Below the pieces are notes generated by a model, which ran no database searches, was not told the origin of the DNA, and saw nothing but the letters and a program-made list of their open reading frames with translations. From the NCBI RefSeq assembly GCF_012952295.1, contig NZ_JABBCH010000020.1, positions 1-60,727 on the forward strand: a stretch of DNA of 60,727 nt, read 5' to 3'. Position 1 is the first letter of the stretch. Each line of letters starts with the position of its first letter. The translations under genes and the position numbers were made by a program. Below, piece by piece: positions 1-60,727 of this stretch. This DNA is from Crystallibacter degradans. GTDB taxonomy: Bacteria > Actinomycetota > Actinomycetes > Actinomycetales > Micrococcaceae.

Positions 1-217
1 TCCGGCCGATGTACGTGGTGAAGTAATCGCCCACGTTCGGGATCTGGCTCTCGTGCGCCAGGTAGACCCAGTTGCCCTCGAAGATGTGCTTCATCTCGAG
101 TTCAAAGATCTCCTCGTCCGTGAAGATCTTGCGTTTGGTCCGGTGGATCCCGTTCTCGTGATCCTCGACGACGGCATCGTCCAGCGTAGCGCTGACATCG
201 CTCAGTGCCTGGGTCAT
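1..217 (-). CDS. benA: Benzoate 1,2-dioxygenase large subunit, N-terminal part (cut by window edge)
   Basis: Only the first 72 codons lie in the window. The large (alpha) subunit of the ring-hydroxylating benzoate dioxygenase converts benzoate to a cis-diol, the step before catechol. The visible N-terminus contains [20 protein letters not shown] followed by [16 protein letters not shown], a stretch typical of BenA/XylX proteins just before the Rieske domain. The start was chosen because AAGGAG sits 6 bases before this ATG; an in-frame ATG five codons upstream would place that ribosome site inside the gene. It is divergent from catA, which supports benzoate rather than another aromatic acid as substrate. 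The Rieske and iron-binding residues are outside the window. Confidence 0.85.
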
Positions 218-322
218 CTTCGTCTCCTTCATCTATGTCCGCGGCCACGCAACCATGTGGTCGCAGTCACGCGGGGTCTTGACATTTAGCGACCACTCTT
301 CCAGCCGGAGGCGTACCTCACA

Positions 323-338
323 CTAGGGGCGCCCCTAG
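323..338. promoter_or_regulatory. Perfect 16-bp palindrome in the benA-catA divergent region
   Basis: CTAGGGGCGCCCCTAG is its own reverse complement. It is followed at once by TTGACCTAGGG, which repeats the CCTAGGG word. It lies roughly midway between the divergent benA and catA starts (218-537, 320 bases with no gene), so an operator for a shared regulator is the simplest reading. I see no convincing -10 element paired with the TTGACC. Confidence 0.45.
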
Positions 339-537
339 GGTTGACCTAGGGTGGAATTGAAACGACACACATATCAATACGGCTGATTTTCGTATTTGTC
401 CGTCCTAAACAATGTGGTTAGGGTTACAGCAACACGTTTTTCTGTATCGCTGCTCACCAAACAGCAGTGCGGGGCGCGGCTTGGGGAACAGGGCCGCATC
501 CGGCAGCGGTACCGCCAAAGGAAAAGAAGGAAACGAC

Positions 538-1386
538 ATGACACAGGAAATTCAGGCCACCGCCGCCGCCTCGGGTGCCAACGCAACCGAGCGCTTCCGT
601 GAGAACAAGAAGTTTGCCGCAGACACCAGCAAGGAACGCGTTAACCTGCTGGCGTCCCGGGTGATCGGGGCGATCAACGACACGATCCTGGAAGAGAAGG
701 TCACCTACGACGAGTACAACGCGCTGAAGGCGTGGCTGATCCAGGTTGGCGAGGACGGCGAATGGCCGCTGTTCCTCGACGTGTGGGTCGAGCACTCCGT
801 CGAAGAGGTTGCCAGCGAAGACCGCGAGGGCAGCAAGGGCACCATCGAAGGCCCGTACTACGTTCCGGATTCCCCGTCCCAGCAGACCCCGGCCACGCTG
901 CCGATGCGCGACGACGAGCCGGGCACGCCGCTGCTGTTCCAGGGTCGTATCACCAACGTCGACGGCGAACCGCTGGCCGGCGGCATCGTGGAGATCTGGC
1001 ACGCGGATGACCAGGGCTTCTACTCCCAGTTCGCACCGGGTCTGCCCGAATGGAACCTGCGCGGCACCGTGGTTGCCGATGCCGACGGTTTCTACCAGAT
1101 CAACACCATGCAGCCGGCCCCGTACCAGATCCCGACGGACGGTGCCTGCGGCAAGCTGATCGCCGCCGCCGGCTGGCACGCCTGGCGTCCCGCGCACATC
1201 CACGTCAAGGTGCACGCTGCCGACCACCAGCTCATCACCGCCCAGCTGTACTTCGTGGGCGACGAGCACCTCTCGGACGACATCGCCTCGGCCGTAAAGC
1301 CTGAACTGGTCCTGGACCCGCAGGACAAGGCGGACGGCACCGGCCGCGAAGTCACCTATAACTTCGTGCTTGACCCGGCCAAGTAA
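538..1386 (+). CDS. catA: Catechol 1,2-dioxygenase (intradiol)
   Basis: 282 aa cytosolic Fe(III) enzyme that cleaves catechol between the two hydroxyls to cis,cis-muconate, the entry to the ortho (beta-ketoadipate) pathway. The four iron ligands are visible with correct spacing: Tyr162 (in GFYSQF), Tyr196 (in PAPYQIP, 24 residues before the histidine as in the family), His220 and His222 (PAHIHV). The N-terminal helical dimerisation domain precedes a beta-sandwich domain beginning near GTPLLFQGRITN. The start is the ATG preceded by GAAGGAAACGAC; an upstream in-frame extension has no ribosome site and no family resemblance. It is divergent from benA, and a hairpin follows the stop. Chlorocatechol or hydroxyquinol dioxygenase is less likely given the benA neighbour. 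Confidence 0.93.
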   Translation: MTQEIQATAAASGANATERFRENKKFAADTSKERVNLLASRVIGAINDTILEEKVTYDEYNALKAWLIQVGEDGEWPLFLDVWVEHSVEEVASEDREGSKGTIEGPYYVPDSPSQQTPATLPMRDDEPGTPLLFQGRITNVDGEPLAGGIVEIWHADDQGFYSQFAPGLPEWNLRGTVVADADGFYQINTMQPAPYQIPTDGACGKLIAAAGWHAWRPAHIHVKVHAADHQLITAQLYFVGDEHLSDDIASAVKPELVLDPQDKADGTGREVTYNFVLDPAK

Positions 1387-1403
1387 AACCGGCACCGGTT
1401 TTT

Positions 1404-1443
1404 GCGGCACCGTGAGCGGAGATGGATCCGTTCGCGGTGCCGC
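1404..1443 (+). terminator. Hairpin after catA
   Basis: A 9-bp perfect stem (GCGGCACCG / CGGTGCCGC) lies 18 bases past the catA stop. Just before it is AAAACCGG-CA-CCGGTTTTT, a second symmetric element ending in five T. Together they look like a terminator for catA. Confidence 0.6.
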
Positions 1444-1448
1444 TGCAT

Positions 1449-1649
1449 TTAAGCCTGCGAAGTTGTTGTGTCCGGCTCGACAGCGGATCTGGATCCGCCA
1501 CCGGCACTATTGGCGATCAGCATGCCGAAGTCGCGGCCCCGGGCCAGCCGGTCCTGCCAATCGTCGTCGTTCTTCGCAGCATCCCAGGAATGCACCATCA
1601 TGGATCGAGAGTACGCCTGCTGATCGTGCGCGGTCTGCGATACGGTCAA
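1449..1649 (-). CDS. Doubtful small ORF, no recognised family
   Basis: The 320-base gap between catA and the Nudix gene holds this minus-strand frame of 66 codons from a TTG, or about 50 from the tandem ATGs near 1604. It reads MMVHSWDAAKNDDDWQDRLA then RGRDFGMLIANSAGG. The sequence is polar and protein-like, but there is no ribosome site before either start and I recognise no family. The frame contains a loose relative (AAGAACGACGACGA) of the dispersed NNDGG-type motif found elsewhere in the window. It could be a small gene, a remnant or chance. Confidence 0.25.
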   Translation of the reverse strand: MTVSQTAHDQQAYSRSMMVHSWDAAKNDDDWQDRLARGRDFGMLIANSAGGGSRSAVEPDTTTSQA

Positions 1650-1706
1650 AGCTGGCAGCGGCAGCGGTAGCCGCAGGGACAGTGGCAGTGGAGGAAGGGG
1701 CCGGCA

Positions 1707-2420
1707 ATGACTTTAGTGGGGTCTGCGGCGACAGTGGTGCTGCTGCGCGATTCCCTGGCCGGACCGGAAGTGCTGCTGCTCGAGCGGCCACGGCATACCG
1801 GCTCCTTTGCCGGCGCGTGGGTTTTTCCGGGCGGCCGGGTGGATCCGGAGGACTATGCCGGCGCTTCCGCGGATACCAATAACGACGGCGGTGCGGACAG
1901 GTCCGGGGATGAGGCGCACGAGCTGGCCGCCGCCCGCCGTGCCGGGGTGCGGGAAACCGTGGAGGAGACGGGCGTAGTGGTTCCGCCGGAGAGCCTGACC
2001 CACCTGTCCTGCTGGATCCCGCCGGCTGAGGCCTCGAAGCGGCTAAAGACCTGGTTCTTCCTCGCATCTGCCCCGGCGCAGGAGATACAGCTGAACGAGG
2101 GCGAGCTGATGGACTATGCCTGGCTGACACCTGCGGAAGCACTGCGCCGCCATCAGGAAGCAATCATGCAGCTGGTCACGCCAACCTGGGTGACGCTGCA
2201 CTTGCTGCTGCAGGATTCGACCGTGGCCGGGGCTCTGGAGCGGGCGGCTTCGGGCGAACCGGAGACCTTCCAGAGCCGCCGGCTGGCGACGAGCGGTGGC
2301 AGCCAGGTGATCGTCTGGGCCGGCGACGTCGACTACGAGCAAAGCAGTCTCGCGGCGCAGGCCACTGGCAAGCACCGGCTGACGATGAATGGCTTGAACT
2401 GGATCTACGAGCGCAGCTAG
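1707..2420 (+). CDS. Nudix hydrolase family protein
   Basis: 237 aa. Nudix enzymes hydrolyse nucleoside diphosphates linked to another group, often with Mg2+. The core motif is present as AGVRETVEETGVVV, giving the REUxEExGU signature, with GAWVFPGGRVDPED upstream as usual. The glutamate normally eight residues before RE is alanine here, as in the NUDT19-like/RNU branch. Between strand and helix is a polar insertion containing N58-N59-D60-G61-G62, encoded by a copy of a DNA motif dispersed in this window. The start ATG has GGAGGAAGG about 8 bases upstream. It is convergent with the MhuD-like gene. Substrate cannot be assigned. Confidence 0.82.
   Translation: MTLVGSAATVVLLRDSLAGPEVLLLERPRHTGSFAGAWVFPGGRVDPEDYAGASADTNNDGGADRSGDEAHELAAARRAGVRETVEETGVVVPPESLTHLSCWIPPAEASKRLKTWFFLASAPAQEIQLNEGELMDYAWLTPAEALRRHQEAIMQLVTPTWVTLHLLLQDSTVAGALERAASGEPETFQSRRLATSGGSQVIVWAGDVDYEQSSLAAQATGKHRLTMNGLNWIYERS
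1878..1894 (+). repeat. Dispersed NNDGG-type motif, copy A (inside Nudix gene)
   Basis: AATAACGACGGCGGTGC, in frame as Asn-Asn-Asp-Gly-Gly-Ala in a loop insertion of the Nudix protein. Same word as copies near 31796, 31859, 39551, 53621 and 57604. Confidence 0.5.
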
Positions 2421-2440
2421 CCAGCCCGCTGACCGAATAA

Positions 2441-2779
2441 TCAGGCGTTGGCGGTGTTGCCCGCGCTGCCGCCGGATACCTTGTAGCTCCACAGCTCCGC
2501 GGACATGCCCACAGGCTTCTGCGGCGGCGCGCCCTCGCCGCCTTCCTGCGAGTGGCCGTGGCCGAAAGCCTTCGAGCTCTTCCACGCCTCGAAGGACTCC
2601 TCGTCCCGCCAGCGGGTGATGACCAGCCAGGTGTTGCGCTCGTCAGTGGGCTGCAGCAGTTCGAAACCCTCGAAGCCGTCCTGGTTGTCCACGGCGCCGG
2701 CGCGCGCCGCGAAGCGCTTGGCCAGCTCGTCTCCGGAGTCGGCGGGTACGGTAATGGCGTTGATTTTCACGATGCTCAT
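2441..2779 (-). CDS. MhuD-like haem-degrading monooxygenase (ABM fold)
   Basis: 112 aa. It opens MSIVKINAITVPADSGDELA then KRFAARA, closely matching mycobacterial MhuD, which cleaves haem to mycobilin and iron. Residues known in MhuD are conserved: Asn7 and Arg26 at the same positions, Trp in FEAWKSS, and a His in the following FGHGHSQ, which has two candidate histidines one residue apart from the reference spacing. The C-terminal extension after SAELWSYKV is short and polar. I chose the ATG at MSIVK; an upstream in-frame ATG adds ten residues with no family match. The gene stands alone, convergent with the Nudix gene. A general antibiotic-biosynthesis-monooxygenase-domain stress protein is the alternative. 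Confidence 0.75.
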   Translation of the reverse strand: MSIVKINAITVPADSGDELAKRFAARAGAVDNQDGFEGFELLQPTDERNTWLVITRWRDEESFEAWKSSKAFGHGHSQEGGEGAPPQKPVGMSAELWSYKVSGGSAGNTANA

Positions 2780-2858
2780 GGGCCTATTATGCTCGGACTC
2801 ACTGACCATAGACTGGGTCCAGCCCTATATGACGGCCCTTTTATGACAGGAGCGCACG

Positions 2859-3080
2859 ATGGCACGGAAGAAAAATTGGAAGGAACTCAACAACGGCCAG
2901 AAGGCCCGGGGCGCGCTGATGATCGGCGTCCAGTTGGGACTGCAGGCCGTGGCGCTGAAGGACCTGAAGCGCCGCTCCGCCGCGGAGGTCAATGGACCGA
3001 AGGCGGCCTGGGTGGCCGGCACGTTCGTCAACTTCCTGGGCCCCATCGCCTACTTCCTTTTCGGCCGCAGGAAGGTTTAG
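2859..3080 (+). CDS. Small PLDc_N-type membrane protein
   Basis: 73 aa with a basic N-terminus (MARKKNWKELNN), one amphipathic or partly hydrophobic segment (GALMIGVQLGLQAVAL) and a C-terminal membrane segment, AAWVAGTFVNFLGPIAYFLF, ending GRRKV. The GPIAYFLFGRRK ending is characteristic of the phospholipase D nuclease N-terminal (PLDc_N) family of small actinobacterial membrane proteins, whose function is unknown. AGGAG lies 8 bases before the ATG. Its stop overlaps the stop of the convergent flavin reductase gene by a few bases. Confidence 0.7.
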   Translation: MARKKNWKELNNGQKARGALMIGVQLGLQAVALKDLKRRSAAEVNGPKAAWVAGTFVNFLGPIAYFLFGRRKV

Positions 3081-3682
3081 CTTTTCGGCCAGTCGCGGTA
3101 GGGGATTCGGTCGATCGTGACGATCTGTCCCAGCCGGCTCCACTCGTTGAGCCCCAGCCGGGCCAGTGGCTTTAGCCTGCGCGCCTCCGGATGCTTGCCG
3201 TCCAGCATCTCGTGATTGACGACGGCGTGGCTCACCTCCCCGAGGACCAGCCACGAATTGCCCACCGGCACGATCCGGTGCAGCTTGCATTCCAGCGCCG
3301 CCGGCGATTCCGCGACCCTCGCCGGACGCACGGTGAAGCTCGACTCCATCGCCAGTCCCACGGCGTCGAACTCGCTGATATCGGCGGGAAAATTGGTGCC
3401 CGTGCCATTGATCTCCGCGAACAGGTCTTCGGAGGCGAAGTTGACCACGAATTCGCCGGTGGCCTCCACGTTGTTCAGCGAGTCCTTCCGTGCGGTCGGG
3501 GTGAACTGGACGATCGGCGGATCGGTGGAGGCGACCGTGAAGAAGGAATGCGGGGCGAGATTGGGAATGCCCTCGGCGCTGAGCGTCGAGACCCAGGCGA
3601 TCGGGCGCGGGATGACCACGGATGTCAGGAACTTGTAGAAGTCCCGGGAGCCCATGTCGTCAGGGGAAAAGTCCACTCGCAT
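3077..3682 (-). CDS. Flavin reductase-like (FMN-binding split barrel) protein
   Basis: 201 aa. The DIM6/NTAB flavin reductase-like fold is shown by SVVIPRPIAWVSTLSAEGIP, NLAPHSFFTVASTDPPIVQF near residues 20-65, then KDSLNNVEATGEFVVNF and a later GNSWLVLGEVSHAVV. Proteins of this branch bind FMN and often work as NADH:FMN oxidoreductases, or act on flavin substrates of unknown nature. It is divergent from a LysR regulator 65 bases away, which suggests that the regulator controls it. No monooxygenase partner is adjacent. Confidence 0.78.
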   Translation of the reverse strand: MRVDFSPDDMGSRDFYKFLTSVVIPRPIAWVSTLSAEGIPNLAPHSFFTVASTDPPIVQFTPTARKDSLNNVEATGEFVVNFASEDLFAEINGTGTNFPADISEFDAVGLAMESSFTVRPARVAESPAALECKLHRIVPVGNSWLVLGEVSHAVVNHEMLDGKHPEARRLKPLARLGLNEWSRLGQIVTIDRIPYRDWPKS

Positions 3683-3747
3683 GGTTTCATAACACCATAG
3701 CTACCCGCATCCGGCGGAGTGATCCGCGAGGGCTGGAGGCTGCGACG

Positions 3748-4626
3748 ATGGACCTGAACCTGCTGCGCACGTTCCTCTCCGTCTACGAAACGGGCAGCCT
3801 GACCCTGACCGCGCGGGCGCTGTTCGTCACGCAGCCCTCGGTCAGCCACACCTTGGCCCGGCTGCGGCAGGAACTCGGGGACGAGCTTTTTGTCCGCGGC
3901 GGCCGGCGGATGGAACCGACACCGTTGGCGCGCGAACTCTACCCGGTGTTCCAAGAATCGGTCAGCAGGATCGACCTCGCCGTCGACAGCGTCAGGACCT
4001 TTGACCCTGCGACGTCGGCGTACCGGTTCCGGCTCTGCCTTTCGGACCTGGGGGAGCTGGGTTTCCTGCCGCAGATCCTGCGCCGGATCTCTGCCGAGGC
4101 GCCGGAGGTGGAAGTCGAAGTGGTGCCGATGGAAATCGAGTACCTTGCCGAGTGGCTGGCCAAGGGGTCGGTGGACGCGGCCATAGCGTCCTGGCCCATC
4201 AGCGGCAGCTTCGAGAGCGTGCTGCTGAAGAGGGAAAAGTATGTCTGCCTGCTGCGCAAAGACTTCCCGCTGGCCGGTGAACACCTCAACATGGCGGAGT
4301 TCCTCGCCGCCGGGCATGCCATCGTGGCGCGCAGCACGGGACACCAGCTCGCAGAGCAGGCAATGGACGCTCTGGGCATCGTCCGGCGTTCCACCGTCAT
4401 GGTCCACCATTTTGCGGTGCTGCCCGCCATTGTCTCGGAGTGCAATCTGGCCGCTATTGTCCCGGAGTCCATGGCGGCCGGATGGCTGCAGCAGTGGCCG
4501 CTGAAGATCGAGGATCTGCCCTTCGACGTACTGCCCCTTGAGGTGACGCTACACCGGCGCGCGGCGGACCGGGAGTCGGCGGCGTTGGCCTGGTTCCATC
4601 AGGCGCTGCTTGAAGCCCTCACCTGA
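3748..4626 (+). CDS. LysR-family transcriptional regulator
   Basis: 292 aa. The N-terminal winged helix-turn-helix starts at once (MDLNLLRTFLSVYETGSLTL, then QPSVSHTLARLRQELGDELF VR), followed by a two-lobed effector domain from about residue 90 (YRFRLCLSDLGELGFLPQIL). The ATG with GGAGG 8 bases upstream was chosen; a longer frame upstream runs through the divergent promoter. It sits between a divergent flavin reductase gene and a co-directional solute-binding protein/ThDP enzyme block, so either could be its target. The effector is unknown. Confidence 0.85.
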   Translation: MDLNLLRTFLSVYETGSLTLTARALFVTQPSVSHTLARLRQELGDELFVRGGRRMEPTPLARELYPVFQESVSRIDLAVDSVRTFDPATSAYRFRLCLSDLGELGFLPQILRRISAEAPEVEVEVVPMEIEYLAEWLAKGSVDAAIASWPISGSFESVLLKREKYVCLLRKDFPLAGEHLNMAEFLAAGHAIVARSTGHQLAEQAMDALGIVRRSTVMVHHFAVLPAIVSECNLAAIVPESMAAGWLQQWPLKIEDLPFDVLPLEVTLHRRAADRESAALAWFHQALLEALT

Positions 4627-4744
4627 CTCCCGTGACTATTAGCTGTATCTATTTCAACTAGTCATATTATTCAGTGGTCTCATGGATCACAGCTTCCTAG
4701 ACTGGAGCCGACTGCGGACCTTCAGCTTCAACACAAGGAAGTGC

Positions 4745-5728
4745 ATGATGAAACGACTGGTCACTACAATTTTCGCCGGGGCCTCACTGGTCCTCCTGAG
4801 CTCGTGCGGTTCCGGCACGCCGTCGGGAGCGGGCAGCGGGCCCGCCAACGGCGATGCGGCGGCGGGCCTGACCGAGGTGACCGTCGGCGCCATCCCGATC
4901 GGCGATGTTGCACCGATCCACCTGGGCAAGGCGAAGGGCTTTTTCGAAGAGGAAGGACTGGACCTGACCATCGAAAACACCACCGGCGGCGCGGTCGCCG
5001 TGCCCGGCGTGGTCAGCGGCAGCTTCGACTTCGCCTTCGGTAACACCGTCTCGTTGATGGTCGCCCGTGACCAGGGGCTGGACCTGAAATACGTCGCCAA
5101 CGGAACTACGACGGCGGGTGGAGACGAAGGCGACTTTGCCGGCGTCGTTGTTGCAGCGGATTCGGACATCCGGACGGTCGCCGACCTGGAGGGCAAGACG
5201 GTGTCGTCCAACAACCTCGCCAACATTGGCGACACCGCGGTCCGGACCGCGGTGGACAAGGCCGGCGGGGACGGTTCCAAGCCGACCTTTGTCGAAGTGG
5301 CGTTCCCGGACGCGCTCGCTGCAGTGGAGAACGGGCAGGTCGATGCGGCGCTGATTCTGGAGCCGTTCCTGACGCCGGCGATCCAGAGTGGTGCCCGCGT
5401 GGTGTCCTGGCCGTACGCTGAGAGCCATCCGAACCTGGACATCGGCGGGTACTTCACCACTGAGCAGAAGATCGAGCAGGACCCCGGGATGGTGGAGAAG
5501 TTCACCGCCTCCATGAAGAAGTCCATGGAGTACGCGCAGGAGAACCCGGAAGAAGTCCGCGAGATTATCGGCACCTACACGCAGATCGACAAGGAACTGC
5601 TGGACGAGATCGCCCTGCCGCGCTTTACCCCGGAGTTCCACCGGGACGCAGCCCAGACCCTGGGCGAAGCGGCCCTGAAGTACGGCACCATCGACAAGGC
5701 GCCGGACCTGGACGCGCTGCTGCCATAG
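4745..5728 (+). CDS. Lipoprotein solute-binding protein, NMT1/SsuA-like (first of two paralogues)
   Basis: 327 aa. Signal peptide with lipobox LLSSC (Cys21) for anchoring outside the membrane, a Ser/Gly-rich linker, then a periplasmic-binding-protein type II fold (VTVGAIPIGDVAPIHLGKAK GFFEEEGL; FVEVAFPDALAAVENGQVDA). Proteins of this group bind sulfonates, aromatic acids or thiamine precursors for ABC importers. The tandem ATGs at the start follow AAGGAAG. It shares long blocks with the protein encoded at 7550-8530 (IPI.DVAPI.LG, GFFEE.GLDL, YTQ.D). No permease or ATPase gene is nearby, so it must use a distant transporter or act as a sensor. It lies 26 bases before the ThDP enzyme gene, probably in one operon. 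Confidence 0.82.
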   Translation: MMKRLVTTIFAGASLVLLSSCGSGTPSGAGSGPANGDAAAGLTEVTVGAIPIGDVAPIHLGKAKGFFEEEGLDLTIENTTGGAVAVPGVVSGSFDFAFGNTVSLMVARDQGLDLKYVANGTTTAGGDEGDFAGVVVAADSDIRTVADLEGKTVSSNNLANIGDTAVRTAVDKAGGDGSKPTFVEVAFPDALAAVENGQVDAALILEPFLTPAIQSGARVVSWPYAESHPNLDIGGYFTTEQKIEQDPGMVEKFTASMKKSMEYAQENPEEVREIIGTYTQIDKELLDEIALPRFTPEFHRDAAQTLGEAALKYGTIDKAPDLDALLP

Positions 5729-5754
5729 CCAACAAACCATAGAAAAGGATTGAT

Positions 5755-7395
5755 ATGAGAGTCGCAGAAGCTGTTGGACGCACTTTGGCCCAGTTGGGTA
5801 TTGGACACGCTTTCGGGGTCACCGGAAGCGGCAACTTCCACGTAACCAACGCCCTGATGGATGCCGGCGTGAAGTTCACGGCGGCGCGGCACGAGAATGG
5901 GGCGGCCTGCATGGCCGATGCCTACTCCCGTGCCAGCGGCCAGGTTTCGGTGCTCAGCGTGCACCAGGGCTGCGGGCTGACCAACGCCATGACCGGGATC
6001 GGGGAAGCGGCCAAGAGCCGGACGCCTCTGCTGGTGCTTTCCGGCGAGACGCCGCCCACGGACAAGGCCTCCAACTTCTGGATCGACCAGGCGGGTGCCG
6101 TTGGCGCATTGGGGGCCAAGGTGGAGCGGATCCATTCTGCCCGGACGGCGGTTGCGGACGCGGTCCGGGCCTACCGGCTGGCCCGGGATGAGCGGCGGAC
6201 TGTCCTGTTGAACCTGCCGCTGGATGTGCAGGAAGAGCAGATCGACTGGTCCCCGGAGCTGGTGCCGGACATTGCGCCCCGGCTGGCGGCCGGCCCCTCG
6301 CCGGAGGCGATTTCCCGGCTGGCAGACCTGCTGGAGGAGGCCGAACGGCCGGTCCTCGTGGGAGGCCGCGGGGCTTTCGGCGCGAAGGGGGAAATCCGCG
6401 CGCTCGCGGCACGGACCGGCGCGCTGCTGACCACCTCTGCCGTGGGCCGTGGATTGTTCAACGAGGACCCGTGGCACCTGGACGTGATGGGTGGCTTCGC
6501 CAGCCCGGTGACGGCCGAGCTGGTCCAAGGGGCCGACGTCGTTGTTGCCTTCGGTGCCAGCCTGAACCGCTGGACTTCGCGCAGCGGTTCCTTGCTAGAG
6601 ACGGCCACCGTGGTGCAGGTGGACGATACGGCCGAAGCCATCGGCTTCCACCGGCCCGTCGAGTTGGGGGTCATCGGAGACTCGGCCCTGGTGGCCGCGG
6701 CCGTGGACGCCGAACTCGAGCGGCGGGCGGTCAGCAAAACGGGCTACCGGACCGAGGACGTGGCGGTGCAGATCAAGTCCGGCCGGCGCTGGCGCGATGT
6801 CCCGTTCGAGGAGATTGCCACGGCGGAGACCATCGATCCCCGGACGCTGACTATCGCGCTGGATGACTTGCTGCCGATGGAGCGCGTGGTGGTTCCGGAC
6901 GGCGGAAACTTCAACGGCTACCCGGCCATGTTTTTCCAGATTCCGGATGAACGCGGTTACTGCGTGCCGCTGGCATTCCAGTCGATCGGCTTGGCGCTGC
7001 CGTCCGCCATCGGTGCCGCCCTGGCAACTCCCGGCCGGATGGCGGTGGCCGGGATCGGCGACGGCGGCTTCATGATGAGCTTGACCGAACTCGATACTGC
7101 GGTACGGCTGAAGCTGCCGATGGTCGCGGTGGTCTACAACGACAACGCTTACGGCGCCGAGGTCCACCACTTTGTCCACGAGGGCGCGTCGATGGAGGCG
7201 GTGGAGTTCCCGGAAACGGACATTGCCGCCGTCGCACGCGGTTTCGGCTGCACGGGGGTCACCGTGCGTTCGGTCCAGGACCTGCAGGGTGTGCGGGACT
7301 GGCTGGAGGGGGAGCGGACCACGCCTCTGGTGATTGACGCGAAGATCAGTTCCTTCCCGTCGTGGGTGCTGGCCCATACGTTCGACGACGAGTAG
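5755..7395 (+). CDS. Thiamine-diphosphate-dependent enzyme (acetolactate synthase / decarboxylase type)
   Basis: 546 aa with the three domains of the family. The N-terminal pyrimidine-binding domain carries the activating glutamate Glu47 in ARHENGAACMADAYSR; a central domain spans about residues 185-320; the C-terminal domain has the ThDP-Mg motif starting G435-D436-G437 and ending in YNDNAYGAEVHH. These enzymes decarboxylate 2-oxo acids or transfer two-carbon units. The enzyme is embedded between two paralogous solute-binding proteins, so I infer that it processes a 2-oxo acid derived from the imported solute. AGGA precedes the ATG. I cannot separate acetolactate synthase-like, sulfopyruvate, phosphonopyruvate or benzoylformate decarboxylase activity by eye. 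Confidence 0.83.
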   Translation: MRVAEAVGRTLAQLGIGHAFGVTGSGNFHVTNALMDAGVKFTAARHENGAACMADAYSRASGQVSVLSVHQGCGLTNAMTGIGEAAKSRTPLLVLSGETPPTDKASNFWIDQAGAVGALGAKVERIHSARTAVADAVRAYRLARDERRTVLLNLPLDVQEEQIDWSPELVPDIAPRLAAGPSPEAISRLADLLEEAERPVLVGGRGAFGAKGEIRALAARTGALLTTSAVGRGLFNEDPWHLDVMGGFASPVTAELVQGADVVVAFGASLNRWTSRSGSLLETATVVQVDDTAEAIGFHRPVELGVIGDSALVAAAVDAELERRAVSKTGYRTEDVAVQIKSGRRWRDVPFEEIATAETIDPRTLTIALDDLLPMERVVVPDGGNFNGYPAMFFQIPDERGYCVPLAFQSIGLALPSAIGAALATPGRMAVAGIGDGGFMMSLTELDTAVRLKLPMVAVVYNDNAYGAEVHHFVHEGASMEAVEFPETDIAAVARGFGCTGVTVRSVQDLQGVRDWLEGERTTPLVIDAKISSFPSWVLAHTFDDE

Positions 7396-7450
7396 GGGCT
7401 TTCTGTCCGAGGCGGTGCGTCACGATGTGGACAAGATCCGACTCGAACCG

Positions 7451-7479
7451 TTGACCGGCACTATGGCCATAGGTATTGT
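7451..7479 (+). promoter_or_regulatory. Sigma-70-like promoter with palindrome in the spacer
   Basis: TTGACC, 17 bases, TATTGT. The spacer contains CTATGGCCATAG (7461-7472), a perfect 12-bp palindrome placed where a repressor would block polymerase. It lies about 70 bases before the second solute-binding protein gene. The same arms with two different central bases (CTATGCGCATAG) occur in the vanR-vanA region at 28112. Confidence 0.5.
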
Positions 7480-7549
7480 GATGCGGGGCACGCTTTGGGG
7501 TCTTTGTTCGTGCCTTTGCTTTGTTGGGAACCGGGATTTGGAGAAGCAA

Positions 7550-8530
7550 GTGAAGAAACTTCGTGCAGCCTTTGCTCTGACGGCCGTGCTGGCCGTGACC
7601 GCCTGCGGTGGCGGCAGTCCCTCTGGCGAGGAAGGCGGCGGTGGATCGCCCGGTGCCGGCGGGGAACTGACTCCGGTCAATGTCGGCGTCATCCCCATTG
7701 TCGACGTCGCCCCGATCTACCTGGGTGAGAAGGAAGGTTTCTTCGAGGAGGCCGGGTTGGATCTTGAGCTGACCCAGGCGCAGGGCGGTGCGGCGATTGT
7801 TCCGGCTATCACCAGTGGCCAAATGGATTTCGGCTTCAGCAACGTCACGTCGCTGATCATCGCGCGGTCCAAGGGGCTGCCCATGCAGATGGTCGCGAGC
7901 GGCTCGTCCACCACCGGGGATGAAAATGAAGACTTCGCGGCCGTGATGGTCAAGCCGGACAGCGGTATCGAGGAGATCAAGGATCTTGAGGGCAAGAAGA
8001 TCGCCGTCAACACGCTGAACAATATCTCTGACTCCACCATCAGCGCCGCCGTCGAAGAGGCTGGCGGTGACCCTTCCAAGGTGGACTACGTGGAGATGGC
8101 GTTCCCGGATATGCGGGCGGCCCTGGAGCAGGACAACGTCGATGCGATCGCCGCGGTGGAGCCGTTCCTGACTCTCGCCCGGCAGGACGGGGCAGTCCCG
8201 GTCTTCTCCAACTACGCGCATCCGGTGGAGGACCTGACCGTGGCCGTCTACTTCACTTCGGACGAGATCGCCGAGCAGAAACCGGAAGTCACCGAGGCTT
8301 TCGTCAGCGCGATGAAGAAGTCCCAGGCTTTCGCCGAAGAGAACCCGGACAAGGTGCGGGCAATCCTCCCCGAGTACACCCAGCTCGATCCCGCCATCAT
8401 CGAGGAGCTCACGCTGCCGAAGTTCGCGCAGGAAGTAAACGCGGAATCCATCCAGGAGATCGCCGACATATCCCTCAAGGGCGGTTTGATCGAGGAGATT
8501 CCGGACATGGAAGCACTGCTTCCGCGCTAA
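7550..8530 (+). CDS. Lipoprotein solute-binding protein, NMT1/SsuA-like (second paralogue)
   Basis: 326 aa. GTG start with GGAGAAG 7 bases upstream; signal peptide with lipobox VTAC (Cys19), a Gly-rich linker, then the binding fold (VNVGVIPIVDVAPIYLGEKE GFFEEAGL; VEMAFPDMRAALEQDNVDAI). It is clearly homologous throughout to the protein at 4745-5728. It has its own promoter and a strong terminator after it, so it can be made alone. The ligand is unknown. No membrane or ATPase component is encoded within the window next to it. Confidence 0.82.
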   Translation: MKKLRAAFALTAVLAVTACGGGSPSGEEGGGGSPGAGGELTPVNVGVIPIVDVAPIYLGEKEGFFEEAGLDLELTQAQGGAAIVPAITSGQMDFGFSNVTSLIIARSKGLPMQMVASGSSTTGDENEDFAAVMVKPDSGIEEIKDLEGKKIAVNTLNNISDSTISAAVEEAGGDPSKVDYVEMAFPDMRAALEQDNVDAIAAVEPFLTLARQDGAVPVFSNYAHPVEDLTVAVYFTSDEIAEQKPEVTEAFVSAMKKSQAFAEENPDKVRAILPEYTQLDPAIIEELTLPKFAQEVNAESIQEIADISLKGGLIEEIPDMEALLPR

Positions 8531-8547
8531 GCGGAGATTCCGACGAA

Positions 8548-8584
8548 GGGCCCCTCCACAGTATTACGGGAGGGGTCCCCCTTG
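8548..8584 (+). terminator. Rho-independent-like terminator
   Basis: GGGCCCCTCC pairs with GGAGGGGTCC (one G-U pair) around an 11-base loop, followed by CCCCCTTG. It closes the solute-binding protein/ThDP block. Confidence 0.7.
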
Positions 8585-8625
8585 TGGCGCAAGCAGGACT
8601 GGGAGTGTCGGACCAACAGCAGCTT

Positions 8626-8640
8626 GATCTCAAAGTGACA
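8626..8640. promoter_or_regulatory. Degenerate copy of the TCTCAAA.TGAGA operator
   Basis: GATCTCAAAGTGACA resembles AGTCTCAAAGTGAGA at 16236-16250 but has lost symmetry. It lies upstream of a broken luciferase-like gene, which suggests that the remnant once had the same control. The rest of 8585-8772 shows no gene. Confidence 0.35.
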
Positions 8641-8772
8641 CGTAGAACAATCGCGGTAGAGGTTGTAAATGATCACAGTGGGCCCTTACATGCCCGTGGA
8701 TCTGGTCAGCAGCGAGCTTGAGGCAATGTAATTCGGTATTACCTTGGGATTCGGCAATGTTCATAAGGGGCG

Positions 8773-9009
8773 TTGGCTTGGAGGGGGCCGACCGGGGGTG
8801 CTCCAATGCTGCTCTCCCCGGGACGCCGGATGAGTTGGTCGAGCGCATCGCGGGGTTCAGGGAAACACTGGGGGATTCGAACTGGTTTGGCACCAACCTA
8901 TGGCGCCATGCCTTATGGCTTGGCACGGCAGAGCGTGCGGCTCGTCGCCGCTGAGGTCATGCCGCGTGTAGCGGGCCTGACAGGGGTAAAAGCCGCCGCA
9001 GCGGTGTAG
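8773..9009 (+). pseudogene. Frameshifted C-terminal remnant of a luciferase-like monooxygenase
   Basis: Two overlapping frames together match the end of the intact monooxygenase encoded at 16346-17437. One frame gives GLEGADRGCSNAALPGTPDE LVERIAGFRETLG (compare GLQGAADKYAETALWGNPER and onward). The other frame then gives YGAMPYGLARQSVRLVAAEV MPRVAGLTGVKAAAAV (compare FGGMPYDQARDSLELFAREV MPKARSLNGKRASVAA). The switch of frame falls near 8880-8900. Nothing upstream of about 8773 continues the match, so the gene is both 5'-truncated and frameshifted. It has no start or ribosome site and is surely non-functional. Confidence 0.7.
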
Positions 9010-9140
9010 TAGGCATTGGCGTTGATGTTCGACATGCTGCCCGGACTCCGGCGTGCGCCCGAGCGCCGTTTCGGGTTCTGGGTATCCCTCGGCCGGGTAC
9101 GGGCCAGCTCGGCGATGTTGACCGACCGTTGATTATGAAC

Positions 9141-9156
9141 AATCCAACTATGGATT
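9141..9156. promoter_or_regulatory. AATCCA-N4-TGGATT palindrome before the hydrolase operon
   Basis: A perfect 6-4-6 inverted repeat in an A/T-rich patch (TTGATTATGAACAATCC precedes it), about 190 bases before the CocE-type gene. It could be an operator or part of the promoter. The 336 bases from 9010 to 9345 carry no gene that I can support. Confidence 0.35.
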
Positions 9157-9225
9157 AATTCAATGGAATTGAACGCTAGCAGTCGCGGAACTCCTAGCGT
9201 CCCCAGGCATTCGGAGCCATGCGCA

Positions 9226-9250
9226 GACAGTCTCAAATTGAGACAGTCTC
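9226..9250. promoter_or_regulatory. GTCTCAA-A-TTGAGAC operator, probably for the AcoR-like activator
   Basis: GACAGTCTCAAATTGAGAC contains a perfect 7-1-7 inverted repeat (9230-9244), overlapped by a second one, GAGAC-A-GTCTC (9240-9250). It matches the site before the luciferase-like gene at 16232-16250 in 18 of 19 bases. Its position about 100 bases upstream of the hydrolase start fits an activator site. Confidence 0.6.
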
Positions 9251-9345
9251 GCCGTGGACACTCCAGTAGCGTCATGTGTGTCAGTTCACAAATCGTGACG
9301 GGAGAGATAAATGCAACCGAAGGAAGGACACCGGCGAGCTACGCT

Positions 9346-11064
9346 ATGACGCAAACGATCGAGAGTCTGAGTACGAGGTCCCTAGAGACCGTGCGCATTC
9401 CCATGCGGGACGGCGTACACCTGTCTGCTGTTGTTTACCGCGCTTCCTCGGATCAGGGGCAACCAGTCCTTTTGGTCCGTACGCCTTACAACGAGCAGAT
9501 GTCTCGCTCCTTGCCTATTCTGCCGGCGCTTGAGGCAGGTTTCGCCGTCGTTGTTGAAAATTGCCGGGGCACCGGTTCCTCCGAGGGGGAACTACGGGCG
9601 TTTGAGAACGAAACCAACGACGGCCTCGATTCCATCGCCTGGCTGGTGGACCAGCGGTGGTCGTCGGGGCAGATCTGCATGTTCGGTGCCTCCTACCTCG
9701 GCATGTCGCAACTGGCAGTTAGCGGCCACCGTCCGGAGGGCCTCACCGCCATCGTTCCAATCGTTGCCACCAACAGCTACCGGGACGGTCTGGTCTACAA
9801 GCAGGGTGCGCTGCAGCTCGGACAGGGACTCGGCTGGCACACGTTGAAAACAGCGCAGACCTTAGGAGAACGTGCCGCACGGGGCGAAGATATCGCGGCA
9901 AAAATGGGTGCCTTCATTAGCATGACGCGCGACATGGAAGCCACTTATCGCACACTGCCTTTGACGGACTTAAACGCCATCACTGATGTCCTGCCCAGCT
10001 GGAAGGACTGGCTGCATAAGGAAACGGATGCCGATTACTGGAAGCAAATCGGCTACACCCAACATCGGGCCAGGACTGAAGTGCCGGCCCTGCACGTCGG
10101 CGGCTGGTTCGATCTGTTCCTCGGCGGAACACTCGACAATTACACGACGATCGCGCAGAAGGCGGAGTCCCCCGAAGCCCGTAGGAACCAGCATCTGATT
10201 GTTGGTCCCTGGACCCATACAGACCAGAGTGGTGCCGCGGGTGAACTGCATTTCGCGGCCGGCGCGGCCCAGGCCATCCGGCTTGAGGAACAGCAGCTGC
10301 GCTTCCTGCGCGAGAGCGTCGACGGCGATGCTACGTCTTTGCCTCCGGTCCAGATCTTCGTCATGGGGGCAAACCGGTGGCGTGCGGAGGAGGAATGGCC
10401 GTTGGCCCGAACGCAGTGGCAGAAGTGGTACCTACAGGCCGACGGCGGGCTGGGGCAAGAGCCGGGCGGAAAGAATGCCATCGTTGAATTTGTCCATGAT
10501 CCGCACAACCCGGTACCGACCGTAGGCGGCGGCACACTGATCAACGGCGGGCCTGATGGCGGTATGGAATATATGCCTGGCGCGCGCGATCAGAGAGTCT
10601 TGGATGGCCGTAGCGATATTGCAAGATTTACCAGCCATGTCCTTGCAGACGAGTTGGAAGTCACCGGTCCGTTAACCGTCACGCTGCACGCGTCGACATC
10701 AGCACACGATGCTGACTTCACCGCGAAGTTGGTGGATGTCTGGCCGGATGGCAGGGCCATGGGGGTGGCCGACGGCATCGTTCGGGCCCGTTATCGCAAC
10801 GGGATGGATGACGCCGTGATTGTCGAACCAGGGGAGGTTTACGAATACACGATTGATCTGGTTGCAACCAGTCAGGTCTTCAAGAAAGGCCATCGGATCC
10901 GCGTGGATATCGCGAGTTCCAATTTTCCATGCTACGACCGGAATTCCGGGATCAGGAAACCAGCCGGCGACGTCACCGAAGAAGACTTCGTCACGGCGGT
11001 ACAACAGATTTCCTGCACGGCAAGTCAGCCCAGCTACATCCAATTGCCTGTAATTCCTTCATAA
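9346..11064 (+). CDS. CocE/NonD-family serine hydrolase (X-Pro dipeptidyl-peptidase S15-like)
   Basis: 572 aa. The alpha/beta-hydrolase domain is followed by a C-terminal jelly-roll domain, as in cocaine esterase CocE. Nucleophile Ser116 sits in MFGASYLGMSQ (CocE uses the same GxSYxG at Ser117). The conserved N-terminal IPMRDGVHLSAVVYRAS and RTPYN are present, with a His in VGPWTH, and the C-terminal domain begins near FTSHVLADELEVTGPL. It hydrolyses an ester or amide in the cytosol; the substrate is unknown. I chose the ATG where family similarity begins; the ribosome site there is weak and upstream in-frame starts are no better. Twelve bases separate it from the ABC-transporter genes, so the hydrolase probably acts on the imported compound. 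Confidence 0.82.
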   Translation: MTQTIESLSTRSLETVRIPMRDGVHLSAVVYRASSDQGQPVLLVRTPYNEQMSRSLPILPALEAGFAVVVENCRGTGSSEGELRAFENETNDGLDSIAWLVDQRWSSGQICMFGASYLGMSQLAVSGHRPEGLTAIVPIVATNSYRDGLVYKQGALQLGQGLGWHTLKTAQTLGERAARGEDIAAKMGAFISMTRDMEATYRTLPLTDLNAITDVLPSWKDWLHKETDADYWKQIGYTQHRARTEVPALHVGGWFDLFLGGTLDNYTTIAQKAESPEARRNQHLIVGPWTHTDQSGAAGELHFAAGAAQAIRLEEQQLRFLRESVDGDATSLPPVQIFVMGANRWRAEEEWPLARTQWQKWYLQADGGLGQEPGGKNAIVEFVHDPHNPVPTVGGGTLINGGPDGGMEYMPGARDQRVLDGRSDIARFTSHVLADELEVTGPLTVTLHASTSAHDADFTAKLVDVWPDGRAMGVADGIVRARYRNGMDDAVIVEPGEVYEYTIDLVATSQVFKKGHRIRVDIASSNFPCYDRNSGIRKPAGDVTEEDFVTAVQQISCTASQPSYIQLPVIPS

Positions 11065-11076
11065 GGAGAACTATCT

Positions 11077-12381
11077 ATGCATGCTCGACGACGCGCACTT
11101 GCTCTTGCGGCTACAGCCGCACTTTTGATGACCGGTTGTGCCGGCACCGCTGTCTCTAACAGCGGCGGCAGCGCCGGTGCCGACGGAGGTGCCGGTCCCG
11201 AAGCCTTGGTCAGCGTTCCGGGTTTCGACGCGGAAACCAAGACCATTACAGTGGGGAATTTGGTGCCGACCTCCGGAGTATTCGCTCCGGCGGTTACCAA
11301 TGTCACCGGTCAGGAAGCGTGGTTCCATCGGGCAACGCAGCCCGGCGGCCCTTTGGAGGGCTTCACCGTGGAGGTGGAAAACTACGACACCGAATACAAC
11401 CCTTCGGTTGCCGTCCCGCTGTACAACTCGATGAAGAACGACGTACTGATGCTCACGAATGTGCTGGGCACCGCCATTGTCCAGGCGCTCCTCCCTCAGC
11501 TCGAGACCGATAACATGATGGCAATCCCCGCAGTTGCGGTTGAGGATTTGCTTCAGCACCCCAACATTGCCCCGTTCGGCCCGGTTTACGCGACCTACCA
11601 TTCGGCGGCGGTCCAGTACTTTGCTGACGAGCAGGGTCTGCAGGAGGCTACGTACTGCGCGCTGTTGCAGGATGACGACTTCGGAGACCAAGTGGAGCAC
11701 GGCTTTGACTACGCCGTTGAAGAGCTGGGCCTCAAGAAGGGTGTTGCCGTTCGGTTCCCGACGGCGCATCAGGACTTCACTCCGCAGATTTCCCGCCTGA
11801 AGAGTGCAGGCTGCGAAGTGGTTGATCTCGGCGGGGCCGGTGCCGTAATCCAAAACGCCGCTGTCCGCGCCGTGCAGCTGAACTTCGATGCAAAGTGGAT
11901 CGCGGGCAACACCGCCTACAACGAGAGCCTCGCCACCGGGCCCGCCGCTGACTACATCAAAGAGAACGTAAAGTTCTTCGTCACGGGCACCGAATGGGGC
12001 GATACATCGGTTGAAGGTCAGAAGATGTTGGAAGAGGATCTGGCCGAGATAGACCCGGACCATAAGCCGATGGCCAACAGCTATCAGACGGGTTACTTGA
12101 GCGGCATGGTGGCTACTGCAATTCTCGAACAGGCCATCGCCGACGGCGACCTGTCTCGCGAGCACCTGATGGAGGTTGCAAAAACCCTCGATACGGTCCC
12201 GGACTATGGAATGGGCGGCGGCGACTACACCTATGGAGGCGACCCCGCGAAGCGCAAGTCAGGTCACTTCATCTCCGTCTTCACAGTCAACGAGGACGCT
12301 GCCACAGGCCTAAAGCTGGAGGAATACAACTACGATTCGGCCGTTGCCAAGCAATTCAACGCTACCGAAGTCGGTAAGTAA
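11077..12381 (+). CDS. Branched-chain-amino-acid-type ABC transporter, substrate-binding lipoprotein
   Basis: 434 aa. Signal peptide with lipobox LMTGC (Cys21), Ser/Gly linker, then a type I periplasmic-binding fold (TITVGNLVPTSGVFAPAVTN; VEVENYDTEYNPSVAVPLYN; later ISVFTVN near the end). The family (LivJ/HAAT) captures amino acids, amides, urea or aromatic acids. AAGGAGAAC precedes the ATG. It is the second gene of a hydrolase-transporter operon that continues with two ATPases and two permeases, so the importer is complete. Its ligand is presumably the substrate, or a product, of the hydrolase. Confidence 0.87.
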   Translation: MHARRRALALAATAALLMTGCAGTAVSNSGGSAGADGGAGPEALVSVPGFDAETKTITVGNLVPTSGVFAPAVTNVTGQEAWFHRATQPGGPLEGFTVEVENYDTEYNPSVAVPLYNSMKNDVLMLTNVLGTAIVQALLPQLETDNMMAIPAVAVEDLLQHPNIAPFGPVYATYHSAAVQYFADEQGLQEATYCALLQDDDFGDQVEHGFDYAVEELGLKKGVAVRFPTAHQDFTPQISRLKSAGCEVVDLGGAGAVIQNAAVRAVQLNFDAKWIAGNTAYNESLATGPAADYIKENVKFFVTGTEWGDTSVEGQKMLEEDLAEIDPDHKPMANSYQTGYLSGMVATAILEQAIADGDLSREHLMEVAKTLDTVPDYGMGGGDYTYGGDPAKRKSGHFISVFTVNEDAATGLKLEEYNYDSAVAKQFNATEVGK

Positions 12382-12421
12382 AACCGCCGGACCCGGTACG
12401 GCTCTCACTAAAGGAGACATG

Positions 12422-13246
12422 ATGAACGCCCAGAGACGGCACATCAGACAGAGTCCAGATCGCTTAAGCGCTTCGAAGCTTTTGTCAGTTGAAAACTTAT
12501 CCGTGGCCTACAGCGGCGGTTCGATTTCGGCGCTCGAAGGCATCAACCTTGATGTGCATGAAGGCGAGATCGTGGCACTCCTGGGAGTGAACGGAGCAGG
12601 TAAGACGACCTTGCTTCGCGCCGTATCGGGTCTGTTAGGCCTGCACGGAGGCGCCGTACGAAGCGGGTCAATCAGCTATCAGAGGAAGAACCTGGGCGAT
12701 GAAAGCCCGTGGGGGAGGGTACGCAAAGGAATCTCCATTTCCCTGGAAGGACGGCGCGTCTTCACTGATTTGAGTGTCCAGGACAATCTCAAGGCGGGCG
12801 GATACACACAGTCGAAGTCAGCTGCTGCCAAGGCCTATCAGAACGTAGTCGAGCTGTTCCCGGTCTTGGCGCGGAAGCGGGATCTGGCGGCCGGGTTATT
12901 GTCCGGTGGAGAGCAGCAGATGCTCGCCGTCGGCCGCGCACTCATGCAGGGGCCGAAATTGTTGCTGCTGGACGAGCCGTCATTGGGTCTTGCCCCCTTG
13001 ATCGTCAATCAGATCAGGGACATCATTGTGGAAATCAACGGTCAGGGATGCAGCGTATTGCTGATTGAACAGAATGTGGGAACGGCTCTGTCCATTGCCG
13101 ATTACGCCTATGTGCTGGACAGCCGCAGGGTTGAGCACCATGGCACGGCACAGGAAATGCTTGCGGATGATACCTTGCGAGATCTATACCTCGGTATCGC
13201 TGCCCCGGCGGCAGGCCGGAAGCTGAACAAGGAAGCGGTGCGCTGA
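12422..13246 (+). CDS. ABC transporter ATP-binding protein, LivF type
   Basis: 274 aa ATPase energising the HAAT-type importer. Walker A GVNGAGKTT, signature LSGGEQQ, Walker B LLLLDEPS and a LivF-like ending (YVLDSRRVEHHGTAQEMLAD) are visible. The second of two tandem ATGs was chosen because AAGGAG lies 5 bases from it. The N-terminus has about 20 extra polar residues before LLSVENLSVAYS, unusual for LivF and possibly a late start. It overlaps the next gene by one base. LivF before LivG and ATPases before permeases is not the commonest order for this transporter class. Confidence 0.88.
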   Translation: MNAQRRHIRQSPDRLSASKLLSVENLSVAYSGGSISALEGINLDVHEGEIVALLGVNGAGKTTLLRAVSGLLGLHGGAVRSGSISYQRKNLGDESPWGRVRKGISISLEGRRVFTDLSVQDNLKAGGYTQSKSAAAKAYQNVVELFPVLARKRDLAAGLLSGGEQQMLAVGRALMQGPKLLLLDEPSLGLAPLIVNQIRDIIVEINGQGCSVLLIEQNVGTALSIADYAYVLDSRRVEHHGTAQEMLADDTLRDLYLGIAAPAAGRKLNKEAVR

Positions 13247-14049
13247 TGCTGAACGTTGAATCCCTCAGGCTGGAGTTCGGGGGCGTCGTTGCCCTGAAAG
13301 ACGTGGACTTTTCGGTCGAAATGGGCGAACTCTTCGCCATCCTTGGTCCCAACGGAGCTGGGAAGACCTCTCTGTTCAACTGCCTCAGCGGCCTAGTGAA
13401 GCCCAAAGGCAGCATCCAGGTCAATGGCAATGAAGTCATTGGAAAGAAACCGCACGAAATCGCGGATATGGGCATTGCGCGGACCTTTCAGAACCTTGGA
13501 TTGTTCGGCTCTATGACCGTTGCGGAAAACATCCTTGTCGGCAGCCACCTGCAGATCCAGGGCGGTGCGTTCACTGCCGCCATCCGTTGGCCCAGCGTGT
13601 TCCGCTCTGAGCGGCAGGCTCGCCGGAACGCGGATGAGTTGATGGAGTTGATGAACCTGCTGGAAGTCCGCGATTCCGTGGTGGACACGCTGCCGTACGG
13701 CATTCGCAAGCGGGTGGAAATCGCCAAAGCCGTCGCGTCCAAGCCTTCATTGCTTCTGCTGGATGAACCCGTGGCCGGTATGAACCATGAAGAGACCGAA
13801 ACTTTCGTTGAGTATGTGCTGGAACTGAAGAAACAGTTGGGATTGACGATCGTCCTGATCGAACATGATGTGGCGATGGTTATGCGGATCGCGGACCGGA
13901 TCCTTGCACTTGATTTCGGAGAAGTCATCGGATTGGGGACACCTGCCGAAATCCAACAAAACGAACGTGTCATTGCTGCCTATCTCGGCGCAACAGACGA
14001 ATCCGACGCGCAGACAGAGTTGCTCATGGAAGGGGCGATCAGTGAATAA
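13246..14049 (+). CDS. ABC transporter ATP-binding protein, LivG type
   Basis: 267 aa. Walker A GPNGAGKTS, Walker B LLLLDEPV and the LivG hallmark GIARTFQNLGLFGSMTVAEN are present, with NHEETE after Walker B and an H-loop in IEHDVAMVM. The signature region is degenerate (LPYGIRKRVEIAKA), which is tolerated in LivG proteins. The start overlaps the stop of the upstream ATPase gene, and the stop overlaps the GTG of the permease gene by eight bases, showing tight translational coupling. Confidence 0.88.
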   Translation: MLNVESLRLEFGGVVALKDVDFSVEMGELFAILGPNGAGKTSLFNCLSGLVKPKGSIQVNGNEVIGKKPHEIADMGIARTFQNLGLFGSMTVAENILVGSHLQIQGGAFTAAIRWPSVFRSERQARRNADELMELMNLLEVRDSVVDTLPYGIRKRVEIAKAVASKPSLLLLDEPVAGMNHEETETFVEYVLELKKQLGLTIVLIEHDVAMVMRIADRILALDFGEVIGLGTPAEIQQNERVIAAYLGATDESDAQTELLMEGAISE

Positions 14050-14947
14050 CTTCATCCAACTGACCGCGTCCGGCATCTCGCTAGGCATTCTCTACGCCCT
14101 GGTGGCCATCGGATTTGCAGTACTGCTGAAGGCAACCGGCCACTTCAATATGCTGCCGGGGGCGCTCGTTCTGCTCGGTGCCTACCTGACCTACCAGTTT
14201 CACGTCCTGTGGTCGCTGGGATTCATCCTTGCCGTGGCTCTGGCTGCGGTTGTCTGCACGGCGTTAGGCATATTGGGCGAGCGATATCTGTTTTCCAAGC
14301 TCAGCGGCAAGGGGCACAAGTCTATCGAGCACCTTTCCGTTCTGTTGGTCAGCCTGGGATTGATCTCGATCGCGCAAGCCGCCGTGGTCAGCATTTGGGG
14401 TCCGTTGAATTACCTGATCAATGATCCATGGGGCCTCGACGTTGTCCGGCTGGGCGGAGTGGCCATCGCTGTCCGCGATATTTGGGCCGTTGTCCTCAGC
14501 CTCGGCTTGCTTGGAATTTTTTACTACATCATCCAGCACACTAGGGTCGGCGTTGGTATGCGCGCCGCGGCCAACGATCCGGAGGCCGCGCGTGCCCAAG
14601 GCATCAATCCGCACGTTATTTCAGCTACAGCCTGGGCAATGTGCGGTGCGGCCTCGGTGCTGGCTGGCATGATGTTGGCTACCGAAATCGGCGGGGGACT
14701 TGTGCCGACGCTGGACCAAGTCGCTTTCACTGCCCTGCCGGCCCTGATCCTCGGCGGCCTCTCGTCACTTCCCGGCTGCATTTACGGTGGACTGGCCCTG
14801 GGCCTTGTGCAGACTTATGCCTCCGGTTATGTTCCCGAAAGCTTCGGCCAGGGCTTCGCATCGGCCTTGCCCTGGGTTGTGCTCATCCTGCTGCTCGTGG
14901 TCAAGCCCAGCGGATTCGCCAAAACACTTGAAACAAGGAGGGCGTGA
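14042..14947 (+). CDS. ABC transporter permease, LivH type
   Basis: 301 aa membrane protein with about eight hydrophobic segments. It opens with FIQLTASGISLGILYALVAI GFAVLLKATG, typical of LivH, and contains RAAANDPEAARAQGINPHVI, the loop that contacts the ATPase. The GTG start lies inside the end of the LivG-type gene; this start gives the standard LivH N-terminus (MNNFIQL). It forms the channel with the LivM-type protein. Confidence 0.87.
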   Translation: MNNFIQLTASGISLGILYALVAIGFAVLLKATGHFNMLPGALVLLGAYLTYQFHVLWSLGFILAVALAAVVCTALGILGERYLFSKLSGKGHKSIEHLSVLLVSLGLISIAQAAVVSIWGPLNYLINDPWGLDVVRLGGVAIAVRDIWAVVLSLGLLGIFYYIIQHTRVGVGMRAAANDPEAARAQGINPHVISATAWAMCGAASVLAGMMLATEIGGGLVPTLDQVAFTALPALILGGLSSLPGCIYGGLALGLVQTYASGYVPESFGQGFASALPWVVLILLLVVKPSGFAKTLETRRA

Positions 14948-14952
14948 GCGCC

Positions 14953-16116
14953 ATGGCCATTACAGAAACGGTTAAGCCGGTCAGGACAGCCCATGTCCAA
15001 CGGGAAAGAAGTCGGACGAAGGACGAATCGCAGCTCTGTGTCTCCAAGGGGCAGCGAATCGGGCTGGCCGTCGGTTTCCTGTTGATCTTTGCGGTGCCGC
15101 TTAGCGTCGGAAACCCCTTCCTGATTTCCCTTGGCGTGACCATCGGAATCTATGCAATTGCTGCCATCGGGCTCAACGTGCTCTCCGGCTATGCCGGGCA
15201 AATTTCGCTGGCGCAGAGTGTTTTTGTGGGCGTCGGAGCGTTTGCTGGCGTCGCGTTGGCTGGCCTGGCTGAACTGCCGCTGCTGGTCTGGCTTCCGGCC
15301 ACCTTTATCATCGGGGGCTTGGCCGCGGCCATCGTGGCGCCGCTGACGCTGAGGCTGAAAGGTGTGTTCCAGATTGTCTTGAGTCTCGGCTTGATTTTCG
15401 TCGGTACCTACATCTTCGTGAACTCGACGGTCTTTACTGGTGGCAACAGCGGTATATCTGCTTCTCCCGCGTTGTCCCTGGGCTTTATGGACTTTGGCAA
15501 TCTTGTCGTCGGCGGCATGGCCTACGGCTACCAACAGGGCCTGTTCATCCTGGTGTGGCTGTGCGTGGCGGCCAGTATGATCGCAGTAGTCAATATGCAC
15601 CGCACCAGATTCGGGCGGTCCATGATCGCCATTCGGGAGGCTGAGACGGCGGCGCAGATTGCCGGCATCAACACCAACGGCGTCAAAGTCAAAGCGTTCA
15701 TCATCGCCGGAGCATTCGGCGGCTTGGCCGGCGGGCTGTTGCTGGCGCAGCTTCGGTATGTGCAAACCCATCAGTTCGGTATCAACATGGGGCTGGAACT
15801 ATTGATCATCGCCGTCGTCGGCGGTTTGGGTACCACCTGGGGCCCGGTTATCGGTGCCGCGATTATCAGTGCCATTCCGGTCCTGGCCACCCAATACGCG
15901 GAGTACATCCCCTTCCTGCAGGAGGATTTCAGCCAATCCGGTGAAATCGGGATTCCAGTTGGCCAGGTTGGACTACTGATTTACGGTCTCGCCCTCGTGC
16001 TGGTCATGGTCTTCGAGCCTCGGGGTGTCTCGCACTGGTTCAAGATCGGCGGCGAGAAACTGCGCTCCCTCGGCTCAGGCAATAGGGCAGTAGTGGACGT
16101 CCGCAAGCCTTCATAA
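14953..16116 (+). CDS. ABC transporter permease, LivM type
   Basis: 387 aa. After a polar N-terminal region of about 40 residues come the membrane segments with the LivM motif AIGLNVLSGYAGQISLAQSV FVGVGAF, then AIREAETAAQIAGINTNGVK (ATPase-contact loop) and GGLGTTWGPVIGA. The ATG was chosen because AAGGAGG sits 10 bases upstream; the in-frame GTG at 14944 is only one base from it. It is the last gene of the hydrolase-importer operon; a strong terminator follows. Confidence 0.87.
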   Translation: MAITETVKPVRTAHVQRERSRTKDESQLCVSKGQRIGLAVGFLLIFAVPLSVGNPFLISLGVTIGIYAIAAIGLNVLSGYAGQISLAQSVFVGVGAFAGVALAGLAELPLLVWLPATFIIGGLAAAIVAPLTLRLKGVFQIVLSLGLIFVGTYIFVNSTVFTGGNSGISASPALSLGFMDFGNLVVGGMAYGYQQGLFILVWLCVAASMIAVVNMHRTRFGRSMIAIREAETAAQIAGINTNGVKVKAFIIAGAFGGLAGGLLLAQLRYVQTHQFGINMGLELLIIAVVGGLGTTWGPVIGAAIISAIPVLATQYAEYIPFLQEDFSQSGEIGIPVGQVGLLIYGLALVLVMVFEPRGVSHWFKIGGEKLRSLGSGNRAVVDVRKPS

Positions 16117-16139
16117 AACCCCTCTGCTTCGGCCCGTAT

Positions 16140-16198
16140 GTGAGCTCGAATCGACCGTAAATTCCCTGCGGTCGGATCGGGCTCACCTGCGGTTTTTT
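16140..16198 (+). terminator. Terminator of the importer operon
   Basis: An 18-bp imperfect stem (GTGAGCTCGAATCGACCG with CGGTCGGATCGGGCTCAC) and a loop of about 11 bases, followed by CTGCGGTTTTTTCC. Clear intrinsic terminator. Confidence 0.8.
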
Positions 16199-16228
16199 CC
16201 ACTTTCTGAAGGGTTGAGAGACCGGATC

Positions 16229-16276
16229 GTTGACAGTCTCAAAGTGAGACGCAACGTCGGGACTGGCCCCGATACT
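16229..16276 (+). promoter_or_regulatory. Promoter region with GTCTCAA-A-GTGAGAC operator before the monooxygenase gene
   Basis: GACAGTCTCAAAGTGAGAC (16232-16250) matches the site at 9226-9244 in 18 of 19 bases. A -10-like GATACT or TACTGT follows about 22 bases downstream. No matching -35 is properly spaced, as expected for an activator-dependent promoter. The start codon is about 70 bases further on. Confidence 0.55.
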
Positions 16277-16345
16277 GTGAAACCAGATACATCACCTAGT
16301 GATGTGGATTACGGAAAAAGACAGCACACTGAAAGGACTTGAACG

Positions 16346-17437
16346 ATGCTGAACATCGGAATCAATCTGGGCTTCGGGAAGCTTGATGAGAACCTGACCG
16401 ACGAAGAGATGTACCACGGCGAGATCGATCTTGCCGTCCGCAGCGAGGTGCTGGGATATGACAGTGTCTGGGCTGTAGAGCATCACTTCAGCGATTACTC
16501 GATGTGCCCGGACAACCTGCTGATGATGGCGAATATCGCAGGGCAAACGAAGGAAATTAAGCTCGGCACCGGTGCCGTGATTGTTCCCTGGAATGATCCG
16601 CTGCGTGTCGCAGAGAAAGCCCTGATGGTGGACGCCATTTCCAAGGGCCGTCTGCTGCTAGGTGTCGGCCGAGGCCTGTCCCGCAAAGAATATGTGCCGT
16701 TCCGTATTCCGCTGGAGGAAACGCGGGATCGCTTCGACGAGGCGTCTGCCATGATTTTCGAAGCTGTTGAATCAGGCACTATCGAGGGTGAGGGGCCGTA
16801 CTACCCGCAGCCGCGCACCGAGCTCCGTCCGGGACCTAGAGGGTCATTCGTGGACCGCCGCTACTGCGTCGCCGGATCGCCGGATTCCATCACCTCGGCA
16901 GTAAACCTGCGTGCACGTCTCATGTCATTTATTGTTCGACCGGTTCCGGACCTAATGGGCAATTTCAACACCTATCGCGAGAAGTACGAGGAACAGCATG
17001 GTGAGGTTGCTCCTCCTATCTGCCTTAACGTCAACATGTACTGCCATGAAGACGATGGACTGGCCCAGGAACGTCATTTCGAATACATCTCCCGGTTCTT
17101 CCACTCGAATGTGGATCACTACGAAATGGCCGGCGACCACTTCGCCACCACCAAGGGATACGAACGCTATGCCGATGGCGCGAAGCGGATCAGGGAAGCC
17201 GGGCTCCAGGGCGCTGCCGACAAATACGCCGAGACGGCCCTCTGGGGCAACCCCGAGCGCATCCTTGGTCAGATCGAAGAGATTCGCGACGTTCTCGGAG
17301 ACTTTGAAATCATTGTTGCCCCGTGCTTCGGGGGCATGCCATACGACCAGGCCCGCGACAGTCTTGAGCTGTTCGCACGTGAAGTCATGCCAAAGGCGCG
17401 CAGCCTGAACGGGAAGAGGGCCAGCGTCGCGGCGTAG
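16346..17437 (+). CDS. LLM-class flavin-dependent monooxygenase (bacterial luciferase-like)
   Basis: 363 aa. TIM-barrel luciferase-like monooxygenase using reduced FMN and O2. Visible family features are GYDSVWAVEHHFSDYSMCPD, KLGTGAVIVPWNDPLRVAEK, GRLLLGVGRGLSRKEYVPF and RRYCVAGSPDSI. The closest-looking relatives are alkanal or ketone monooxygenases of two-component systems. AAAGGA lies about 9 bases before the ATG. It has its own promoter and operator and a hairpin after it. The likely FMNH2 supplier is the flavin reductase encoded at 20254-20796. A frameshifted copy of the C-terminus lies at 8773-9009. Confidence 0.83.
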   Translation: MLNIGINLGFGKLDENLTDEEMYHGEIDLAVRSEVLGYDSVWAVEHHFSDYSMCPDNLLMMANIAGQTKEIKLGTGAVIVPWNDPLRVAEKALMVDAISKGRLLLGVGRGLSRKEYVPFRIPLEETRDRFDEASAMIFEAVESGTIEGEGPYYPQPRTELRPGPRGSFVDRRYCVAGSPDSITSAVNLRARLMSFIVRPVPDLMGNFNTYREKYEEQHGEVAPPICLNVNMYCHEDDGLAQERHFEYISRFFHSNVDHYEMAGDHFATTKGYERYADGAKRIREAGLQGAADKYAETALWGNPERILGQIEEIRDVLGDFEIIVAPCFGGMPYDQARDSLELFAREVMPKARSLNGKRASVAA

Positions 17438-17443
17438 GGTTTC

Positions 17444-17473
17444 GGGAACCGGCGGCCAAAATCGCCGGTTCCC
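17444..17473 (+). terminator. Perfect 11-bp hairpin after the monooxygenase gene
   Basis: GGGAACCGGCG pairs with CGCCGGTTCCC around an 8-base loop. There is no long T run after it, so it may attenuate rather than end transcription into the regulator gene. Confidence 0.6.
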
Positions 17474-17536
17474 GGTGAACCTTTAGGGATCAATCGAGGG
17501 AAGGAAAGCGATTTTGTTGACGCGGAGGGATAAGGC

Positions 17537-19330
17537 ATGAATGTCCAGTTACTCAATTCCGGGCGTCAGGTCCCCTCCACTGCAGCTGAATGGGGCCGGG
17601 TACACGAGAGTAAACTTGAGGTGCTGAAACAGGACGCGCGGAGGATTGACCCGGCCGATTTTCCTGATGTCCGCAGCGAAGTCGTCATGTCCTGGAAGCG
17701 CTCCATGCTGGCCGGGGTGGACCCCTGGGACGCAGAGATTCCCTTTGACCAAGACTTCACCCCCAAGAGCCGGCTGGCCCAGGTGGCCCAACCCATCCTG
17801 AACCGCTTGGAAGACCAGATCTCGGACCTGAGTTCCTGGGGATTCATCACCGACCGGGCCTGCAGGTTGCTAACAGTTGTCGTCGGGGACTCTCCACAGG
17901 CCAAAAGGCTGCGCCAGGTCGACCTACGGCCGGGTCTGTGCTTCGCCGAAGACGCGATCGGAACCAACGGCATCGGCTGCGCTCACGAAGAGCAAAAAGC
18001 CTTCATCGTTTCCGGTACCGAGCATTTCCGGATGAACACGGAAATTCTCACTACAACCGGTGTCATGATTCGAGATCCCTATACCAAGCGCTACGTGGGA
18101 ACCCTGGGTGTCCACTGCCGCCGTGAGTACGGTTCCGCCGCATTGCTCCCGTTGGTGACCGAAATCGCCCGTTCTATGGAAACGCAGTTACTGGCCAGCC
18201 GTGCGGACGGTGAACGTGTTTTCTTCGATGTTTTCCTCCGAACGCAGCGACGCTTCAGAGGACCGGCGGTAGGTATTACCAGATCCCTCTACCTTGCCAA
18301 CACGCAGGCACGTGAAATCGTTCGGGAAGCGGACGAAGACCTGCTGCGCAGGCTGGCCGAAGAAGCGAGTGTTCGGTCCCGTCCGAGGACCGTGCGGCGG
18401 CGATTGAGCTCGGGACACGCAGTGACCATCCAGATAGTGCCTGTAGAGCAGGTGAGAGGTGATTTTGCAGCTGTCCTTACTCTGGAGCCTGAACTCGAAC
18501 GAAAAAGCGTTCACTTCGGCGGTCTTCAGCTGGAGGGCGGCACTGCAGACCGCCCCGATTTCCGTACACAGCTCACTCAGGGCCTGAACGCCGGCCATGC
18601 AGTGCTGCTGACGGGTGAAAGGGGAACAGGCAAGCGCTTCACTGCTATGGACGCTTTACGGCAGCAGTCGAGCATTGAACCAGTGGAAATTGATGGTTCC
18701 GTGGTAAATCTGGGTCCCGCCGAATGGCTGAGGGCACTGCGGTCAGTGGTAGAAGTTCTGGAGCGACCGGTCATTCTGAGCCATATCGAGGAAATCCCAC
18801 TGGACCTAGTGACGACCGTCGCGGATCTCGTCGCGAGGGCCTCATGCACACTTATCGGGACGACCTCGGAAGAAGCGGATGAAGATAGCCCGACGGTTTT
18901 CGTGCATGAGAGTTTTCCTGTCGTGGTCCCGGTACCGCCGTTAAGGGATCGTGCGGATGAATTTGCGGCGCTGTGCCGCAGCATTCTGGCTGACCTCGAG
19001 GCAGCGGACGGCAGGACCGGCACCCTTGCCACGAAAGCCTTGGCGGCGTTGGTCGCAGGTGACTGGCCCGGTAACATCCGCCAGTTGCGGCAGGTCCTTG
19101 CCACGTCACGTGTACGGGCCACCGGCCACGAAATAAGGTTAGGCGACTTGCCACCGCGCTATGGAAACGGGCAGAGCGGAAGATACCTGGGGGAGATGGA
19201 ACGGGTGGAGCGGCAAACTCTCATCGTGGCCCTGAGGGAAGCCGGCGGCAACAGAAACATTGCAGCAGAGAAACTCGGGATCTCCCGCGCCACCATTTAC
19301 CGCAAGCTCAAGCGCTACGAGCTGCACTGA
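17537..19330 (+). CDS. AcoR/MimR-like activator with GAF, degenerate AAA+ and Fis-type HTH
   Basis: 597 aa. An N-terminal sensor region with a GAF domain covers about residues 60-215 (SSWGFITDRACRLLTVVVGD; EDAIGTNGIGCAHEEQKAFI VSG). The AAA+-like domain has a Walker A loop G360-ERGTGK, an arginine-finger-like PPLRDRADEF and DWPGNIRQLRQVL. The C-terminal Fis helix-turn-helix is GNRNIAAEKLGISRATIYRK LKRYEL. The GAFTGA loop that contacts sigma-54 is absent and Walker B is lost (ILSHIEEIP), as in actinobacterial members that work without sigma-54. GGAGGGATAAGG precedes the ATG. The palindromes at 9226 and 16236 are its probable targets. It lies between the monooxygenase gene and the dehydrogenase-to-kinase operon. 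Confidence 0.85.
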   Translation: MNVQLLNSGRQVPSTAAEWGRVHESKLEVLKQDARRIDPADFPDVRSEVVMSWKRSMLAGVDPWDAEIPFDQDFTPKSRLAQVAQPILNRLEDQISDLSSWGFITDRACRLLTVVVGDSPQAKRLRQVDLRPGLCFAEDAIGTNGIGCAHEEQKAFIVSGTEHFRMNTEILTTTGVMIRDPYTKRYVGTLGVHCRREYGSAALLPLVTEIARSMETQLLASRADGERVFFDVFLRTQRRFRGPAVGITRSLYLANTQAREIVREADEDLLRRLAEEASVRSRPRTVRRRLSSGHAVTIQIVPVEQVRGDFAAVLTLEPELERKSVHFGGLQLEGGTADRPDFRTQLTQGLNAGHAVLLTGERGTGKRFTAMDALRQQSSIEPVEIDGSVVNLGPAEWLRALRSVVEVLERPVILSHIEEIPLDLVTTVADLVARASCTLIGTTSEEADEDSPTVFVHESFPVVVPVPPLRDRADEFAALCRSILADLEAADGRTGTLATKALAALVAGDWPGNIRQLRQVLATSRVRATGHEIRLGDLPPRYGNGQSGRYLGEMERVERQTLIVALREAGGNRNIAAEKLGISRATIYRKLKRYELH

Positions 19331-19414
19331 TCCCGCAACACCAGCAGGCAAACGGGAACAACAACAGCACAACAGCCGTACTGCGCATGCAGTCAGCAAA
19401 GAAATGGGACAGAG

Positions 19415-20257
19415 ATGAACAGGACTGTGGATTTCGCCGGAACGACGGCGGTGATTACCGGGGGTGCCTCGGGCATCGGGAAAGGAATTGCCAAAAGCTT
19501 CTTGGCCCGCGGCTCCAACGTCGTCATCGCCGACATCGATGAAGCATCCCTTGCGAGGACAGCCAAGGAATTGGGTGTGCTGGGCCTACGGACAGACGTC
19601 ACGGATCCCGAAAGCGTCCAATCGCTCGCCGACAGGGCGGTCGGGGAATACGGCGAAGTGCACGTGATCTGCAACAACGCCGGTGTAGGTCCGATGTCTG
19701 CGATGTCCAGCCTTACCCTGGAGGACTGGAAATGGATGATCGACGTCAATCTATATGGCGTCATCTACGGCGTGCACGCCTTCCTGCCGGTACTTGAAAA
19801 GAACACGGACTGGGGACACATCGTCAACACCTCCTCGATGTCGGTAGTTGCGCCGCCGCCGAACCTAGGCGCCTACGTGGCGGCCAAGGCCGGCGTGCTG
19901 GGCCTTACCGAAGTGCTCGACAAAGAGTTGGAACAGAGGAATTCCGTCGTACGTGCAACCGCACTTATTCCGGGTCCGGTGCGGACCAACATCATGAATA
20001 GCCTGCGGACCAGGCCGGCGGCCGGGAACAGCTCGCTCTACGACGTCGACATAGCAGACAACGGCAAAAACTTCCGGTTTCTGGAACCAGAGGCTGTTGG
20101 TCAGATCGTCCTCGACGCCATTCGAAGCAACGCAACCTTCACTGCAACGCACGCCGAGTGGCTGCCCCAGGTAGCTGACCGGCACACCCGCATCCAGCAG
20201 GGTTTCCCGCCCTGCAAAACGCCTGAACAGTTTTCCACGGAAGGAAACAAACCATGA
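19415..20257 (+). CDS. Short-chain dehydrogenase/reductase (SDR)
   Basis: 280 aa. Classical SDR with the cofactor motif GGASGIG near residue 16, an acidic residue after the second strand (VVIADIDEASL, suggesting NAD(H) preference), NNAGVG, the catalytic Ser in NTSSMSV and the YxxxK of AYVAAKAG. It oxidises a secondary alcohol or reduces a ketone. AUGA overlap with the flavin reductase gene (4 bases) shows a shared operon. The insertion after GPVRTNIM is longer than usual and may shape the substrate site. Confidence 0.84.
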   Translation: MNRTVDFAGTTAVITGGASGIGKGIAKSFLARGSNVVIADIDEASLARTAKELGVLGLRTDVTDPESVQSLADRAVGEYGEVHVICNNAGVGPMSAMSSLTLEDWKWMIDVNLYGVIYGVHAFLPVLEKNTDWGHIVNTSSMSVVAPPPNLGAYVAAKAGVLGLTEVLDKELEQRNSVVRATALIPGPVRTNIMNSLRTRPAAGNSSLYDVDIADNGKNFRFLEPEAVGQIVLDAIRSNATFTATHAEWLPQVADRHTRIQQGFPPCKTPEQFSTEGNKP

Positions 20258-20796
20258 CGAACGCGACCAGCGAACCGCAGACGCAAGCCCAGACCGCGAC
20301 TGATGCCGCCATGGAACTCAGCAACCGGGTCCGGGCAGTGCACCGCCAGTATCCCACCGGTGTCACGGTGGTGACCGCTGCCGTCGGGGGAAAACCGTAC
20401 GGTCTGGCCGTGAACGCCTTTTCCAGCATTTCGCTGGAGCCGCCTCTGGTTCTGGTCTGCGTCAACGAGTCATCTCGGTCCTATCCGGCGGTCTTCGAGA
20501 GCGAGTACATCGGCATCAATATCCTTGCGGCTGACCAGATGAATGTGGCTGCTACCTTCGCCAAATCCGGTGGTGACAAATTCGCTGAACTGGACTGGAC
20601 GCTGAGCGAGTTGGCTGTGCCTGTTCTCAACGGCGTGGCCGGGCATTTCGAACTTGAAGTCAAGTACAAGATTCCGGCCTACTCGCACACGATCTTTATC
20701 GGCCAGGTTGTAGAAGCTGCTTCAGCACAGAAGGCCCCGCTGGTCTATCAGGCAGGGAAGTTCTTTGACGGCGCCCTGCTGGAGCCAGTTCTCTAG
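20254..20796 (+). CDS. Flavin reductase of a two-component monooxygenase (HpaC-like)
   Basis: 180 aa. After a polar stretch of about 22 residues come the flavin reductase signatures RQYPTGVTVVTAAVGGKPYG, LAVNAFSSISLEPPLVLVCV and IGINILAADQ. The GD motif expected near the C-terminus reads KIPAYSHTIFIGQVVEAAS with a shifted histidine. It makes FMNH2 from NAD(P)H for a partner oxygenase; the luciferase-like protein at 16346 is the obvious candidate. It is translationally coupled to the SDR gene upstream. Confidence 0.85.
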   Translation: MTNATSEPQTQAQTATDAAMELSNRVRAVHRQYPTGVTVVTAAVGGKPYGLAVNAFSSISLEPPLVLVCVNESSRSYPAVFESEYIGINILAADQMNVAATFAKSGGDKFAELDWTLSELAVPVLNGVAGHFELEVKYKIPAYSHTIFIGQVVEAASAQKAPLVYQAGKFFDGALLEPVL

Positions 20797-20832
20797 CCTC
20801 TCATCGAAGCGGAATCAACGAGGAGTTTACCC

Positions 20833-21267
20833 ATGAGCATTACCCAGAACAGCATCGAAGACAGCAACCGGGAGCAGCTGCTGCTGGTTCTAGACCACAA
20901 CGGACCGGAGGGCGCGCTGGAGTCCCTGGATAAGTACTACACCTCAGACTTCGTGCGCCACGGTGACAAGGGCGACTACGACAAAGAGCGGTTGCGCGAA
21001 GGGCTACGCCGTTTGTACATCGGATTTCCTGATCTGAAACGCATGCAGTTCGACATCATCGCGCAAGGGGACAAAGTGGCTTACCGGTGGGAAGCCACCG
21101 GAACACATCTGGGTGAATACCTCGGCGTGCGCGCCACCAAGCGGCCGGTCATCGCCCGAGGCATGGTGATGTGCCGCTTTCAGGACGGCATGGTCGCCGA
21201 AGAGTGGGCATCGTGGAACAAGGCGAGCCTGCTGCACGACCTTGGCATCATTCCGTTGGACCGATAG
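20833..21267 (+). CDS. SnoaL-like / ester cyclase family protein
   Basis: 144 aa of the NTF2-like alpha+beta barrel class: LESLDKYYTSDFVRHGDKGD, GFPDLKRMQFDIIAQGDKVA YRWEATGTHLGEYLGV and AEEWASWNKASLLHDLGII. Members include polyketide cyclases, small hydrolases and isomerases that use the barrel pocket for acid-base chemistry. Here it lies between a flavin reductase and an SDR gene. I infer that it opens, hydrates or isomerises an oxygenated intermediate, but no catalytic residue can be fixed by eye. GAGGAG precedes the ATG. Confidence 0.75.
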   Translation: MSITQNSIEDSNREQLLLVLDHNGPEGALESLDKYYTSDFVRHGDKGDYDKERLREGLRRLYIGFPDLKRMQFDIIAQGDKVAYRWEATGTHLGEYLGVRATKRPVIARGMVMCRFQDGMVAEEWASWNKASLLHDLGIIPLDR

Positions 21268-21277
21268 GAGCATTCTG

Positions 21278-22219
21278 TTGAAAGAATTCAAGGGGAAAGT
21301 TGCGTTCATTACCGGCGGCGCTTCCGGCGCAGGCTTTGGCCAAGCGCAGGTCTTCGGACAAGCAGGGTGCCGAATCGCCATAGCGGATATAAGGCAGGAC
21401 GCACTCGACGACGCTGCAGTCAGGCTGCGCGAGGAAGGCATTGAAGCCCACACCATCCGGTTGGATATCTCGGACCGTGCAGCCTACGCGGAAGCGGCTG
21501 ACGAGGTGGACTCGGTTTTCGGCGGCCCGCCGCAACTGCTGTTCAACACCGCCGGAGTTAACAGCTTCGGTCCGTTGGAAAATGCCACTTACGAGGACTT
21601 CGACTGGATCTTCGGGGTTAACCTCAACGGAGTCATCAACGGCATCCAGACTTTCCTGCCACGGATGATCGCCAGCGGCCGGGACGGGCACATCGTAACA
21701 ACGTCCTCCATGGCCGGTTTCGAGGGAAGCCCGACGGCGGCAATATACGCAGCGACGAAGGCGGCGGTTTTCAACCTGATGGAAAGCTACGCCCTGGCGC
21801 TACCCAAATACGGCATAGGCGCGTCCGTCCTGTGTCCGGCGAGCATCCGCTCCAATATTGCCCATGCGCAGCAGACCCGCCCAGAGCATCTGGCCAAAAA
21901 CAGCGGATTCCGTTCAGACGAGGAATTCATTGAACTGCAGCATCAGCTGTACAGCGGCGGTATGGATCCCGTGGTGCTTGCCCAGCATGTCAAGCGTGCT
22001 ATCGAGAATGACGAGCTGTATGTCCTTCCCTATCCCGAGACGAAGGAGGGCATCCAGGCGCACTTCAACACGATCTTGGATGCCTTTGCTGATCTGGACA
22101 GTGACAGGGAAGGCGCCGACCAACGCGCCCGGGCCTTTGCGGAGTACCGGGCAAAGGCTGCCCGGAGCAAGGCAGCCCACGAAGCTGCCTCAACAGGGAG
22201 CGCGGCTCTAGCCAACTGA
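21278..22219 (+). CDS. Short-chain dehydrogenase/reductase (SDR), second of the operon
   Basis: 313 aa. TTG start with AGGAG 7 bases upstream, giving KEFKGKVAFITGGASGAGFG. The cofactor motif GGASGAG, an acidic VAIADIR-type strand end (CRIAIADIRQDA), FNTAGVN in place of NNAG, the Ser in TTSSMAGF and the YAATK catalytic pair are present. The C-terminal tail after residue 285 is rich in Ala, Arg and Lys. It is related to but distinct from the first SDR, so two successive alcohol/ketone steps are likely. It overlaps neither neighbour; 59 bases separate it from the aldolase gene. Confidence 0.83.
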   Translation: MKEFKGKVAFITGGASGAGFGQAQVFGQAGCRIAIADIRQDALDDAAVRLREEGIEAHTIRLDISDRAAYAEAADEVDSVFGGPPQLLFNTAGVNSFGPLENATYEDFDWIFGVNLNGVINGIQTFLPRMIASGRDGHIVTTSSMAGFEGSPTAAIYAATKAAVFNLMESYALALPKYGIGASVLCPASIRSNIAHAQQTRPEHLAKNSGFRSDEEFIELQHQLYSGGMDPVVLAQHVKRAIENDELYVLPYPETKEGIQAHFNTILDAFADLDSDREGADQRARAFAEYRAKAARSKAAHEAASTGSAALAN

Positions 22220-22278
22220 GGTGAAAGGGATGCAACTCGCCCCGCCGCTGTGCCATTTGACCAATCAAGGGAGTTTTC

Positions 22279-23139
22279 ATGGCTGTTGTGCCACTCAAAG
22301 AAATCGTGGCCGTAGCGTTCGAGGAACGCTACGGCGTCCCCGCGATCAACATTTTCAATGACCTCACGCTGGAAGCGGTGCTGGCCGGTGCGGTTGAGGC
22401 GAACTCGCCGGTGATCGTCCAGACCTCAGTGAAAACCGTCAAATCGATCGGTTCCGCGGTGCTGTTCAAGATGTGGGAAGCGATGACCGCCGGGATTGAG
22501 GTACCAGTGACGCTGCACCTGGACCATTGCCCGGACCGCGCGGTCATTACCGAGTGCCTGGAGCGGGGCTGGAATTCCGTGCTTTTTGATGCTTCCGAAC
22601 TGCCCGTGGAGGAGAATCTGCGGCAGACCATCGAAGTTGTCGCAGAGGCGCGAAAGTTCGGCGCCCATGTAGAGGGGGAGATCGAGTCCATCACTGGTGT
22701 TGAAGACGGCATCGGCTCCGATGATGAGGCGGCAAGGCAGCCGCTGGAGGTAGCGCTGGACTTCATCCGCCGGACTGGCGTGGATGTCTTCGCGCCAGCC
22801 ATCGGCAACGCTCATGGCAAGTACAAGCGGGAACCGGTGCTGGATTTCGAGCGGGTGAGTGACATCGTGCACGCGCAGCCGGTGCCGATCGCCCTGCATG
22901 GCGGCAGCGGCCTGTCCGATGAGCATTTCAACGACCTCATCTCCCGCGGCTGCGCAAAGGTCAACATCTCTACGGCCCTGAAGGTAGAGTACATGCGTTC
23001 GAACCTGGAGTTCCTCAAAGCTGCCGAACAAGCGGATAAGTGGGATCCTCCGTCGTTGTTCAAAAAGGTCAGTGGCGATGTCAGGGACATGACCATCGGA
23101 CTGGCCAAACAGTTCGGCAGCGCCGGAAAGGCGTGGTGA
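22279..23139 (+). CDS. Class II (Zn-dependent) ketose-bisphosphate aldolase family
   Basis: 286 aa, the size of GatY/KbaY/FbaA-type enzymes. Zinc ligands are visible: His83 (HLDHC), His179 (NAHGKYK) and His207 (LHGGSG); the catalytic Asp of the family is Asp82. These enzymes split ketose 1,6-bisphosphates to DHAP and an aldehyde. The context with dihydroxyacetone-kinase-type genes and a phosphatase implies a ketose phosphate other than the glycolytic one. GGGAG precedes the ATG. The start of the HAD gene overlaps its stop (GTGA). Confidence 0.86.
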   Translation: MAVVPLKEIVAVAFEERYGVPAINIFNDLTLEAVLAGAVEANSPVIVQTSVKTVKSIGSAVLFKMWEAMTAGIEVPVTLHLDHCPDRAVITECLERGWNSVLFDASELPVEENLRQTIEVVAEARKFGAHVEGEIESITGVEDGIGSDDEAARQPLEVALDFIRRTGVDVFAPAIGNAHGKYKREPVLDFERVSDIVHAQPVPIALHGGSGLSDEHFNDLISRGCAKVNISTALKVEYMRSNLEFLKAAEQADKWDPPSLFKKVSGDVRDMTIGLAKQFGSAGKAW

Positions 23140-23927
23140 CCGTGCCTGCTCTAATCTTCGACTGCGACGGTGTTCTAGCCGATACGGAACGCTTCGGCCA
23201 CCTGCCGGCGTTCAACCGGACGTTCGAGGAGTTCGAGCTGCCAGTCAGATGGAGCGAAGCGGACTATGCACTCAAGCTGCGCATTGGGGGCGGCAAGGAG
23301 CGAATGGCCAGCCTGCTCACCGAAGAGTTTGTCGCAGCCAACGGACTACCAGCGGACGACGCAGGGCAGAAGGAAGTGCTGGCTGCCTGGCACAAATCCA
23401 AAACGTCCCATTACACTCGTGCCGTTCAGGACGGACTGATGCCGGGGCGGCCGGGCGTTGTGCGGGTAATCGATGAAGCGCTCGCCGCGGGATGGCAGTT
23501 GGCTGTCGCTTCGACATCTGCAGAAGCGTCGGTCCGTGCCGTGCTGGCACATGTAGTTGGCACCGAGCGGGCAGCGAATTTCAAAGTCTACGCGGGGGAT
23601 ATTGTGCCGCGGAAGAAGCCTGCTCCGGACATCTACGAACACGCCCTTTCGGATCTGGATGTGGCCCCTGATGAGGTGATTGTGGTCGAAGACAGTGGAA
23701 ACGGTCTCCGCGCGGCACTGGCCGCCGGCCTGAAGACCGTGGTGACCGTCAGCAGCTACACGGCCGCTGAAAATTTCGACGGCGCAGCCCTGGTGGTCTC
23801 GTCCCTTGGCGACCGGGATGAACCTGCCGAAGCCCTGCATGACCCGCTTCGCCTTCAGCCACACGGCGAAGTAACCCTTGAAAACTTTAGGTCAATCCTG
23901 GCCGCCTCGGAGGTGAAAGCACCATGA
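23136..23927 (+). CDS. HAD-superfamily hydrolase (beta-phosphoglucomutase/phosphatase type)
   Basis: 263 aa. Motif I DCDGVLADTE (two catalytic aspartates), a helical cap from about residue 20 to 95, motif II Ser/Thr in VASTSAEASV, motif III Lys in PRKKPAPDIYEHAL and motif IV VVEDSGNG are all visible. The fold is that of CbbY-like sugar phosphatases and mutases. The GTG start overlaps the aldolase stop. A second GTG two codons later is possible. I infer a phosphatase that removes phosphate from a pathway sugar phosphate or proofreads by-products. The C-terminus overlaps dhaL by four bases. Confidence 0.84.
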   Translation: MTVPALIFDCDGVLADTERFGHLPAFNRTFEEFELPVRWSEADYALKLRIGGGKERMASLLTEEFVAANGLPADDAGQKEVLAAWHKSKTSHYTRAVQDGLMPGRPGVVRVIDEALAAGWQLAVASTSAEASVRAVLAHVVGTERAANFKVYAGDIVPRKKPAPDIYEHALSDLDVAPDEVIVVEDSGNGLRAALAAGLKTVVTVSSYTAAENFDGAALVVSSLGDRDEPAEALHDPLRLQPHGEVTLENFRSILAASEVKAP

Positions 23928-24562
23928 CAACCCAGAGTTTCATCGACACCGAATTCATCGTCAAAACCATTGCCCAGACCGCTGTCGACAGCGAACAGGA
24001 ATTCTGTGACCTTGACGCCGTTGTCGGGGATGGGGATTTCGGCTACTCACTGGCCCGCGGTTTCGAAATTGTGCTGCAGGACTGGGAGAGCTATGACCGC
24101 ACCGACATTGGAACATTCGTGCAGCGGGTCGCCATGGTGATTTCAGCACGTATCGGAGGTACCTCCGGTCCGATCTGGGGAACCGCGTTCCTGCGGGCAG
24201 CCTCCGTGGTCAAGGGTAAAGAAGCAGTCAACGGCGCTGATGCTGTTGCCATGCTCCGCGCCGCGGTGGAGGGAATTAAGGCACGGGGCGGTGCGGAGGT
24301 CGGGGAGAAAACGCTGCTGGACGCCCTGGTGCCCCTGGCCGACGCGCTGGAGCAGGCTAACGCAGAAGGTGCCGGAATAGCAGCAGCCATCGAAAAAGCA
24401 GCGAAGACGGCCCGCAGTGCCGCTGAAGCGACCAGCTCGATGGTGGCCAGGCGCGGACGGGCGAGCTACAGCGGAGAACGCAGCATCGGTTCCCCCGACG
24501 CCGGCGCCATGGCCGTGGCGATCATCCTCGAACGCATCAACGCCGAGTTGCCTGCACGTTAG
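23924..24562 (+). CDS. dhaL: Dihydroxyacetone kinase-type subunit DhaL (nucleotide-binding)
   Basis: 212 aa, the all-alpha ADP/ATP-binding domain. The Mg-nucleotide aspartates sit in DLDAVVGDGDFG (Asp31, Asp36, Asp38), and GTSGPIWG and SYSGERSIGSPDAGA match the family's phosphate loop and ending. Coupled by ATGA overlap to the HAD gene and followed by dhaK. There is no dhaM (PTS donor) gene, so the pair may be ATP-dependent, as for ketotetrose kinases of actinobacteria, rather than PEP-dependent. Order L before K is reversed from the common K-L order. Confidence 0.88.
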   Translation: MTTQSFIDTEFIVKTIAQTAVDSEQEFCDLDAVVGDGDFGYSLARGFEIVLQDWESYDRTDIGTFVQRVAMVISARIGGTSGPIWGTAFLRAASVVKGKEAVNGADAVAMLRAAVEGIKARGGAEVGEKTLLDALVPLADALEQANAEGAGIAAAIEKAAKTARSAAEATSSMVARRGRASYSGERSIGSPDAGAMAVAIILERINAELPAR

Positions 24563-24594
24563 GTAAGCAACCATCACAAGGAAGTGGAGCAAGC

Positions 24595-25590
24595 ATGAAA
24601 AGGTTTGTCAATGACCCCAAAGATTTCGTTCCTGAGATGCTCAAAGGCATCGCGCTAGCCAATCCCGAGACGCTCGCCTATATACCGGAGTACAACCTCA
24701 TCATGCGCAAGGATGCACCGCGGGAGGACAAGGTCACTATCATCCAGGGCTCCGGCTCCGGCCATGAGCCCGCCCACGTGATGACGGTGGGGAAGGGCAT
24801 GCTCGACGGCGCATGCCCGGGTGACGTCTTCGCGGCACCTCCCGCACACTATGTTTACGAAACGACCAAGACCCTGGCCTCATCGAAAGGTGTGCTGCTG
24901 CTGGTCAATAATTACACCGGCGACAAGATGGCATTCGAGATGGCGCAGGAAATGGCCGAAGCGGACGGCATCAAGGTGAAGACATTGTTCATCAACGACG
25001 ACGTCGCCGTTGAGGATTCGACGTTCACTGTAGGGCGCCGCGGTGTCGCCGGAAATTTCTTCGTCATGAAGGCTGTAGGTGCCGCTGCCGAGGCCGGTGC
25101 AGACTTGGACGAGCTGATCCGCATCGGCGAAAAGGTCAACGCACGCACCCGCACCATGGGCGCCGCACTCACCGCCTGCACGCCCCCGGCCAAGGGGACG
25201 CCGTTGTTCGAGCTCGGCGAATCGGAAATTGAGATGGGCGTCGGAATTCACGGTGAACCAGGCCGTCGGCGGGCGCCGCTCACGTCCGCCAACGAGATTG
25301 TGGACGAGCTGCTGGACAGCGTGGTCATGGACCTGCCTTTCTCCCGCGGAGACCGAGTGGCATTGATGATCAATGGCCTCGGAGGGACCCCGATCAGTGA
25401 ACTCTACGTCCTGTACGGCCGGGCCCATGAGCGGCTGGCTGCCCGGGGCATTACCGTTGCGCGCAGCTATGTGGGCGAGTACTGCACTTCCCTGGATATG
25501 GCCGGCGCATCTGTCACTCTGGTCCAGCTTGACGACGAGATCCAGGAATTGCTTGCGGCCCCGGCTGAGATCGCGGCGCGGATCTTGTAG
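24595..25590 (+). CDS. dhaK: Dihydroxyacetone kinase-type subunit DhaK (substrate-binding)
   Basis: 331 aa, full length. GSGSGHEPAHVMTVGKGMLD GACPGDVFAAP is the ketose-binding loop, and His219 in GVGIHGEPG corresponds to the histidine that binds dihydroxyacetone covalently as a hemiaminal (His218 in the E. coli protein). GAAGG-type ribosome site (AAGGAAG) upstream. It phosphorylates a short hydroxyketone, either dihydroxyacetone or a C4 ketose, together with DhaL. Last gene of the operon; paired hairpins follow. Confidence 0.88.
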   Translation: MKRFVNDPKDFVPEMLKGIALANPETLAYIPEYNLIMRKDAPREDKVTIIQGSGSGHEPAHVMTVGKGMLDGACPGDVFAAPPAHYVYETTKTLASSKGVLLLVNNYTGDKMAFEMAQEMAEADGIKVKTLFINDDVAVEDSTFTVGRRGVAGNFFVMKAVGAAAEAGADLDELIRIGEKVNARTRTMGAALTACTPPAKGTPLFELGESEIEMGVGIHGEPGRRRAPLTSANEIVDELLDSVVMDLPFSRGDRVALMINGLGGTPISELYVLYGRAHERLAARGITVARSYVGEYCTSLDMAGASVTLVQLDDEIQELLAAPAEIAARIL

Positions 25591-25633
25591 CAGCCCCGGA
25601 TGGCTGCCGCGCTCGCAATCTGAGGTGCGTTGG

Positions 25634-25680
25634 TGCCGGTCCGCTTCTCTTGTGGACCGGCAGTCCGGCACACCCGGACT
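25634..25680 (+). terminator. Two alternative hairpins after dhaK
   Basis: TGCCGGTCC with GGACCGGCA (11-base loop) and, sharing its last base, AGTCCGG with CCGGACT. No long T run. They lie about 45 bases after the dhaK stop and probably end the operon. Confidence 0.5.
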
Positions 25681-25823
25681 GCCTCACCCATCGCTTTTGC
25701 AACTATTGACTTTTTCAACTAAATGTATCTACCTTAGAGTGTTCCCTGCGGCTGTGCTCACGGGATCTGTTGGCTGAGGGAAGTCTTCCGGGTGCCGGAA
25801 CATCACGAAGGGTACGTGTAAGG

Positions 25824-27380
25824 ATGCACAACCAAGGGTTGGGTTCATGGATTCACAAGCGCCGCGTTAAGTCCGCGGGTAAAACCGCCATCATCAGCAG
25901 TGCGGGCCAGCTGACGTATGACGACTTTGCGCTTCGCGTGGACCGCCTTGCCAGTGCCTTCGCCGACCGAGGTATTACGAAGGGTGACCGGGTGGCCTAC
26001 CTGGGCGAAAACCATGCGGCCTTCCTCGAGACGTTCTTCGCCTGCGGAACCCTGGGAGCGATTTTCGTCCCGCTGAACACGCGCCTGGCACCGCCGGAGA
26101 TCCAGTTTGCCCTGCAGGATTCCGGCAGCAGGATCCTGGTCCACGCGTGCACGCTTGAGGGTCTTGCCGTCCGCGGAGGCAGGGAAACGGCAGTGACGCA
26201 CCGGCTGGTCGTCGATGACGGGCGGGCCGCCGTGTCGCCGGACGACGAGATCGAGTCTGGTGACGCCGTCGAGCTTTTTGAAGACGCCATTGCTTCGGGC
26301 TCCGATGAGCACCGCGATGTGGACGTCTCGCTGGATGACGCGGCGATGATTCTTTACACCTCGGGGACAACGGGCCGGCCCAAGGGCGCCCTGCTGACGC
26401 ACGGCAACATGACGTGGAACAGCTTCAATGTTCTGGTGGACTACGACATGGCCAGCACGGATGTGGCCCTGATGATCGCCCCGATGTTCCACGTGGCCTC
26501 GCTCGGCATGGGAGTGCTGCCGGCGCTGCTCAAGGGGGCCACGGTGGTCCTGGAGCCCAAGTTCGAACCGGGCCGGACCCTGCAGCTGATCGAAAAATAC
26601 AAGGCGACGAGCATCAGCGGTGTACCCACCACCTACCAGCTGCTCTGCGAGCATCCGGACTGGGACAAGACGGACATCAGTTCGCTGCAGAAGCTGACCT
26701 GCGGCGGCTCCGCGGTGCCGATGCGGGTGCTGGAGGCCTATGAATCCCGCGGCCTGTCCTTCTCCGGTGGCTACGGCATGACGGAGACCGCGCCGGGAGC
26801 CACGAGCCTCGCGCCCAACAAGTCACGAGAAAAAGCCGGATCCGCAGGTCTGCCGCACTTCTTCAGCGACATCCGCATTGTGGATCCGGTCGGTGCAGTC
26901 CTGCCCGCCCGCGAGGTCGGCGAGATCCAGATTTCCGGACCGAACGTGATTAAGGAGTACTGGAACCGGCCGGATGCCACGGCGGAGAGCTATGCCGATG
27001 ACGTCTGGTTTAAGTCCGGGGACATGGGCTATGTGGATGACGAGGGGTACCTGTTCATTTCGGACCGGCTGAAGGACATGATCATTTCCGGCGGCGAGAA
27101 CATCTACCCCGCTGAGGTTGAGCAGATCATTGTCGAGCTCGAGGCGGTCAGCAGTGTCGCGGTGATCGGCGTTCCGGATCCGAAGTGGGGCGAGGTGCCC
27201 AAGGCCATCGTGACGGTCCGCGACGGTTTCACCCTGTCGGAAGAGGATGTCCAGAATCATCTGCGGGACCGGCTGGCCCGCTATAAGATTCCCAAGAGGG
27301 TGGTGATCGTGGAGGACCTGCCGCGCACGGCCAGCGGCAAGATCCGCAAGGCGGACCTGCGCAAGCAGTTCTCTGGCTGA
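25824..27380 (+). CDS. AMP-dependent acyl-CoA synthetase (FadD/carboxylate-CoA ligase type)
   Basis: 518 aa. The P-loop YTSGTTGRPKGALLTHGNM, the A5 motif GYGMTETAPG, YLFISDRLKDMIISGGENIY PAEVE and the C-terminal catalytic Lys in TASGKIRKADLR mark a complete two-domain adenylating enzyme that makes acyl-AMP and then acyl-CoA. Aryl or fatty acids are both possible. The ATG was chosen on family length; the best purine stretch (GAAGG) is 12 bases upstream, so a slightly earlier start is possible. An A/T-rich promoter region (TTGACTTTTTCAACTAAATG) precedes it. It is convergent with vanR and separated from it by a shared hairpin. Confidence 0.84.
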   Translation: MHNQGLGSWIHKRRVKSAGKTAIISSAGQLTYDDFALRVDRLASAFADRGITKGDRVAYLGENHAAFLETFFACGTLGAIFVPLNTRLAPPEIQFALQDSGSRILVHACTLEGLAVRGGRETAVTHRLVVDDGRAAVSPDDEIESGDAVELFEDAIASGSDEHRDVDVSLDDAAMILYTSGTTGRPKGALLTHGNMTWNSFNVLVDYDMASTDVALMIAPMFHVASLGMGVLPALLKGATVVLEPKFEPGRTLQLIEKYKATSISGVPTTYQLLCEHPDWDKTDISSLQKLTCGGSAVPMRVLEAYESRGLSFSGGYGMTETAPGATSLAPNKSREKAGSAGLPHFFSDIRIVDPVGAVLPAREVGEIQISGPNVIKEYWNRPDATAESYADDVWFKSGDMGYVDDEGYLFISDRLKDMIISGGENIYPAEVEQIIVELEAVSSVAVIGVPDPKWGEVPKAIVTVRDGFTLSEEDVQNHLRDRLARYKIPKRVVIVEDLPRTASGKIRKADLRKQFSG

Positions 27381-27405
27381 TTCCATCCGGGGCGCAGTAG
27401 GGAAT

Positions 27406-27433
27406 GCTGATCCTGCCGGGCGGCAGGGTCAGC
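27406..27433. terminator. Bidirectional terminator between acyl-CoA synthetase and vanR
   Basis: GCTGATCCTGCC pairs with GGCAGGGTCAGC (one G-U pair), then TTTTCCC on the plus strand. It overlaps the vanR stop codon, so it serves both convergent genes. Confidence 0.7.
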
Positions 27434-28040
27434 TTTTCCCTGAGTCCGCTGTCTCCGGCTCCGCGTACAGCTCGTCGATCAGGGCCAGGCCGCGGTTGGC
27501 CCAGGCGATTTCCTGCTCGGCTCGCGCTATCAAGCCCTCGTAGGTGAACTTCTTGAAGGCCGCTGTCTTGCGGCGCTGCTCCACCGGGGCCTTGGCCAGG
27601 CGCCGGTTGAGCATGGGGCTTCCACCTTCTTCGATTTCGCGCACTTTGTCGTGCCACTGCCGCAGCAACTCCGTGTGGTGCCGGATGTGCGCCAGCATCT
27701 GCTCCCGGGCCGCCTCCGGCGCCGCCCACTCCAGATACGCGGCCTTAAGGTGCGCGGGATCCCGGACCCGCGCATAGTCCAGAGTTCCGTTCATCCAGGT
27801 CCGGAAAGCCTCCACGCCAGCTTCGGTGATGTGGTACTGCCGCTTCTTGCCGCGCTGGCCCCAGGTGATTTCCTCGCCTTCGAGCAGCCCGTCCTTCTCC
27901 ATCCGCCGCAGTTCCGGGTAGATCTGCGAATCCGGTGCATGCCAGACATGGCCGACCGACGATTCGAATTCCTTGTATAGGTCGTAGCCGGTCATCGGCT
28001 CAACTGTCAGCAGCGCCAGCAGGGCGTAGCGAAGACTCAC
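27429..28040 (-). CDS. vanR: PadR-family repressor, probable VanR
   Basis: 203 aa. The N-terminal winged helix reads MSLRYALLALLTVEPMTGYD, LYKEFESSVGHVWHAPDSQI and YPELRRMEKDGLLEG, followed by a C-terminal coiled dimerisation region (residues about 95-190) as in longer PadR proteins. In Corynebacterium glutamicum a PadR-type VanR represses vanABK and is released by vanillate. The same divergent position here (197 bases from vanA) makes that role likely. Two palindromes and a direct repeat in the shared region are candidate operators. Confidence 0.83.
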   Translation of the reverse strand: MSLRYALLALLTVEPMTGYDLYKEFESSVGHVWHAPDSQIYPELRRMEKDGLLEGEEITWGQRGKKRQYHITEAGVEAFRTWMNGTLDYARVRDPAHLKAAYLEWAAPEAAREQMLAHIRHHTELLRQWHDKVREIEEGGSPMLNRRLAKAPVEQRRKTAAFKKFTYEGLIARAEQEIAWANRGLALIDELYAEPETADSGKS

Positions 28041-28077
28041 GCATCAACCTTTTCTCGTCGGTGTGTTGCAAACCACT

Positions 28078-28123
28078 ATATCCATAGATATGCTGTGTGC
28101 CACGGCACTACCTATGCGCATAG
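28078..28123. promoter_or_regulatory. Two palindromes in the vanR-vanA divergent region
   Basis: ATATC-CATA-GATAT (28078-28091) and CTATGCGCATAG (28112-28123) lie 38-83 bases from the vanR start, in A/T-rich DNA. They are candidate autoregulatory sites. The second shares its arms CTATG/CATAG with the palindrome at 7461. Confidence 0.5.
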
Positions 28124-28156
28124 ATAGATGAATCAGCCAGGTAGCGCCGCCCCACT

Positions 28157-28180
28157 CTTACTCAACTTGTACTTACTCAA
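28157..28180. promoter_or_regulatory. Direct repeat CTTACTCAA in the vanA promoter region
   Basis: CTTACTCAA occurs at 28157-28165 and 28172-28180, 15 bases apart, about 60-80 bases before the vanA GTG. Spacing of about one and a half turns suggests a protein-binding site on the vanA side. Confidence 0.4.
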
Positions 28181-28237
28181 TTCCGGGTACCTTCTGTCAT
28201 AGCAGATGGAAGTGTCCGGTGACCGGAAGGAATCACC

Positions 28238-29332
28238 GTGACCGCAGTGCAGTCCACCAGTTCCACGACCAACAAAGTCCTGGGCCATCCGCTCAACGCC
28301 TGGTACGTTGCGGCCTGGGACCACGAAGTGACCCGCAAGCCCATGTCCCGCCGCGTCGCCAACCGTCCGCTTGCGCTGTACCGCACCGAAGACGGCAAGG
28401 CTGTAGCGCTGGCCGACGCCTGCTGGCATCGCCTGGCCCCGCTGTCCATGGGCAAGACCATGGGCAAGGACGGGATCCAGTGCCCGTACCACGGTATCGT
28501 CTACAACTCGGCTGGCCGCTGCGTGTCCATGCCCGCCCAGGAAACTATCAACCCCAGCGCCACCGTGCCGTCCTTCCCGGTGGTGGAGCGCTACCGCTAT
28601 GTCTGGGTCTGGTTGGGCGATCCCACCAAGGCCGATCCGGATCTGGTGCCGGACATGCACCAGATGTCCTCCGAAGAGTGGGCCGGCGACGGCGAAACCA
28701 TCCACGCCGACTGCAACTACCAACTGGTGCTGGACAACCTCATGGACCTGACGCACGAGGAGTTTGTGCACTCCTCCTCGATCGGCCAGGAAGAGCTCAG
28801 CGAATCCGACTTCGAGGTCACCCACGACGGCAGCACCGTTACGGTCTCCCGCTGGATGCACAATATCGATGCGCCGCCGTTCTGGCTGAAGAACATGCGG
28901 GACAAGTTCCCCGGGTTCGAGGGCAAGGTGGACCGCTGGCAGATCATCACGTTCCAAGCCCCGTCCACCATTAACATCGACGTCGGCGTGGCCAAGGCCG
29001 GCACCGGCGCGCCGGAAGGCGACCGCAGCCAGGGCGTCAACGGCTTTGTCATGAACACCATCACGCCGGAGACGGACCGCTCCTGCCACTACTTCTGGGC
29101 GTTCATGCGCAACTACCGGCTGGAGAGCCAGCTGATCACCACCCAGCTGCGCAACGGCGTCCACGGGGTCTTCGGCGAAGACGAGGAAATGCTCAAGGCC
29201 CAGCAGGCGGCCATCGATGCCAACCCGGACTACGAGTTCTACAACCTCAACATCGACGCCGGTGGCATGTGGGTGCGCCGCCTGATCGAACGCATGCTGG
29301 AAGCCGAAGGACGCCTGGTTCCCACCGCGTAG
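28238..29332 (+). CDS. vanA: Vanillate O-demethylase oxygenase subunit
   Basis: 364 aa Rieske non-haem iron oxygenase that converts vanillate to protocatechuate and formaldehyde. The Rieske ligands are Cys62, His64, Cys82 and His85 (CWH... CPYH). The mononuclear iron site has His173 and His178 in NLMDLTHEEFVH with the bridging Asp170. The opening LGHPLNAWYVAAWDHEV is typical of VanA. GTG start with AAGGA 8 bases upstream. vanB follows after 33 bases. A related demethylase for another methoxy-aromatic cannot be excluded, but the vanB-vanK-vanR context fits vanillate. Confidence 0.9.
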   Translation: MTAVQSTSSTTNKVLGHPLNAWYVAAWDHEVTRKPMSRRVANRPLALYRTEDGKAVALADACWHRLAPLSMGKTMGKDGIQCPYHGIVYNSAGRCVSMPAQETINPSATVPSFPVVERYRYVWVWLGDPTKADPDLVPDMHQMSSEEWAGDGETIHADCNYQLVLDNLMDLTHEEFVHSSSIGQEELSESDFEVTHDGSTVTVSRWMHNIDAPPFWLKNMRDKFPGFEGKVDRWQIITFQAPSTINIDVGVAKAGTGAPEGDRSQGVNGFVMNTITPETDRSCHYFWAFMRNYRLESQLITTQLRNGVHGVFGEDEEMLKAQQAAIDANPDYEFYNLNIDAGGMWVRRLIERMLEAEGRLVPTA

Positions 29333-29365
29333 GGGCCAGCCACACGTGAGACAGGTTATGAACTA

Positions 29366-30379
29366 ATGGCAGCAACAAACGTCGAGGTCTGGCAGCAGGC
29401 AACAGTTATCGAGACCCAGTCCATCGCTACCGACATCCAGCGCATCGTACTGGAGCCCTCCGCGCCGAAGAAGGCGGAGCCGGGTTCGCACGTGGATCTG
29501 AAGGTCATGATCGACGGCGAACAGGACAAGCGATCCTACTCCGTTGTCGAGTCCAGCGAAGACGGCAAACGCCTGGCCATCAGCGTGATGAAGGCCCCGC
29601 AGTCCCGCGGGGGGTCGCTCTTCATGCACACGCTGAAGCCGGGCGACACCCTGGAGATCACCCAGCCGCTGCAGAACTTCCCGCTCCGCGTGGGCGCCGA
29701 ACGCTACATCCTGCTGGCCGGCGGCATCGGCATCACGGCCATGATCAACATGGCCCGCGTGCTGAAGAACCTGAAGGCCGACTACACATTCGTCTACGCC
29801 GGGCGGAACCGCGCAGCGATGGCGTACCTGCCCGAGCTGCAGGAGCTGCACGGCGACAACCTGGTGGTCCACGTCGATGACGAAGGCACCTCGCTCAAGG
29901 TGGACGAACTGGTCGCCTCGGCAGATCTGGAGACCGAACTGTACATGTGCGGTCCCATCCGGCTGATGGACGTTGTCCGCCGCGCCTGGACCGAGCGGGA
30001 GCTGAACCTGCCGGACCTGCGCTACGAAACCTTCGGCAACTCCGGCTGGTACGACCCGGAAGAGTTCATCGTCCGGATCCCGCGGCTCGGCGTCGAAGCC
30101 AAGGTCGGCCAGGGCCGCTCCATGCTGGAGACCCTGGAAGACGCCGGCGTGGACATGATGTTCGACTGCCGCAAGGGCGAATGCGGATTGTGCGAGGTGA
30201 GGATCCTGGAACTGGACGGCGCCGTGGACCACCGCGACGTGTTCTACTCCGAACGCCAGCAGCACGCAGCGGCAAAGATGTGCTGCTGCGTCTCCCGCGC
30301 CGTCACCTCCAAGACCGGCGCCAAATCGGACGCCGACCCGCACCGGGGACCGGCAGTCGTGACCATCGAAGTCTCCTGA
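29366..30379 (+). CDS. vanB: Vanillate O-demethylase reductase subunit
   Basis: 337 aa. Ferredoxin:NADP reductase-like N-terminal half (KRSYSVVESSEDGKRLAISV; GGIGITAMINMA; ELYMCGPIRLMD) followed by a C-terminal plant-type [2Fe-2S] domain with Cys268, Cys273 and Cys276 (CRKGECGLC) and the last Cys in KMCCCVSR. It passes electrons from NAD(P)H through flavin to VanA. A Cys triplet near the last ligand is unusual. The ribosome site before the ATG is poor (ACAGGTTATGAACTA), so translation may depend on vanA. Confidence 0.9.
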   Translation: MAATNVEVWQQATVIETQSIATDIQRIVLEPSAPKKAEPGSHVDLKVMIDGEQDKRSYSVVESSEDGKRLAISVMKAPQSRGGSLFMHTLKPGDTLEITQPLQNFPLRVGAERYILLAGGIGITAMINMARVLKNLKADYTFVYAGRNRAAMAYLPELQELHGDNLVVHVDDEGTSLKVDELVASADLETELYMCGPIRLMDVVRRAWTERELNLPDLRYETFGNSGWYDPEEFIVRIPRLGVEAKVGQGRSMLETLEDAGVDMMFDCRKGECGLCEVRILELDGAVDHRDVFYSERQQHAAAKMCCCVSRAVTSKTGAKSDADPHRGPAVVTIEVS

Positions 30380-30445
30380 CCCAAGCCGCTGGCAACAGCG
30401 GGACGCCCCTCAATTTCGGGACTATTTCGAGAAAGACAGTATTAA

Positions 30446-31792
30446 ATGGAACTGCGCGAGCGGATCAATAAATCAGCCATGTCTCCTTACCAGTGGCTGA
30501 TCATCGGACTGTGCGTCCTGCTGAACGCACTCGACGGCTTCGACGTCATGGCCATGGCCTTCACCGCCACCAGCGTGACCAACGATTTCGGCCTCAGCGG
30601 CACCGAACTTGGCCTGCTGCTGAGTGCGGGGCTGGTAGGCATGGCCATCGGCTCCCTGGTGCTGGCACCGTTTGCCGACGTCGTAGGTCGCCGTCCGATG
30701 ATCCTGGTTTCGCTGGCCCTGGCGGCGGCCGGCATGTTCCTGTCAGCGCTGGCGAACTCCGCCGTCGAACTGGCGCTGTGGCGGGTGGTCACGGGCCTTG
30801 GCGTCGGCGGCATCCTGGCCTGCACCAACGTCATTGCGAGCGAATACTCCTCGGACCGGTGGCGCGGTTTGGGCATCGGCATCTATACCGCTGGCTACGG
30901 CGTCGGCGCAACGCTGGGCGGCATGGCTGCAGTGTCGCTGCAAGGCAGCTACGGTTGGCGTTCGGTCTTTGTTTTCGGCGGCATTGCCACCGCGGCCGCG
31001 CTGGTGCTGCTGGCCGTTCTGCTGCCGGAGTCCGTGGACTTCCTGCTGACCCGGCGCCCACGCAAGGTGGTGGAGCGGCTGAACCGGATCGCCCGCCGCA
31101 TCGGCCAACCTGCGGTCACGGGCCTCGGCGATGCCCACGGAGCCGCGGGACAGGCGAAGGGACGCAACAAGGTCGGCGACCTGCTGGCCCCGGCGCACCG
31201 CCGCACCACGCTGCTGATCTGGCTGGCATTCTTCGCCACGATGTTCGGTTTCTACTTCGTGAACAGCTGGACACCGCGCCTGCTGGTCGAAGCCGGCATG
31301 ACCACCGAGCAGGGCGTGGTGGGCGGCCTGATGCTGACCCTCGGCGGCACCTTCGGCTCCATCCTGTACGGTGTGCTGGCTACCAAATGGAGCAGCCGCG
31401 GCGTGTTCATCTGCTTCGCCGTGCTCTCGGCGGTGTCGATGGTGCTGTTCATCAGCTCCGCAGGCATCCTGATGCTCGCGTTCATTACCGGTGTGGGCGT
31501 CGGCATGCTCATCAACGGCTGCATCGCCGGCCTCTACACGGTCACGCCGGCACTCTACGCCACCGAAACCCGCAGCACCGGCGTGGGCTGGGCGATCGGC
31601 ATCGGGCGCATCGGCGCCATCGTTGCCCCGATGATCACCGGATCCCTGCTGGACGCCGACTGGAGCCCAGTCCAGCTGTACCTGGGCGTCGGCGCGGTGG
31701 TCCTCGTTGCCGCCGTCGCGGTCCGCATGCTCGGGCCGGTCCGCGAGAGCAGCGCTACCAGTTCAGTACTGACGGATGCCTCCGCCAAATAG
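30446..31792 (+). CDS. vanK: Aromatic acid:H+ symporter of the major facilitator superfamily
   Basis: 448 aa with 12 hydrophobic segments. The AAHS-family motif in the first helix is NALDGFDVMAMAFTATSV, where the Asp is needed for transport in PcaK, and the loop 2-3 motif reads APFADVVGRRPMIL. It imports vanillate or protocatechuate across the membrane. It lies 66 bases after vanB, and the vanA-B-K order matches C. glutamicum. The ribosome site is weak. A hairpin built from two inverted copies of the NNDGG-type motif follows its stop. Confidence 0.86.
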   Translation: MELRERINKSAMSPYQWLIIGLCVLLNALDGFDVMAMAFTATSVTNDFGLSGTELGLLLSAGLVGMAIGSLVLAPFADVVGRRPMILVSLALAAAGMFLSALANSAVELALWRVVTGLGVGGILACTNVIASEYSSDRWRGLGIGIYTAGYGVGATLGGMAAVSLQGSYGWRSVFVFGGIATAAALVLLAVLLPESVDFLLTRRPRKVVERLNRIARRIGQPAVTGLGDAHGAAGQAKGRNKVGDLLAPAHRRTTLLIWLAFFATMFGFYFVNSWTPRLLVEAGMTTEQGVVGGLMLTLGGTFGSILYGVLATKWSSRGVFICFAVLSAVSMVLFISSAGILMLAFITGVGVGMLINGCIAGLYTVTPALYATETRSTGVGWAIGIGRIGAIVAPMITGSLLDADWSPVQLYLGVGAVVLVAAVAVRMLGPVRESSATSSVLTDASAK

Positions 31793-31795
31793 GCA

Positions 31796-31877
31796 AACAA
31801 CGACGGCGGTCCCCACCTTGGCGCGCGAAGTCCAGGCTTCTCCGCACCCCAGGTAAGGGGCCGCCGTCGTCGTTATT
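31796..31877. repeat. Inverted pair of the dispersed motif forming a hairpin after vanK
   Basis: Copy B (AACAACGACGGCGGTCC, 31796-31812, plus strand) and copy C (AATAACGACGACGGCGGCC, 31859-31877, minus strand) face each other. The arms pair over about 20 bases including CCCCACCTTGG with CCAGGTAAGGGG, and an inner GCGAAG/CTTC part can fold further. It fills almost all of the gap between the convergent vanK and MFS genes and probably terminates both. Confidence 0.6.
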
Positions 31878-31894
31878 GGTAGTGGGCGGGCCGG

Positions 31895-33178
31895 CTAGGC
31901 TTCCGCCGCTTGGTCTGCCGTTGCCAGCGTCCGTTCCAGCGGGTGCTCGATCTCGTTCCGCAGCAGCCGGCCGCAGGCAATCGCGATCACGGACAGCACC
32001 GGCGACGCCAGCCCGACCAGCAGGAAGATCAGCCAGATCGGAATGATCTCGCCCAGCGGGCCGGCCAGCGCCATGGACACCGGCATCAGCGCCAGCGAGA
32101 CGAAGAAGTCCAGGCTGGAGATGCGGCCGAGCAGGTGGGACGGGACGCGGCGCTGGAGCAGGGTTCCCCAGATCACCATGCCCGCGCTGCCGGTGGCACC
32201 CATGACGAACAACGCGGCGGCCATGACCCAGAAGCTGTCGGTCAAGCCGAGGATGGCCAGCGGCATGATGCCGGCACCCCACATCATGATCATCACGCTC
32301 AGGTAGCGGCGGGGGAGCGGCAGGGAGGCCGTCACGATGGCGCCAGCAGCCCCGCCTGCTCCGAAGATGCCCAGGAGGAAGCCGAAGGTGCTGGCGTCGC
32401 CGTCGAGTTGCGCGGCCACGGCGAAGGGCAGCAGCACCTCGATCGGCCCGATGAAAATGAGCGTCGCGACCACGGCCCACAGCAGTGTCCACAGCAGCCA
32501 GGGTGTCTTGACCGTGTAGGCGACCCCTTCCCGCAGGTCCGACAGGACGGAACCCTTCGCCGGCGTGACGGCTCCGCCCTCCGGCACGGGTTCGGCGCCG
32601 AGGAAGCACAGGATCACCAGGGCCGCGAGGTGGCAGAAGCTGATCCAACCGATCGCGGCCGCAGGCGAGAATGCCGCCACCACCATGCCCGCGGCGGCCG
32701 GACCGGCGGCCTGCTGCAGCAGCGGGCGGATGGTTCCTTCCATACCGTTGGCTGCCAGCAGGTCCTCCGCTGGCAGGATCCGCGGCAGGATCGCCGAGTA
32801 GGCCGGGAAGTAGAACGCCGCGCCAACACCCAGCAGGAAGGCGGCGGCAGCCAGATGCCACAGCTGCAGCTGGTCTGTGAGCGCCAAAAAGCTGACCGCG
32901 CCGATGGCGGTGAGGTTGGCCGCCTCCACGGCCAGGATGAGCCGGCGCCGCGGCAGCCGGTCGGCCGCGATGCCGCCCAGCAGCACAAAAGCCAGCAAAC
33001 CGACGCTGGAACAGGTGGCCACGATGGACAGCTCGGCCGGTCCGCCGCCCAGGTGGATGACCTGGTACACCATGGCGACGGCCCACATGCCGGTGCCGAA
33101 AATGGAGATCGCCAGGGCGGCGATCAGCACGCGGTAGTTGTGGTGTGCAAAGGGGCGCAGCGCGCGCGGCACGGACAT
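31895..33178 (-). CDS. MFS transporter, EntS/MFS_3-type exporter
   Basis: 427 aa. 12 hydrophobic segments; N-terminus FAHHNYRVLIAALAISIFGT GMWAVAMVYQ and the loop ADRLPRRRLILAVE are typical of the enterobactin exporter-like MFS_3 family, which pumps out siderophores, macrolides or other lipophilic compounds. Substrate unknown. It is convergent with vanK. A long open frame on the same strand in another reading frame is only its shadow. Confidence 0.82.
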   Translation of the reverse strand: MSVPRALRPFAHHNYRVLIAALAISIFGTGMWAVAMVYQVIHLGGGPAELSIVATCSSVGLLAFVLLGGIAADRLPRRRLILAVEAANLTAIGAVSFLALTDQLQLWHLAAAAFLLGVGAAFYFPAYSAILPRILPAEDLLAANGMEGTIRPLLQQAAGPAAAGMVVAAFSPAAAIGWISFCHLAALVILCFLGAEPVPEGGAVTPAKGSVLSDLREGVAYTVKTPWLLWTLLWAVVATLIFIGPIEVLLPFAVAAQLDGDASTFGFLLGIFGAGGAAGAIVTASLPLPRRYLSVMIMMWGAGIMPLAILGLTDSFWVMAAALFVMGATGSAGMVIWGTLLQRRVPSHLLGRISSLDFFVSLALMPVSMALAGPLGEIIPIWLIFLLVGLASPVLSVIAIACGRLLRNEIEHPLERTLATADQAAEA

Positions 33179-33269
33179 GGTGTTCCTCGGATGGTTGAGC
33201 GGAAGTACCAGTATCCGCCTAAGTGATTGGGAAAATCAAATCACTTTTGGTCGTTTGGTGGAAAACAAC

Positions 33270-33307
33270 GTCCGACGGCGGCACTTTGGTGAGTGCCGCC
33301 GTCGGAC
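33270..33307 (-). terminator. Perfect 16-bp hairpin terminator after the symporter gene
   Basis: GTCCGACGGCGGCACT pairs completely with AGTGCCGCCGTCGGAC around a 6-base loop. On the minus strand it is followed by GTTGTTTTCC, so it terminates the symporter transcript before it runs into the MFS gene. Confidence 0.85.
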
Positions 33308-33364
33308 ATTTGCTGTGGTTCAGACGCCGGCAGCCGTTTCAGCGGGAGCGGCCGGCCGCCACGG

Positions 33365-34879
33365 TTATCTCTCTGTAGCGGTCACGGGCGCGGGCGCCGG
33401 CGCCGGCGCATTGGCGCGGACCACGGCTTCGTCGAATTCCGCTTCGATCTCGGCATTGGGCTTGTAGGTCATCAGGCTGACCACCACCGCAACGATCACG
33501 TTCAGGATGAATCCTGGAACGATCTCATACATGGTCTCCGTCAGCGCCGAATTGCCCCACCAGAAGACTGTAACCGCACCGGCGACCATACCGGCAAGGG
33601 CGCCGGGCATGGTGAGCTTGCGCCAGTAGAGCGAGAGGATGACGGTCGGGCCGAAGGATGCGCCGAAGCCGGCCCAGGCGAAGGCCACCAATCCAAGGAT
33701 CGTATCGTTCTGGCTCCAGGCCAGGGCCATGGCGATGAGGGAGACGACCAGCACGCCCATCCGGCCCAGCATCACCTGTGCTTTGGCCGAGGCCTGCTTC
33801 TTGCTGATGATCTTGTACAGATCCTCGACCAGCGCAGACGAGCAGACAATCAGCTGGGACGAGAGGGTACTCATGACCGCGGCCAGGACGGCAGCGAGCA
33901 CCATGCCGGCGATGAATGGGTGGAAGAGGATCTGGGCCAGATCCAGGAACACGGATTCCGGATCCGCCAGCGTAGCGTCCGGGTTCTGCTGGAAGTAGGC
34001 GATGCCGACGAGGGCCGTTGCGACGGCGCCAAGTACGGTGAGGATCATCCAGCCGATGCCGATGCGGCGGCCGGCCTTGGCATCGGCGGCCGAGCGCATC
34101 GCCATGAAGCGGACAATGATGTGCGGCTGGCCGAAGTAGCCCAGCCCCCATGCGGCAGCCGAGATGCCGGCCACGAGCGTACCGCCGGCGAACAGGCTCA
34201 GGAAGGACGGATCCACCTCGCGGATCGAGTCGAAGGTTGCGCCGATGCCGCCGGTGGCGAAAACACCCACAATCGGGACGATCAGTAGGGCCAGGAACAT
34301 CAGGATGCCCTGCGCAACATCCGTGAACGTTGCGCCCATGAAGCCGCCGAAGAGCGTGTACAGCACGGTGACGCCGCCGACAAGCAGCATGCCGGTCAGG
34401 TAGCTGGAGCCGAAGGACGCCTCGAAGAACACGCCGCCGGCCACCATGCCCGAGGAGACGTAGAAGGTGAAGAACGCCAGGATGATGACGCCGGAGGCGA
34501 CCCGGAGGATGTGGGTCTTGTCTTTGAGCCGGTTATCAAAGAAGCTCGGCACCGTGATCGAGTTGTTGGAGACCTCGGTGTAGGCGCGCAGCCGCGGAGC
34601 GACGAACTTCCAGTTCAGCCAGGCTCCGATGGTCAGGCCGATGGCGATCCAGGCCTCGAACAGGCCGCCCACGTAGAGGGCGCCGGGCAGACCCATCAGG
34701 AGCCAGCCGGACATATCGGAAGCACCGGCGCTCAGGGCCGCCACCCCCGGATGCAGGCCGCGGCCCGCGAGCATGTAGTCGTCCAGGTCGTCGGTGCGCC
34801 GGAAGGCCCACCACCCGATCGCAAGCATCCCTGCCATGTACAGCGCCATGGCGATGATCTGATATATCTGGTCGTTCAC
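33365..34879 (-). CDS. putP: Sodium/proline symporter (SSS family)
   Basis: 504 aa, 13 hydrophobic segments. The sequence RRTDDLDDYMLAGRGLHPGV followed by AALSAGASDMSGWLLMGLPG is the PutP-type opening with the sodium-site region, and AAVLAAVMSTLSSQLIVCSS is the conserved helix 8 segment. The C-terminal tail is Ala/Pro-rich. GTG start with AAGGA 8 bases upstream; an upstream in-frame ATG lacks a ribosome site. It imports proline with Na+, for nutrition or osmoprotection. It stands alone between a terminator and the Wadjet operon. Confidence 0.87.
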   Translation of the reverse strand: MNDQIYQIIAMALYMAGMLAIGWWAFRRTDDLDDYMLAGRGLHPGVAALSAGASDMSGWLLMGLPGALYVGGLFEAWIAIGLTIGAWLNWKFVAPRLRAYTEVSNNSITVPSFFDNRLKDKTHILRVASGVIILAFFTFYVSSGMVAGGVFFEASFGSSYLTGMLLVGGVTVLYTLFGGFMGATFTDVAQGILMFLALLIVPIVGVFATGGIGATFDSIREVDPSFLSLFAGGTLVAGISAAAWGLGYFGQPHIIVRFMAMRSAADAKAGRRIGIGWMILTVLGAVATALVGIAYFQQNPDATLADPESVFLDLAQILFHPFIAGMVLAAVLAAVMSTLSSQLIVCSSALVEDLYKIISKKQASAKAQVMLGRMGVLVVSLIAMALAWSQNDTILGLVAFAWAGFGASFGPTVILSLYWRKLTMPGALAGMVAGAVTVFWWGNSALTETMYEIVPGFILNVIVAVVVSLMTYKPNAEIEAEFDEAVVRANAPAPAPAPVTATER

Positions 34880-35022
34880 GAGGTGTCCTTCCGGGGTGAC
34901 CGGGTGGGGTTGAGTGAGCCTGTCCAGTATTCCAGCGACCTGCATGTGACGCCAATAACGATGACCCGGCAGCTTGTCCAGCGTCCGCTCCCAATACGTG
35001 CCACCCTACGCCGAAAGTTTCG

Positions 35023-36222
35023 TCAGGTCAGCCGGTCCCGCGCCCATTCCCACTGGATGTGCTCCTGTTCCAGCCGCATTGCGGTCCCATACGTGTGGTT
35101 GCCCAGCGCGGCGTAAACCTCAGCCTCGTCAGGGGACAACCGGGTCAAGACCGCCCGCGAGGGCTTGGTTTCGGTGCCCCAGAATTCCTTGTGTGCCAGC
35201 AGCGTCTCCAAATCCATCATGACGCTGCGGACATGCGGATGGTTGGACCGCAGCTGGTCCAGGATCCGGAAGCCGTGGGTATCCAGGTCTCCCCAGTAGA
35301 GCACTTCGCAATCCCGGAGCCAGCCGGCCTCGCTGAGGGAGGAGAAACCGTAGCCGCCGCCAAACAGCGCCAAGGTACCGGGCCGCTCGGGCAGCGCGAG
35401 GAAGTTGACCTGGTTTTCGGTCACGATCACGGTCCGGACGGGAAGGTTGAGCGTGGCGAACGCGGCAGCGGTGACGGTCAGATCCCGGGCGGCGCCGAGC
35501 AGGGGCAGGTGCGGGTCAAGCATCCGGAAGCGCACCAGCTCCGGTGCGGACAGGAAGCCGTGCCGCGCGGCGAACCGGGCTCCCGGGACGGGGCCGGCGG
35601 GATCCGCAGCATCGCCGCCGGGAACAGCAGCGGGACGAAGAACGGACACCATCTCGTCAATGGTCCGCCGGTGGTTCTCGATGAACTTCGTGTGGACTCC
35701 GGGCAGGCTGAGCTGGCGTAGGTAGATGCCCGGCTGCGGATGATCGCGGAGCCAGAGGGCAACTTTCGCCGCCGTCAGCGCCGCCGTGTCGAGCTCGAGC
35801 AGCGCAATCGGCCGTTTGGCTGCCCACTGCTGGAGGGCTGGTTCCAGGTCGGCGAGCTGCGCCGCGAGTCCCAGAAAACGGCCGGCTTGGCGCCGCTTGC
35901 CGATGAAATCGATCTCGTCCTGCGCCGTCTCGAACACCACGGCGGCCGGAACACTGTTGGCGCCAACGGTAGTCCGGCCCACTGTGGCCGTTTCCACGGC
36001 CAAGCCGGACAGGCCGGCATACAGTGCGGCAGCCCAGCCGCGTGCGGCAGTGTACTCGTCCCGCAGTTCGGTGGCGCTGGGGTGTTTCAATGCACGACGG
36101 CGGGGATAGGCTTCCGTGGGCAGCAGCAACTCCCGCAGCAGGGAACCTTTGTGCCAGGCCTTTTGCGAAGCAGCCCGCAGATCATCGAGCGATGTCCAAC
36201 GGGCAGAGGCATCAGCCGGCAC
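35023..36222 (-). CDS. jetD: Wadjet protein JetD (TOPRIM-type nuclease subunit)
   Basis: 399 aa, DUF3322 followed by DUF2220. The C-terminal TOPRIM-like domain carries GDLDTHGF with Asp312 and Asp314 as metal ligands, a distant relative of topoisomerase VI/Spo11 A subunits. In Wadjet, JetD cuts circular plasmid DNA after the SMC-like complex has measured it by loop extrusion. The N-terminal domain (LRAASQKAWHKGSLLRELLL, KHPSATELRDEY) recruits it. The GTG start overlaps the end of jetC by 11 bases. Last gene of the operon. Confidence 0.9.
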   Translation of the reverse strand: MPADASARWTSLDDLRAASQKAWHKGSLLRELLLPTEAYPRRRALKHPSATELRDEYTAARGWAAALYAGLSGLAVETATVGRTTVGANSVPAAVVFETAQDEIDFIGKRRQAGRFLGLAAQLADLEPALQQWAAKRPIALLELDTAALTAAKVALWLRDHPQPGIYLRQLSLPGVHTKFIENHRRTIDEMVSVLRPAAVPGGDAADPAGPVPGARFAARHGFLSAPELVRFRMLDPHLPLLGAARDLTVTAAAFATLNLPVRTVIVTENQVNFLALPERPGTLALFGGGYGFSSLSEAGWLRDCEVLYWGDLDTHGFRILDQLRSNHPHVRSVMMDLETLLAHKEFWGTETKPSRAVLTRLSPDEAEVYAALGNHTYGTAMRLEQEHIQWEWARDRLT

Positions 36223-39200
36223 GGCGCTCGCGTTCCTCGCGGTACTCCTGGATGGTCATGTTCCGCAGCTGGGAATCGTCCCCGTTCGGGTTGGCCACAA
36301 AACCCACATTGGAGACGTGCGGTTCGATGACATGGATCTTCTGCAATGGCGTGACGATGAGCAGCTGGAGCTGCATCCGCCGGAACAGTTCCAGGCCGTA
36401 GCGGGCGGACTCGTCCGAGCCGCGGCCGAATGCTTCGTCGATGACCACGAAGCGGAAACTCCGGTTGCTCCCCGACTGCGCGCCGGCCTTGAGCGCGGAG
36501 CCAAGCCCGAACTGGAAGGCCAGTGCCGCCGCAAGGATGGTGTAGGCCAGCTTTTCCTTCTGGCCGCCGGATTTGCCGCCGGAGTCCGTGAAATGCTCGT
36601 GCTCTTCGCCGGTCTCGGTCCATTTCTCGGAGGCGGAGAAGGTGAACCAGTTCCGCACGTCGGTCACCTTCGCGGTCCAGCGTTCGTCCAGGCTGGTCAG
36701 CCCCTCCCGGCCGCGGAAGCGGTTCACCAGCTTTTCCACCTGCAGGAACTTCTGCTCCGAGTACTGGTCATCATTGCCGAGCGTGCCTTCGGAACAGGCA
36801 CGCAGGTCGATGCCGAATTCGCGCACGTCCGCGTCCGTGGTGTTCTGGTGTTCCAGCTGGATGTGCCGGCCCGGGTTGTACTCGATGGTGGCCAGGGAGC
36901 GGTTGATCTCCCCGATGCGGCTCATGATGTCCTGCCGCCGGGATTCGAGAAAGGCGTTGAAGGCGACCACCTCATGGATGGTGTTCTGGTTCAGCGATTC
37001 CTTGAAATGCTCCTCGAACCGCGGCAGGTCATTGCTGACCAGTTGGTCCAGCAGCCGGTTGTACTCGCCCGCGGCATCCAGGGCGGCGTCGATCTCCGTG
37101 GTTTCGTTCGGATACTTGTTGCGGAACGCCTGCATCAGCCCAACCGTGCGTTCGGCGGAACGGGCGATCTGTTTGTTTAGGGCGTCGATGGTATCGGTGA
37201 GGCCGGAACGCACGGTGCTTTCGGTGCGGTCGGTGTTTTTGTAAGTCAGTGTTGCCTCGCCGCCGAGGGCAGCGGAGGCGAGCTTTTCCAACTCGGCCAG
37301 CAGACCGGCGTCGTTGGTCAGCGGTGTCTCGGCCAGGATGGACCGGCATTCGGTGATCGCCTCGGCTATGTCTTTGGCGGCGTGCTTGTTGGCCCCGATG
37401 CGCTCTTTCAGGTCGTTGGACTTCTTGTCCTGCTTCTCCAGCCGTTCGCTGGTTTCCCGCTCGCGGGCAGCAAGCTGCTGGAGCACATCGTTGGCGGCCT
37501 CGAGTGCAGCTTTTTCCGTCTTAAGCTCTTCGATCCGGCGTGCCGTGAGCTGCCAGCTGAGCTCGGCGAATTCCTTGACGCCGCGGACAGTGCCGAGCTG
37601 CTGCTGTTGCTGGCCCAGCTCTCCGAGCGCCGCGTCGACTTTGGTGAGCCCGGTGTCGGCGCTGCGGATCTGCCCCTGGGCTTCCTCCAGCTCGGTGTGG
37701 AACCGGCTGATCTTGGCGTGGTTGTCCCAGCCCAGCACGTAGTTCCGCCGATCCTGCAGGTCCCGCCTGTCATCCTTCTCGTGCCGGCCGCGGCCACCCT
37801 TGAGCTGGCCGTTGATGGTCAGCGCCTTCGGGAAGCGGCGGAAATCCTCCAGCGATTCGCAGCACATGTGGTTGTAGCGGTGATTCAGGTCGTTGAGCAG
37901 GAACTCGCGGAACGGTGTGCCTGGCTTGATGCTGATTTTCGACGCCAGGGTGCCCGGCTCTGCGGTCTGGATCACAGGTGCTTGGCCAACTTTGAGGTAC
38001 ACCAGCCGGGCCCGCAGATTGTTCGCGTCCACCCAGCCGCTCACGGCAGCGTAGTGTTCCGCAGGTACCAGCAGGGACAGTGCGAAGCCGTGCAGGGTCC
38101 GCTCCGCGGCACCCTCCCACGCCGACTCACCGTCGCGCAGCCGAAGTAGTTCCCCAGCGAAGGGCAGGGCCGAATCGGGAATGCCGGTGCCTTCGCAAAG
38201 TCGGCGCCGGAGCTCAAGCTGCGGCCGGGGCAGGAGGTTCTGCCGTGACTGCAGGCTCTTGAGTTCCGCCCTCAGGTCCTCGGCGCGGACCATGCCGGCG
38301 TCCCGCTTTTTGGACAGATCCGTGCGCTGTTCCTGCAGTTCGCCGGCCCGCGTGGCCAGCTGCCGCTCGACGCCGTCCAGCTGCGCCGCGTTGCCGTCGA
38401 ACAGGACCCGGTCTTCGGGGACCTTGAGCCCGAGCGCTTCGGCGGCACGCGAGTAGTTCTCGAAGCGTGCCCGCTGCGCCCGGGACTCCGCTTCCAGCCG
38501 CGTGATTTCGGCGTCGATCGCTGCGAGCCGGCCACCGCCGTTGGTACGGATGTCCTCCTGGATTCCGGCCAGCTCGTGCCGGAGCCGGGTCACCTCGGCG
38601 GCGAGCTTATGTCCCTCTTCCTCAAGCCGGGTGCCCGTGCGGGCCAGCTCCTGCTGGTGCTCCAGGCTCAGGTCGAGTTTCTGCGCGGTGAACCATGGGT
38701 GCAGCTGGTCCCGCTGCGCCCGGCCGCGCCGGTCCCGTTCTTCGAGTTCGGCATGTTTGGCGGCACCGTCGCGGATGGGGGTGAGCAGCAGGATCTGGTC
38801 CTTGGCCCGCAGCACCGCGTCATGGGCCTTCTTCAGGTCATCGAAGTGGTGGATCAGATTCTTGATCCGGGAGCCTACATTGTCTTCTTCCAGCATGTTG
38901 GTGCGGACGAAATGCGTGATGTTCTCCACCTGCTTCATGGAGACCGTCCGGTGGAACAGATCCATGGCCTGGCTACTCGTGATGCCGAACTGCCGTTTGA
39001 AGGCAGCCGCGTAGGGGTCGAAGGAATCGTGGACGGTGACGCCGGCGGCACGCAGCTTCTTCTTGAGCTTGGCCGGATCCTTGCCGAAGTCCGCGAAGTC
39101 CGCGACGATGGTCTGCTCACCTTCGGCCAAGGAATAGAAACGGTTGGGCTGGCCTGCCTCCTGCGTGGCCCAGAGAGTGATGGCCAGCGTGACGGACTTG

Positions 39201-39613
39201 CCCAGGAACTCGTTGTGGAAGACGCCGAGCACCACCGAATAGGAGCCCGGCCCGCGCAGTGCTACGGGTTTGGAATGATCTCCCGTGCCGCTGCGAGCGC
39301 TCTTGTGGAAGCCGCGGACATAGGACATCAGGCTGCGCTCTTTCTTCTGCGCGCCGGCGGCCTTGTTGTATTCGATCCGGTTCGCCGGCAGCAACAGGGT
39401 AGTGATCGCATCCACCACCGTGGACTTGCCCGAGCCGATGTCGCCGGTCAGCAGGCTGTTCTCTCCGCCCAACCGGAAAGTGCGCACGCCCTGGTGGAAC
39501 GTGCCCCAGTTGAGCAGTTCCAAGCGGTGCAGGCGGAACCCCGGGGCCGGCTTGCCGCCGTCGTTGTTGAGGTCTTCGAGATTGAACAGGCTGGTCTGCA
39601 GTTCGGCGGTCAT
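36212..39613 (-). CDS. jetC: Wadjet protein JetC (SMC/MukB-like ATPase)
   Basis: 1133 aa. Walker A is GDIGSGKST (residues 57-65), a long coiled-coil region spans about residues 270-900 with a central hinge-like globule around 440-620, the ABC signature region is SGGQKEKLAY (about 1015) and Walker B is VVIDEAFGRGSDES (about 1056). It is the DNA-translocating motor of the JetABC complex, analogous to MukB. ATG with AAAGGAA 7 bases upstream; an in-frame extension into jetB is rejected. Residues 16-20 are NNDGG, encoded by a copy of the dispersed motif just before the conserved FRLHRLELLNWGTFH. Confidence 0.93.
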   Translation of the reverse strand: MTAELQTSLFNLEDLNNDGGKPAPGFRLHRLELLNWGTFHQGVRTFRLGGENSLLTGDIGSGKSTVVDAITTLLLPANRIEYNKAAGAQKKERSLMSYVRGFHKSARSGTGDHSKPVALRGPGSYSVVLGVFHNEFLGKSVTLAITLWATQEAGQPNRFYSLAEGEQTIVADFADFGKDPAKLKKKLRAAGVTVHDSFDPYAAAFKRQFGITSSQAMDLFHRTVSMKQVENITHFVRTNMLEEDNVGSRIKNLIHHFDDLKKAHDAVLRAKDQILLLTPIRDGAAKHAELEERDRRGRAQRDQLHPWFTAQKLDLSLEHQQELARTGTRLEEEGHKLAAEVTRLRHELAGIQEDIRTNGGGRLAAIDAEITRLEAESRAQRARFENYSRAAEALGLKVPEDRVLFDGNAAQLDGVERQLATRAGELQEQRTDLSKKRDAGMVRAEDLRAELKSLQSRQNLLPRPQLELRRRLCEGTGIPDSALPFAGELLRLRDGESAWEGAAERTLHGFALSLLVPAEHYAAVSGWVDANNLRARLVYLKVGQAPVIQTAEPGTLASKISIKPGTPFREFLLNDLNHRYNHMCCESLEDFRRFPKALTINGQLKGGRGRHEKDDRRDLQDRRNYVLGWDNHAKISRFHTELEEAQGQIRSADTGLTKVDAALGELGQQQQQLGTVRGVKEFAELSWQLTARRIEELKTEKAALEAANDVLQQLAARERETSERLEKQDKKSNDLKERIGANKHAAKDIAEAITECRSILAETPLTNDAGLLAELEKLASAALGGEATLTYKNTDRTESTVRSGLTDTIDALNKQIARSAERTVGLMQAFRNKYPNETTEIDAALDAAGEYNRLLDQLVSNDLPRFEEHFKESLNQNTIHEVVAFNAFLESRRQDIMSRIGEINRSLATIEYNPGRHIQLEHQNTTDADVREFGIDLRACSEGTLGNDDQYSEQKFLQVEKLVNRFRGREGLTSLDERWTAKVTDVRNWFTFSASEKWTETGEEHEHFTDSGGKSGGQKEKLAYTILAAALAFQFGLGSALKAGAQSGSNRSFRFVVIDEAFGRGSDESARYGLELFRRMQLQLLIVTPLQKIHVIEPHVSNVGFVANPNGDDSQLRNMTIQEYREERERRAG
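39551..39568 (-). repeat. Dispersed NNDGG-type motif, copy D (inside jetC)
   Basis: Minus-strand AACAACGACGGCGGCAAG, in frame as Asn-Asn-Asp-Gly-Gly-Lys at JetC residues 16-21, in the poorly conserved N-terminal tail. Confidence 0.5.
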
Positions 39614-40230
39614 GCGCTGTTCCTTTCGGCGTGGGGCGAGCCGTCCAACGAGGCGCGGTAGTCCGCTAGCCGGGCGTCGAATTCCTCCAGCCACTGGGCG
39701 TCCACGTAGGCCTTGAGGATGCGCGCCACTTCGTACGTGCCGTTCTGGCCGCGGAGTTTGCGCAGGAAGCCCAGATCCACCACTTTCTTGATGTTCGAGG
39801 CCAGCTGGTCCAGGATGCGGGCCTCGTTGCTGGACTCGGGCAGGAACACCGAGACCATGTCCGCAATGTCCTGGTCCGTCATGATGAGGCGCGTTTCGCC
39901 GGTCTGCTGGTCGAACTCGGCCAGCCGCGCCCGCAGCAGGGCCAGCAGCAGGCTGACGTTGAAGGTCAGCTGGCGGCGCGGAACCAGCCGCGGAAGGGCC
40001 GCATCCACGTCCTGGCGCGAGGTCAGAAAGGCATAGCCTTCGGACTCGTCCAGGACCAGATCCAGGCCCAGCACCGCCACGTAGTCCCGGACATGGGAGG
40101 CCAGCGGCAGCAGCGACTGCCAGATCTTCTCATCCGATTCGGCGTACACCACGCCCTTGAAGAGTTTGCTGACGACGGCGGGAAGTTCCTCCGGGTGGGT
40201 CCGGCCCGTTTCGTTGGATTCAGCGGTCAT
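39610..40230 (-). CDS. jetB: Wadjet protein JetB (kite-type, DUF4194)
   Basis: 206 aa, MukE-like winged-helix protein. Recognisable parts are KLFKGVVYAESDEKIWQSLL, DVDAALPRLVPRRQLTFNVS LLLALLRARLAEFD and the C-terminal winged helix VVDLGFLRKLRGQNGTYEVA RILKAYVDA. It bridges JetA and JetC heads. The four-base ATGA overlaps with both jetA and jetC show tight translational coupling. Confidence 0.9.
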   Translation of the reverse strand: MTAESNETGRTHPEELPAVVSKLFKGVVYAESDEKIWQSLLPLASHVRDYVAVLGLDLVLDESEGYAFLTSRQDVDAALPRLVPRRQLTFNVSLLLALLRARLAEFDQQTGETRLIMTDQDIADMVSVFLPESSNEARILDQLASNIKKVVDLGFLRKLRGQNGTYEVARILKAYVDAQWLEEFDARLADYRASLDGSPHAERNSA

Positions 40231-41669
40231 GTAGGCCTCACAAAGATGATCTGTTCAACTGTTGCCTCGCGGATGCTGCCGTCGGGCAACGTCCAGGACA
40301 ATTGCTGACTGGTTTCCGGGTTGATGCTCGCCCACGGGGAATCCGAGGCCAGCTGGAAGTAGGCGACGATTTCGGCCAGGCCCTGGCTGAGCGGGAAGGC
40401 ATCGGCAACATCCGCCAAGGTGGCCTGCCCCGACTCTTCCAGCACCATGGCGATATTGTCCTGCAGCCGCTCCTTGTCCACGTGGAACTGCTCGAAGAGC
40501 GCGCCGGAATCCACCTCGGCATCCTCGGCCGTGAAAACCTCGTCGTCCAGTTGCACTCGCGTGCTCGGTTCGTAGAGCGGGCGCTCGAACGGCAGCACCA
40601 CATCAACGGCTTGCGCATCGACCTCGATAAAGGTGCCGGACGGCGGCTGGTTGCGCACGGCCAGCGCATTGCCCTCGATGCTGCGGATCAGCTGCATGAT
40701 CCGCTTGTTTTCGAGGAACACCTTGTCATCGAGCAGGCGGCGCATCTGCTGCGAGAGCTGGCGGACTGTCGCCTGGGTCTGCTCGACGGCGGGGAGCCAG
40801 TCGCGGTGCAGATTAGCGACCGTGTCGATATTGTCCAGCCGGGCGAGCGCCTCGATCTGCATGGCACGTTCCAGCAGGTCCTGCAGCTCGGTCCGGAGCT
40901 GGGGCGACATGAGGTAGTCCCAGAAACCTTGGAAAGTCCGGCCCTGGATGGACCCGGAAATGTCCTGTTGGTTGGCGAAGATGGACTCCAGCAGTTCGCC
41001 CTGGGTGCCGTCCCAGGTTGCGATCTGTTCGCGGACCTGCCGGTCCAGCGAGCGGAAGTTCTGCTCTACCTCGCGGAAGTCGGCGAGCAGATCCTTGGCC
41101 AGGGCGGTCAGCTGCTGGAAGTGGTCCAGCGCCTCGGGGCCGCTCATCACCTTGATGTGGCCATCCCGGATCCGCTGCATTTCGGCGTCGATCCCGTCCC
41201 GCTGCTTCTGCAGTTCCGCCAGCCGCACTTCCGGATCCGTTTCGGATTCCTGGACCAGAGTCTTGAGCAGCTGGAAGATGCCGGTCAGCCGGGACTGCGT
41301 GGCCACAAAATCGCGGCCGCGGAGGTTCTCCACCCAGCGGACAACATCCTCGGCGGTGGCGGTCAGATCATAGACCGGCTCATCCTGGCCAGCGATATAG
41401 TACTTTCGCAGCCAGGCTTTTTCCGGCGCGGCCCAGTCGTCCAGGTACTCGGCCGCCGGGCGGGGAAACTTGTCCTCGCCCAGGGAATCGCGGAGCCCGA
41501 AAAGGACGTCGTCCAAGGTATCGATCAGTGCCTGGCGGCCGATGTTGCGCTGGTTCGGTCCAGTGAAGGCGGCGATGAAAAAGGCCAGGGCCAGCGGGGC
41601 ATTCTGGGCGCGCAGCAGGGCCCAGCCTGCGTGGTTTTCACGCAGCGAGTTGAGCGCGTAGTAGTCCAT
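40227..41669 (-). CDS. jetA: Wadjet protein JetA (kleisin, DUF3375)
   Basis: 480 aa, MukF-like. The DUF3375 opening is MDYYALNSLRENHAGWALLR AQNAPLALAFF; a helical middle region (about residues 130-330) is followed by a C-terminal winged helix (ATLADVADAFPLSQGLAEIV AYFQLA). It closes the JetC ring. First gene of the jetABCD operon. The ATG with GGGGA upstream gives the family-standard start; a 20-codon extension upstream is unlikely. It is divergent from a sugar ABC-transporter operon across about 207 bases, which hold no gene. Confidence 0.9.
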   Translation of the reverse strand: MDYYALNSLRENHAGWALLRAQNAPLALAFFIAAFTGPNQRNIGRQALIDTLDDVLFGLRDSLGEDKFPRPAAEYLDDWAAPEKAWLRKYYIAGQDEPVYDLTATAEDVVRWVENLRGRDFVATQSRLTGIFQLLKTLVQESETDPEVRLAELQKQRDGIDAEMQRIRDGHIKVMSGPEALDHFQQLTALAKDLLADFREVEQNFRSLDRQVREQIATWDGTQGELLESIFANQQDISGSIQGRTFQGFWDYLMSPQLRTELQDLLERAMQIEALARLDNIDTVANLHRDWLPAVEQTQATVRQLSQQMRRLLDDKVFLENKRIMQLIRSIEGNALAVRNQPPSGTFIEVDAQAVDVVLPFERPLYEPSTRVQLDDEVFTAEDAEVDSGALFEQFHVDKERLQDNIAMVLEESGQATLADVADAFPLSQGLAEIVAYFQLASDSPWASINPETSQQLSWTLPDGSIREATVEQIIFVRPT

Positions 41670-41876
41670 GCGGTCCCCAGGGTTCGAAGCGTTGAGTGCT
41701 GGGACAATGCTACGTGCTGCCGCCGACACTTTGCCCGTCCGCCAGCCCAGATCACGTTTCGGACCCAGCCATTGGTTACTCCATTCGATGGAGGTAGCAT
41801 CGAGCCATCGTGCGCATCAGGCTTCGCTGCCCTTGAGATCGTGACCGGCATCGAGCCTGCGGATCAAAGGAGAACC

Positions 41877-43256
41877 ATGCGTGGCACCAGGAGCACCTCC
41901 GTAAAATCATCGCTGTCACTGATTGCAGCCGGCCTGCTGGTGTTGACCGGCTGTTCTGCCGGTGGCGGGGGAGGGGATGCGGGCGCTGGCGATGAGGCCA
42001 CGTTGCGCATCGTGTACCAGAAGTCGGGTGAAGGTTCGCCCCTGGACACTTTGATGCAGGACGTCAAGACCCAATTCGAAGCCGGAAACGAAAACGTCAC
42101 TGTCCAACTGGAGCCTGTTGAGGGCAGCGATGAGGATTACGCTACCCGGCTGGCGCTCTCGCAGCGCTCGCCGGATACCGCACCGGACGTGTTCTACGAA
42201 GATACGTTCAAGGTGCGATCCGACGTCGACGCCGGGTATCTGCTCAACCTTGATCCCTACCTCGCTGAATGGCCGGACTGGGAGCGCTTCAACGAGGGCG
42301 CGAAAGCGGCGGGCGTGGCAGACGACGGCGCCACTTACGCAGTCCCGCTCGGCACCGACACCCGGGTGATCTGGTACAACAAGAAGGTCTTGGAGGCCGC
42401 AGGGGTGGAAGTGCCATGGGCGCCGAAGACCTGGGAGGACATCCTGGCGGCCGCACGCCAGATCAAGGTGTCCCAGCCGGACGTTGTCCCCTTCAACATG
42501 TATGCCGGGACGGGCACCGGCGAGGGCACTGTCATGCAGAGTTTCTACGAACTGTTGTACGGCACGGACAGCCAGCTTTACAACGAGGACCAGCAGAAAT
42601 GGGTGGTCGGTTCGCAGGGCTTTGTGGATTCGCTGGCCTTCCTGAAGACGCTCTATGACGAGGAACTGGCTCTGACCCCGGCACAGGCGCTGGATCCGAA
42701 CATCTGGCAGGCGGTGTTTGGCGAGTACCTGCCCGAGGACAGGATGGGCGGTGTGGTCGAGGGCTCCTATTCGCCGAGTTTCTGGCAGGAGGGAGGCATG
42801 TTTGAATGGGCCGACTACGGTGACGTGATGGGTGTGGCGCCGTTCCCCACACAGAACGGCCAGGAGCCCGGCGCGGTCAGCATGTCAGGCGGTTGGACAC
42901 TGGCCATCGGAGCCAACTCCCAGAACCCGGACCTGGCTTTTGAGTTCCTCAAGACGGCGATGAACCAGGAAAACCTGTTGAAGTATACGGTGGACAACTC
43001 ACAGATCGCCGTCCGTTCCGACATCGCCGACGACCCAACGTACCTGGAGTCGAACCCGTTCGTGGCTGACGTCTCCGAAGTGGTGGACGTGACGCATTAC
43101 CGCCCCGCCACCAGCGACTACCCGGAAATTTCGACGGCGGCGCAGCAGGCGACGGAAGCAGTCATCACCGGGGAGCGCACGCCGGAGGAAGCCGCGGCGG
43201 ACTATGACGCTGCCGTGCGGGACATCGTTGGAGCTGAAAACGTCGTCGAAGAGTGA
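41877..43256 (+). CDS. Carbohydrate ABC transporter, substrate-binding lipoprotein
   Basis: 459 aa. Signal peptide with lipobox VLTGC (Cys26), Gly-rich linker, then a family-1 extracellular solute-binding fold: LRIVYQKSGEGSPLDTLMQD, GATYAVPLGTDTRVIWYNKK VLEAAGV and PFPTQNGQEPGAVSMSGGWT LAIGANSQNP. An excellent AAAGGAG lies 6 bases before the ATG; the long in-frame extension over jetA is not coding. It begins an importer operon that ends in an alpha-mannosidase, so mannosides or mannose-containing glycans are the likely ligands. Confidence 0.88.
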   Translation: MRGTRSTSVKSSLSLIAAGLLVLTGCSAGGGGGDAGAGDEATLRIVYQKSGEGSPLDTLMQDVKTQFEAGNENVTVQLEPVEGSDEDYATRLALSQRSPDTAPDVFYEDTFKVRSDVDAGYLLNLDPYLAEWPDWERFNEGAKAAGVADDGATYAVPLGTDTRVIWYNKKVLEAAGVEVPWAPKTWEDILAAARQIKVSQPDVVPFNMYAGTGTGEGTVMQSFYELLYGTDSQLYNEDQQKWVVGSQGFVDSLAFLKTLYDEELALTPAQALDPNIWQAVFGEYLPEDRMGGVVEGSYSPSFWQEGGMFEWADYGDVMGVAPFPTQNGQEPGAVSMSGGWTLAIGANSQNPDLAFEFLKTAMNQENLLKYTVDNSQIAVRSDIADDPTYLESNPFVADVSEVVDVTHYRPATSDYPEISTAAQQATEAVITGERTPEEAAADYDAAVRDIVGAENVVEE

Positions 43257-43260
43257 CCGC

Positions 43261-44193
43261 ATGACCGCCGGGACCAGCACCCGGCCCGCGCTCCGGCCGG
43301 GCGCCGGACCGGGGCACGGGAACAGCGGCAGGACCGGTGCGCTATGGCTGAAGCTGCTGCCCCTGGCCCCGGCGATCGCACTGCTGGGGATTTTCCTGGC
43401 TGGGCCGATCATCTTCTCCATCTACGGGTCGTTCACCAATGCCGCGCTGACGGGCAAAAATGCCAAGGACCCGCAGTTCATCGGGTTCGAAAACTACGCC
43501 GACCTGTTCCGCGACCCGAACTTTCCGCAGTCCCTGTGGCTGACCGTGCTGTTTGTGTTTGCCTCGGCCATCGTGGGGCAGAACCTTCTCGGCCTCGGAA
43601 CCGCCCTGCTGATGAACAAGGCAACCAAGGCGATTGCCGCCGTCGTCGGCGTCTGCGTGGTGGCGGCGTGGGTGCTGCCGGAAATCGTAGCCGCCTTCGT
43701 TGCCTACGCCTTTTTCTTCCGCGAAGGCACCCTCAACCAGTTGACGGCCACCGTCGGAATCGCACCGGTGGACTGGCTCTTCGAACACCCCATGCTGGCA
43801 ATTATCCTGGCCAATATCTGGCGGGGAACCGCGTTCTCCATGATGGTCTACCAGGCGGCGCTGAACGATGTGCCGCAGGAAATCAGCGAGTCGGCGATGA
43901 TCGACGGCGCCGGCGGGGCGCTGCGGCTCTGGTACATTACGCTGCCGATGATCCGGCGCAGCATCGCCACGAACCTGATGCTGATCACCCTGCAGACCCT
44001 GGCGGTCTTCACCCTGATCTACGTGATGACCGCGGGCGGGCCGTCCCGGCGCAGTGCCACGCTGCCGGTCATGGCCTACGAGGAAGCCTTCCGGTACAGC
44101 AACATCGGCTACGGCACGGCAATCGCCGTCGTGATGATCCTGATCGGTGCGGTGTTCTCCGTGGTGTACATCCGTCTGCTGAAGGAGAAGTGA
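43261..44193 (+). CDS. Sugar ABC transporter permease (MalF type)
   Basis: 310 aa with six hydrophobic segments after a Pro/Gly-rich N-terminal tail of about 35 residues. The ATPase-contact EAA loop reads ISESAMIDGAGGALRLWYIT LP, and the family features APAIALLGIFLAGPIIFSIY and NLMLITLQTLAVFTLIYVMT are present. It starts four bases after the binding-protein stop. Confidence 0.88.
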   Translation: MTAGTSTRPALRPGAGPGHGNSGRTGALWLKLLPLAPAIALLGIFLAGPIIFSIYGSFTNAALTGKNAKDPQFIGFENYADLFRDPNFPQSLWLTVLFVFASAIVGQNLLGLGTALLMNKATKAIAAVVGVCVVAAWVLPEIVAAFVAYAFFFREGTLNQLTATVGIAPVDWLFEHPMLAIILANIWRGTAFSMMVYQAALNDVPQEISESAMIDGAGGALRLWYITLPMIRRSIATNLMLITLQTLAVFTLIYVMTAGGPSRRSATLPVMAYEEAFRYSNIGYGTAIAVVMILIGAVFSVVYIRLLKEK

Positions 44194-44196
44194 GCA

Positions 44197-45123
44197 ATGT
44201 CCCCGACACCAGCAGCAACACCTGCGCCCGCAACTGCGGCCGCTACTTCGTCCGTCCCTGCCCCGGGACGGCGGCCGCGCCCCGGCTTGTCCGTTTCCTC
44301 CGCCCGCAGGTCAGCGTCAAAAACTCTGGCCAATGCGGTGCTGATCCTGCTGGGGCTGTGTTTCCTGATCCCGCTGAGCTGGCTGGTGCTGGCGTCGCTG
44401 GACCCCGAGGCCGGCTACACCACCGAGCTGCCGAAGACCTTCACACTGGATAACTTCGCGGCGGTGCTGACCCCGGAACTGGCGTTTGTGCCGCTGCTGA
44501 ACAGTCTGCTGCTCTCGGCCGGGGCCGCCGCCCTCACCGTGGTTGCGGCCGTGCTGGCGGCATACCCGCTGTCCCGGTACCAGTTGCGCTTCAACAAACC
44601 GTTCCTCTATGCGGTGCTGTTCGGCACCTGTCTGCCCATCACCGCGATCATGGTTCCGGTCTACAGCCTGTTTGTGCAGCTGAACCTGCTGGACTCGTTG
44701 CCGGCCACCACGTTTTTTATGGCCGCAACATTCCTGCCGATGGCCATCTGGATGACCAAGAATTTCATGGATTCGGTCCCCATCAGCCTGGAGGAAGCCG
44801 CCTGGATGGACGGCGCGTCCTCGATGAAGGCGCTCGCCCATGTGGTGGTGCCACTGATGCGACCGGGACTGGCCGTGGTGTTCATTTTCGTCTTCATCCA
44901 GGCCTGGGGGAACTTCTTTGTGCCGTTCATTCTGCTGCTCTCCTCCGGCAAGCAGCCCGCCGCCGTGAGCATCTTCCGCTTCTTCGGCCAGTATGGCACC
45001 GTGGCGTACGGACAGCTTGCCGCATTTTCCATTCTTTATTCGATTCCCGTGATCCTGCTTTACGTGCTGGTCGCGCGCGGCATCGGCGGCTCGTTCGCCA
45101 TGGCCGGTGCGATGAAGGGGTAG
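44197..45123 (+). CDS. Sugar ABC transporter permease (MalG type)
   Basis: 308 aa, six hydrophobic segments after an unusually long Pro/Ala-rich N-terminal tail (about 40 residues). The EAA loop is VPISLEEAAWMDGASSMKAL AHVVVPL. It pairs with the MalF-type protein three bases upstream. No ATPase gene is in the operon. Actinobacteria usually supply a shared ATPase (MsiK/MsmK) from another locus, which I infer here. Confidence 0.88.
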   Translation: MSPTPAATPAPATAAATSSVPAPGRRPRPGLSVSSARRSASKTLANAVLILLGLCFLIPLSWLVLASLDPEAGYTTELPKTFTLDNFAAVLTPELAFVPLLNSLLLSAGAAALTVVAAVLAAYPLSRYQLRFNKPFLYAVLFGTCLPITAIMVPVYSLFVQLNLLDSLPATTFFMAATFLPMAIWMTKNFMDSVPISLEEAAWMDGASSMKALAHVVVPLMRPGLAVVFIFVFIQAWGNFFVPFILLLSSGKQPAAVSIFRFFGQYGTVAYGQLAAFSILYSIPVILLYVLVARGIGGSFAMAGAMKG

Positions 45124-45152
45124 TTCGTCGCAATAGTCCTTAAGGAGCATTC

Positions 45153-48100
45153 ATGCACGACAACCGGTTACTGGTCGAGGCGCGGATCCAACGGTTCATG
45201 ACGGAGCGGCTCGCAGCGCAGCTCTACCGGGAGGCTGTGCCGCTGCTGGTCGAGGCGTGGGCCTGCCCGGACGAGCCGGTCCCCTGCACGGAGGCGATGC
45301 TGCAGGAGTTCGAGCCCTTTGCCGTGGGCCGGCACTGGGGGCTGCCGTGGGGGACCACCTGGTTCCGGTTCACCGGCGAGGTTCCCGCGGATTGGACCGG
45401 AAAGTACGACGGCGGCGCCCGCCTCGGCGAGGAAGGTTCCGTTGGGTTGCCGGCGGGAGAGGGCGATGGCGCCGCGCGGCTGGAGGCGGTGATCGACCTC
45501 GGCTGTACCTCCCTGCTGCCCGGCTTCCAGGCCGAAGGGATGGCCTATCGCCCGGACGGCAGCATCATCAAGGGCGTTGAACCGCTGAACATGCATGTCC
45601 CGCTGGCCCCTGGATCTGATGGCAGGATCGAGTTTTATGTGGAGGCGGCGTCCAATCCCAACGTCGCGGACGGATTCCTCTTCGCACCCACGCCGCTGGG
45701 GGACAAGGCCACCGCCGGGAGCGAGCCGCAGAACGTGCTGGCCCGGGCGGATCTGGCACTGCTGGATGTGCAGGTATGGGAACTGATGCAGGACTTCCGG
45801 ACGCTGGACGGCCTGATGCGCGAACTGCCCGAGGACCTGCCGCGCCGGCATGAGATCCTGCGGGCATTGGAACGGGCGCTCAATGCCGCCGATCCGCAGG
45901 ACCTCGCCTCGACCGCCCCGGCAGCGAGGGCTTGCCTGGCCGAAGCGCTCAAGGCCCCGGCGTATGCCAGCGCGCACCGGGTCCATGCGGTCGGCCATGC
46001 CCACATCGACTGCGCCTGGCTCTGGCCTGTGCGGGAGACCGTGCGCAAAGTGGCCCGGACATTTTCCAACGTGCTGGACCTGATCGAGGAGCACCCGGGC
46101 TTCGTCTTCACCGCCTCGTCGGCCCAGCAGTACGCCTGGCTGAAGGAGCACTATCCGGAATTGTTCGAGCGGGTTGCCGCAGCGGTGCGTGGCGGCCGCT
46201 TTGTGCCGGCCGGCGGCATGTGGGTAGAACCGGACACCAACATGTCCGGCGGGGAGGCGCTGGCCCGGCAGTTCGTGGCCGGCAAGCGCTTCTTTCTGGA
46301 GAACTTCGAGGTGGAACCGCTGGACGTGTGGCTGCCGGATTCCTTCGGCTACTCCGGCGCACTGCCGCAGATCGTCAAGGCCGCCGGCTCCCGCTGGTTC
46401 CTGACACAGAAGATCTCCTGGAACGACACCAACCGCTTCCCGCACCACACATTCCAGTGGGAAGGGATCGACGGCACGCGGGTCTTCACACACTTTCCAC
46501 CTGCGGACACGTACAGCTCGGACATCTCCGCGGCACAATTGGCCCATGCCCAGCGGAATTACCGTGAAAAGGGCCCAGCCAACACCTCGCTGCTGCCCTT
46601 CGGCTGGGGCGATGGCGGCGGCGGGCCCACCCGCGAGATGCTGGCGGCGGCCTACCGGACGGCAAATCTCGAGGGTTCACCGCGGGTGCAGCTCTCCGGT
46701 CCGGAAACGTTCTTCCGCGCGGCCGAGGCAGAGTACCCGGAGCCGCCAGTCTTTTCGGGCGAGCTGTATCTGGAATTCCATCGCGGGACCTATACGTCGC
46801 AGGCGCGGACCAAGCGGGGCAACCGGCGCAGCGAGCATCTGCTGCGCGAGGCCGAGCTCTGGGCCACCACCGCCGCCATCCGCAAAGGTATGCCGTACCC
46901 CTATGACGAGCTGGAGCGTGCCTGGCGGACGGTGCTGTTGCAGCAGTTCCATGACATCCTGCCCGGCTCATCAATCGCCTGGGTCCATCAGGAGGCCGAG
47001 CGCAACTATGCCCAGGTGGACGAAACGCTCGAAAGACTGATCGCGGAGGCCCTCGCCGCCGTCGTCAATCCGGACAGCGGCCCGCTCAGCGTCAACGCGG
47101 GTCCTTACGCGGTGGCAGGGGTGCCCGGGCTGGGCGGCGGTACACCAACAGAACCTGTGCCGGTCCAGTTGGAACACGGCGAGGGCGGGTGGACGTTTCG
47201 CAGTGAAACGCTGGAACTGACAATCGACGACGCCGGACTGCTCACCTCGCTGCTGGACCGCGGCGCCGGACGGCAGCTGGTGCCGGCCGGACTGGCGGGC
47301 AACCTGTTCCAGGTCTTCCGCGACATGCCCAACCAGTGGGATGCGTGGGACCTCGACGAGCACTACAAATCAACCGTGGCCGAGCTGCGCAAGGCGGACT
47401 TCGTGGAACCGCTGGAGACGGACGGGACGCCCGGGTTGCGGATCAGGCATTCGTTCGGGGACTCCGTCCTGACCGAGCAAATCCGCCTGAGCCAGGACGG
47501 AACCGCCGTCGAGCTTGGCATTGAAGTGGACTGGCACGAGCAGCAGAAACTGCTCAAACTGGCGTTCCCGCTGGACGTGCACGCGGAGCGTGCTGCCTCG
47601 GAAGTCCAGTTCGGCCATATCTACCGGCCGACCCACAGCAACACGTCCTGGGACGCGGCCCGCTTTGAAACGGTGGCACACCGCTGGGTCCACGTCACCG
47701 AGCCCGGTTACGGCGTGGCCCTCGCCAATGACGCCACCTACGGCTATGACATCGGCCGCGCCGCGCTCGCGGACGGTGCCGGGACGTACACCTCCGTCCG
47801 CGCGTCGCTGCTGCGCGCGCCGCTGTTTCCCGATCCGGGGGCCGACCAGGGACGGCAGTCCTTCCGGTTGTCGCTGCGGCCCAACGCCGGGATACCCGAA
47901 GCCGTGGCGGAGGGGTACCGGCTGAACCTGCCGCTGCGCACCGCCGGCGGATTAGGGTCCGGCGCGGATGCGGATGCGGATGTCGATGCCGGGGACGCCG
48001 GGATCGAGCCGCTGTTCGCGGTCGATAATCCGGCGGCGGTCATCGAAGCGGTCAAGCTGGCCGAAGACCGCAGCGGCGACGTGGTGGTGCGCTTGTACGA

Positions 48101-48275
48101 GGCGCACGGCGGCCGGGCCGACGCAGTGCTGCGGCCCGATTTCGATTACGACGGCGTGGCCGCCACGGATCTGCTGGAGCGCGGGGTGCCGGCTGACTGG
48201 CTCCAGGACCTGGGCTCCGCAGTCCAGGTGCGGCTCCGGCCCTTCCAGCTGGCCACTCTCCGGTTCAGCCGCTAG
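45153..48275 (+). CDS. Alpha-mannosidase, glycoside hydrolase family 38
   Basis: 1040 aa, the usual size of bacterial GH38 enzymes. The Zn site begins with His284 and Asp286 in GHAHIDCAWLWP, and the nucleophile Asp396 lies in WLPDSFGYSGALPQI. TQKISWNDTNRFPHHTFQWE GIDGTRVFTHFPP and the helical FHDILPGSSIAWVHQEAE are conserved. No signal peptide is seen, so it acts in the cytosol on imported mannosides. A short Asp/Ala repeat (ADADADVDAGDAG) lies near residue 945. AAGGAG precedes the ATG. Its stop overlaps that of the convergent adenosyltransferase gene. Confidence 0.92.
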   Translation: MHDNRLLVEARIQRFMTERLAAQLYREAVPLLVEAWACPDEPVPCTEAMLQEFEPFAVGRHWGLPWGTTWFRFTGEVPADWTGKYDGGARLGEEGSVGLPAGEGDGAARLEAVIDLGCTSLLPGFQAEGMAYRPDGSIIKGVEPLNMHVPLAPGSDGRIEFYVEAASNPNVADGFLFAPTPLGDKATAGSEPQNVLARADLALLDVQVWELMQDFRTLDGLMRELPEDLPRRHEILRALERALNAADPQDLASTAPAARACLAEALKAPAYASAHRVHAVGHAHIDCAWLWPVRETVRKVARTFSNVLDLIEEHPGFVFTASSAQQYAWLKEHYPELFERVAAAVRGGRFVPAGGMWVEPDTNMSGGEALARQFVAGKRFFLENFEVEPLDVWLPDSFGYSGALPQIVKAAGSRWFLTQKISWNDTNRFPHHTFQWEGIDGTRVFTHFPPADTYSSDISAAQLAHAQRNYREKGPANTSLLPFGWGDGGGGPTREMLAAAYRTANLEGSPRVQLSGPETFFRAAEAEYPEPPVFSGELYLEFHRGTYTSQARTKRGNRRSEHLLREAELWATTAAIRKGMPYPYDELERAWRTVLLQQFHDILPGSSIAWVHQEAERNYAQVDETLERLIAEALAAVVNPDSGPLSVNAGPYAVAGVPGLGGGTPTEPVPVQLEHGEGGWTFRSETLELTIDDAGLLTSLLDRGAGRQLVPAGLAGNLFQVFRDMPNQWDAWDLDEHYKSTVAELRKADFVEPLETDGTPGLRIRHSFGDSVLTEQIRLSQDGTAVELGIEVDWHEQQKLLKLAFPLDVHAERAASEVQFGHIYRPTHSNTSWDAARFETVAHRWVHVTEPGYGVALANDATYGYDIGRAALADGAGTYTSVRASLLRAPLFPDPGADQGRQSFRLSLRPNAGIPEAVAEGYRLNLPLRTAGGLGSGADADADVDAGDAGIEPLFAVDNPAAVIEAVKLAEDRSGDVVVRLYEAHGGRADAVLRPDFDYDGVAATDLLERGVPADWLQDLGSAVQVRLRPFQLATLRFSR

Positions 48276-48880
48276 TGGCTTTCTCCGCCGGTTTCTTCCG
48301 TGGGTTCGGCTGCCATCGAGACGGAGGATTCCGGCACCCACATCACGTCGCCGTGTTCGGCGTTGGCCCCGCGCGCCATCACGAATAACAGGCCGGAAAC
48401 GCGGTTCATGTAGCGGGCGCAGTCGATGTTAACGGTGTCCGGGTGTTCCTCGACGGCGCGCCAGACGGCAACCTCCGCGCGCCGGACAACCGAGCGGGCC
48501 TGGTACAGCAGTGCCCCGGCCAGGGTCCCGCCGGGCAGGAGCATGCCGCTCAAATCCGCGGCTTCCTGCTCGAAGTGTTCCACTGCGCGCTCGATCCGCT
48601 CAATGTGGCCGGGGATGATCCGGGCTTTGGCCGGTGTGGGGCTGTCGGTAGGGATGCTGAGGTCCGTGGCGAGATCAAACAGGTCATTCTGCACGCTGAC
48701 CAGCGTTGCCACCAGGTGCGGAGGCAGGGCACCTCCCGCCAAAGCAACGGCGATTGACGCATTTGCCGCGTCGCACTCCGCGTACGCTACGACCCTCGAA
48801 TCCGTCTTGGGAATGGTGCCATGTCCGCCGAAGTCCGTTTGGCCGGAGTCGCCGCTGTGCATGTAGCCTAGCTCGTTCAT
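48272..48880 (-). CDS. Cob(I)alamin adenosyltransferase, PduO type
   Basis: 202 aa. The N-terminal ATP-binding loop is degenerate relative to the usual TKTGDxG (here MHSGDSGQTDFGGHGTIPKT DSRVVAYAECDAANASI). The middle and C-terminal helices fit PduO/MMAB: SVQNDLFDLATDLS, IERIERAVEHFEQE and RYMNRVSGLLFVMAR. The enzyme adds the 5'-deoxyadenosyl group to cob(I)alamin. It is convergent with the mannosidase gene and divergent from the BCCT gene. No cobalamin riboswitch is visible in the short upstream region. Confidence 0.83.
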   Translation of the reverse strand: MNELGYMHSGDSGQTDFGGHGTIPKTDSRVVAYAECDAANASIAVALAGGALPPHLVATLVSVQNDLFDLATDLSIPTDSPTPAKARIIPGHIERIERAVEHFEQEAADLSGMLLPGGTLAGALLYQARSVVRRAEVAVWRAVEEHPDTVNIDCARYMNRVSGLLFVMARGANAEHGDVMWVPESSVSMAAEPTEETGGESH

Positions 48881-48987
48881 GGCTGCAACTATACTAACGA
48901 TAGATTCCGGGGCAGAAGTGGCACGCGTAGAACAGGGCTTAGTCCCGTTGCAGCAAAGCAGAACAACACGGACCAGCGAGGGTTTCC

Positions 48988-50682
48988 ATGAGTGAACATC
49001 AAGCGGGTAAATCGCCGGAAGCGCAATTAGGTGATGCGGTCTCCGACACTCCGGCCCATGGATGGGCCAGCATAGACAAAACTGTTTTCGGCGTCTCCCT
49101 GGTGATCGTCGTCGCCGTCTGTATTCTCGGCATCTTTTTTACAGAGGCCATTGAGGCGGCCGCCGGCGCGGCCCTCGGCTGGATCACCAGTACCTTCGGC
49201 TGGCTCTTTATTTTGGGCGCCACCGGATTTGTCGCTTTCTCCCTGGTCCTGGCGTTCGGCCGGTACGGGAACATACCGCTCTCCCGCGAAGGCGAGGAAA
49301 CGGAATTCTCGACGCTGTCCTGGATCGCCATGATGTTCAGCGCCGGCATGGGCATCGGCCTGATGTTCTTCGGTGTCTACGAACCGGTCACCCACCTCGC
49401 CTCGCCACCGCCGTTTGTCGGGGCGGAAGCAGGCACCGAGGGCGCCGCGAGCTCGGCCATGGCCTACACCTTGTTCCACTGGGGACTGCACCCCTGGGCC
49501 ATCTATTCCGTGGTGGGACTCGCGCTGGCCTACTCCACGTACCGGATGGGCCGCGGCAACCTGATGAGCGCGCCGTTCCACTCCTTGCTGGGCAAGGAAC
49601 GGATTGAGAAGGGCTGGGGCAAGCCGATCGATATCCTCGCCATCATCTGCACAAAATTCGGTTCGGCCACCTCGCTGGGGCTGGGCGCCCTGCAAATTGC
49701 CGCGGGACTGACGCTGCTGCGGACGGGCGAGTTCGACGAAAACCCCGGGGCCGCGCTGCCCATCATCATCATCTGTGTCCTGACCGTCGGCGTGGTCTTC
49801 TCCGCGGCCAGCGGGGTGTCCAGGGGCATCAAGTGGCTGAGTAACACCAACATGATCCTTGCCGCCGTCCTGCTGGTGTTCGTTTTCGTTGTCGGGCCTA
49901 CGGTGTTCATTCTCGACCTGTTGCCTAACTCCATTGGCACCTACCTATCCAGCCTGGTGTCGATGAGCTTCCATTCGGCTGTCTTTGGTGGCGGGGATTG
50001 GCTGGCCAGCTGGACCATCTTCTACTGGGCCTGGTGGATTTCGTGGACGCCGTTCGTTGGCACCTTCATCGCCCGGATCTCGCGTGGCCGCACCATCAAG
50101 GAATTTGTCCTCGGTGTGTTGCTGGTTCCCACCGCCGTCAGCATCATCTGGTTCACCATCTTCGGCGGCGCCGGCATTAACGCCCAGCTGAACGGGCTGG
50201 ATATTGCCGGTACCGGCAGCGAGGCCGCCGGATTCTTCGCGCTGCTGCAGCAGTACCCGTTCTTTATCGGCGCGGCGATTGTGGTCATGGTCCTGACCGC
50301 AGTCTTCTTCGTCAGCGGCGCCGATGCCGGCTCCCTGGTGCTTGGCACGTTGTCCTCGCGGGGCAAGAAGGAACCTTGGAAACCGCTGGTCATCATGTGG
50401 GCGGTCCTCACCGGCGCCGTGGCAGCGGTCCTGCTCTTTGTCGGCGGGCTGGGTGCGTTGCAGACCTTCACCATTTTGGCGGCCACGCCGTTTGTGCTGA
50501 TCATTATCGGTCTGTGCGTCGCCCTCTATGCGGACCTTCGAAAGGACCCGTTGCGGCAACGCCGGATGGGCCCGGTCCGCGGTGCGACTGCCGTCCCGAG
50601 TACGGTTCCGTTTGCCCAGCCCGTAGACACCGGCTCCATCGACACCGTTGGCAGCCCGCCGAAGAGGGAACCAGACAAGTAA
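48988..50682 (+). CDS. BCCT-family betaine/carnitine/choline transporter
   Basis: 564 aa, 12 hydrophobic segments. The signature tryptophan motif is WTIFYWAWWISWTPFVGTFI ARISRGRT, and FSAGMGIGLMFFGVYEPV is the glycine-rich substrate helix. BetP-like transporters import glycine betaine with Na+ under osmotic stress. The C-terminal tail of about 45 residues is moderately charged, shorter than the regulatory tail of C. glutamicum BetP. GCGAGGG precedes the ATG. A strong hairpin follows. Confidence 0.9.
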   Translation: MSEHQAGKSPEAQLGDAVSDTPAHGWASIDKTVFGVSLVIVVAVCILGIFFTEAIEAAAGAALGWITSTFGWLFILGATGFVAFSLVLAFGRYGNIPLSREGEETEFSTLSWIAMMFSAGMGIGLMFFGVYEPVTHLASPPPFVGAEAGTEGAASSAMAYTLFHWGLHPWAIYSVVGLALAYSTYRMGRGNLMSAPFHSLLGKERIEKGWGKPIDILAIICTKFGSATSLGLGALQIAAGLTLLRTGEFDENPGAALPIIIICVLTVGVVFSAASGVSRGIKWLSNTNMILAAVLLVFVFVVGPTVFILDLLPNSIGTYLSSLVSMSFHSAVFGGGDWLASWTIFYWAWWISWTPFVGTFIARISRGRTIKEFVLGVLLVPTAVSIIWFTIFGGAGINAQLNGLDIAGTGSEAAGFFALLQQYPFFIGAAIVVMVLTAVFFVSGADAGSLVLGTLSSRGKKEPWKPLVIMWAVLTGAVAAVLLFVGGLGALQTFTILAATPFVLIIIGLCVALYADLRKDPLRQRRMGPVRGATAVPSTVPFAQPVDTGSIDTVGSPPKREPDK

Positions 50683-50700
50683 CCTCGCAAGGCAGCGCAA

Positions 50701-50732
50701 CGGTAGGCATCCGAACCCGCGGGTGCCTACCG
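50701..50732. terminator. Hairpin between the BCCT and epimerase genes
   Basis: CGGTAGGCA pairs perfectly with TGCCTACCG around a 14-base loop that itself contains ACCCGCGGGT. It overlaps the stop of the convergent epimerase gene, so it probably serves both. Confidence 0.65.
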
Positions 50733-51761
50733 CGGGTGCAGCGGCGGGGAACCGGCAACGCCCTGGCCGGCTGCAAGCCCGTCGAGCACCGACTGCAGCG
50801 CTTCGATGGAGCTGTACCGCGGGGTCCAACCGAGCTCGGTTCTGATCCGGTCCGTCTTCATGATGGGAGCGTTCCGGGCCATGTCGATCCAGCCTGGGTC
50901 GGAGGCCTGCAGCCGCACAGCCCAGGAGAGGCCGACGGCGGCACGGATCAGTCCCACCGGGACGTTCAGCACCCGCCGGGCACCGAGCATTCCGCCGAGC
51001 AGTTCGGACGTAAACACCGGATCCGCCGCGACATTGAACGCGCCGCCGGCGCGCTGGTCAACCACCCGCCAGTAGGCATCGGCAATATCGTCGGCATGGA
51101 CCACCTGGAACTTGAACGCCTTGGGGATGGGCAGCAGCGGAAGCCGGAGCTTGTCCAGGAAGAACTTCGGGATCAGCGGGCCGAGGAAGTAGCGTCCGAT
51201 CTGGGCTCCGGCGTCTTGCTGGAAAATGAGGCCGGGCCGCAGCCGCGCCACCAGCATCTCCAGGTGCCGGCGTTCGAATTCGTCCAGCAGCAGCTCCTGC
51301 TCGCCCTTGAACCGGCTGTAGTGCGAGGAGGCTATGCCGCGAGCCGGCCAGCTTTCATCCACGGGCCGGCTCTTGTCCGCGGGCCTGTAGGCAGCGAGCG
51401 ACGAGGCGCAGACAAAGTGCCGCACTCCTGCCTCAGCCGCCGCGGCCAGAGCGTTGGCGGTGCCGTGCACGTTGATCCGGCGCATGAACGGTTCATCGTG
51501 GTTTGGCTGGAGCACCCAGGCCAAATGCACGACGGCGTCACAGCCGGTCAGTGCCTCGGCCAGCCGTTCGCGCGCCGTGTCCGAGGCGACGTCGACGGAA
51601 TGCCAGGTCACGCCGTCGTACGGTTCCCGTGGCAGCTCCGGCAGGCGGCGGGCGATCCCCACGATCTCCAGCCCGTCCGGATCCGCTGCCCTCGCCCGCT
51701 GCATGCGGCGCAGCAGCGCGGTTCCCACGTTCCCGGTAGCCCCGATCACGGCAACGCGCAT
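50727..51761 (-). CDS. NAD-dependent epimerase/dehydratase family protein (extended SDR)
   Basis: 344 aa. The Rossmann motif GATGNVG starts at residue 8; VVHLAW, the Ser in CASSLAAY and the YxxxK pair in SSHYSRFKGEQE are the extended-SDR active site. The C-terminal half (FNVAADPVFTSELLGGMLGA RRVLNVP; LGWTPRYSSIEALQSVLDGL) resembles nucleoside-diphosphate-sugar epimerases. The substrate is unknown and there is no sugar-nucleotide gene beside it. ATG with GGAGG about 5 bases upstream. Confidence 0.83.
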   Translation of the reverse strand: MRVAVIGATGNVGTALLRRMQRARAADPDGLEIVGIARRLPELPREPYDGVTWHSVDVASDTARERLAEALTGCDAVVHLAWVLQPNHDEPFMRRINVHGTANALAAAAEAGVRHFVCASSLAAYRPADKSRPVDESWPARGIASSHYSRFKGEQELLLDEFERRHLEMLVARLRPGLIFQQDAGAQIGRYFLGPLIPKFFLDKLRLPLLPIPKAFKFQVVHADDIADAYWRVVDQRAGGAFNVAADPVFTSELLGGMLGARRVLNVPVGLIRAAVGLSWAVRLQASDPGWIDMARNAPIMKTDRIRTELGWTPRYSSIEALQSVLDGLAAGQGVAGSPPLHPR

Positions 51762-51873
51762 GGCGGCCCTCCTCTGGAATCAGATGCCCTTACCCTACGC
51801 GGAGCGCGGCCGGCGCAACAGGGCCGCAGCCACGTCCGCGCCAGCTAAGTTACCAGCGGGTAGCATGTGGTCC

Positions 51874-52422
51874 ATGCATCTGATTCTGCGCACCCTCTTC
51901 CATTTGTTCCGCTCCCGCCGCCGGCCGAAACTCGGCATCTGGGACACGTCGTCGCTGCCGCTGCGCGTGCTCCCCACTGACGTGGACATGGCCCTGCACA
52001 TCAACAACGGGATGTACTTCTCGCTGATGGATCTGGGCCGGTTCGACCTGATGGTCCGCAGCGGAATGTGGGCCGTAATGCGCCGCAACGGCTGGAACCC
52101 CATTGTCGGCGGGGAGACCATCAGCTTCCGCAAGCCCCTGAACCTCGGCGCCAAATACACCATCGAATCGAAAATCATCGGTTTCGACGAGCGGGCCATC
52201 TTCTTCGAGCAGCGCATGGTCAGCAGCGGCGAAATCTACGCCCGCGCCTACATCTGTGCCCGCCTGGTCTCCAAACAGGGCCCGGTCAGCAACGAAGAAA
52301 TCTTCGCCGAGACCGGCCGGCCGCCGTCGGAACTGGTCCTGCCCGAATGGATCCACCAGTGGCGGCTGAACAACTCACTGCCCAGCACCCGCCGCCCCGC
52401 GCCGCACGCCTGGCTCAAGTGA
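51874..52422 (+). CDS. Acyl-CoA thioesterase family protein (hotdog fold)
   Basis: 182 aa. The hotdog motif is LPLRVLPTDVDMALHINNGM YFSLMDLGRFDLMVRSG, the thioesterase helix, followed by GGETISFRKPLNLGAKYTIE SKIIGFD. Family members (Them6-like, 4-hydroxybenzoyl-CoA thioesterase-like) hydrolyse acyl-CoA. An in-frame ATG three codons upstream is equally possible; neither start has a strong ribosome site. Convergent with an acyl-CoA synthetase gene 48 bases away, which hints at opposing activities. Confidence 0.78.
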   Translation: MHLILRTLFHLFRSRRRPKLGIWDTSSLPLRVLPTDVDMALHINNGMYFSLMDLGRFDLMVRSGMWAVMRRNGWNPIVGGETISFRKPLNLGAKYTIESKIIGFDERAIFFEQRMVSSGEIYARAYICARLVSKQGPVSNEEIFAETGRPPSELVLPEWIHQWRLNNSLPSTRRPAPHAWLK

Positions 52423-52427
52423 AGACC

Positions 52428-52457
52428 GCTAACGACGACGCCGGGGCGCACCTTTGG
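52428..52457 (+). repeat. Diverged copy G of the dispersed motif after the thioesterase gene
   Basis: GCTAACGACGACGCCGGGGC followed by GCACCTTTGG. It lies just after the thioesterase stop and shares the downstream GCGCACCT with copy E inside the convergent synthetase gene and CACCTTGG with copy B after vanK. Confidence 0.4.
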
Positions 52458-52470
52458 AATCTGCCAGCTG

Positions 52471-54084
52471 CTATTCCTTGGCGTGCTGGGCCCGGAGCAC
52501 GAACCGCTGCAGCTTGCCGCTGGGGGTTTTCGGCAGCTCATCGACGAAGTGGATTGTCCGCGGGTAGGCGTGCGCAGCGTACTGCTGCTTGACCAGCTGC
52601 TGCAGCTCGGCCTCCAGTTCGTCCGAGGCGCGCGAAGGATCCCGGAGCACCACGTAGGCCTCCAGCCGTTCGCCCCGGAGCTCGTCCGGCACGCCGATGA
52701 CGGCGCTTTCCTGCACGAGCGGGTGCGTGGCGAGGACGGATTCCACCTCGAACGGGCCGATCCGGTAGCCGGCCATGATGATCACGTCGTCGTCGCGCGA
52801 GGAGAAATAGGTGTAGCCGTCCTCGTCCAGCTGCCCGGTGTCCCCGGTGTAGTACCAGCGGCCGTCCGGGCTGAACCGCCCAGCGGTTTTGGCCGGATCG
52901 TTGGTGTAGCCGTTGAACCAGAACAACGGGCTGGCCGGAACATCCAGCGCCACCCGACCCTTCACGCCGGGAGCCGCGGCCTCGTCGGAGTCCATCTCCA
53001 GCACAGTGCTCGTGTAGCCGGGCATGGCAAAGCCCATGGACCCCGGCCGGACCTCGCGCGCGGCTGATTCCTCCCAGCAGTTGATGATGCACATGCCCAT
53101 CTCGGTCTGCCCGTAGTGGTCGCGGACCGGCGCACCGAAGTATTTCGCGGACCAGGCAATCGTGTCCGCATCCAGCGGTTCGCCGGCGCTGGAGGCCCGG
53201 CGGACGGCGAGGCCGTCGATGCCCTCGGGCCGGGCGGCGCGCATGGACCGGAAGATGGTGGGGGCGGCAGCGAAGTTGGTCACCCGGAAGTCCCTCAGGA
53301 TCTGCCAGCACAGTTCCGGGTCGAAGCCACTGCGGAGCAGGAGGTTGCGCCGGCCGGCATACAGCGGCGCCAGCAGTCCGTAGTACAACCCGTAGGCCCA
53401 GCCCGGATCGGCCACGTTCCAGAAGACATCGTCCTCGCGCACGTCCAGCCCGTAATGCAGGTAGGCGTGGAAGGTCTCCAACGCCTTGACCGGAACCGGG
53501 ACGCCCTTGGGCTCGCCCGTGGTCCCGGACGTGAAGATCTCCACCAGAGGATCATCGAGCGAGCGTTCGACGGCGGGGAAGCCCGTGCCTTGGGCGTCGA
53601 GCAACGCGCCCAGGTGCGCCGCGCCGCCGTCGTTATTTGCGGTCTCGGGATCGGCGCCGGCCACGATCACCTGCAATCCGAGCTTGTCCCGCAGGCCATC
53701 GAGCTTCTGCAACTGCGCTGCGTCGGCGACGACGACGGCGGCACCGCTGCGGGCCAGCCGCACTTCGATGGCAGGCGTGGCGAACGCGGTGAACAGCGGA
53801 ACGTGCACGGCGCCCAGCCGCCAGAGGCCAAGGAGGACGGCAACCAGATCCGCACTCTTGCCCATCAGCGTCGCCACCCGGTCTCCCGGCTGCACGCCCA
53901 GGGCGGCGAAGGCAGCCGCGGCCTGCTCCGAACGGTCCTTCAGCCAGCCGTAGCTTAGGTCCGTCGAGCTCAAATCCGGTTCGATCACGGTGAACGCGGT
54001 GTCGGCCGCCGGGTGCCGGTCGCAGAGCAGCTCGGCTGGTTTCACCGGTTCGGTCAACTGGGGCACAGCGGCGGGCTCTGGCAT
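52471..54084 (-). CDS. Acetyl/acyl-CoA synthetase-like AMP-forming ligase
   Basis: 537 aa. P-loop IFTSGTTGEPKGVPVPVKAL, A5 motif DHYGQTEMGM, GRWYYTGDTGQLDEDGYTYF SSRDDDVIIMAGYRIGPFEV and the catalytic Lys in TPSGKLQRFVLR show a complete adenylating enzyme of the acetyl-CoA/medium-chain acyl-CoA synthetase group (GWAYGLYYGLLAPLYAG is typical). ATG preceded by GGAG 6 bases upstream; a long in-frame extension over the LysE gene is rejected. Residues about 150-154 are NNDGG in the linker AGADPETANNDGGAAHLGAL, a copy of the dispersed motif. Confidence 0.86.
   Translation of the reverse strand: MPEPAAVPQLTEPVKPAELLCDRHPAADTAFTVIEPDLSSTDLSYGWLKDRSEQAAAAFAALGVQPGDRVATLMGKSADLVAVLLGLWRLGAVHVPLFTAFATPAIEVRLARSGAAVVVADAAQLQKLDGLRDKLGLQVIVAGADPETANNDGGAAHLGALLDAQGTGFPAVERSLDDPLVEIFTSGTTGEPKGVPVPVKALETFHAYLHYGLDVREDDVFWNVADPGWAYGLYYGLLAPLYAGRRNLLLRSGFDPELCWQILRDFRVTNFAAAPTIFRSMRAARPEGIDGLAVRRASSAGEPLDADTIAWSAKYFGAPVRDHYGQTEMGMCIINCWEESAAREVRPGSMGFAMPGYTSTVLEMDSDEAAAPGVKGRVALDVPASPLFWFNGYTNDPAKTAGRFSPDGRWYYTGDTGQLDEDGYTYFSSRDDDVIIMAGYRIGPFEVESVLATHPLVQESAVIGVPDELRGERLEAYVVLRDPSRASDELEAELQQLVKQQYAAHAYPRTIHFVDELPKTPSGKLQRFVLRAQHAKE
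53621..53637 (-). repeat. Dispersed NNDGG-type motif, copy E (inside synthetase gene)
   Basis: Minus-strand AATAACGACGGCGGCGC, in frame as Asn-Asn-Asp-Gly-Gly-Ala in a surface linker before the P-loop. It continues as GCGCACCTGGGCGCG, similar to the sequence following copies B and G. Confidence 0.5.
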
Positions 54085-54209
54085 GGAGGACTCCGTTCGG
54101 AACGACTTTGGCCTGATCGGGATCAAGACGGGCTGGTTACCCGGTTTGCTCCATGCTAGCGACTCTGGCTGTCCGTTTGTGGCCGCAGCCACGGCGCAGG
54201 CGCCGTCGG

Positions 54210-54860
54210 CTAGGCGAAGAAAGCCAGCAAGGGCCCGGCCTGCTCCCACAGCAAGACCGCGCCCAGGACGATCATGATGGTGCCGCTGGCCAAGGTAACC
54301 CGGCCGGCGGCGGCCGGACGCGAGGCGAGCAGCTTCCTGGCCGCCAAGGCGACCAGGGTGTAAACGAGTGCGGCAGCCGCGACAAAGGACAGCCCCAAGA
54401 TGCCGGACTGGACCGATGCGGGCAGGGACGCTTGCGGGCTGACGAACTGCGGCACCAGCGCCACATAGAGCAGCAGCCCTTTGGGATTGATCCCGCTGGT
54501 CCCCATCCCGCGGAAGAAAGTTGCCACCCTGCCTGTGGCGCTGGACCGGTTGTCCGCCTCTCCGCTGCTGAAGCTGGCGGCGCGCCAACTCCGGGCCGTG
54601 CTGATTCCCAGCCAGAGGAGATAGACGGCGCCGGCGACCGTCAGCCAGCCAAGGAGGGACGGCTGGCTGGCGATGAGGGCAGCGAGCCCGGCGGCGACCA
54701 GAATGGTGTGCAGCACGTAGCCGCTGCACAGCCCCGCAACTGCCGGGGCGAAACTGCGCTGGCCAAGGCCGGCCGCAATCGAATAAGCCCAGTCGGCTCC
54801 CGGGGTGCAGGCCAGCGTAAAGGCAACAACGGCGAAGCCGAAAAACAGCTGCTGATCCAT
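54210..54860 (-). CDS. LysE/RhtB-family amino-acid exporter
   Basis: 216 aa, six hydrophobic segments. The conserved TPGADWAYSIAAGLGQRSFA after the first helix and GMGTSGINPKGLLLYVALVP in the middle are diagnostic of the RhtB/LysE family, which exports amino acids or their analogues. Divergent from an Lrp/AsnC regulator gene with a 115-base shared region, the usual control arrangement. Confidence 0.87.
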   Translation of the reverse strand: MDQQLFFGFAVVAFTLACTPGADWAYSIAAGLGQRSFAPAVAGLCSGYVLHTILVAAGLAALIASQPSLLGWLTVAGAVYLLWLGISTARSWRAASFSSGEADNRSSATGRVATFFRGMGTSGINPKGLLLYVALVPQFVSPQASLPASVQSGILGLSFVAAAALVYTLVALAARKLLASRPAAAGRVTLASGTIMIVLGAVLLWEQAGPLLAFFA

Positions 54861-54918
54861 GGGGAAACTCCTGCTCGAAGCGGTGGCCGATTAACTGGAA
54901 TAACCGTATGAAAAATCC

Positions 54919-54935
54919 GGTGAGAAGTGCTCACC
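54919..54935. promoter_or_regulatory. GGTGAG-N5-CTCACC operator between lysE-type and lrp-type genes
   Basis: A perfect 6-5-6 inverted repeat flanked by A/T tracts (GAAAAATCC before, TTTTTATTG after), the pattern expected of an Lrp-type site. It lies about 60 bases from the exporter start and 40 from the regulator start. Confidence 0.6.
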
Positions 54936-54975
54936 TTTTTATTGCCGAACTGCAGGTCTGGAGTAAGATTCTTGC

Positions 54976-55431
54976 GTGGTTGACAAGATTGATAGAAGTA
55001 TTTTGCGCAGTCTCCAGCAGGATGGGCGAAGGACTGCCACTGCGCTCGCCAGTGACATCGGGCTGACGGTGGCGCCCTGCCACCGTAGGCTGCGCGAGCT
55101 GGAGTCTTCCGGGGTGATCCGCGGCTACCGTGCGGACATTGAGCCGTCCGCCGTCGGCCTGGGTTTTGAAGCCATCGTGTTTGTCACTTTGCGCCAGGTG
55201 GACCGTGCCACGCTGGCGGAGTTCGAGCGCCAGGTTATCGACAATCCGCACATCATTGAAGCGGAGCGGCTGTTTGGCGACATCGATTACCTGCTCAAGG
55301 TAGTCGCGGCGGACCTGTCCGCTTACCAGCACTTCTACGATGAAGAGCTCTCCGCGCTGCCTGCTCTGGAGCAGCTGACCTCCACCATCGTCATGAAAAA
55401 CCTCAAGGCCGGCGCGGGGCTGCCGCTCTGA
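54976..55431 (+). CDS. Lrp/AsnC-family regulator
   Basis: 151 aa. N-terminal HTH (VDKIDRSILRSLQQDGRRTA TALASDIGLTVAPCHRRLRE LESSGVIRGYRA) and a C-terminal RAM domain (ALEQLTSTIVMKNLKAGAGL P; FGDIDYLLKVVAADL). It senses an amino acid and probably activates the divergent LysE-type exporter gene. GTG start with GGAG about 10 bases upstream. Its 3' end overlaps the convergent LysR gene by 29 bases. Confidence 0.88.
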   Translation: MVDKIDRSILRSLQQDGRRTATALASDIGLTVAPCHRRLRELESSGVIRGYRADIEPSAVGLGFEAIVFVTLRQVDRATLAEFERQVIDNPHIIEAERLFGDIDYLLKVVAADLSAYQHFYDEELSALPALEQLTSTIVMKNLKAGAGLPL

Positions 55432-56287
55432 CGGGGCGGCTGTACAGCTCGGTCAGCAGCTTGACGATGGCCGCCATTTCCCCGGGCGGGCGGGACTTCG
55501 GCCAGGCGGCGTAGACCGGAAGCGCAGAGGCGTCCCGTACCAGCCGATAGGCCAGCCCCGGCCGCCGGTACTGGTGCATGGTGGCCTCGGCGGTGATGCC
55601 GCGCGCTTTGCCGCTGCTGATAACCGTCAGCCAGTCATCGATGTTGCGGATGCTGATAGTGGACTTGGGCTGCCCGTCTGCCGGCCATAGTGCAAGGTTC
55701 GTGCTGCCGGTGCGTGTATCGAGCGCAACGGTGCCCTCGGCGATCTGGGCGAGGGTAACCGTCCGGCGTGAAACCAAAGGGTCGTCCGAAGCCATCGCGC
55801 AATAGCGCTTCTCGAAGCCGATGCGCTCCATGCCGAAAGCCTCGGGGTCGGGCTCCCGCCGGAGAATGGCCAGGTCGGCGACTCCTTCGGCCAGACCTGC
55901 AGTTGAAGTGTTGGTGCGGATGAGCCGGAGCTCTGTATGGGGATGTGCATCCGCCCACCTGCGTTGAAACTCGACGGTGTGCTTCCCGAGGGCAGACCAG
56001 GCATAACCCAGCCGGACCACCGCATTTTCAGACCGGGCGTCCCGTCCCAGGTCGTCGAGGACCAAGAGGAGACGGCGTGCCTGATTCAGCGTCTTCTCGC
56101 CGGCCGGAGTCAGCTCCAGCGAACGCGTTGTGCGGTCGACAAGCCGGACGCCGAGCGCATCTTCGAGGCCGGCGAGATTGCGGGAGATGGACGCTTGCGA
56201 GACGCCGAGCTCGATGGCTGCATCGGTAAAGCTACCCGTCTCGGCGAGCGCAACCAGGCAGCGCAAGTGCCGGATCTCAACATTCAT
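55403..56287 (-). CDS. LysR-family transcriptional regulator
   Basis: 294 aa. HTH: MNVEIRHLRCLVALAETGSF TDAAIELGVSQASISRNLAG LEDALGVRLVDRTTR; effector domain from about residue 90 (AVVRLGYAWSALGKHTVEFQ). The ATG was chosen because the HTH starts two residues later; the ribosome site is weak. Divergent from an EamA-type transporter gene 68 bases away, its probable target. Confidence 0.86.
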   Translation of the reverse strand: MNVEIRHLRCLVALAETGSFTDAAIELGVSQASISRNLAGLEDALGVRLVDRTTRSLELTPAGEKTLNQARRLLLVLDDLGRDARSENAVVRLGYAWSALGKHTVEFQRRWADAHPHTELRLIRTNTSTAGLAEGVADLAILRREPDPEAFGMERIGFEKRYCAMASDDPLVSRRTVTLAQIAEGTVALDTRTGSTNLALWPADGQPKSTISIRNIDDWLTVISSGKARGITAEATMHQYRRPGLAYRLVRDASALPVYAAWPKSRPPGEMAAIVKLLTELYSRPVRAAAPRRP

Positions 56288-56355
56288 GCGCTCAGTGTAT
56301 AAGTCGTCCGGGTCGTGCATTTCTTGATCCGCATCCGTAGCGGCACGATGGCCGC

Positions 56356-57303
56356 ATGGAAGCAAACGGCAGGACGAGGAAGCGCGGGTGGGCCGGCGTG
56401 CTCACCCTGCTCGGAAGCACGTTGTCGAACCAGACCGGCGCGGCAGTCGCCTCCTTCGGCTTTCCGCTGATCGGCGCGGTTGGGGTTGTCGCGGTCCGCC
56501 AGTTTGTCGCCGCGGCGATACTGCTTCCCACAGTCCGGCCGCGCCTGCGGAGTTTCACGCGCCATCAATGGTGGCCAGTGCTGCTGCTGGCTCTGGTTTT
56601 TGCGACGATGAACCTCAGCCTGTACTCCGCTATTGAGCGCATTGGCCTGGGCCTGGCCGTTACGCTCGAATTCCTCGGCCCGCTTGCTGTTGCCCTCTTC
56701 AGCTCGCGGAACTTTGGCACCGCAATCGCCGCACTTTTCGCCGGGGCCGGGGTTGTCATCATTACCTGGCCCGAGCCCTCAACCGACTATCTTGGGATCG
56801 GGCTCGCGCTCGTCGCCGCGTGCAGCTGGGCATCGTACATTTTGCTGAATCGGTCAATTGGACACCGCATTCCGGGCATCGAAGGAACCGCGGCCGCGAC
56901 GGGAGTCTCGGCGATGCTGTTCGTTCCGGTGGGCATCGTCCTCTTCCTGAACAATCCGCCGAGCTTCTTCGCCATTGCCTGTGCAGCCTGCGCCGGCGTC
57001 ATGGCATCCGCGGTGCCCTACGTAGCCGACCTCATCGCCTTGCGTCACATATCCGCCCACGTCTTCGGGCTGCTGATGAGTGTGAACCCCGTCTTCGCCG
57101 CGGTGATCGGGATGCTCCTGCTGGGCCAGGCATTCGGAGCCACCGAATGGCTCGGCACCGTGCTGATCGTCTGTGCCAACGTCAGTGTCCTGCTGCTCGG
57201 TGGTCCTGATAAAGATGATCCGGCTCCGGTAAGGCAGGCGGAGGGCTTCCCCATGACGGACTATGCCGGCGGCGGCTCGACGGGGATCCCTATCCGGGAT
57301 TAA
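56356..57303 (+). CDS. EamA/RhtA-type drug/metabolite transporter
   Basis: 315 aa, ten hydrophobic segments in two EamA repeats (residues about 12-145 and 155-290). LYSAIERIGLGLAVTLEFLG PLAVAL and LIALRHISAHVFGLLMSVNP VFAAVIGMLLLGQ are the RhtA-like conserved segments. Likely exporter of amino acids or related metabolites. The last 30 residues form a polar tail. Divergent from the LysR gene. Confidence 0.84.
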   Translation: MEANGRTRKRGWAGVLTLLGSTLSNQTGAAVASFGFPLIGAVGVVAVRQFVAAAILLPTVRPRLRSFTRHQWWPVLLLALVFATMNLSLYSAIERIGLGLAVTLEFLGPLAVALFSSRNFGTAIAALFAGAGVVIITWPEPSTDYLGIGLALVAACSWASYILLNRSIGHRIPGIEGTAAATGVSAMLFVPVGIVLFLNNPPSFFAIACAACAGVMASAVPYVADLIALRHISAHVFGLLMSVNPVFAAVIGMLLLGQAFGATEWLGTVLIVCANVSVLLLGGPDKDDPAPVRQAEGFPMTDYAGGGSTGIPIRD

Positions 57304-57386
57304 ACGAGCGGACCGCTACGGTGATTCGGCAACTGCTCGGGCAGGCCATCATTCACGGGATAGCAATACGCGCGTAGCCTGAAATC

Positions 57387-57569
57387 ATGAACTCTACGTT
57401 GGTTCGGCCCCGCAGTGGCAAAATGATCGCCGGTGTCTGTGCAGCCCTCGCCGCCCGGTTCGGGATTCCAAAGCTGCTTGTACGGATCGGGTTCGTTGTC
57501 TTTGGCCTAGTGGGCATTGGCGAACTCGTCTATATCCTGCTGTGGATCATGATTCCCAAAGCGCCCTGA
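57387..57569 (+). CDS. PspC-domain membrane protein
   Basis: 60 aa. The whole protein is one PspC domain: LVRPRSGKMIAGVCAALAAR FGIPKLLVRIGFVVF followed by a membrane segment and YILLWIMIPKAP. Stand-alone PspC proteins are common in actinobacteria and are linked to envelope stress. The ribosome site is weak. The gene stands alone. Confidence 0.83.
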   Translation: MNSTLVRPRSGKMIAGVCAALAARFGIPKLLVRIGFVVFGLVGIGELVYILLWIMIPKAP

Positions 57570-57603
57570 GCCGCTCCCAAGTGCAGCCGCAGAAATAAGC
57601 TGA

Positions 57604-57620
57604 GCACCGCCGTCGTTGTC
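57604..57620 (-). repeat. Dispersed motif, copy F (intergenic)
   Basis: Minus-strand GACAACGACGGCGGTGC in the 126-base gap between the PspC gene and the luciferase-like gene. No other feature is seen in this gap. Confidence 0.5.
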
Positions 57621-57695
57621 TATGGTGTGCCCGGGCAACAAAACCGGGAAATCGGCGTCGCGCCGCAGGCAAAACTACGAAAGGCTGGCTTACCA

Positions 57696-58685
57696 GTGAC
57701 TGTTCCTCTCTCGATCCTCGATCTGGCAACTATCGGCAAGGGCGAGACGGTGCGGGACAGCCTTGAGGGCAGCGTCGCCCTCGCGCAGCGGGCCGAAGAG
57801 CTGGGCTACCGGCGCATCTGGTACGCCGAGCACCACAACATGTCCTCGATCGCATCCTCCGCCACCAGCGTGCTGATTGCCCATATTGCCGCGCATACCG
57901 AGAGCATCCGGCTGGGCGCCGGCGGGATCATGCTGCCCAACCATGCTCCGCTGACCATCGCCGAGCAGTTCGGCACGCTGGAGACGCTGCATCCGGGGCG
58001 GATCGATCTTGGCCTGGGCCGTGCGCCGGGCAGTGACCAGAACACTATGCGCGCGATGCGCCGCGACCCGATGAGCGCCGAAAGTTTTCCGCAGGACGTG
58101 CAGGAACTGCAGGGCTACCTGACCGGGCAGACGCGCATTCACGGCGTGGAGGCGACGCCGGGCAAGGGCACTAACGTGCCGCTGTACATCCTCGGGTCTT
58201 CGCTCTTCGGCGCCAAGCTGGCCGCCGCGCTCGGCCTGCCGTACTCCTTTGCCTCGCACTTCGCGCCGAATGCGCTGCAGGACGCGGTGGCCACCTACCG
58301 GCGCGAGTTCCAGCCCTCCGAGCAGCTGGCCGAACCGTACGTCATCGCCGGCGTAAACGTCATCGCCGCGGACTCGAACGAGGATGCCCGGGCGCAGCAC
58401 CACATCACCAAGCGCTCCCGTGTCTCGCTGCTCTTCGGCCGCGACCGCACGTTCACTGACGAGGAAGCGGACATGATCCTCGAGTCCCCGCAAGGCCAGC
58501 ACGTCGAACAGATGGTGAAGTACTCCGCGGTCGGCACGCCGGAAGCGGTCAAGGAGTACTTGGACGGCTTCGCCAAGCATGCCGACGCCGACGAGCTGAT
58601 TGTCGCGCACCAATCACCGACGACGGCGCAACGGCTCCGCTCAGTGGAGCTGACGGCAAAGGTCAGCGGGTTGGTAACTGCCTAA
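57696..58685 (+). CDS. LLM-class flavin-dependent oxidoreductase (LuxA/MsnO-like family)
   Basis: 329 aa. The opening [20 protein letters not shown] followed by [20 protein letters not shown] and [25 protein letters not shown] is typical of the widespread YhbW-like luciferase-family oxidoreductases, which use FMN. It is only distantly related to the monooxygenase at 16346. The physiological substrate of the family is unclear. The GTG start matches the family N-terminus; AAAGG lies 11 bases upstream. Confidence 0.84.
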
Positions 58686-58718
58686 GGGCGATGCCCGCTC
58701 GCGGGTCCGTTCGCAAGC

Positions 58719-58764
58719 CACGAGGTGCCCTGGACCGATTGAAATCGACCCGGGGCACCTCGTG
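58719..58764 (+). terminator. Terminator between the luciferase-like gene and the hpa operon
   Basis: CACGAGGTGCCC pairs perfectly with GGGCACCTCGTG around a 22-base loop that can extend the pairing. It is about 34 bases after the stop. Confidence 0.7.
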
Positions 58765-58828
58765 ATTAACGGTTTCGTACTTTCGTGTCACAGGTCCGAG
58801 CGCCTCCACGACATGGGCGTGTGAGCTA

Positions 58829-58872
58829 TTGACAGCGACGCGTGTCTTCGGTCACCATAGATCGTATACGAT
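58829..58872 (+). promoter_or_regulatory. Promoter and ATCGTATACGAT operator of the hpa operon
   Basis: TTGACA (58829-58834) is followed after 18 bases by CACCAT and, just downstream, by the perfect 12-bp palindrome ATCGTATACGAT (58861-58872). The palindrome with a GTATAC centre is the type bound by FCD-class GntR regulators. Its position near the expected transcription start fits repression. Confidence 0.55.
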
Positions 58873-58938
58873 TTCAAATCCGAAACGTTCTCGCCCTTGG
58901 AAGAAAACCCCTTGAACGAGGGGGGAAGGATCACGCCC

Positions 58939-60459
58939 GTGAGCAAGCACTTTGTCCCGGAGAACCTGCCCGACCACATCCAGCACTACATCGACGGCAA
59001 GTTCGTCGACTCCATCGGCGGCGAGACCTTCGAGGTCCTGGACCCGGTATCCAACCAGACCTACGCCACGGCCGCCTCCGGCCAGACCGAAGACGTGGAC
59101 CTCGCCGTCGCGGCCGCCAAGCACGCCTTCAAGGAAGGCCCCTGGCCGAAGATGCTGCCCCGCGAACGCTCGCGAGTGCTGCACAAGATCGCCGATATCG
59201 TCGAATCGCGCGACGACGAACTCGCCTACCTCGAGAGCTACGACTCCGGCCTGCCGATCACCCAGGCCAAGGGCCAGGCCCGCCGCGCCGCAGAGAACTT
59301 CCGCTTCTTCGCCGACCTCATCGTCGGGCAGGAGGACAACGCGTTCAAGGTGCCCGGTCGCCAGATCAACTACGTGAACCGCAAGCCGATCGGCGTTGCC
59401 GCGCTCATCACGCCGTGGAACGTACCTTTCATGCAGGAGTCGTGGAAGCTCGCCCCGGCACTCGCGACTGGCAACACCGTTGTCATGAAGCCGGCCAGCT
59501 ACACGCCGCTTTCCGCCGCGCTGTGGCCTGAGATCTTCCGCGAGGCAGGTGTGCCCGAGGGAGTCTTCAACCTGATCTTTGGCTCCGGCGGCGTCGCGGG
59601 TGACTACCTCGTGAAGCACCCGGATGTGCCGATCGTCTCGTTCACCGGTGACAGCTCGACCGGTGCCACCATCTCGACCGCGGCCGCTCCCCAGTTCAAG
59701 AGCCTCTCGCTCGAGCTTGGCGGCAAGAGCCCGGCTGTTGTCTTCGCCGACGCCGACATCGAGGCCGCCCTCGACGCCACTGTCTTCGGTGTGTTCAGCC
59801 TGAACGGCGAGCGTTGCACCGCCGGCAGTCGCGTGCTCGTGCAGCGCGACATCTACGACGACTTTGTGGCTCGCTTCGCCGAGCGGGCGAAGAACATCGT
59901 GGTGGGCCTCCCGAGCGATCCCGGGACCGAGGTCGGCTCGCTCGTGCACCCGAATCACTTCGACAAGGTCATGAGCTACATCGAGATCGGCAAGTCCGAG
60001 GGCCGCCTCCTCGCCGGCGGCGGTCGTCCCGATGGCTTCCCCACGGGCAACTACGTTGCACCGACCGTGTTCGCCGACGTTGCCCCCGATGCCCGGATCT
60101 TCCAGGAGGAGATCTTCGGGCCGGTCGTCGCGATCACCCCCTTCGACACCGACGAAGAGGCGCTCGAGCTCGCGAACAACACCAAGTACGGCCTCGCAGC
60201 CTACGTATGGACGACGAACTTGAAGCGCGCCCACAACTTCGCACACGCCATCGAGTCGGGCATGGTCTGGCTGAACTCGAACAACGTGCGCGACCTGCGC
60301 ACCCCGTTCGGCGGAGTCAAGGCCTCGGGCCTCGGACGCGAGGGCGGCTACCGCTCGGTCGACTTCTACACCACTCAGCAGTCGGTGCAGATCACCCTCA
60401 ACGAGGCCCACTCGCCCAAGTTCGGCGTTGAGGCCAGCCGGGAAACCGGCGACGCCTAA
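58939..60459 (+). CDS. hpaE: 5-carboxymethyl-2-hydroxymuconate semialdehyde dehydrogenase
   Basis: 506 aa aldehyde dehydrogenase. Catalytic Cys293 (NGERCTAG) and general base Glu259 ([10 protein letters not shown]) are visible, with the NAD-binding [14 protein letters not shown] and the ending [21 protein letters not shown]..-type openings of HpaE are matched by [28 protein letters not shown]. In the homoprotocatechuate pathway it oxidises the ring-cleavage product made by HpaD, which is encoded next. GTG start with GGAAGGA 9 bases upstream. Assignment to this aldehyde rather than another rests mainly on the neighbouring dioxygenase. Confidence 0.86.
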
Positions 60460-60601
60460 TTGCTTGTCCGGCTTGCTCCGGACGCTTGACCGGGTTCGAC
60501 GCCGAGCCCAGACCTCCGTCGCTAGCGTCGGCCCCCGATGGGAGTGGGCACGGGTCCATGGGCCCACCCCCTCACCGATCCACAAATTCTAAGGAACCAT
60601 C

Positions 60602-60727
60602 ATGAGCAACGAAATCCTCAAGCCCAGCGTGCCTGCTCCGGACATTGTCCGCTGCGCGTACATGGATCTGGTCGTCACGGACCTGGCCAAGTCCCGCGAG
60701 TTCTACGTGGACGTCCTGGGCCTGCAC
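60602..60727 (+). CDS. hpaD: Homoprotocatechuate 2,3-dioxygenase, N-terminal part (cut by window edge)
   Basis: The first 42 codons: MSNEILKPSVPAPDIVRCAY MDLVVTDLAKSREFYVDVLG LH. This closely matches the start of the Brevibacterium fuscum and Arthrobacter extradiol 3,4-dihydroxyphenylacetate 2,3-dioxygenases of the vicinal-oxygen-chelate fold. AAGGAAC lies 6 bases before the ATG. The metal ligands are outside the window. It is in line with hpaE, 142 bases downstream; that gap shows only short inverted repeats such as GTGGGC/GCCCAC. Confidence 0.88.
   Translation, partial: MSNEILKPSVPAPDIVRCAYMDLVVTDLAKSREFYVDVLGLH

Follow-up and report, generated by a model that had tools for sequence, protein, structure and literature searches.

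The 60,727-nucleotide window analysed here, contig NZ_JABBCH010000020.1 of Crystallibacter degradans (Micrococcaceae; assembly GCF_012952295.1), contains a series of genes encoding, in this order, a CocE-type hydrolase, an HAAT importer, a luciferase-like flavin monooxygenase (LLM), a regulator, the dehydrogenase SDR1, a flavin reductase, a SnoaL-like protein, the dehydrogenase SDR2, a class II aldolase, a HAD phosphatase, DhaL and DhaK, all of them open and on the forward strand (Table 1). The importer is complete, with a substrate-binding protein (SBP), two ATPases and two permeases encoded as one gene run. Neighbouring genes overlap by a few bases between SDR1 and the flavin reductase (20254-20257), aldolase and HAD phosphatase (23133-23139) and HAD phosphatase and DhaL (23924-23927). 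The CocE reading frame opens at 9163 and the alignment with the homologue begins at residue 61. PF00158 is absent from the profile match list of the AcoR/DhaR-like regulator. DhaK, which like DhaL scores above its NCBIfam cut-off, is the sole Dak1 match of the genome. The cluster is flanked by genes for aromatic metabolism, coding for a VanA-type oxygenase, a reductase, an AAHS-like transporter and a catechol 1,2-dioxygenase. The GC content is 0.58-0.60 across 9-24 kb, compared to mostly 0.62-0.67 in the rest of the window, which would fit a horizontal origin.

Table 1. Genes of the cluster and its surroundings, with positions in the window and the supporting matches.
Feature	Position	Strand	Evidence
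Catechol 1,2-dioxygenase (CatA)	412..1386	+	TIGR02438 499 bits (cut-off 404.4)
CocE/NonD-family hydrolase	9346..11064	+	TIGR00976 401 bits (cut-off 66.3); cocaine esterase 4p08 336 bits
HAAT-type SBP	11077..12381	+	PF13458 128 bits
HAAT importer ATPase	12344..13246	+	PF00005 97 bits; real start probably 3' of 12344
HAAT importer ATPase	13246..14049	+	PF00005, PF12399
HAAT importer permease	14042..14947	+	PF02653; start by codon-score script
HAAT importer permease	14944..16116	+	PF02653
LLM (LuxA-type fold)	16346..17437	+	PF00296 160 bits
AcoR/DhaR-like regulator	17537..19330	+	HTH_8 and AAA lid
SDR1 dehydrogenase	19415..20257	+	nearest PDB 5ig2 (148 bits), 4yae = LigL (145 bits)
Flavin reductase, presumed LLM partner	20254..20796	+	PF01613 131 bits
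SnoaL/NTF2-like protein	20833..21267	+	PF07366 79 bits
SDR2, LigD-like C-alpha dehydrogenase	21278..22219	+	4y98 = LigD, E 6.8e-107, 57% over 290 aa
Class II (ketose-bisphosphate type) aldolase	22279..23139	+	PF01116 266 bits; TIGR00167 222 bits (cut-off 215.6)
HAD phosphatase	23133..23927	+	PF00702/PF13419 (on longer ORF); start by codon-score script
DhaL	23924..24562	+	TIGR02365 177 bits (cut-off 138.3)
DhaK	24595..25590	+	TIGR02363 428 bits (cut-off 406.25)
Acyl-CoA ligase	25770..27380	+	PF00501 302 bits
PadR-type regulator	27429..28040	-	PF03551
VanA-type Rieske oxygenase	28238..29332	+	PF19112 VanA_C 173 bits, PF00355
VanB-like reductase	29366..30379	+	PF00111, PF00175, PF00970
AAHS-like (aromatic acid/H+ symport) transporter	30446..31792	+	TIGR00895 356 bits, below cut-off 418.55

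The genes from CocE through DhaK, plus the acyl-CoA ligase, are found in the same order in Arthrobacter hankyongi at 68-91% protein identity, and the arrangement is therefore no chance one; together with the profile matches, this bears out that the genes listed in the original prediction are real, intact and encoded on the same strand. The unit reaches beyond DhaK to the end of the acyl-CoA ligase at 27380, and the ligase is conserved with the cluster (80% identity in A. hankyongi, 70% in Zafaria and 59% in an Actinomycetales MAG). It had also been suggested that the halves at 9.3-17.4 kb and 19.4-25.6 kb form one catabolic system, comprising an importer, a two-component monooxygenase of LLM and flavin reductase, SDRs and a linked DhaKL/aldolase module. 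This is supported, as the linkage recurs in relatives: both halves are present in A. hankyongi, on one contig in Microbacterium CH12i and in the MAG, and on separate contigs in Microbacterium 18062.

For a wider comparison, 79 loci were derived from the best 80 of 459 confirmed LLM matches in a scan of named genomes, each extending 10 kb from the match or to the contig end; genes in the relatives were called with a codon-score script, by which neighbours may be missed, and some names were assigned by eye. Among these best 80 matches, CocE is present in 7 of the 79 loci, with an LLM identity of at least 55% in all seven, and an HAAT SBP in 6. All 7 CocE loci also code for SDR1-like SDRs, so that LLM, CocE and SDR1 occur together in 7/79. 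CocE directly adjoins LLM in five relatives, whereas in A. hankyongi, Zafaria and the window itself it stands first in the run of importer genes, without adjoining LLM. A flavin reductase is encoded in or near the cluster in all eight LLM-CocE genomes, the source genome counted. SDR2 relatives (E<=1e-70) were found in 6 of the 10 genomes that encode a close LLM, compared to 1 of 395 genomes of the phylum when the source is left out (Fisher 2.5e-10, uncorrected for relatedness), and within the genus LLM and SDR2 are both present in the same 2 of 10 genomes. CH12i, 18062 and the MAG each have SDR2, aldolase, HAD, DhaL and DhaK in a single run of genes; counting the source and A. hankyongi, SDR2 heads the four-gene module in five genomes, all with LLM-CocE, and in none of 15 DhaK loci fetched from other genomes of the order. 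Judged by this gene order, the set belongs together as one string. The full set is not universal. LLM, CocE, HAAT, SDR1 and SDR2 are present in Leucobacter, the genome of which has no Dak1 match, and Streptomyces possesses LLM, CocE and SDR1, with no HAAT within the stretch read and no SDR2 at E<=1e-40. Geodermatophilus ruber (LLM 77% identical) has LLM, the regulator and SDR1, no CocE, importer or flavin reductase within 21 kb, and an SDR2 relative of only 40% identity in the genome.

The main indication of the type of substrate comes from SDR2. Based on Table 1 and the residue numbering of PMC4858972, the PDB entries 4y98, 4ya6 and 4yae were assigned to LigD, LigO and LigL, respectively. SDR2 is 57% identical to LigD, whereas LigD, LigO and LigL share 40-42% among themselves; SDR2 and LigD group with 100/100 support within the C-alpha-dehydrogenase clade, and the tetrad Asn, Ser, Tyr and Lys is retained. 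By these sequence comparisons SDR2 is closely related to LigD and of the C-alpha dehydrogenase type. Substrate-contact residues of LigL were dropped as a guide to SDR2, since they belong to LigL and not to LigD. LigD is the C-alpha dehydrogenase that opens the breakdown of lignin beta-aryl ethers in Sphingobium (PMC4858972). The original prediction had assumed a generic ester or amide as substrate; in view of the LigD-like SDR2 and the lignin-aromatic surroundings, the substrate is probably an arylpropanoid instead. These surroundings include, in relatives, a vanillyl-alcohol-oxidase (VAO)/eugenol-oxidase-like protein near the cluster in CH12i, the MAG and 18062 and, for Zafaria, a CYP199-like P450. 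Genes for an SDR, an amidohydrolase-like protein, an acyl-CoA dehydrogenase and a MaoC-like protein adjoin the ligase in both Zafaria and the MAG. A single glutathione S-transferase model, GST_N (PF02798), gave no match across the source genome that would point to an etherase (LigE/F/P) or a lyase (LigG/NaGSTNu) of this family, and an etherase of the LigE/F type is thus unlikely.

The profile matches (PF00296, PF01613) and a fold search agree on an oxygenase of the luciferase fold whose flavin reductase is encoded separately. In a Foldseek search, the LLM model (AF2, pLDDT 89) matched bacterial luciferase 8cbb best, followed by RslO1 (7bip), and the type II Baeyer-Villiger monooxygenase 4uwm at rank 25. 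RslO1 did not help in assigning a function, the relevant paper dealing with RslO9. LLM enzymes catalyse many reactions, and a LuxA-like fold would be no proof of Baeyer-Villiger chemistry. Hydrolysis by CocE had been predicted as the first step. However, CocE has no evident signal peptide (judged by eye), and due to this, its adjacency to LLM in five relatives and the SDR1-like SDRs at 7/7 CocE loci (best 80 of 459 matches), an alcohol-ketone-ester-acid order fits better; we therefore rejected CocE as the first step and regard LLM as its partner. This series is a classic one for aryl ketones, and cocaine is cleaved at its benzoyl ester by the best-known relative of CocE, for which the same kind of bond is predicted here. 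For a Pseudomonas by which the model dimer was barely transformed, an LLM 28% identical to that of S. bottropensis and a flavin reductase have been listed (PMC11485676); that paper mentions neither CocE nor dihydroxyacetone.

The aldolase-HAD-DhaL-DhaK module also exists as a stand-alone operon, which was found without aromatic genes in 14 of the 15 DhaK loci fetched from other genomes of the order. At the remaining locus (L128), aldolase and HAD are absent from the 2.9 kb before DhaL; the genome is 73% complete, and the exception is either genuine or due to faulty assembly. The same gene order, without SDR2 or LLM, is present on the Cryobacterium plasmid pA10BH1, there beside genes for a MIP channel, TPI, RpiB and transketolase. 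DhaK of the stand-alone operons is 70-82% identical to that of the window, so that by itself the operon probably acts on a small and common triose.

On balance, and with modest confidence, we propose that the cluster serves the catabolism of arylpropanoids from lignin that carry a hydroxyl at C-alpha and have a side chain of three carbons; beta-O-4 (arylglycerol-beta-aryl ether) dimers or related ones are the most likely substrates. An arylglycerol-type fragment would be taken up through the HAAT importer, and its C-alpha alcohol oxidized to the aryl ketone by SDR1 and the LigD-like SDR2, perhaps one per stereoisomer. With reduced flavin from the flavin reductase, LLM would carry out a Baeyer-Villiger-type oxygenation of the ketone, yielding an aryl-carboxylate ester. 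CocE, acting late, would hydrolyse this ester and so release an acid of the vanillate type together with a hydroxyalkyl remnant; for a beta-aryl ether, this remnant would give a phenol and glycolaldehyde. The aromatic products could be consumed by the enzymes of the adjoining VanA/VanB-type and catechol-dioxygenase genes, and the short hydroxycarbonyl remnant might be converted to triose and sugar phosphates via DhaKL, aldolase and HAD. The recovery of a side-chain fragment by these last enzymes is the weakest step of the proposal, and a plain beta-O-4 remnant has two carbons, which by itself does not call for a dihydroxyacetone kinase.

Lig dehydrogenases also accept monoaromatics, those of the LigD type reducing monoaromatic diketones (PMC8612281), and the substrate here may therefore be a monomer. 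The same SDR-LLM-CocE triad would then act on monoaromatic phenylpropanoids, such as Hibbert-type ketones, arylglycerols or alkylphenols after VAO-type oxidation, to which the VAO/eugenol-oxidase-like genes next to three relatives' clusters and the series typical of aryl ketones are well suited. We consider this unlikely, as SDR2 resembles LigD, for which kcat is higher on the dimer (PMC8612281), and a three-carbon remnant would again not be accounted for. Somewhat less likely is that LLM hydroxylates C-beta, adjacent to the C-alpha ketone, of the same lignin-type substrate, upon which the hemiketal would shed the phenol to give 1-aryl-3-hydroxypropane-1,2-dione, SDR2 would reduce the C-alpha ketone of this dione to give an aryl-dihydroxyacetone and DhaKL would phosphorylate it, with aldolase or CocE acting further down. 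LigD indeed reduces the C-alpha ketone of an aryl 1,2-diketone in vitro, but with a kcat tenfold lower than on the dimer (PMC8612281). A hydroxymethyl ketone is shaped like a DhaK substrate, and this route would account for the position of SDR2 with the aldolase and DhaKL genes in CH12i, 18062 and the MAG; however, the MAG and 18062 each carry a second SDR2 adjoining the importer, the product offers no obvious retro-aldol for the aldolase, and the adjacency of CocE and LLM stays unexplained.

We regard as improbable a pathway that begins with CocE cleaving an imported ester or amide, such as an aromatic acylglycerol, with the acid passing to the acyl-CoA ligase and glycerol-derived dihydroxyacetone to DhaKL. 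This would give direct roles to both enzymes, CocE does head the importer genes apart from LLM in three genomes, and the ligase neighbourhood in Zafaria and the MAG resembles the Cou pathway, of which CouO is an amidohydrolase (PMC4737184). Yet LLM, flavin reductase and the LigD-like SDR2 would be left without a job, CocE adjoins LLM in five relatives and Leucobacter lacks DhaKL. Slightly more doubtful still is an aromatic SDR-LLM-CocE system merely lying beside a triose operon, as the stand-alone occurrence of the latter and the close similarity of its DhaK might suggest; SDR2 heads the operon in five LLM-CocE genomes and 0/15 others, in Zafaria SDR2 is followed at 4.1 kb by a DhaK-DhaL fusion of a different kind, and two unrelated systems were rejected on the A. 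hankyongi gene order and the SDR2-DhaKL linkage in LLM-CocE relatives. Amino-alcohol substrates of the chloramphenicol or ephedrine type, a riboflavin lyase and apiose/erythritol pathways with Dak kinases were considered and provisionally set aside.

The proposed arylpropanoid pathway resembles the beta-aryl-ether pathway of Sphingobium SYK-6 (LigDLNO, LigEFP, LigG) in its first step, for which SDR2 is close to LigD, and in its lignin-type surroundings with a VanA-type demethylase and a ring-cleavage dioxygenase. Whereas SYK-6 uses GSTs, the source genome, without a match to the one GST model, has linked LLM, flavin reductase and CocE genes; the present cluster is also actinobacterial and includes a DhaKL module. 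Type II Baeyer-Villiger systems, such as 3,6-diketocamphane monooxygenase, likewise combine a two-component LLM and flavin reductase with a linked dehydrogenase and hydrolase, but the LLM studied here is closer to the alpha subunit of bacterial luciferase and RslO1 than to 4uwm, and an acyclic aryl ketone is predicted. LLM clusters are also found on Rhodococcus and Pseudonocardia plasmids, which we mention for context only. Those of Rhodococcus (GD02, ZPP) share a 40-42% identical LLM, an SDR, an NTF2-like protein, a flavin reductase and a GAF-domain protein, but CocE, the importer, SDR2 and DhaKL gave no match within the 29 kb read, and R. rhodochrous GD02, with the 42% LLM, did not grow on guaiacylglycerol-beta-guaiacyl ether (PMC9618137). 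Reminiscent of the p-hydroxycinnamate (Cou) pathway in Rhodococcus jostii RHA1 with its CouL/M/N/O set, Zafaria and the MAG have a CoA ligase, beta-oxidation-like genes and an amidohydrolase-like protein near the cluster; the window holds the ligase only, and the likeness was judged by gene type.

To our knowledge, actinobacteria generally lack glutathione. In bacteria, the pathway that has been defined for beta-aryl ethers, which make up 50-70% of lignin linkages, depends on the glutathione-dependent enzymes of Sphingobium (PMC4858972), and lignin attack by actinobacteria has been ascribed to peroxidases such as DyP, for example in Arthrobacter C2 (PMC10765951). The main text of a 2026 review on dimer pathways does not contain the terms 'actino', 'flavin' or 'Baeyer' and refers to Rhodococcus and Amycolatopsis in connection with monomers (PMC12997858). 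Tentatively, as a possibility rather than a probability, we suggest that the cluster encodes an actinobacterial, glutathione-independent and O2-dependent route for beta-aryl-ether and related dimers, combining LigD-type oxidation, a Baeyer-Villiger-type LLM, CocE and a dedicated dihydroxyacetone-kinase/aldolase module. It had been stated that no named pathway has this gene set: as far as seen from titles and abstract openings, the combination is indeed described in no literature found, although the component families are all known. For the intracellular breakdown of dimers by actinobacteria, the cluster offers a directly testable route of about six genes. If true, a glutathione-free enzyme set yielding vanillate-type acids from dimers would be useful for lignin conversion, and the uptake and O2-using breakdown of small lignin pieces by soil actinobacteria would, if confirmed, have a bearing on carbon cycling and lignin recycling.

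Every gene of the cluster listed in the original prediction was borne out by open reading frames and profile searches, and the two halves, one with a CocE-type hydrolase, a HAAT importer and a luciferase-like monooxygenase (LLM) and the other running from a short-chain dehydrogenase (SDR1) to DhaK, were found together in other genomes. GC content is 0.58-0.60 across 9-24 kb of the window, which belongs to a 4.96 Mb genome. The regulator matched helix-turn-helix and AAA lid profiles and has a Walker-A-like stretch by eye, and the sigma54-activator domain PF00158 was absent from its profile matches.

Coordinates of features in the window and in relatives
Source	Position	Feature
Window	412-1386	Catechol 1,2-dioxygenase, upstream of cluster
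Window	4682-8530	Thiamine-diphosphate enzyme flanked by two NMT1/THI5-type binding proteins
Window	9.3-17.4 kb	First half (CocE, importer, LLM)
Window	17537-19330	Regulator
Window	19.4-25.6 kb	Second half (SDR1 to DhaK)
Window	to 27380	Acyl-CoA ligase, downstream of cluster
Window		PadR regulator, VanA-type Rieske oxygenase, reductase, AAHS-like transporter, downstream past acyl-CoA ligase
Window	35023-40230 (-), perhaps to 41729	Wadjet-type anti-plasmid defence genes (JetD_C, DUF3322, DUF4194/MksE)
Window	57696-58685	Second luciferase-like monooxygenase, outside cluster
Window	58939-60459	Aldehyde-dehydrogenase-like gene
Microbacterium CH12i	~14.5-18.8 kb	SDR2-to-DhaK run
Microbacterium CH12i	~34-35 kb	LLM
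Actinomycetales MAG (L024)	2-4 kb (2081-4383)	Two neighbouring LLM genes beside CocE
Actinomycetales MAG	~23.8-28.1 kb	SDR2-to-DhaK run
Leucobacter (L022)	10001-13346	Two neighbouring LLM genes beside CocE
Cryobacterium plasmid pA10BH1 (L016)	17632-26461	Aldolase-HAD-DhaL-DhaK with MIP channel, heme-binding protein, TPI, RpiB, two-part transketolase
Distant phylum member G379 (L118)	9374-12766	Solitary SDR2 relative and MFS transporter

Elsewhere in the window, profiles for the Wadjet-type genes were run on two proteins only (35023-36090 and 39610-40230). The closest NCBIfam models of the thiamine-diphosphate enzyme are sulfoacetaldehyde acetyltransferase and acetolactate synthase, all below cut-off among the matches listed, and binding proteins akin to its neighbours also lie near the Zafaria and Leucobacter clusters. 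The aldehyde-dehydrogenase-like gene is 34% identical to that of Zafaria.

LLM relatives are rare: counting the own genome each time, they turned up in 2 of the 198 genomes searched from the order (E<=1e-50) and in 5 of the 396 from the phylum (E<=1e-60). In the genus, LLM is present in 2 of 10 genomes (own counted), the same two that contain SDR2, the second dehydrogenase. In the other, Arthrobacter hankyongi I2-34, the genes from CocE to the acyl-CoA ligase are complete and in unchanged order (68-91% identity), with an aldehyde dehydrogenase and an alcohol dehydrogenase, the latter named by likeness to that of Zafaria (64%), lying between importer and LLM. A named-genome collection was scanned with an LLM alignment, and the best 80 of 459 confirmed relatives gave 79 loci. 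CocE was present in seven (A. hankyongi, Zafaria cholistanensis, Microbacterium CH12i, Leucobacter massiliensis, Streptomyces fulvoviolaceus, the Actinomycetales MAG and Microbacterium 18062), all among the ten with LLM identity of at least 55%, and in 0/69 of the remainder; another of the ten (L020) has the end of a CocE at its contig edge. All seven carry an SDR1-like dehydrogenase and, within the stretch read, all except Streptomyces the importer. Two loci argue against an invariable gene content: across 21 kb of Geodermatophilus ruber, whose LLM is 77% identical, just LLM, regulator and SDR1 were present, and a 6 kb contig (L025; LLM 58%) has LLM alone. In Leucobacter and the MAG, the paired LLM genes have 52-60% identity with the window LLM and may perhaps encode a two-subunit enzyme like bacterial luciferase.

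Because the LLM loci ended 10 kb from the match, some were extended further. SDR2, aldolase, HAD phosphatase, DhaL and DhaK form an unbroken run in CH12i, the MAG and 18062, on a single contig with the LLM-CocE cluster in CH12i and likewise in the MAG (contig of 63,943 bases), and on another contig than LLM-CocE in 18062; in the MAG and 18062 an additional SDR2 relative adjoins the importer. With A. hankyongi, the halves thus recur together in four further genomes, and the proviso of the original prediction, that they would be separate systems if never found together and responsive to different inducers, does not describe them in its first part. In Zafaria, SDR2 is followed by a MarR gene on the opposite strand, a CYP199-like P450, an NMT1-type binding protein and a 578-aa DhaK-DhaL fusion (42% and 38% to the window DhaK and DhaL), which looks like an alternative route to the same function. 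Immediately beyond its cluster, Leucobacter carries SDR2 and a flavin reductase, but there is no Dak1 match genome-wide; in Streptomyces, SDR2 is absent at E<=1e-40. SDR2 at E<=1e-70 was found in 6 of the ten genomes with LLM loci of at least 55% versus 1 of 395 in the phylum sample, own genome left out of both (Fisher p 2.5e-10, relatedness not corrected). The solitary SDR2 relative of G379 is 56-59% identical, and LLM and CocE are absent from the 20 kb read there.

Across 396 genomes of the order, a close DhaK (E<=1e-120) turned up in 20, counting the own genome. In 15 loci fetched from the 19 others, all four genes of the triose operon (aldolase-HAD-DhaL-DhaK) were found in 14, the exception being L128, where DhaL and DhaK stand alone and 2.9 kb of sequence precedes DhaL; SDR2, LLM and CocE were found in none of the 15. 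In both the DhaK and the aldolase tree, the SDR2-linked operons split into two groups, a single origin being recovered in 1 and 2% of bootstrap trees. Since the operon stands alone elsewhere and its SDR2-linked copies fall into two groups, it looks recruited. The pA10BH1 module adjoins a Tn3 transposase and looks like a mobile cassette for triose or formaldehyde assimilation.

The closest solved structure to SDR2 is 4y98 (E 6.8e-107, 360 bits), which we take as LigD because the order of PDB codes in Table 1 of PMC4858972 (LigD, LigO, LigL) and the residue numbering of that paper agree. SDR2 is 57% identical to LigD over 290 residues, 46% to LigO and 43% to LigL, the three sharing 40-42% in the same comparison (37-40% according to PMC4858972), and it matches LigD in the Asn, Ser, Tyr, Lys tetrad. 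In a tree of 29 SDRs, LigD and ten SDR2 proteins form one group (100/100), nested in a clade (100/99) with LigO, 3ioy and LigL, and eight SDR1 proteins form a separate group (88/87). Of guaiacylglycerol-beta-guaiacyl ether, it is the alpha-R isomers that LigD oxidises (PMC4858972); a beta-1 dimer is oxidised by both LigD and LigL (PMC12997858), and LigD, LigL and LigN reduce a monoaromatic diketone as well (PMC8612281). In view of this last activity, dimers are a likely substrate rather than a certain one.

The neighbourhood is also of lignin type. VanA_C was matched twice in the genome, once inside the window, and there are five intradiol-dioxygenase matches (lowest 34 bits). Near the CH12i cluster lies a vanillyl-alcohol/eugenol-oxidase-like protein (scoring 395 bits against 8s7n and 363 bits against the eugenol oxidase 5fxd) with homologues in the MAG (60%) and 18062 (71%), and the MAG contig has a gene run that, by eye, resembles a pca operon. 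A gene set with SDR, amidohydrolase-like, acyl-CoA dehydrogenase, MaoC-like and CoA-ligase members (amidohydrolase and MaoC named by eye, NCBIfam giving no match) occurs in Zafaria and the MAG and is reminiscent of the Cou pathway (PMC4737184).

Bacterial luciferase and RslO1 are the nearest folds to the AlphaFold model of LLM (pLDDT 89), and 4uwm, a type II Baeyer-Villiger enzyme, comes at rank 25; a solved relative of CocE is cocaine esterase, which splits a benzoate ester. The original prediction had hydrolysis precede oxygenation and dehydrogenation; we propose to rearrange this into a series alcohol-ketone-ester-acid, which fits because the SDR, a peroxyflavin enzyme of carbonyl-attacking fold and a benzoyl-ester hydrolase could supply its steps. 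A beta-aryl ether would thereby yield a vanillate-type acid, a phenol and glycolaldehyde, and no glutathione step would be required; the GST_N model PF02798 had no match in the genome. As plain beta-O-4 cleavage leaves a C2 remnant, the need for a dihydroxyacetone kinase is not accounted for by this series. Glycolaldehyde might be condensed with DHAP and then dephosphorylated, or DhaKL might phosphorylate a hydroxymethyl ketone from a different cleavage mode, and we assign DhaKL, aldolase and HAD phosphatase to a side-chain step with low confidence.

Taken together, the cluster is, judged by its genes, a rare and coherent candidate pathway, perhaps spread by horizontal transfer. With SDR2 LigD-like and its neighbours of lignin type, the substrate class, first thought to be an imported ester or amide, is reassigned with moderate confidence to putative lignin fragments. 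The gene combination was described in no title or abstract opening of the literature searched; the component families are already known, and their combination would represent a variant of lignin-fragment catabolism.
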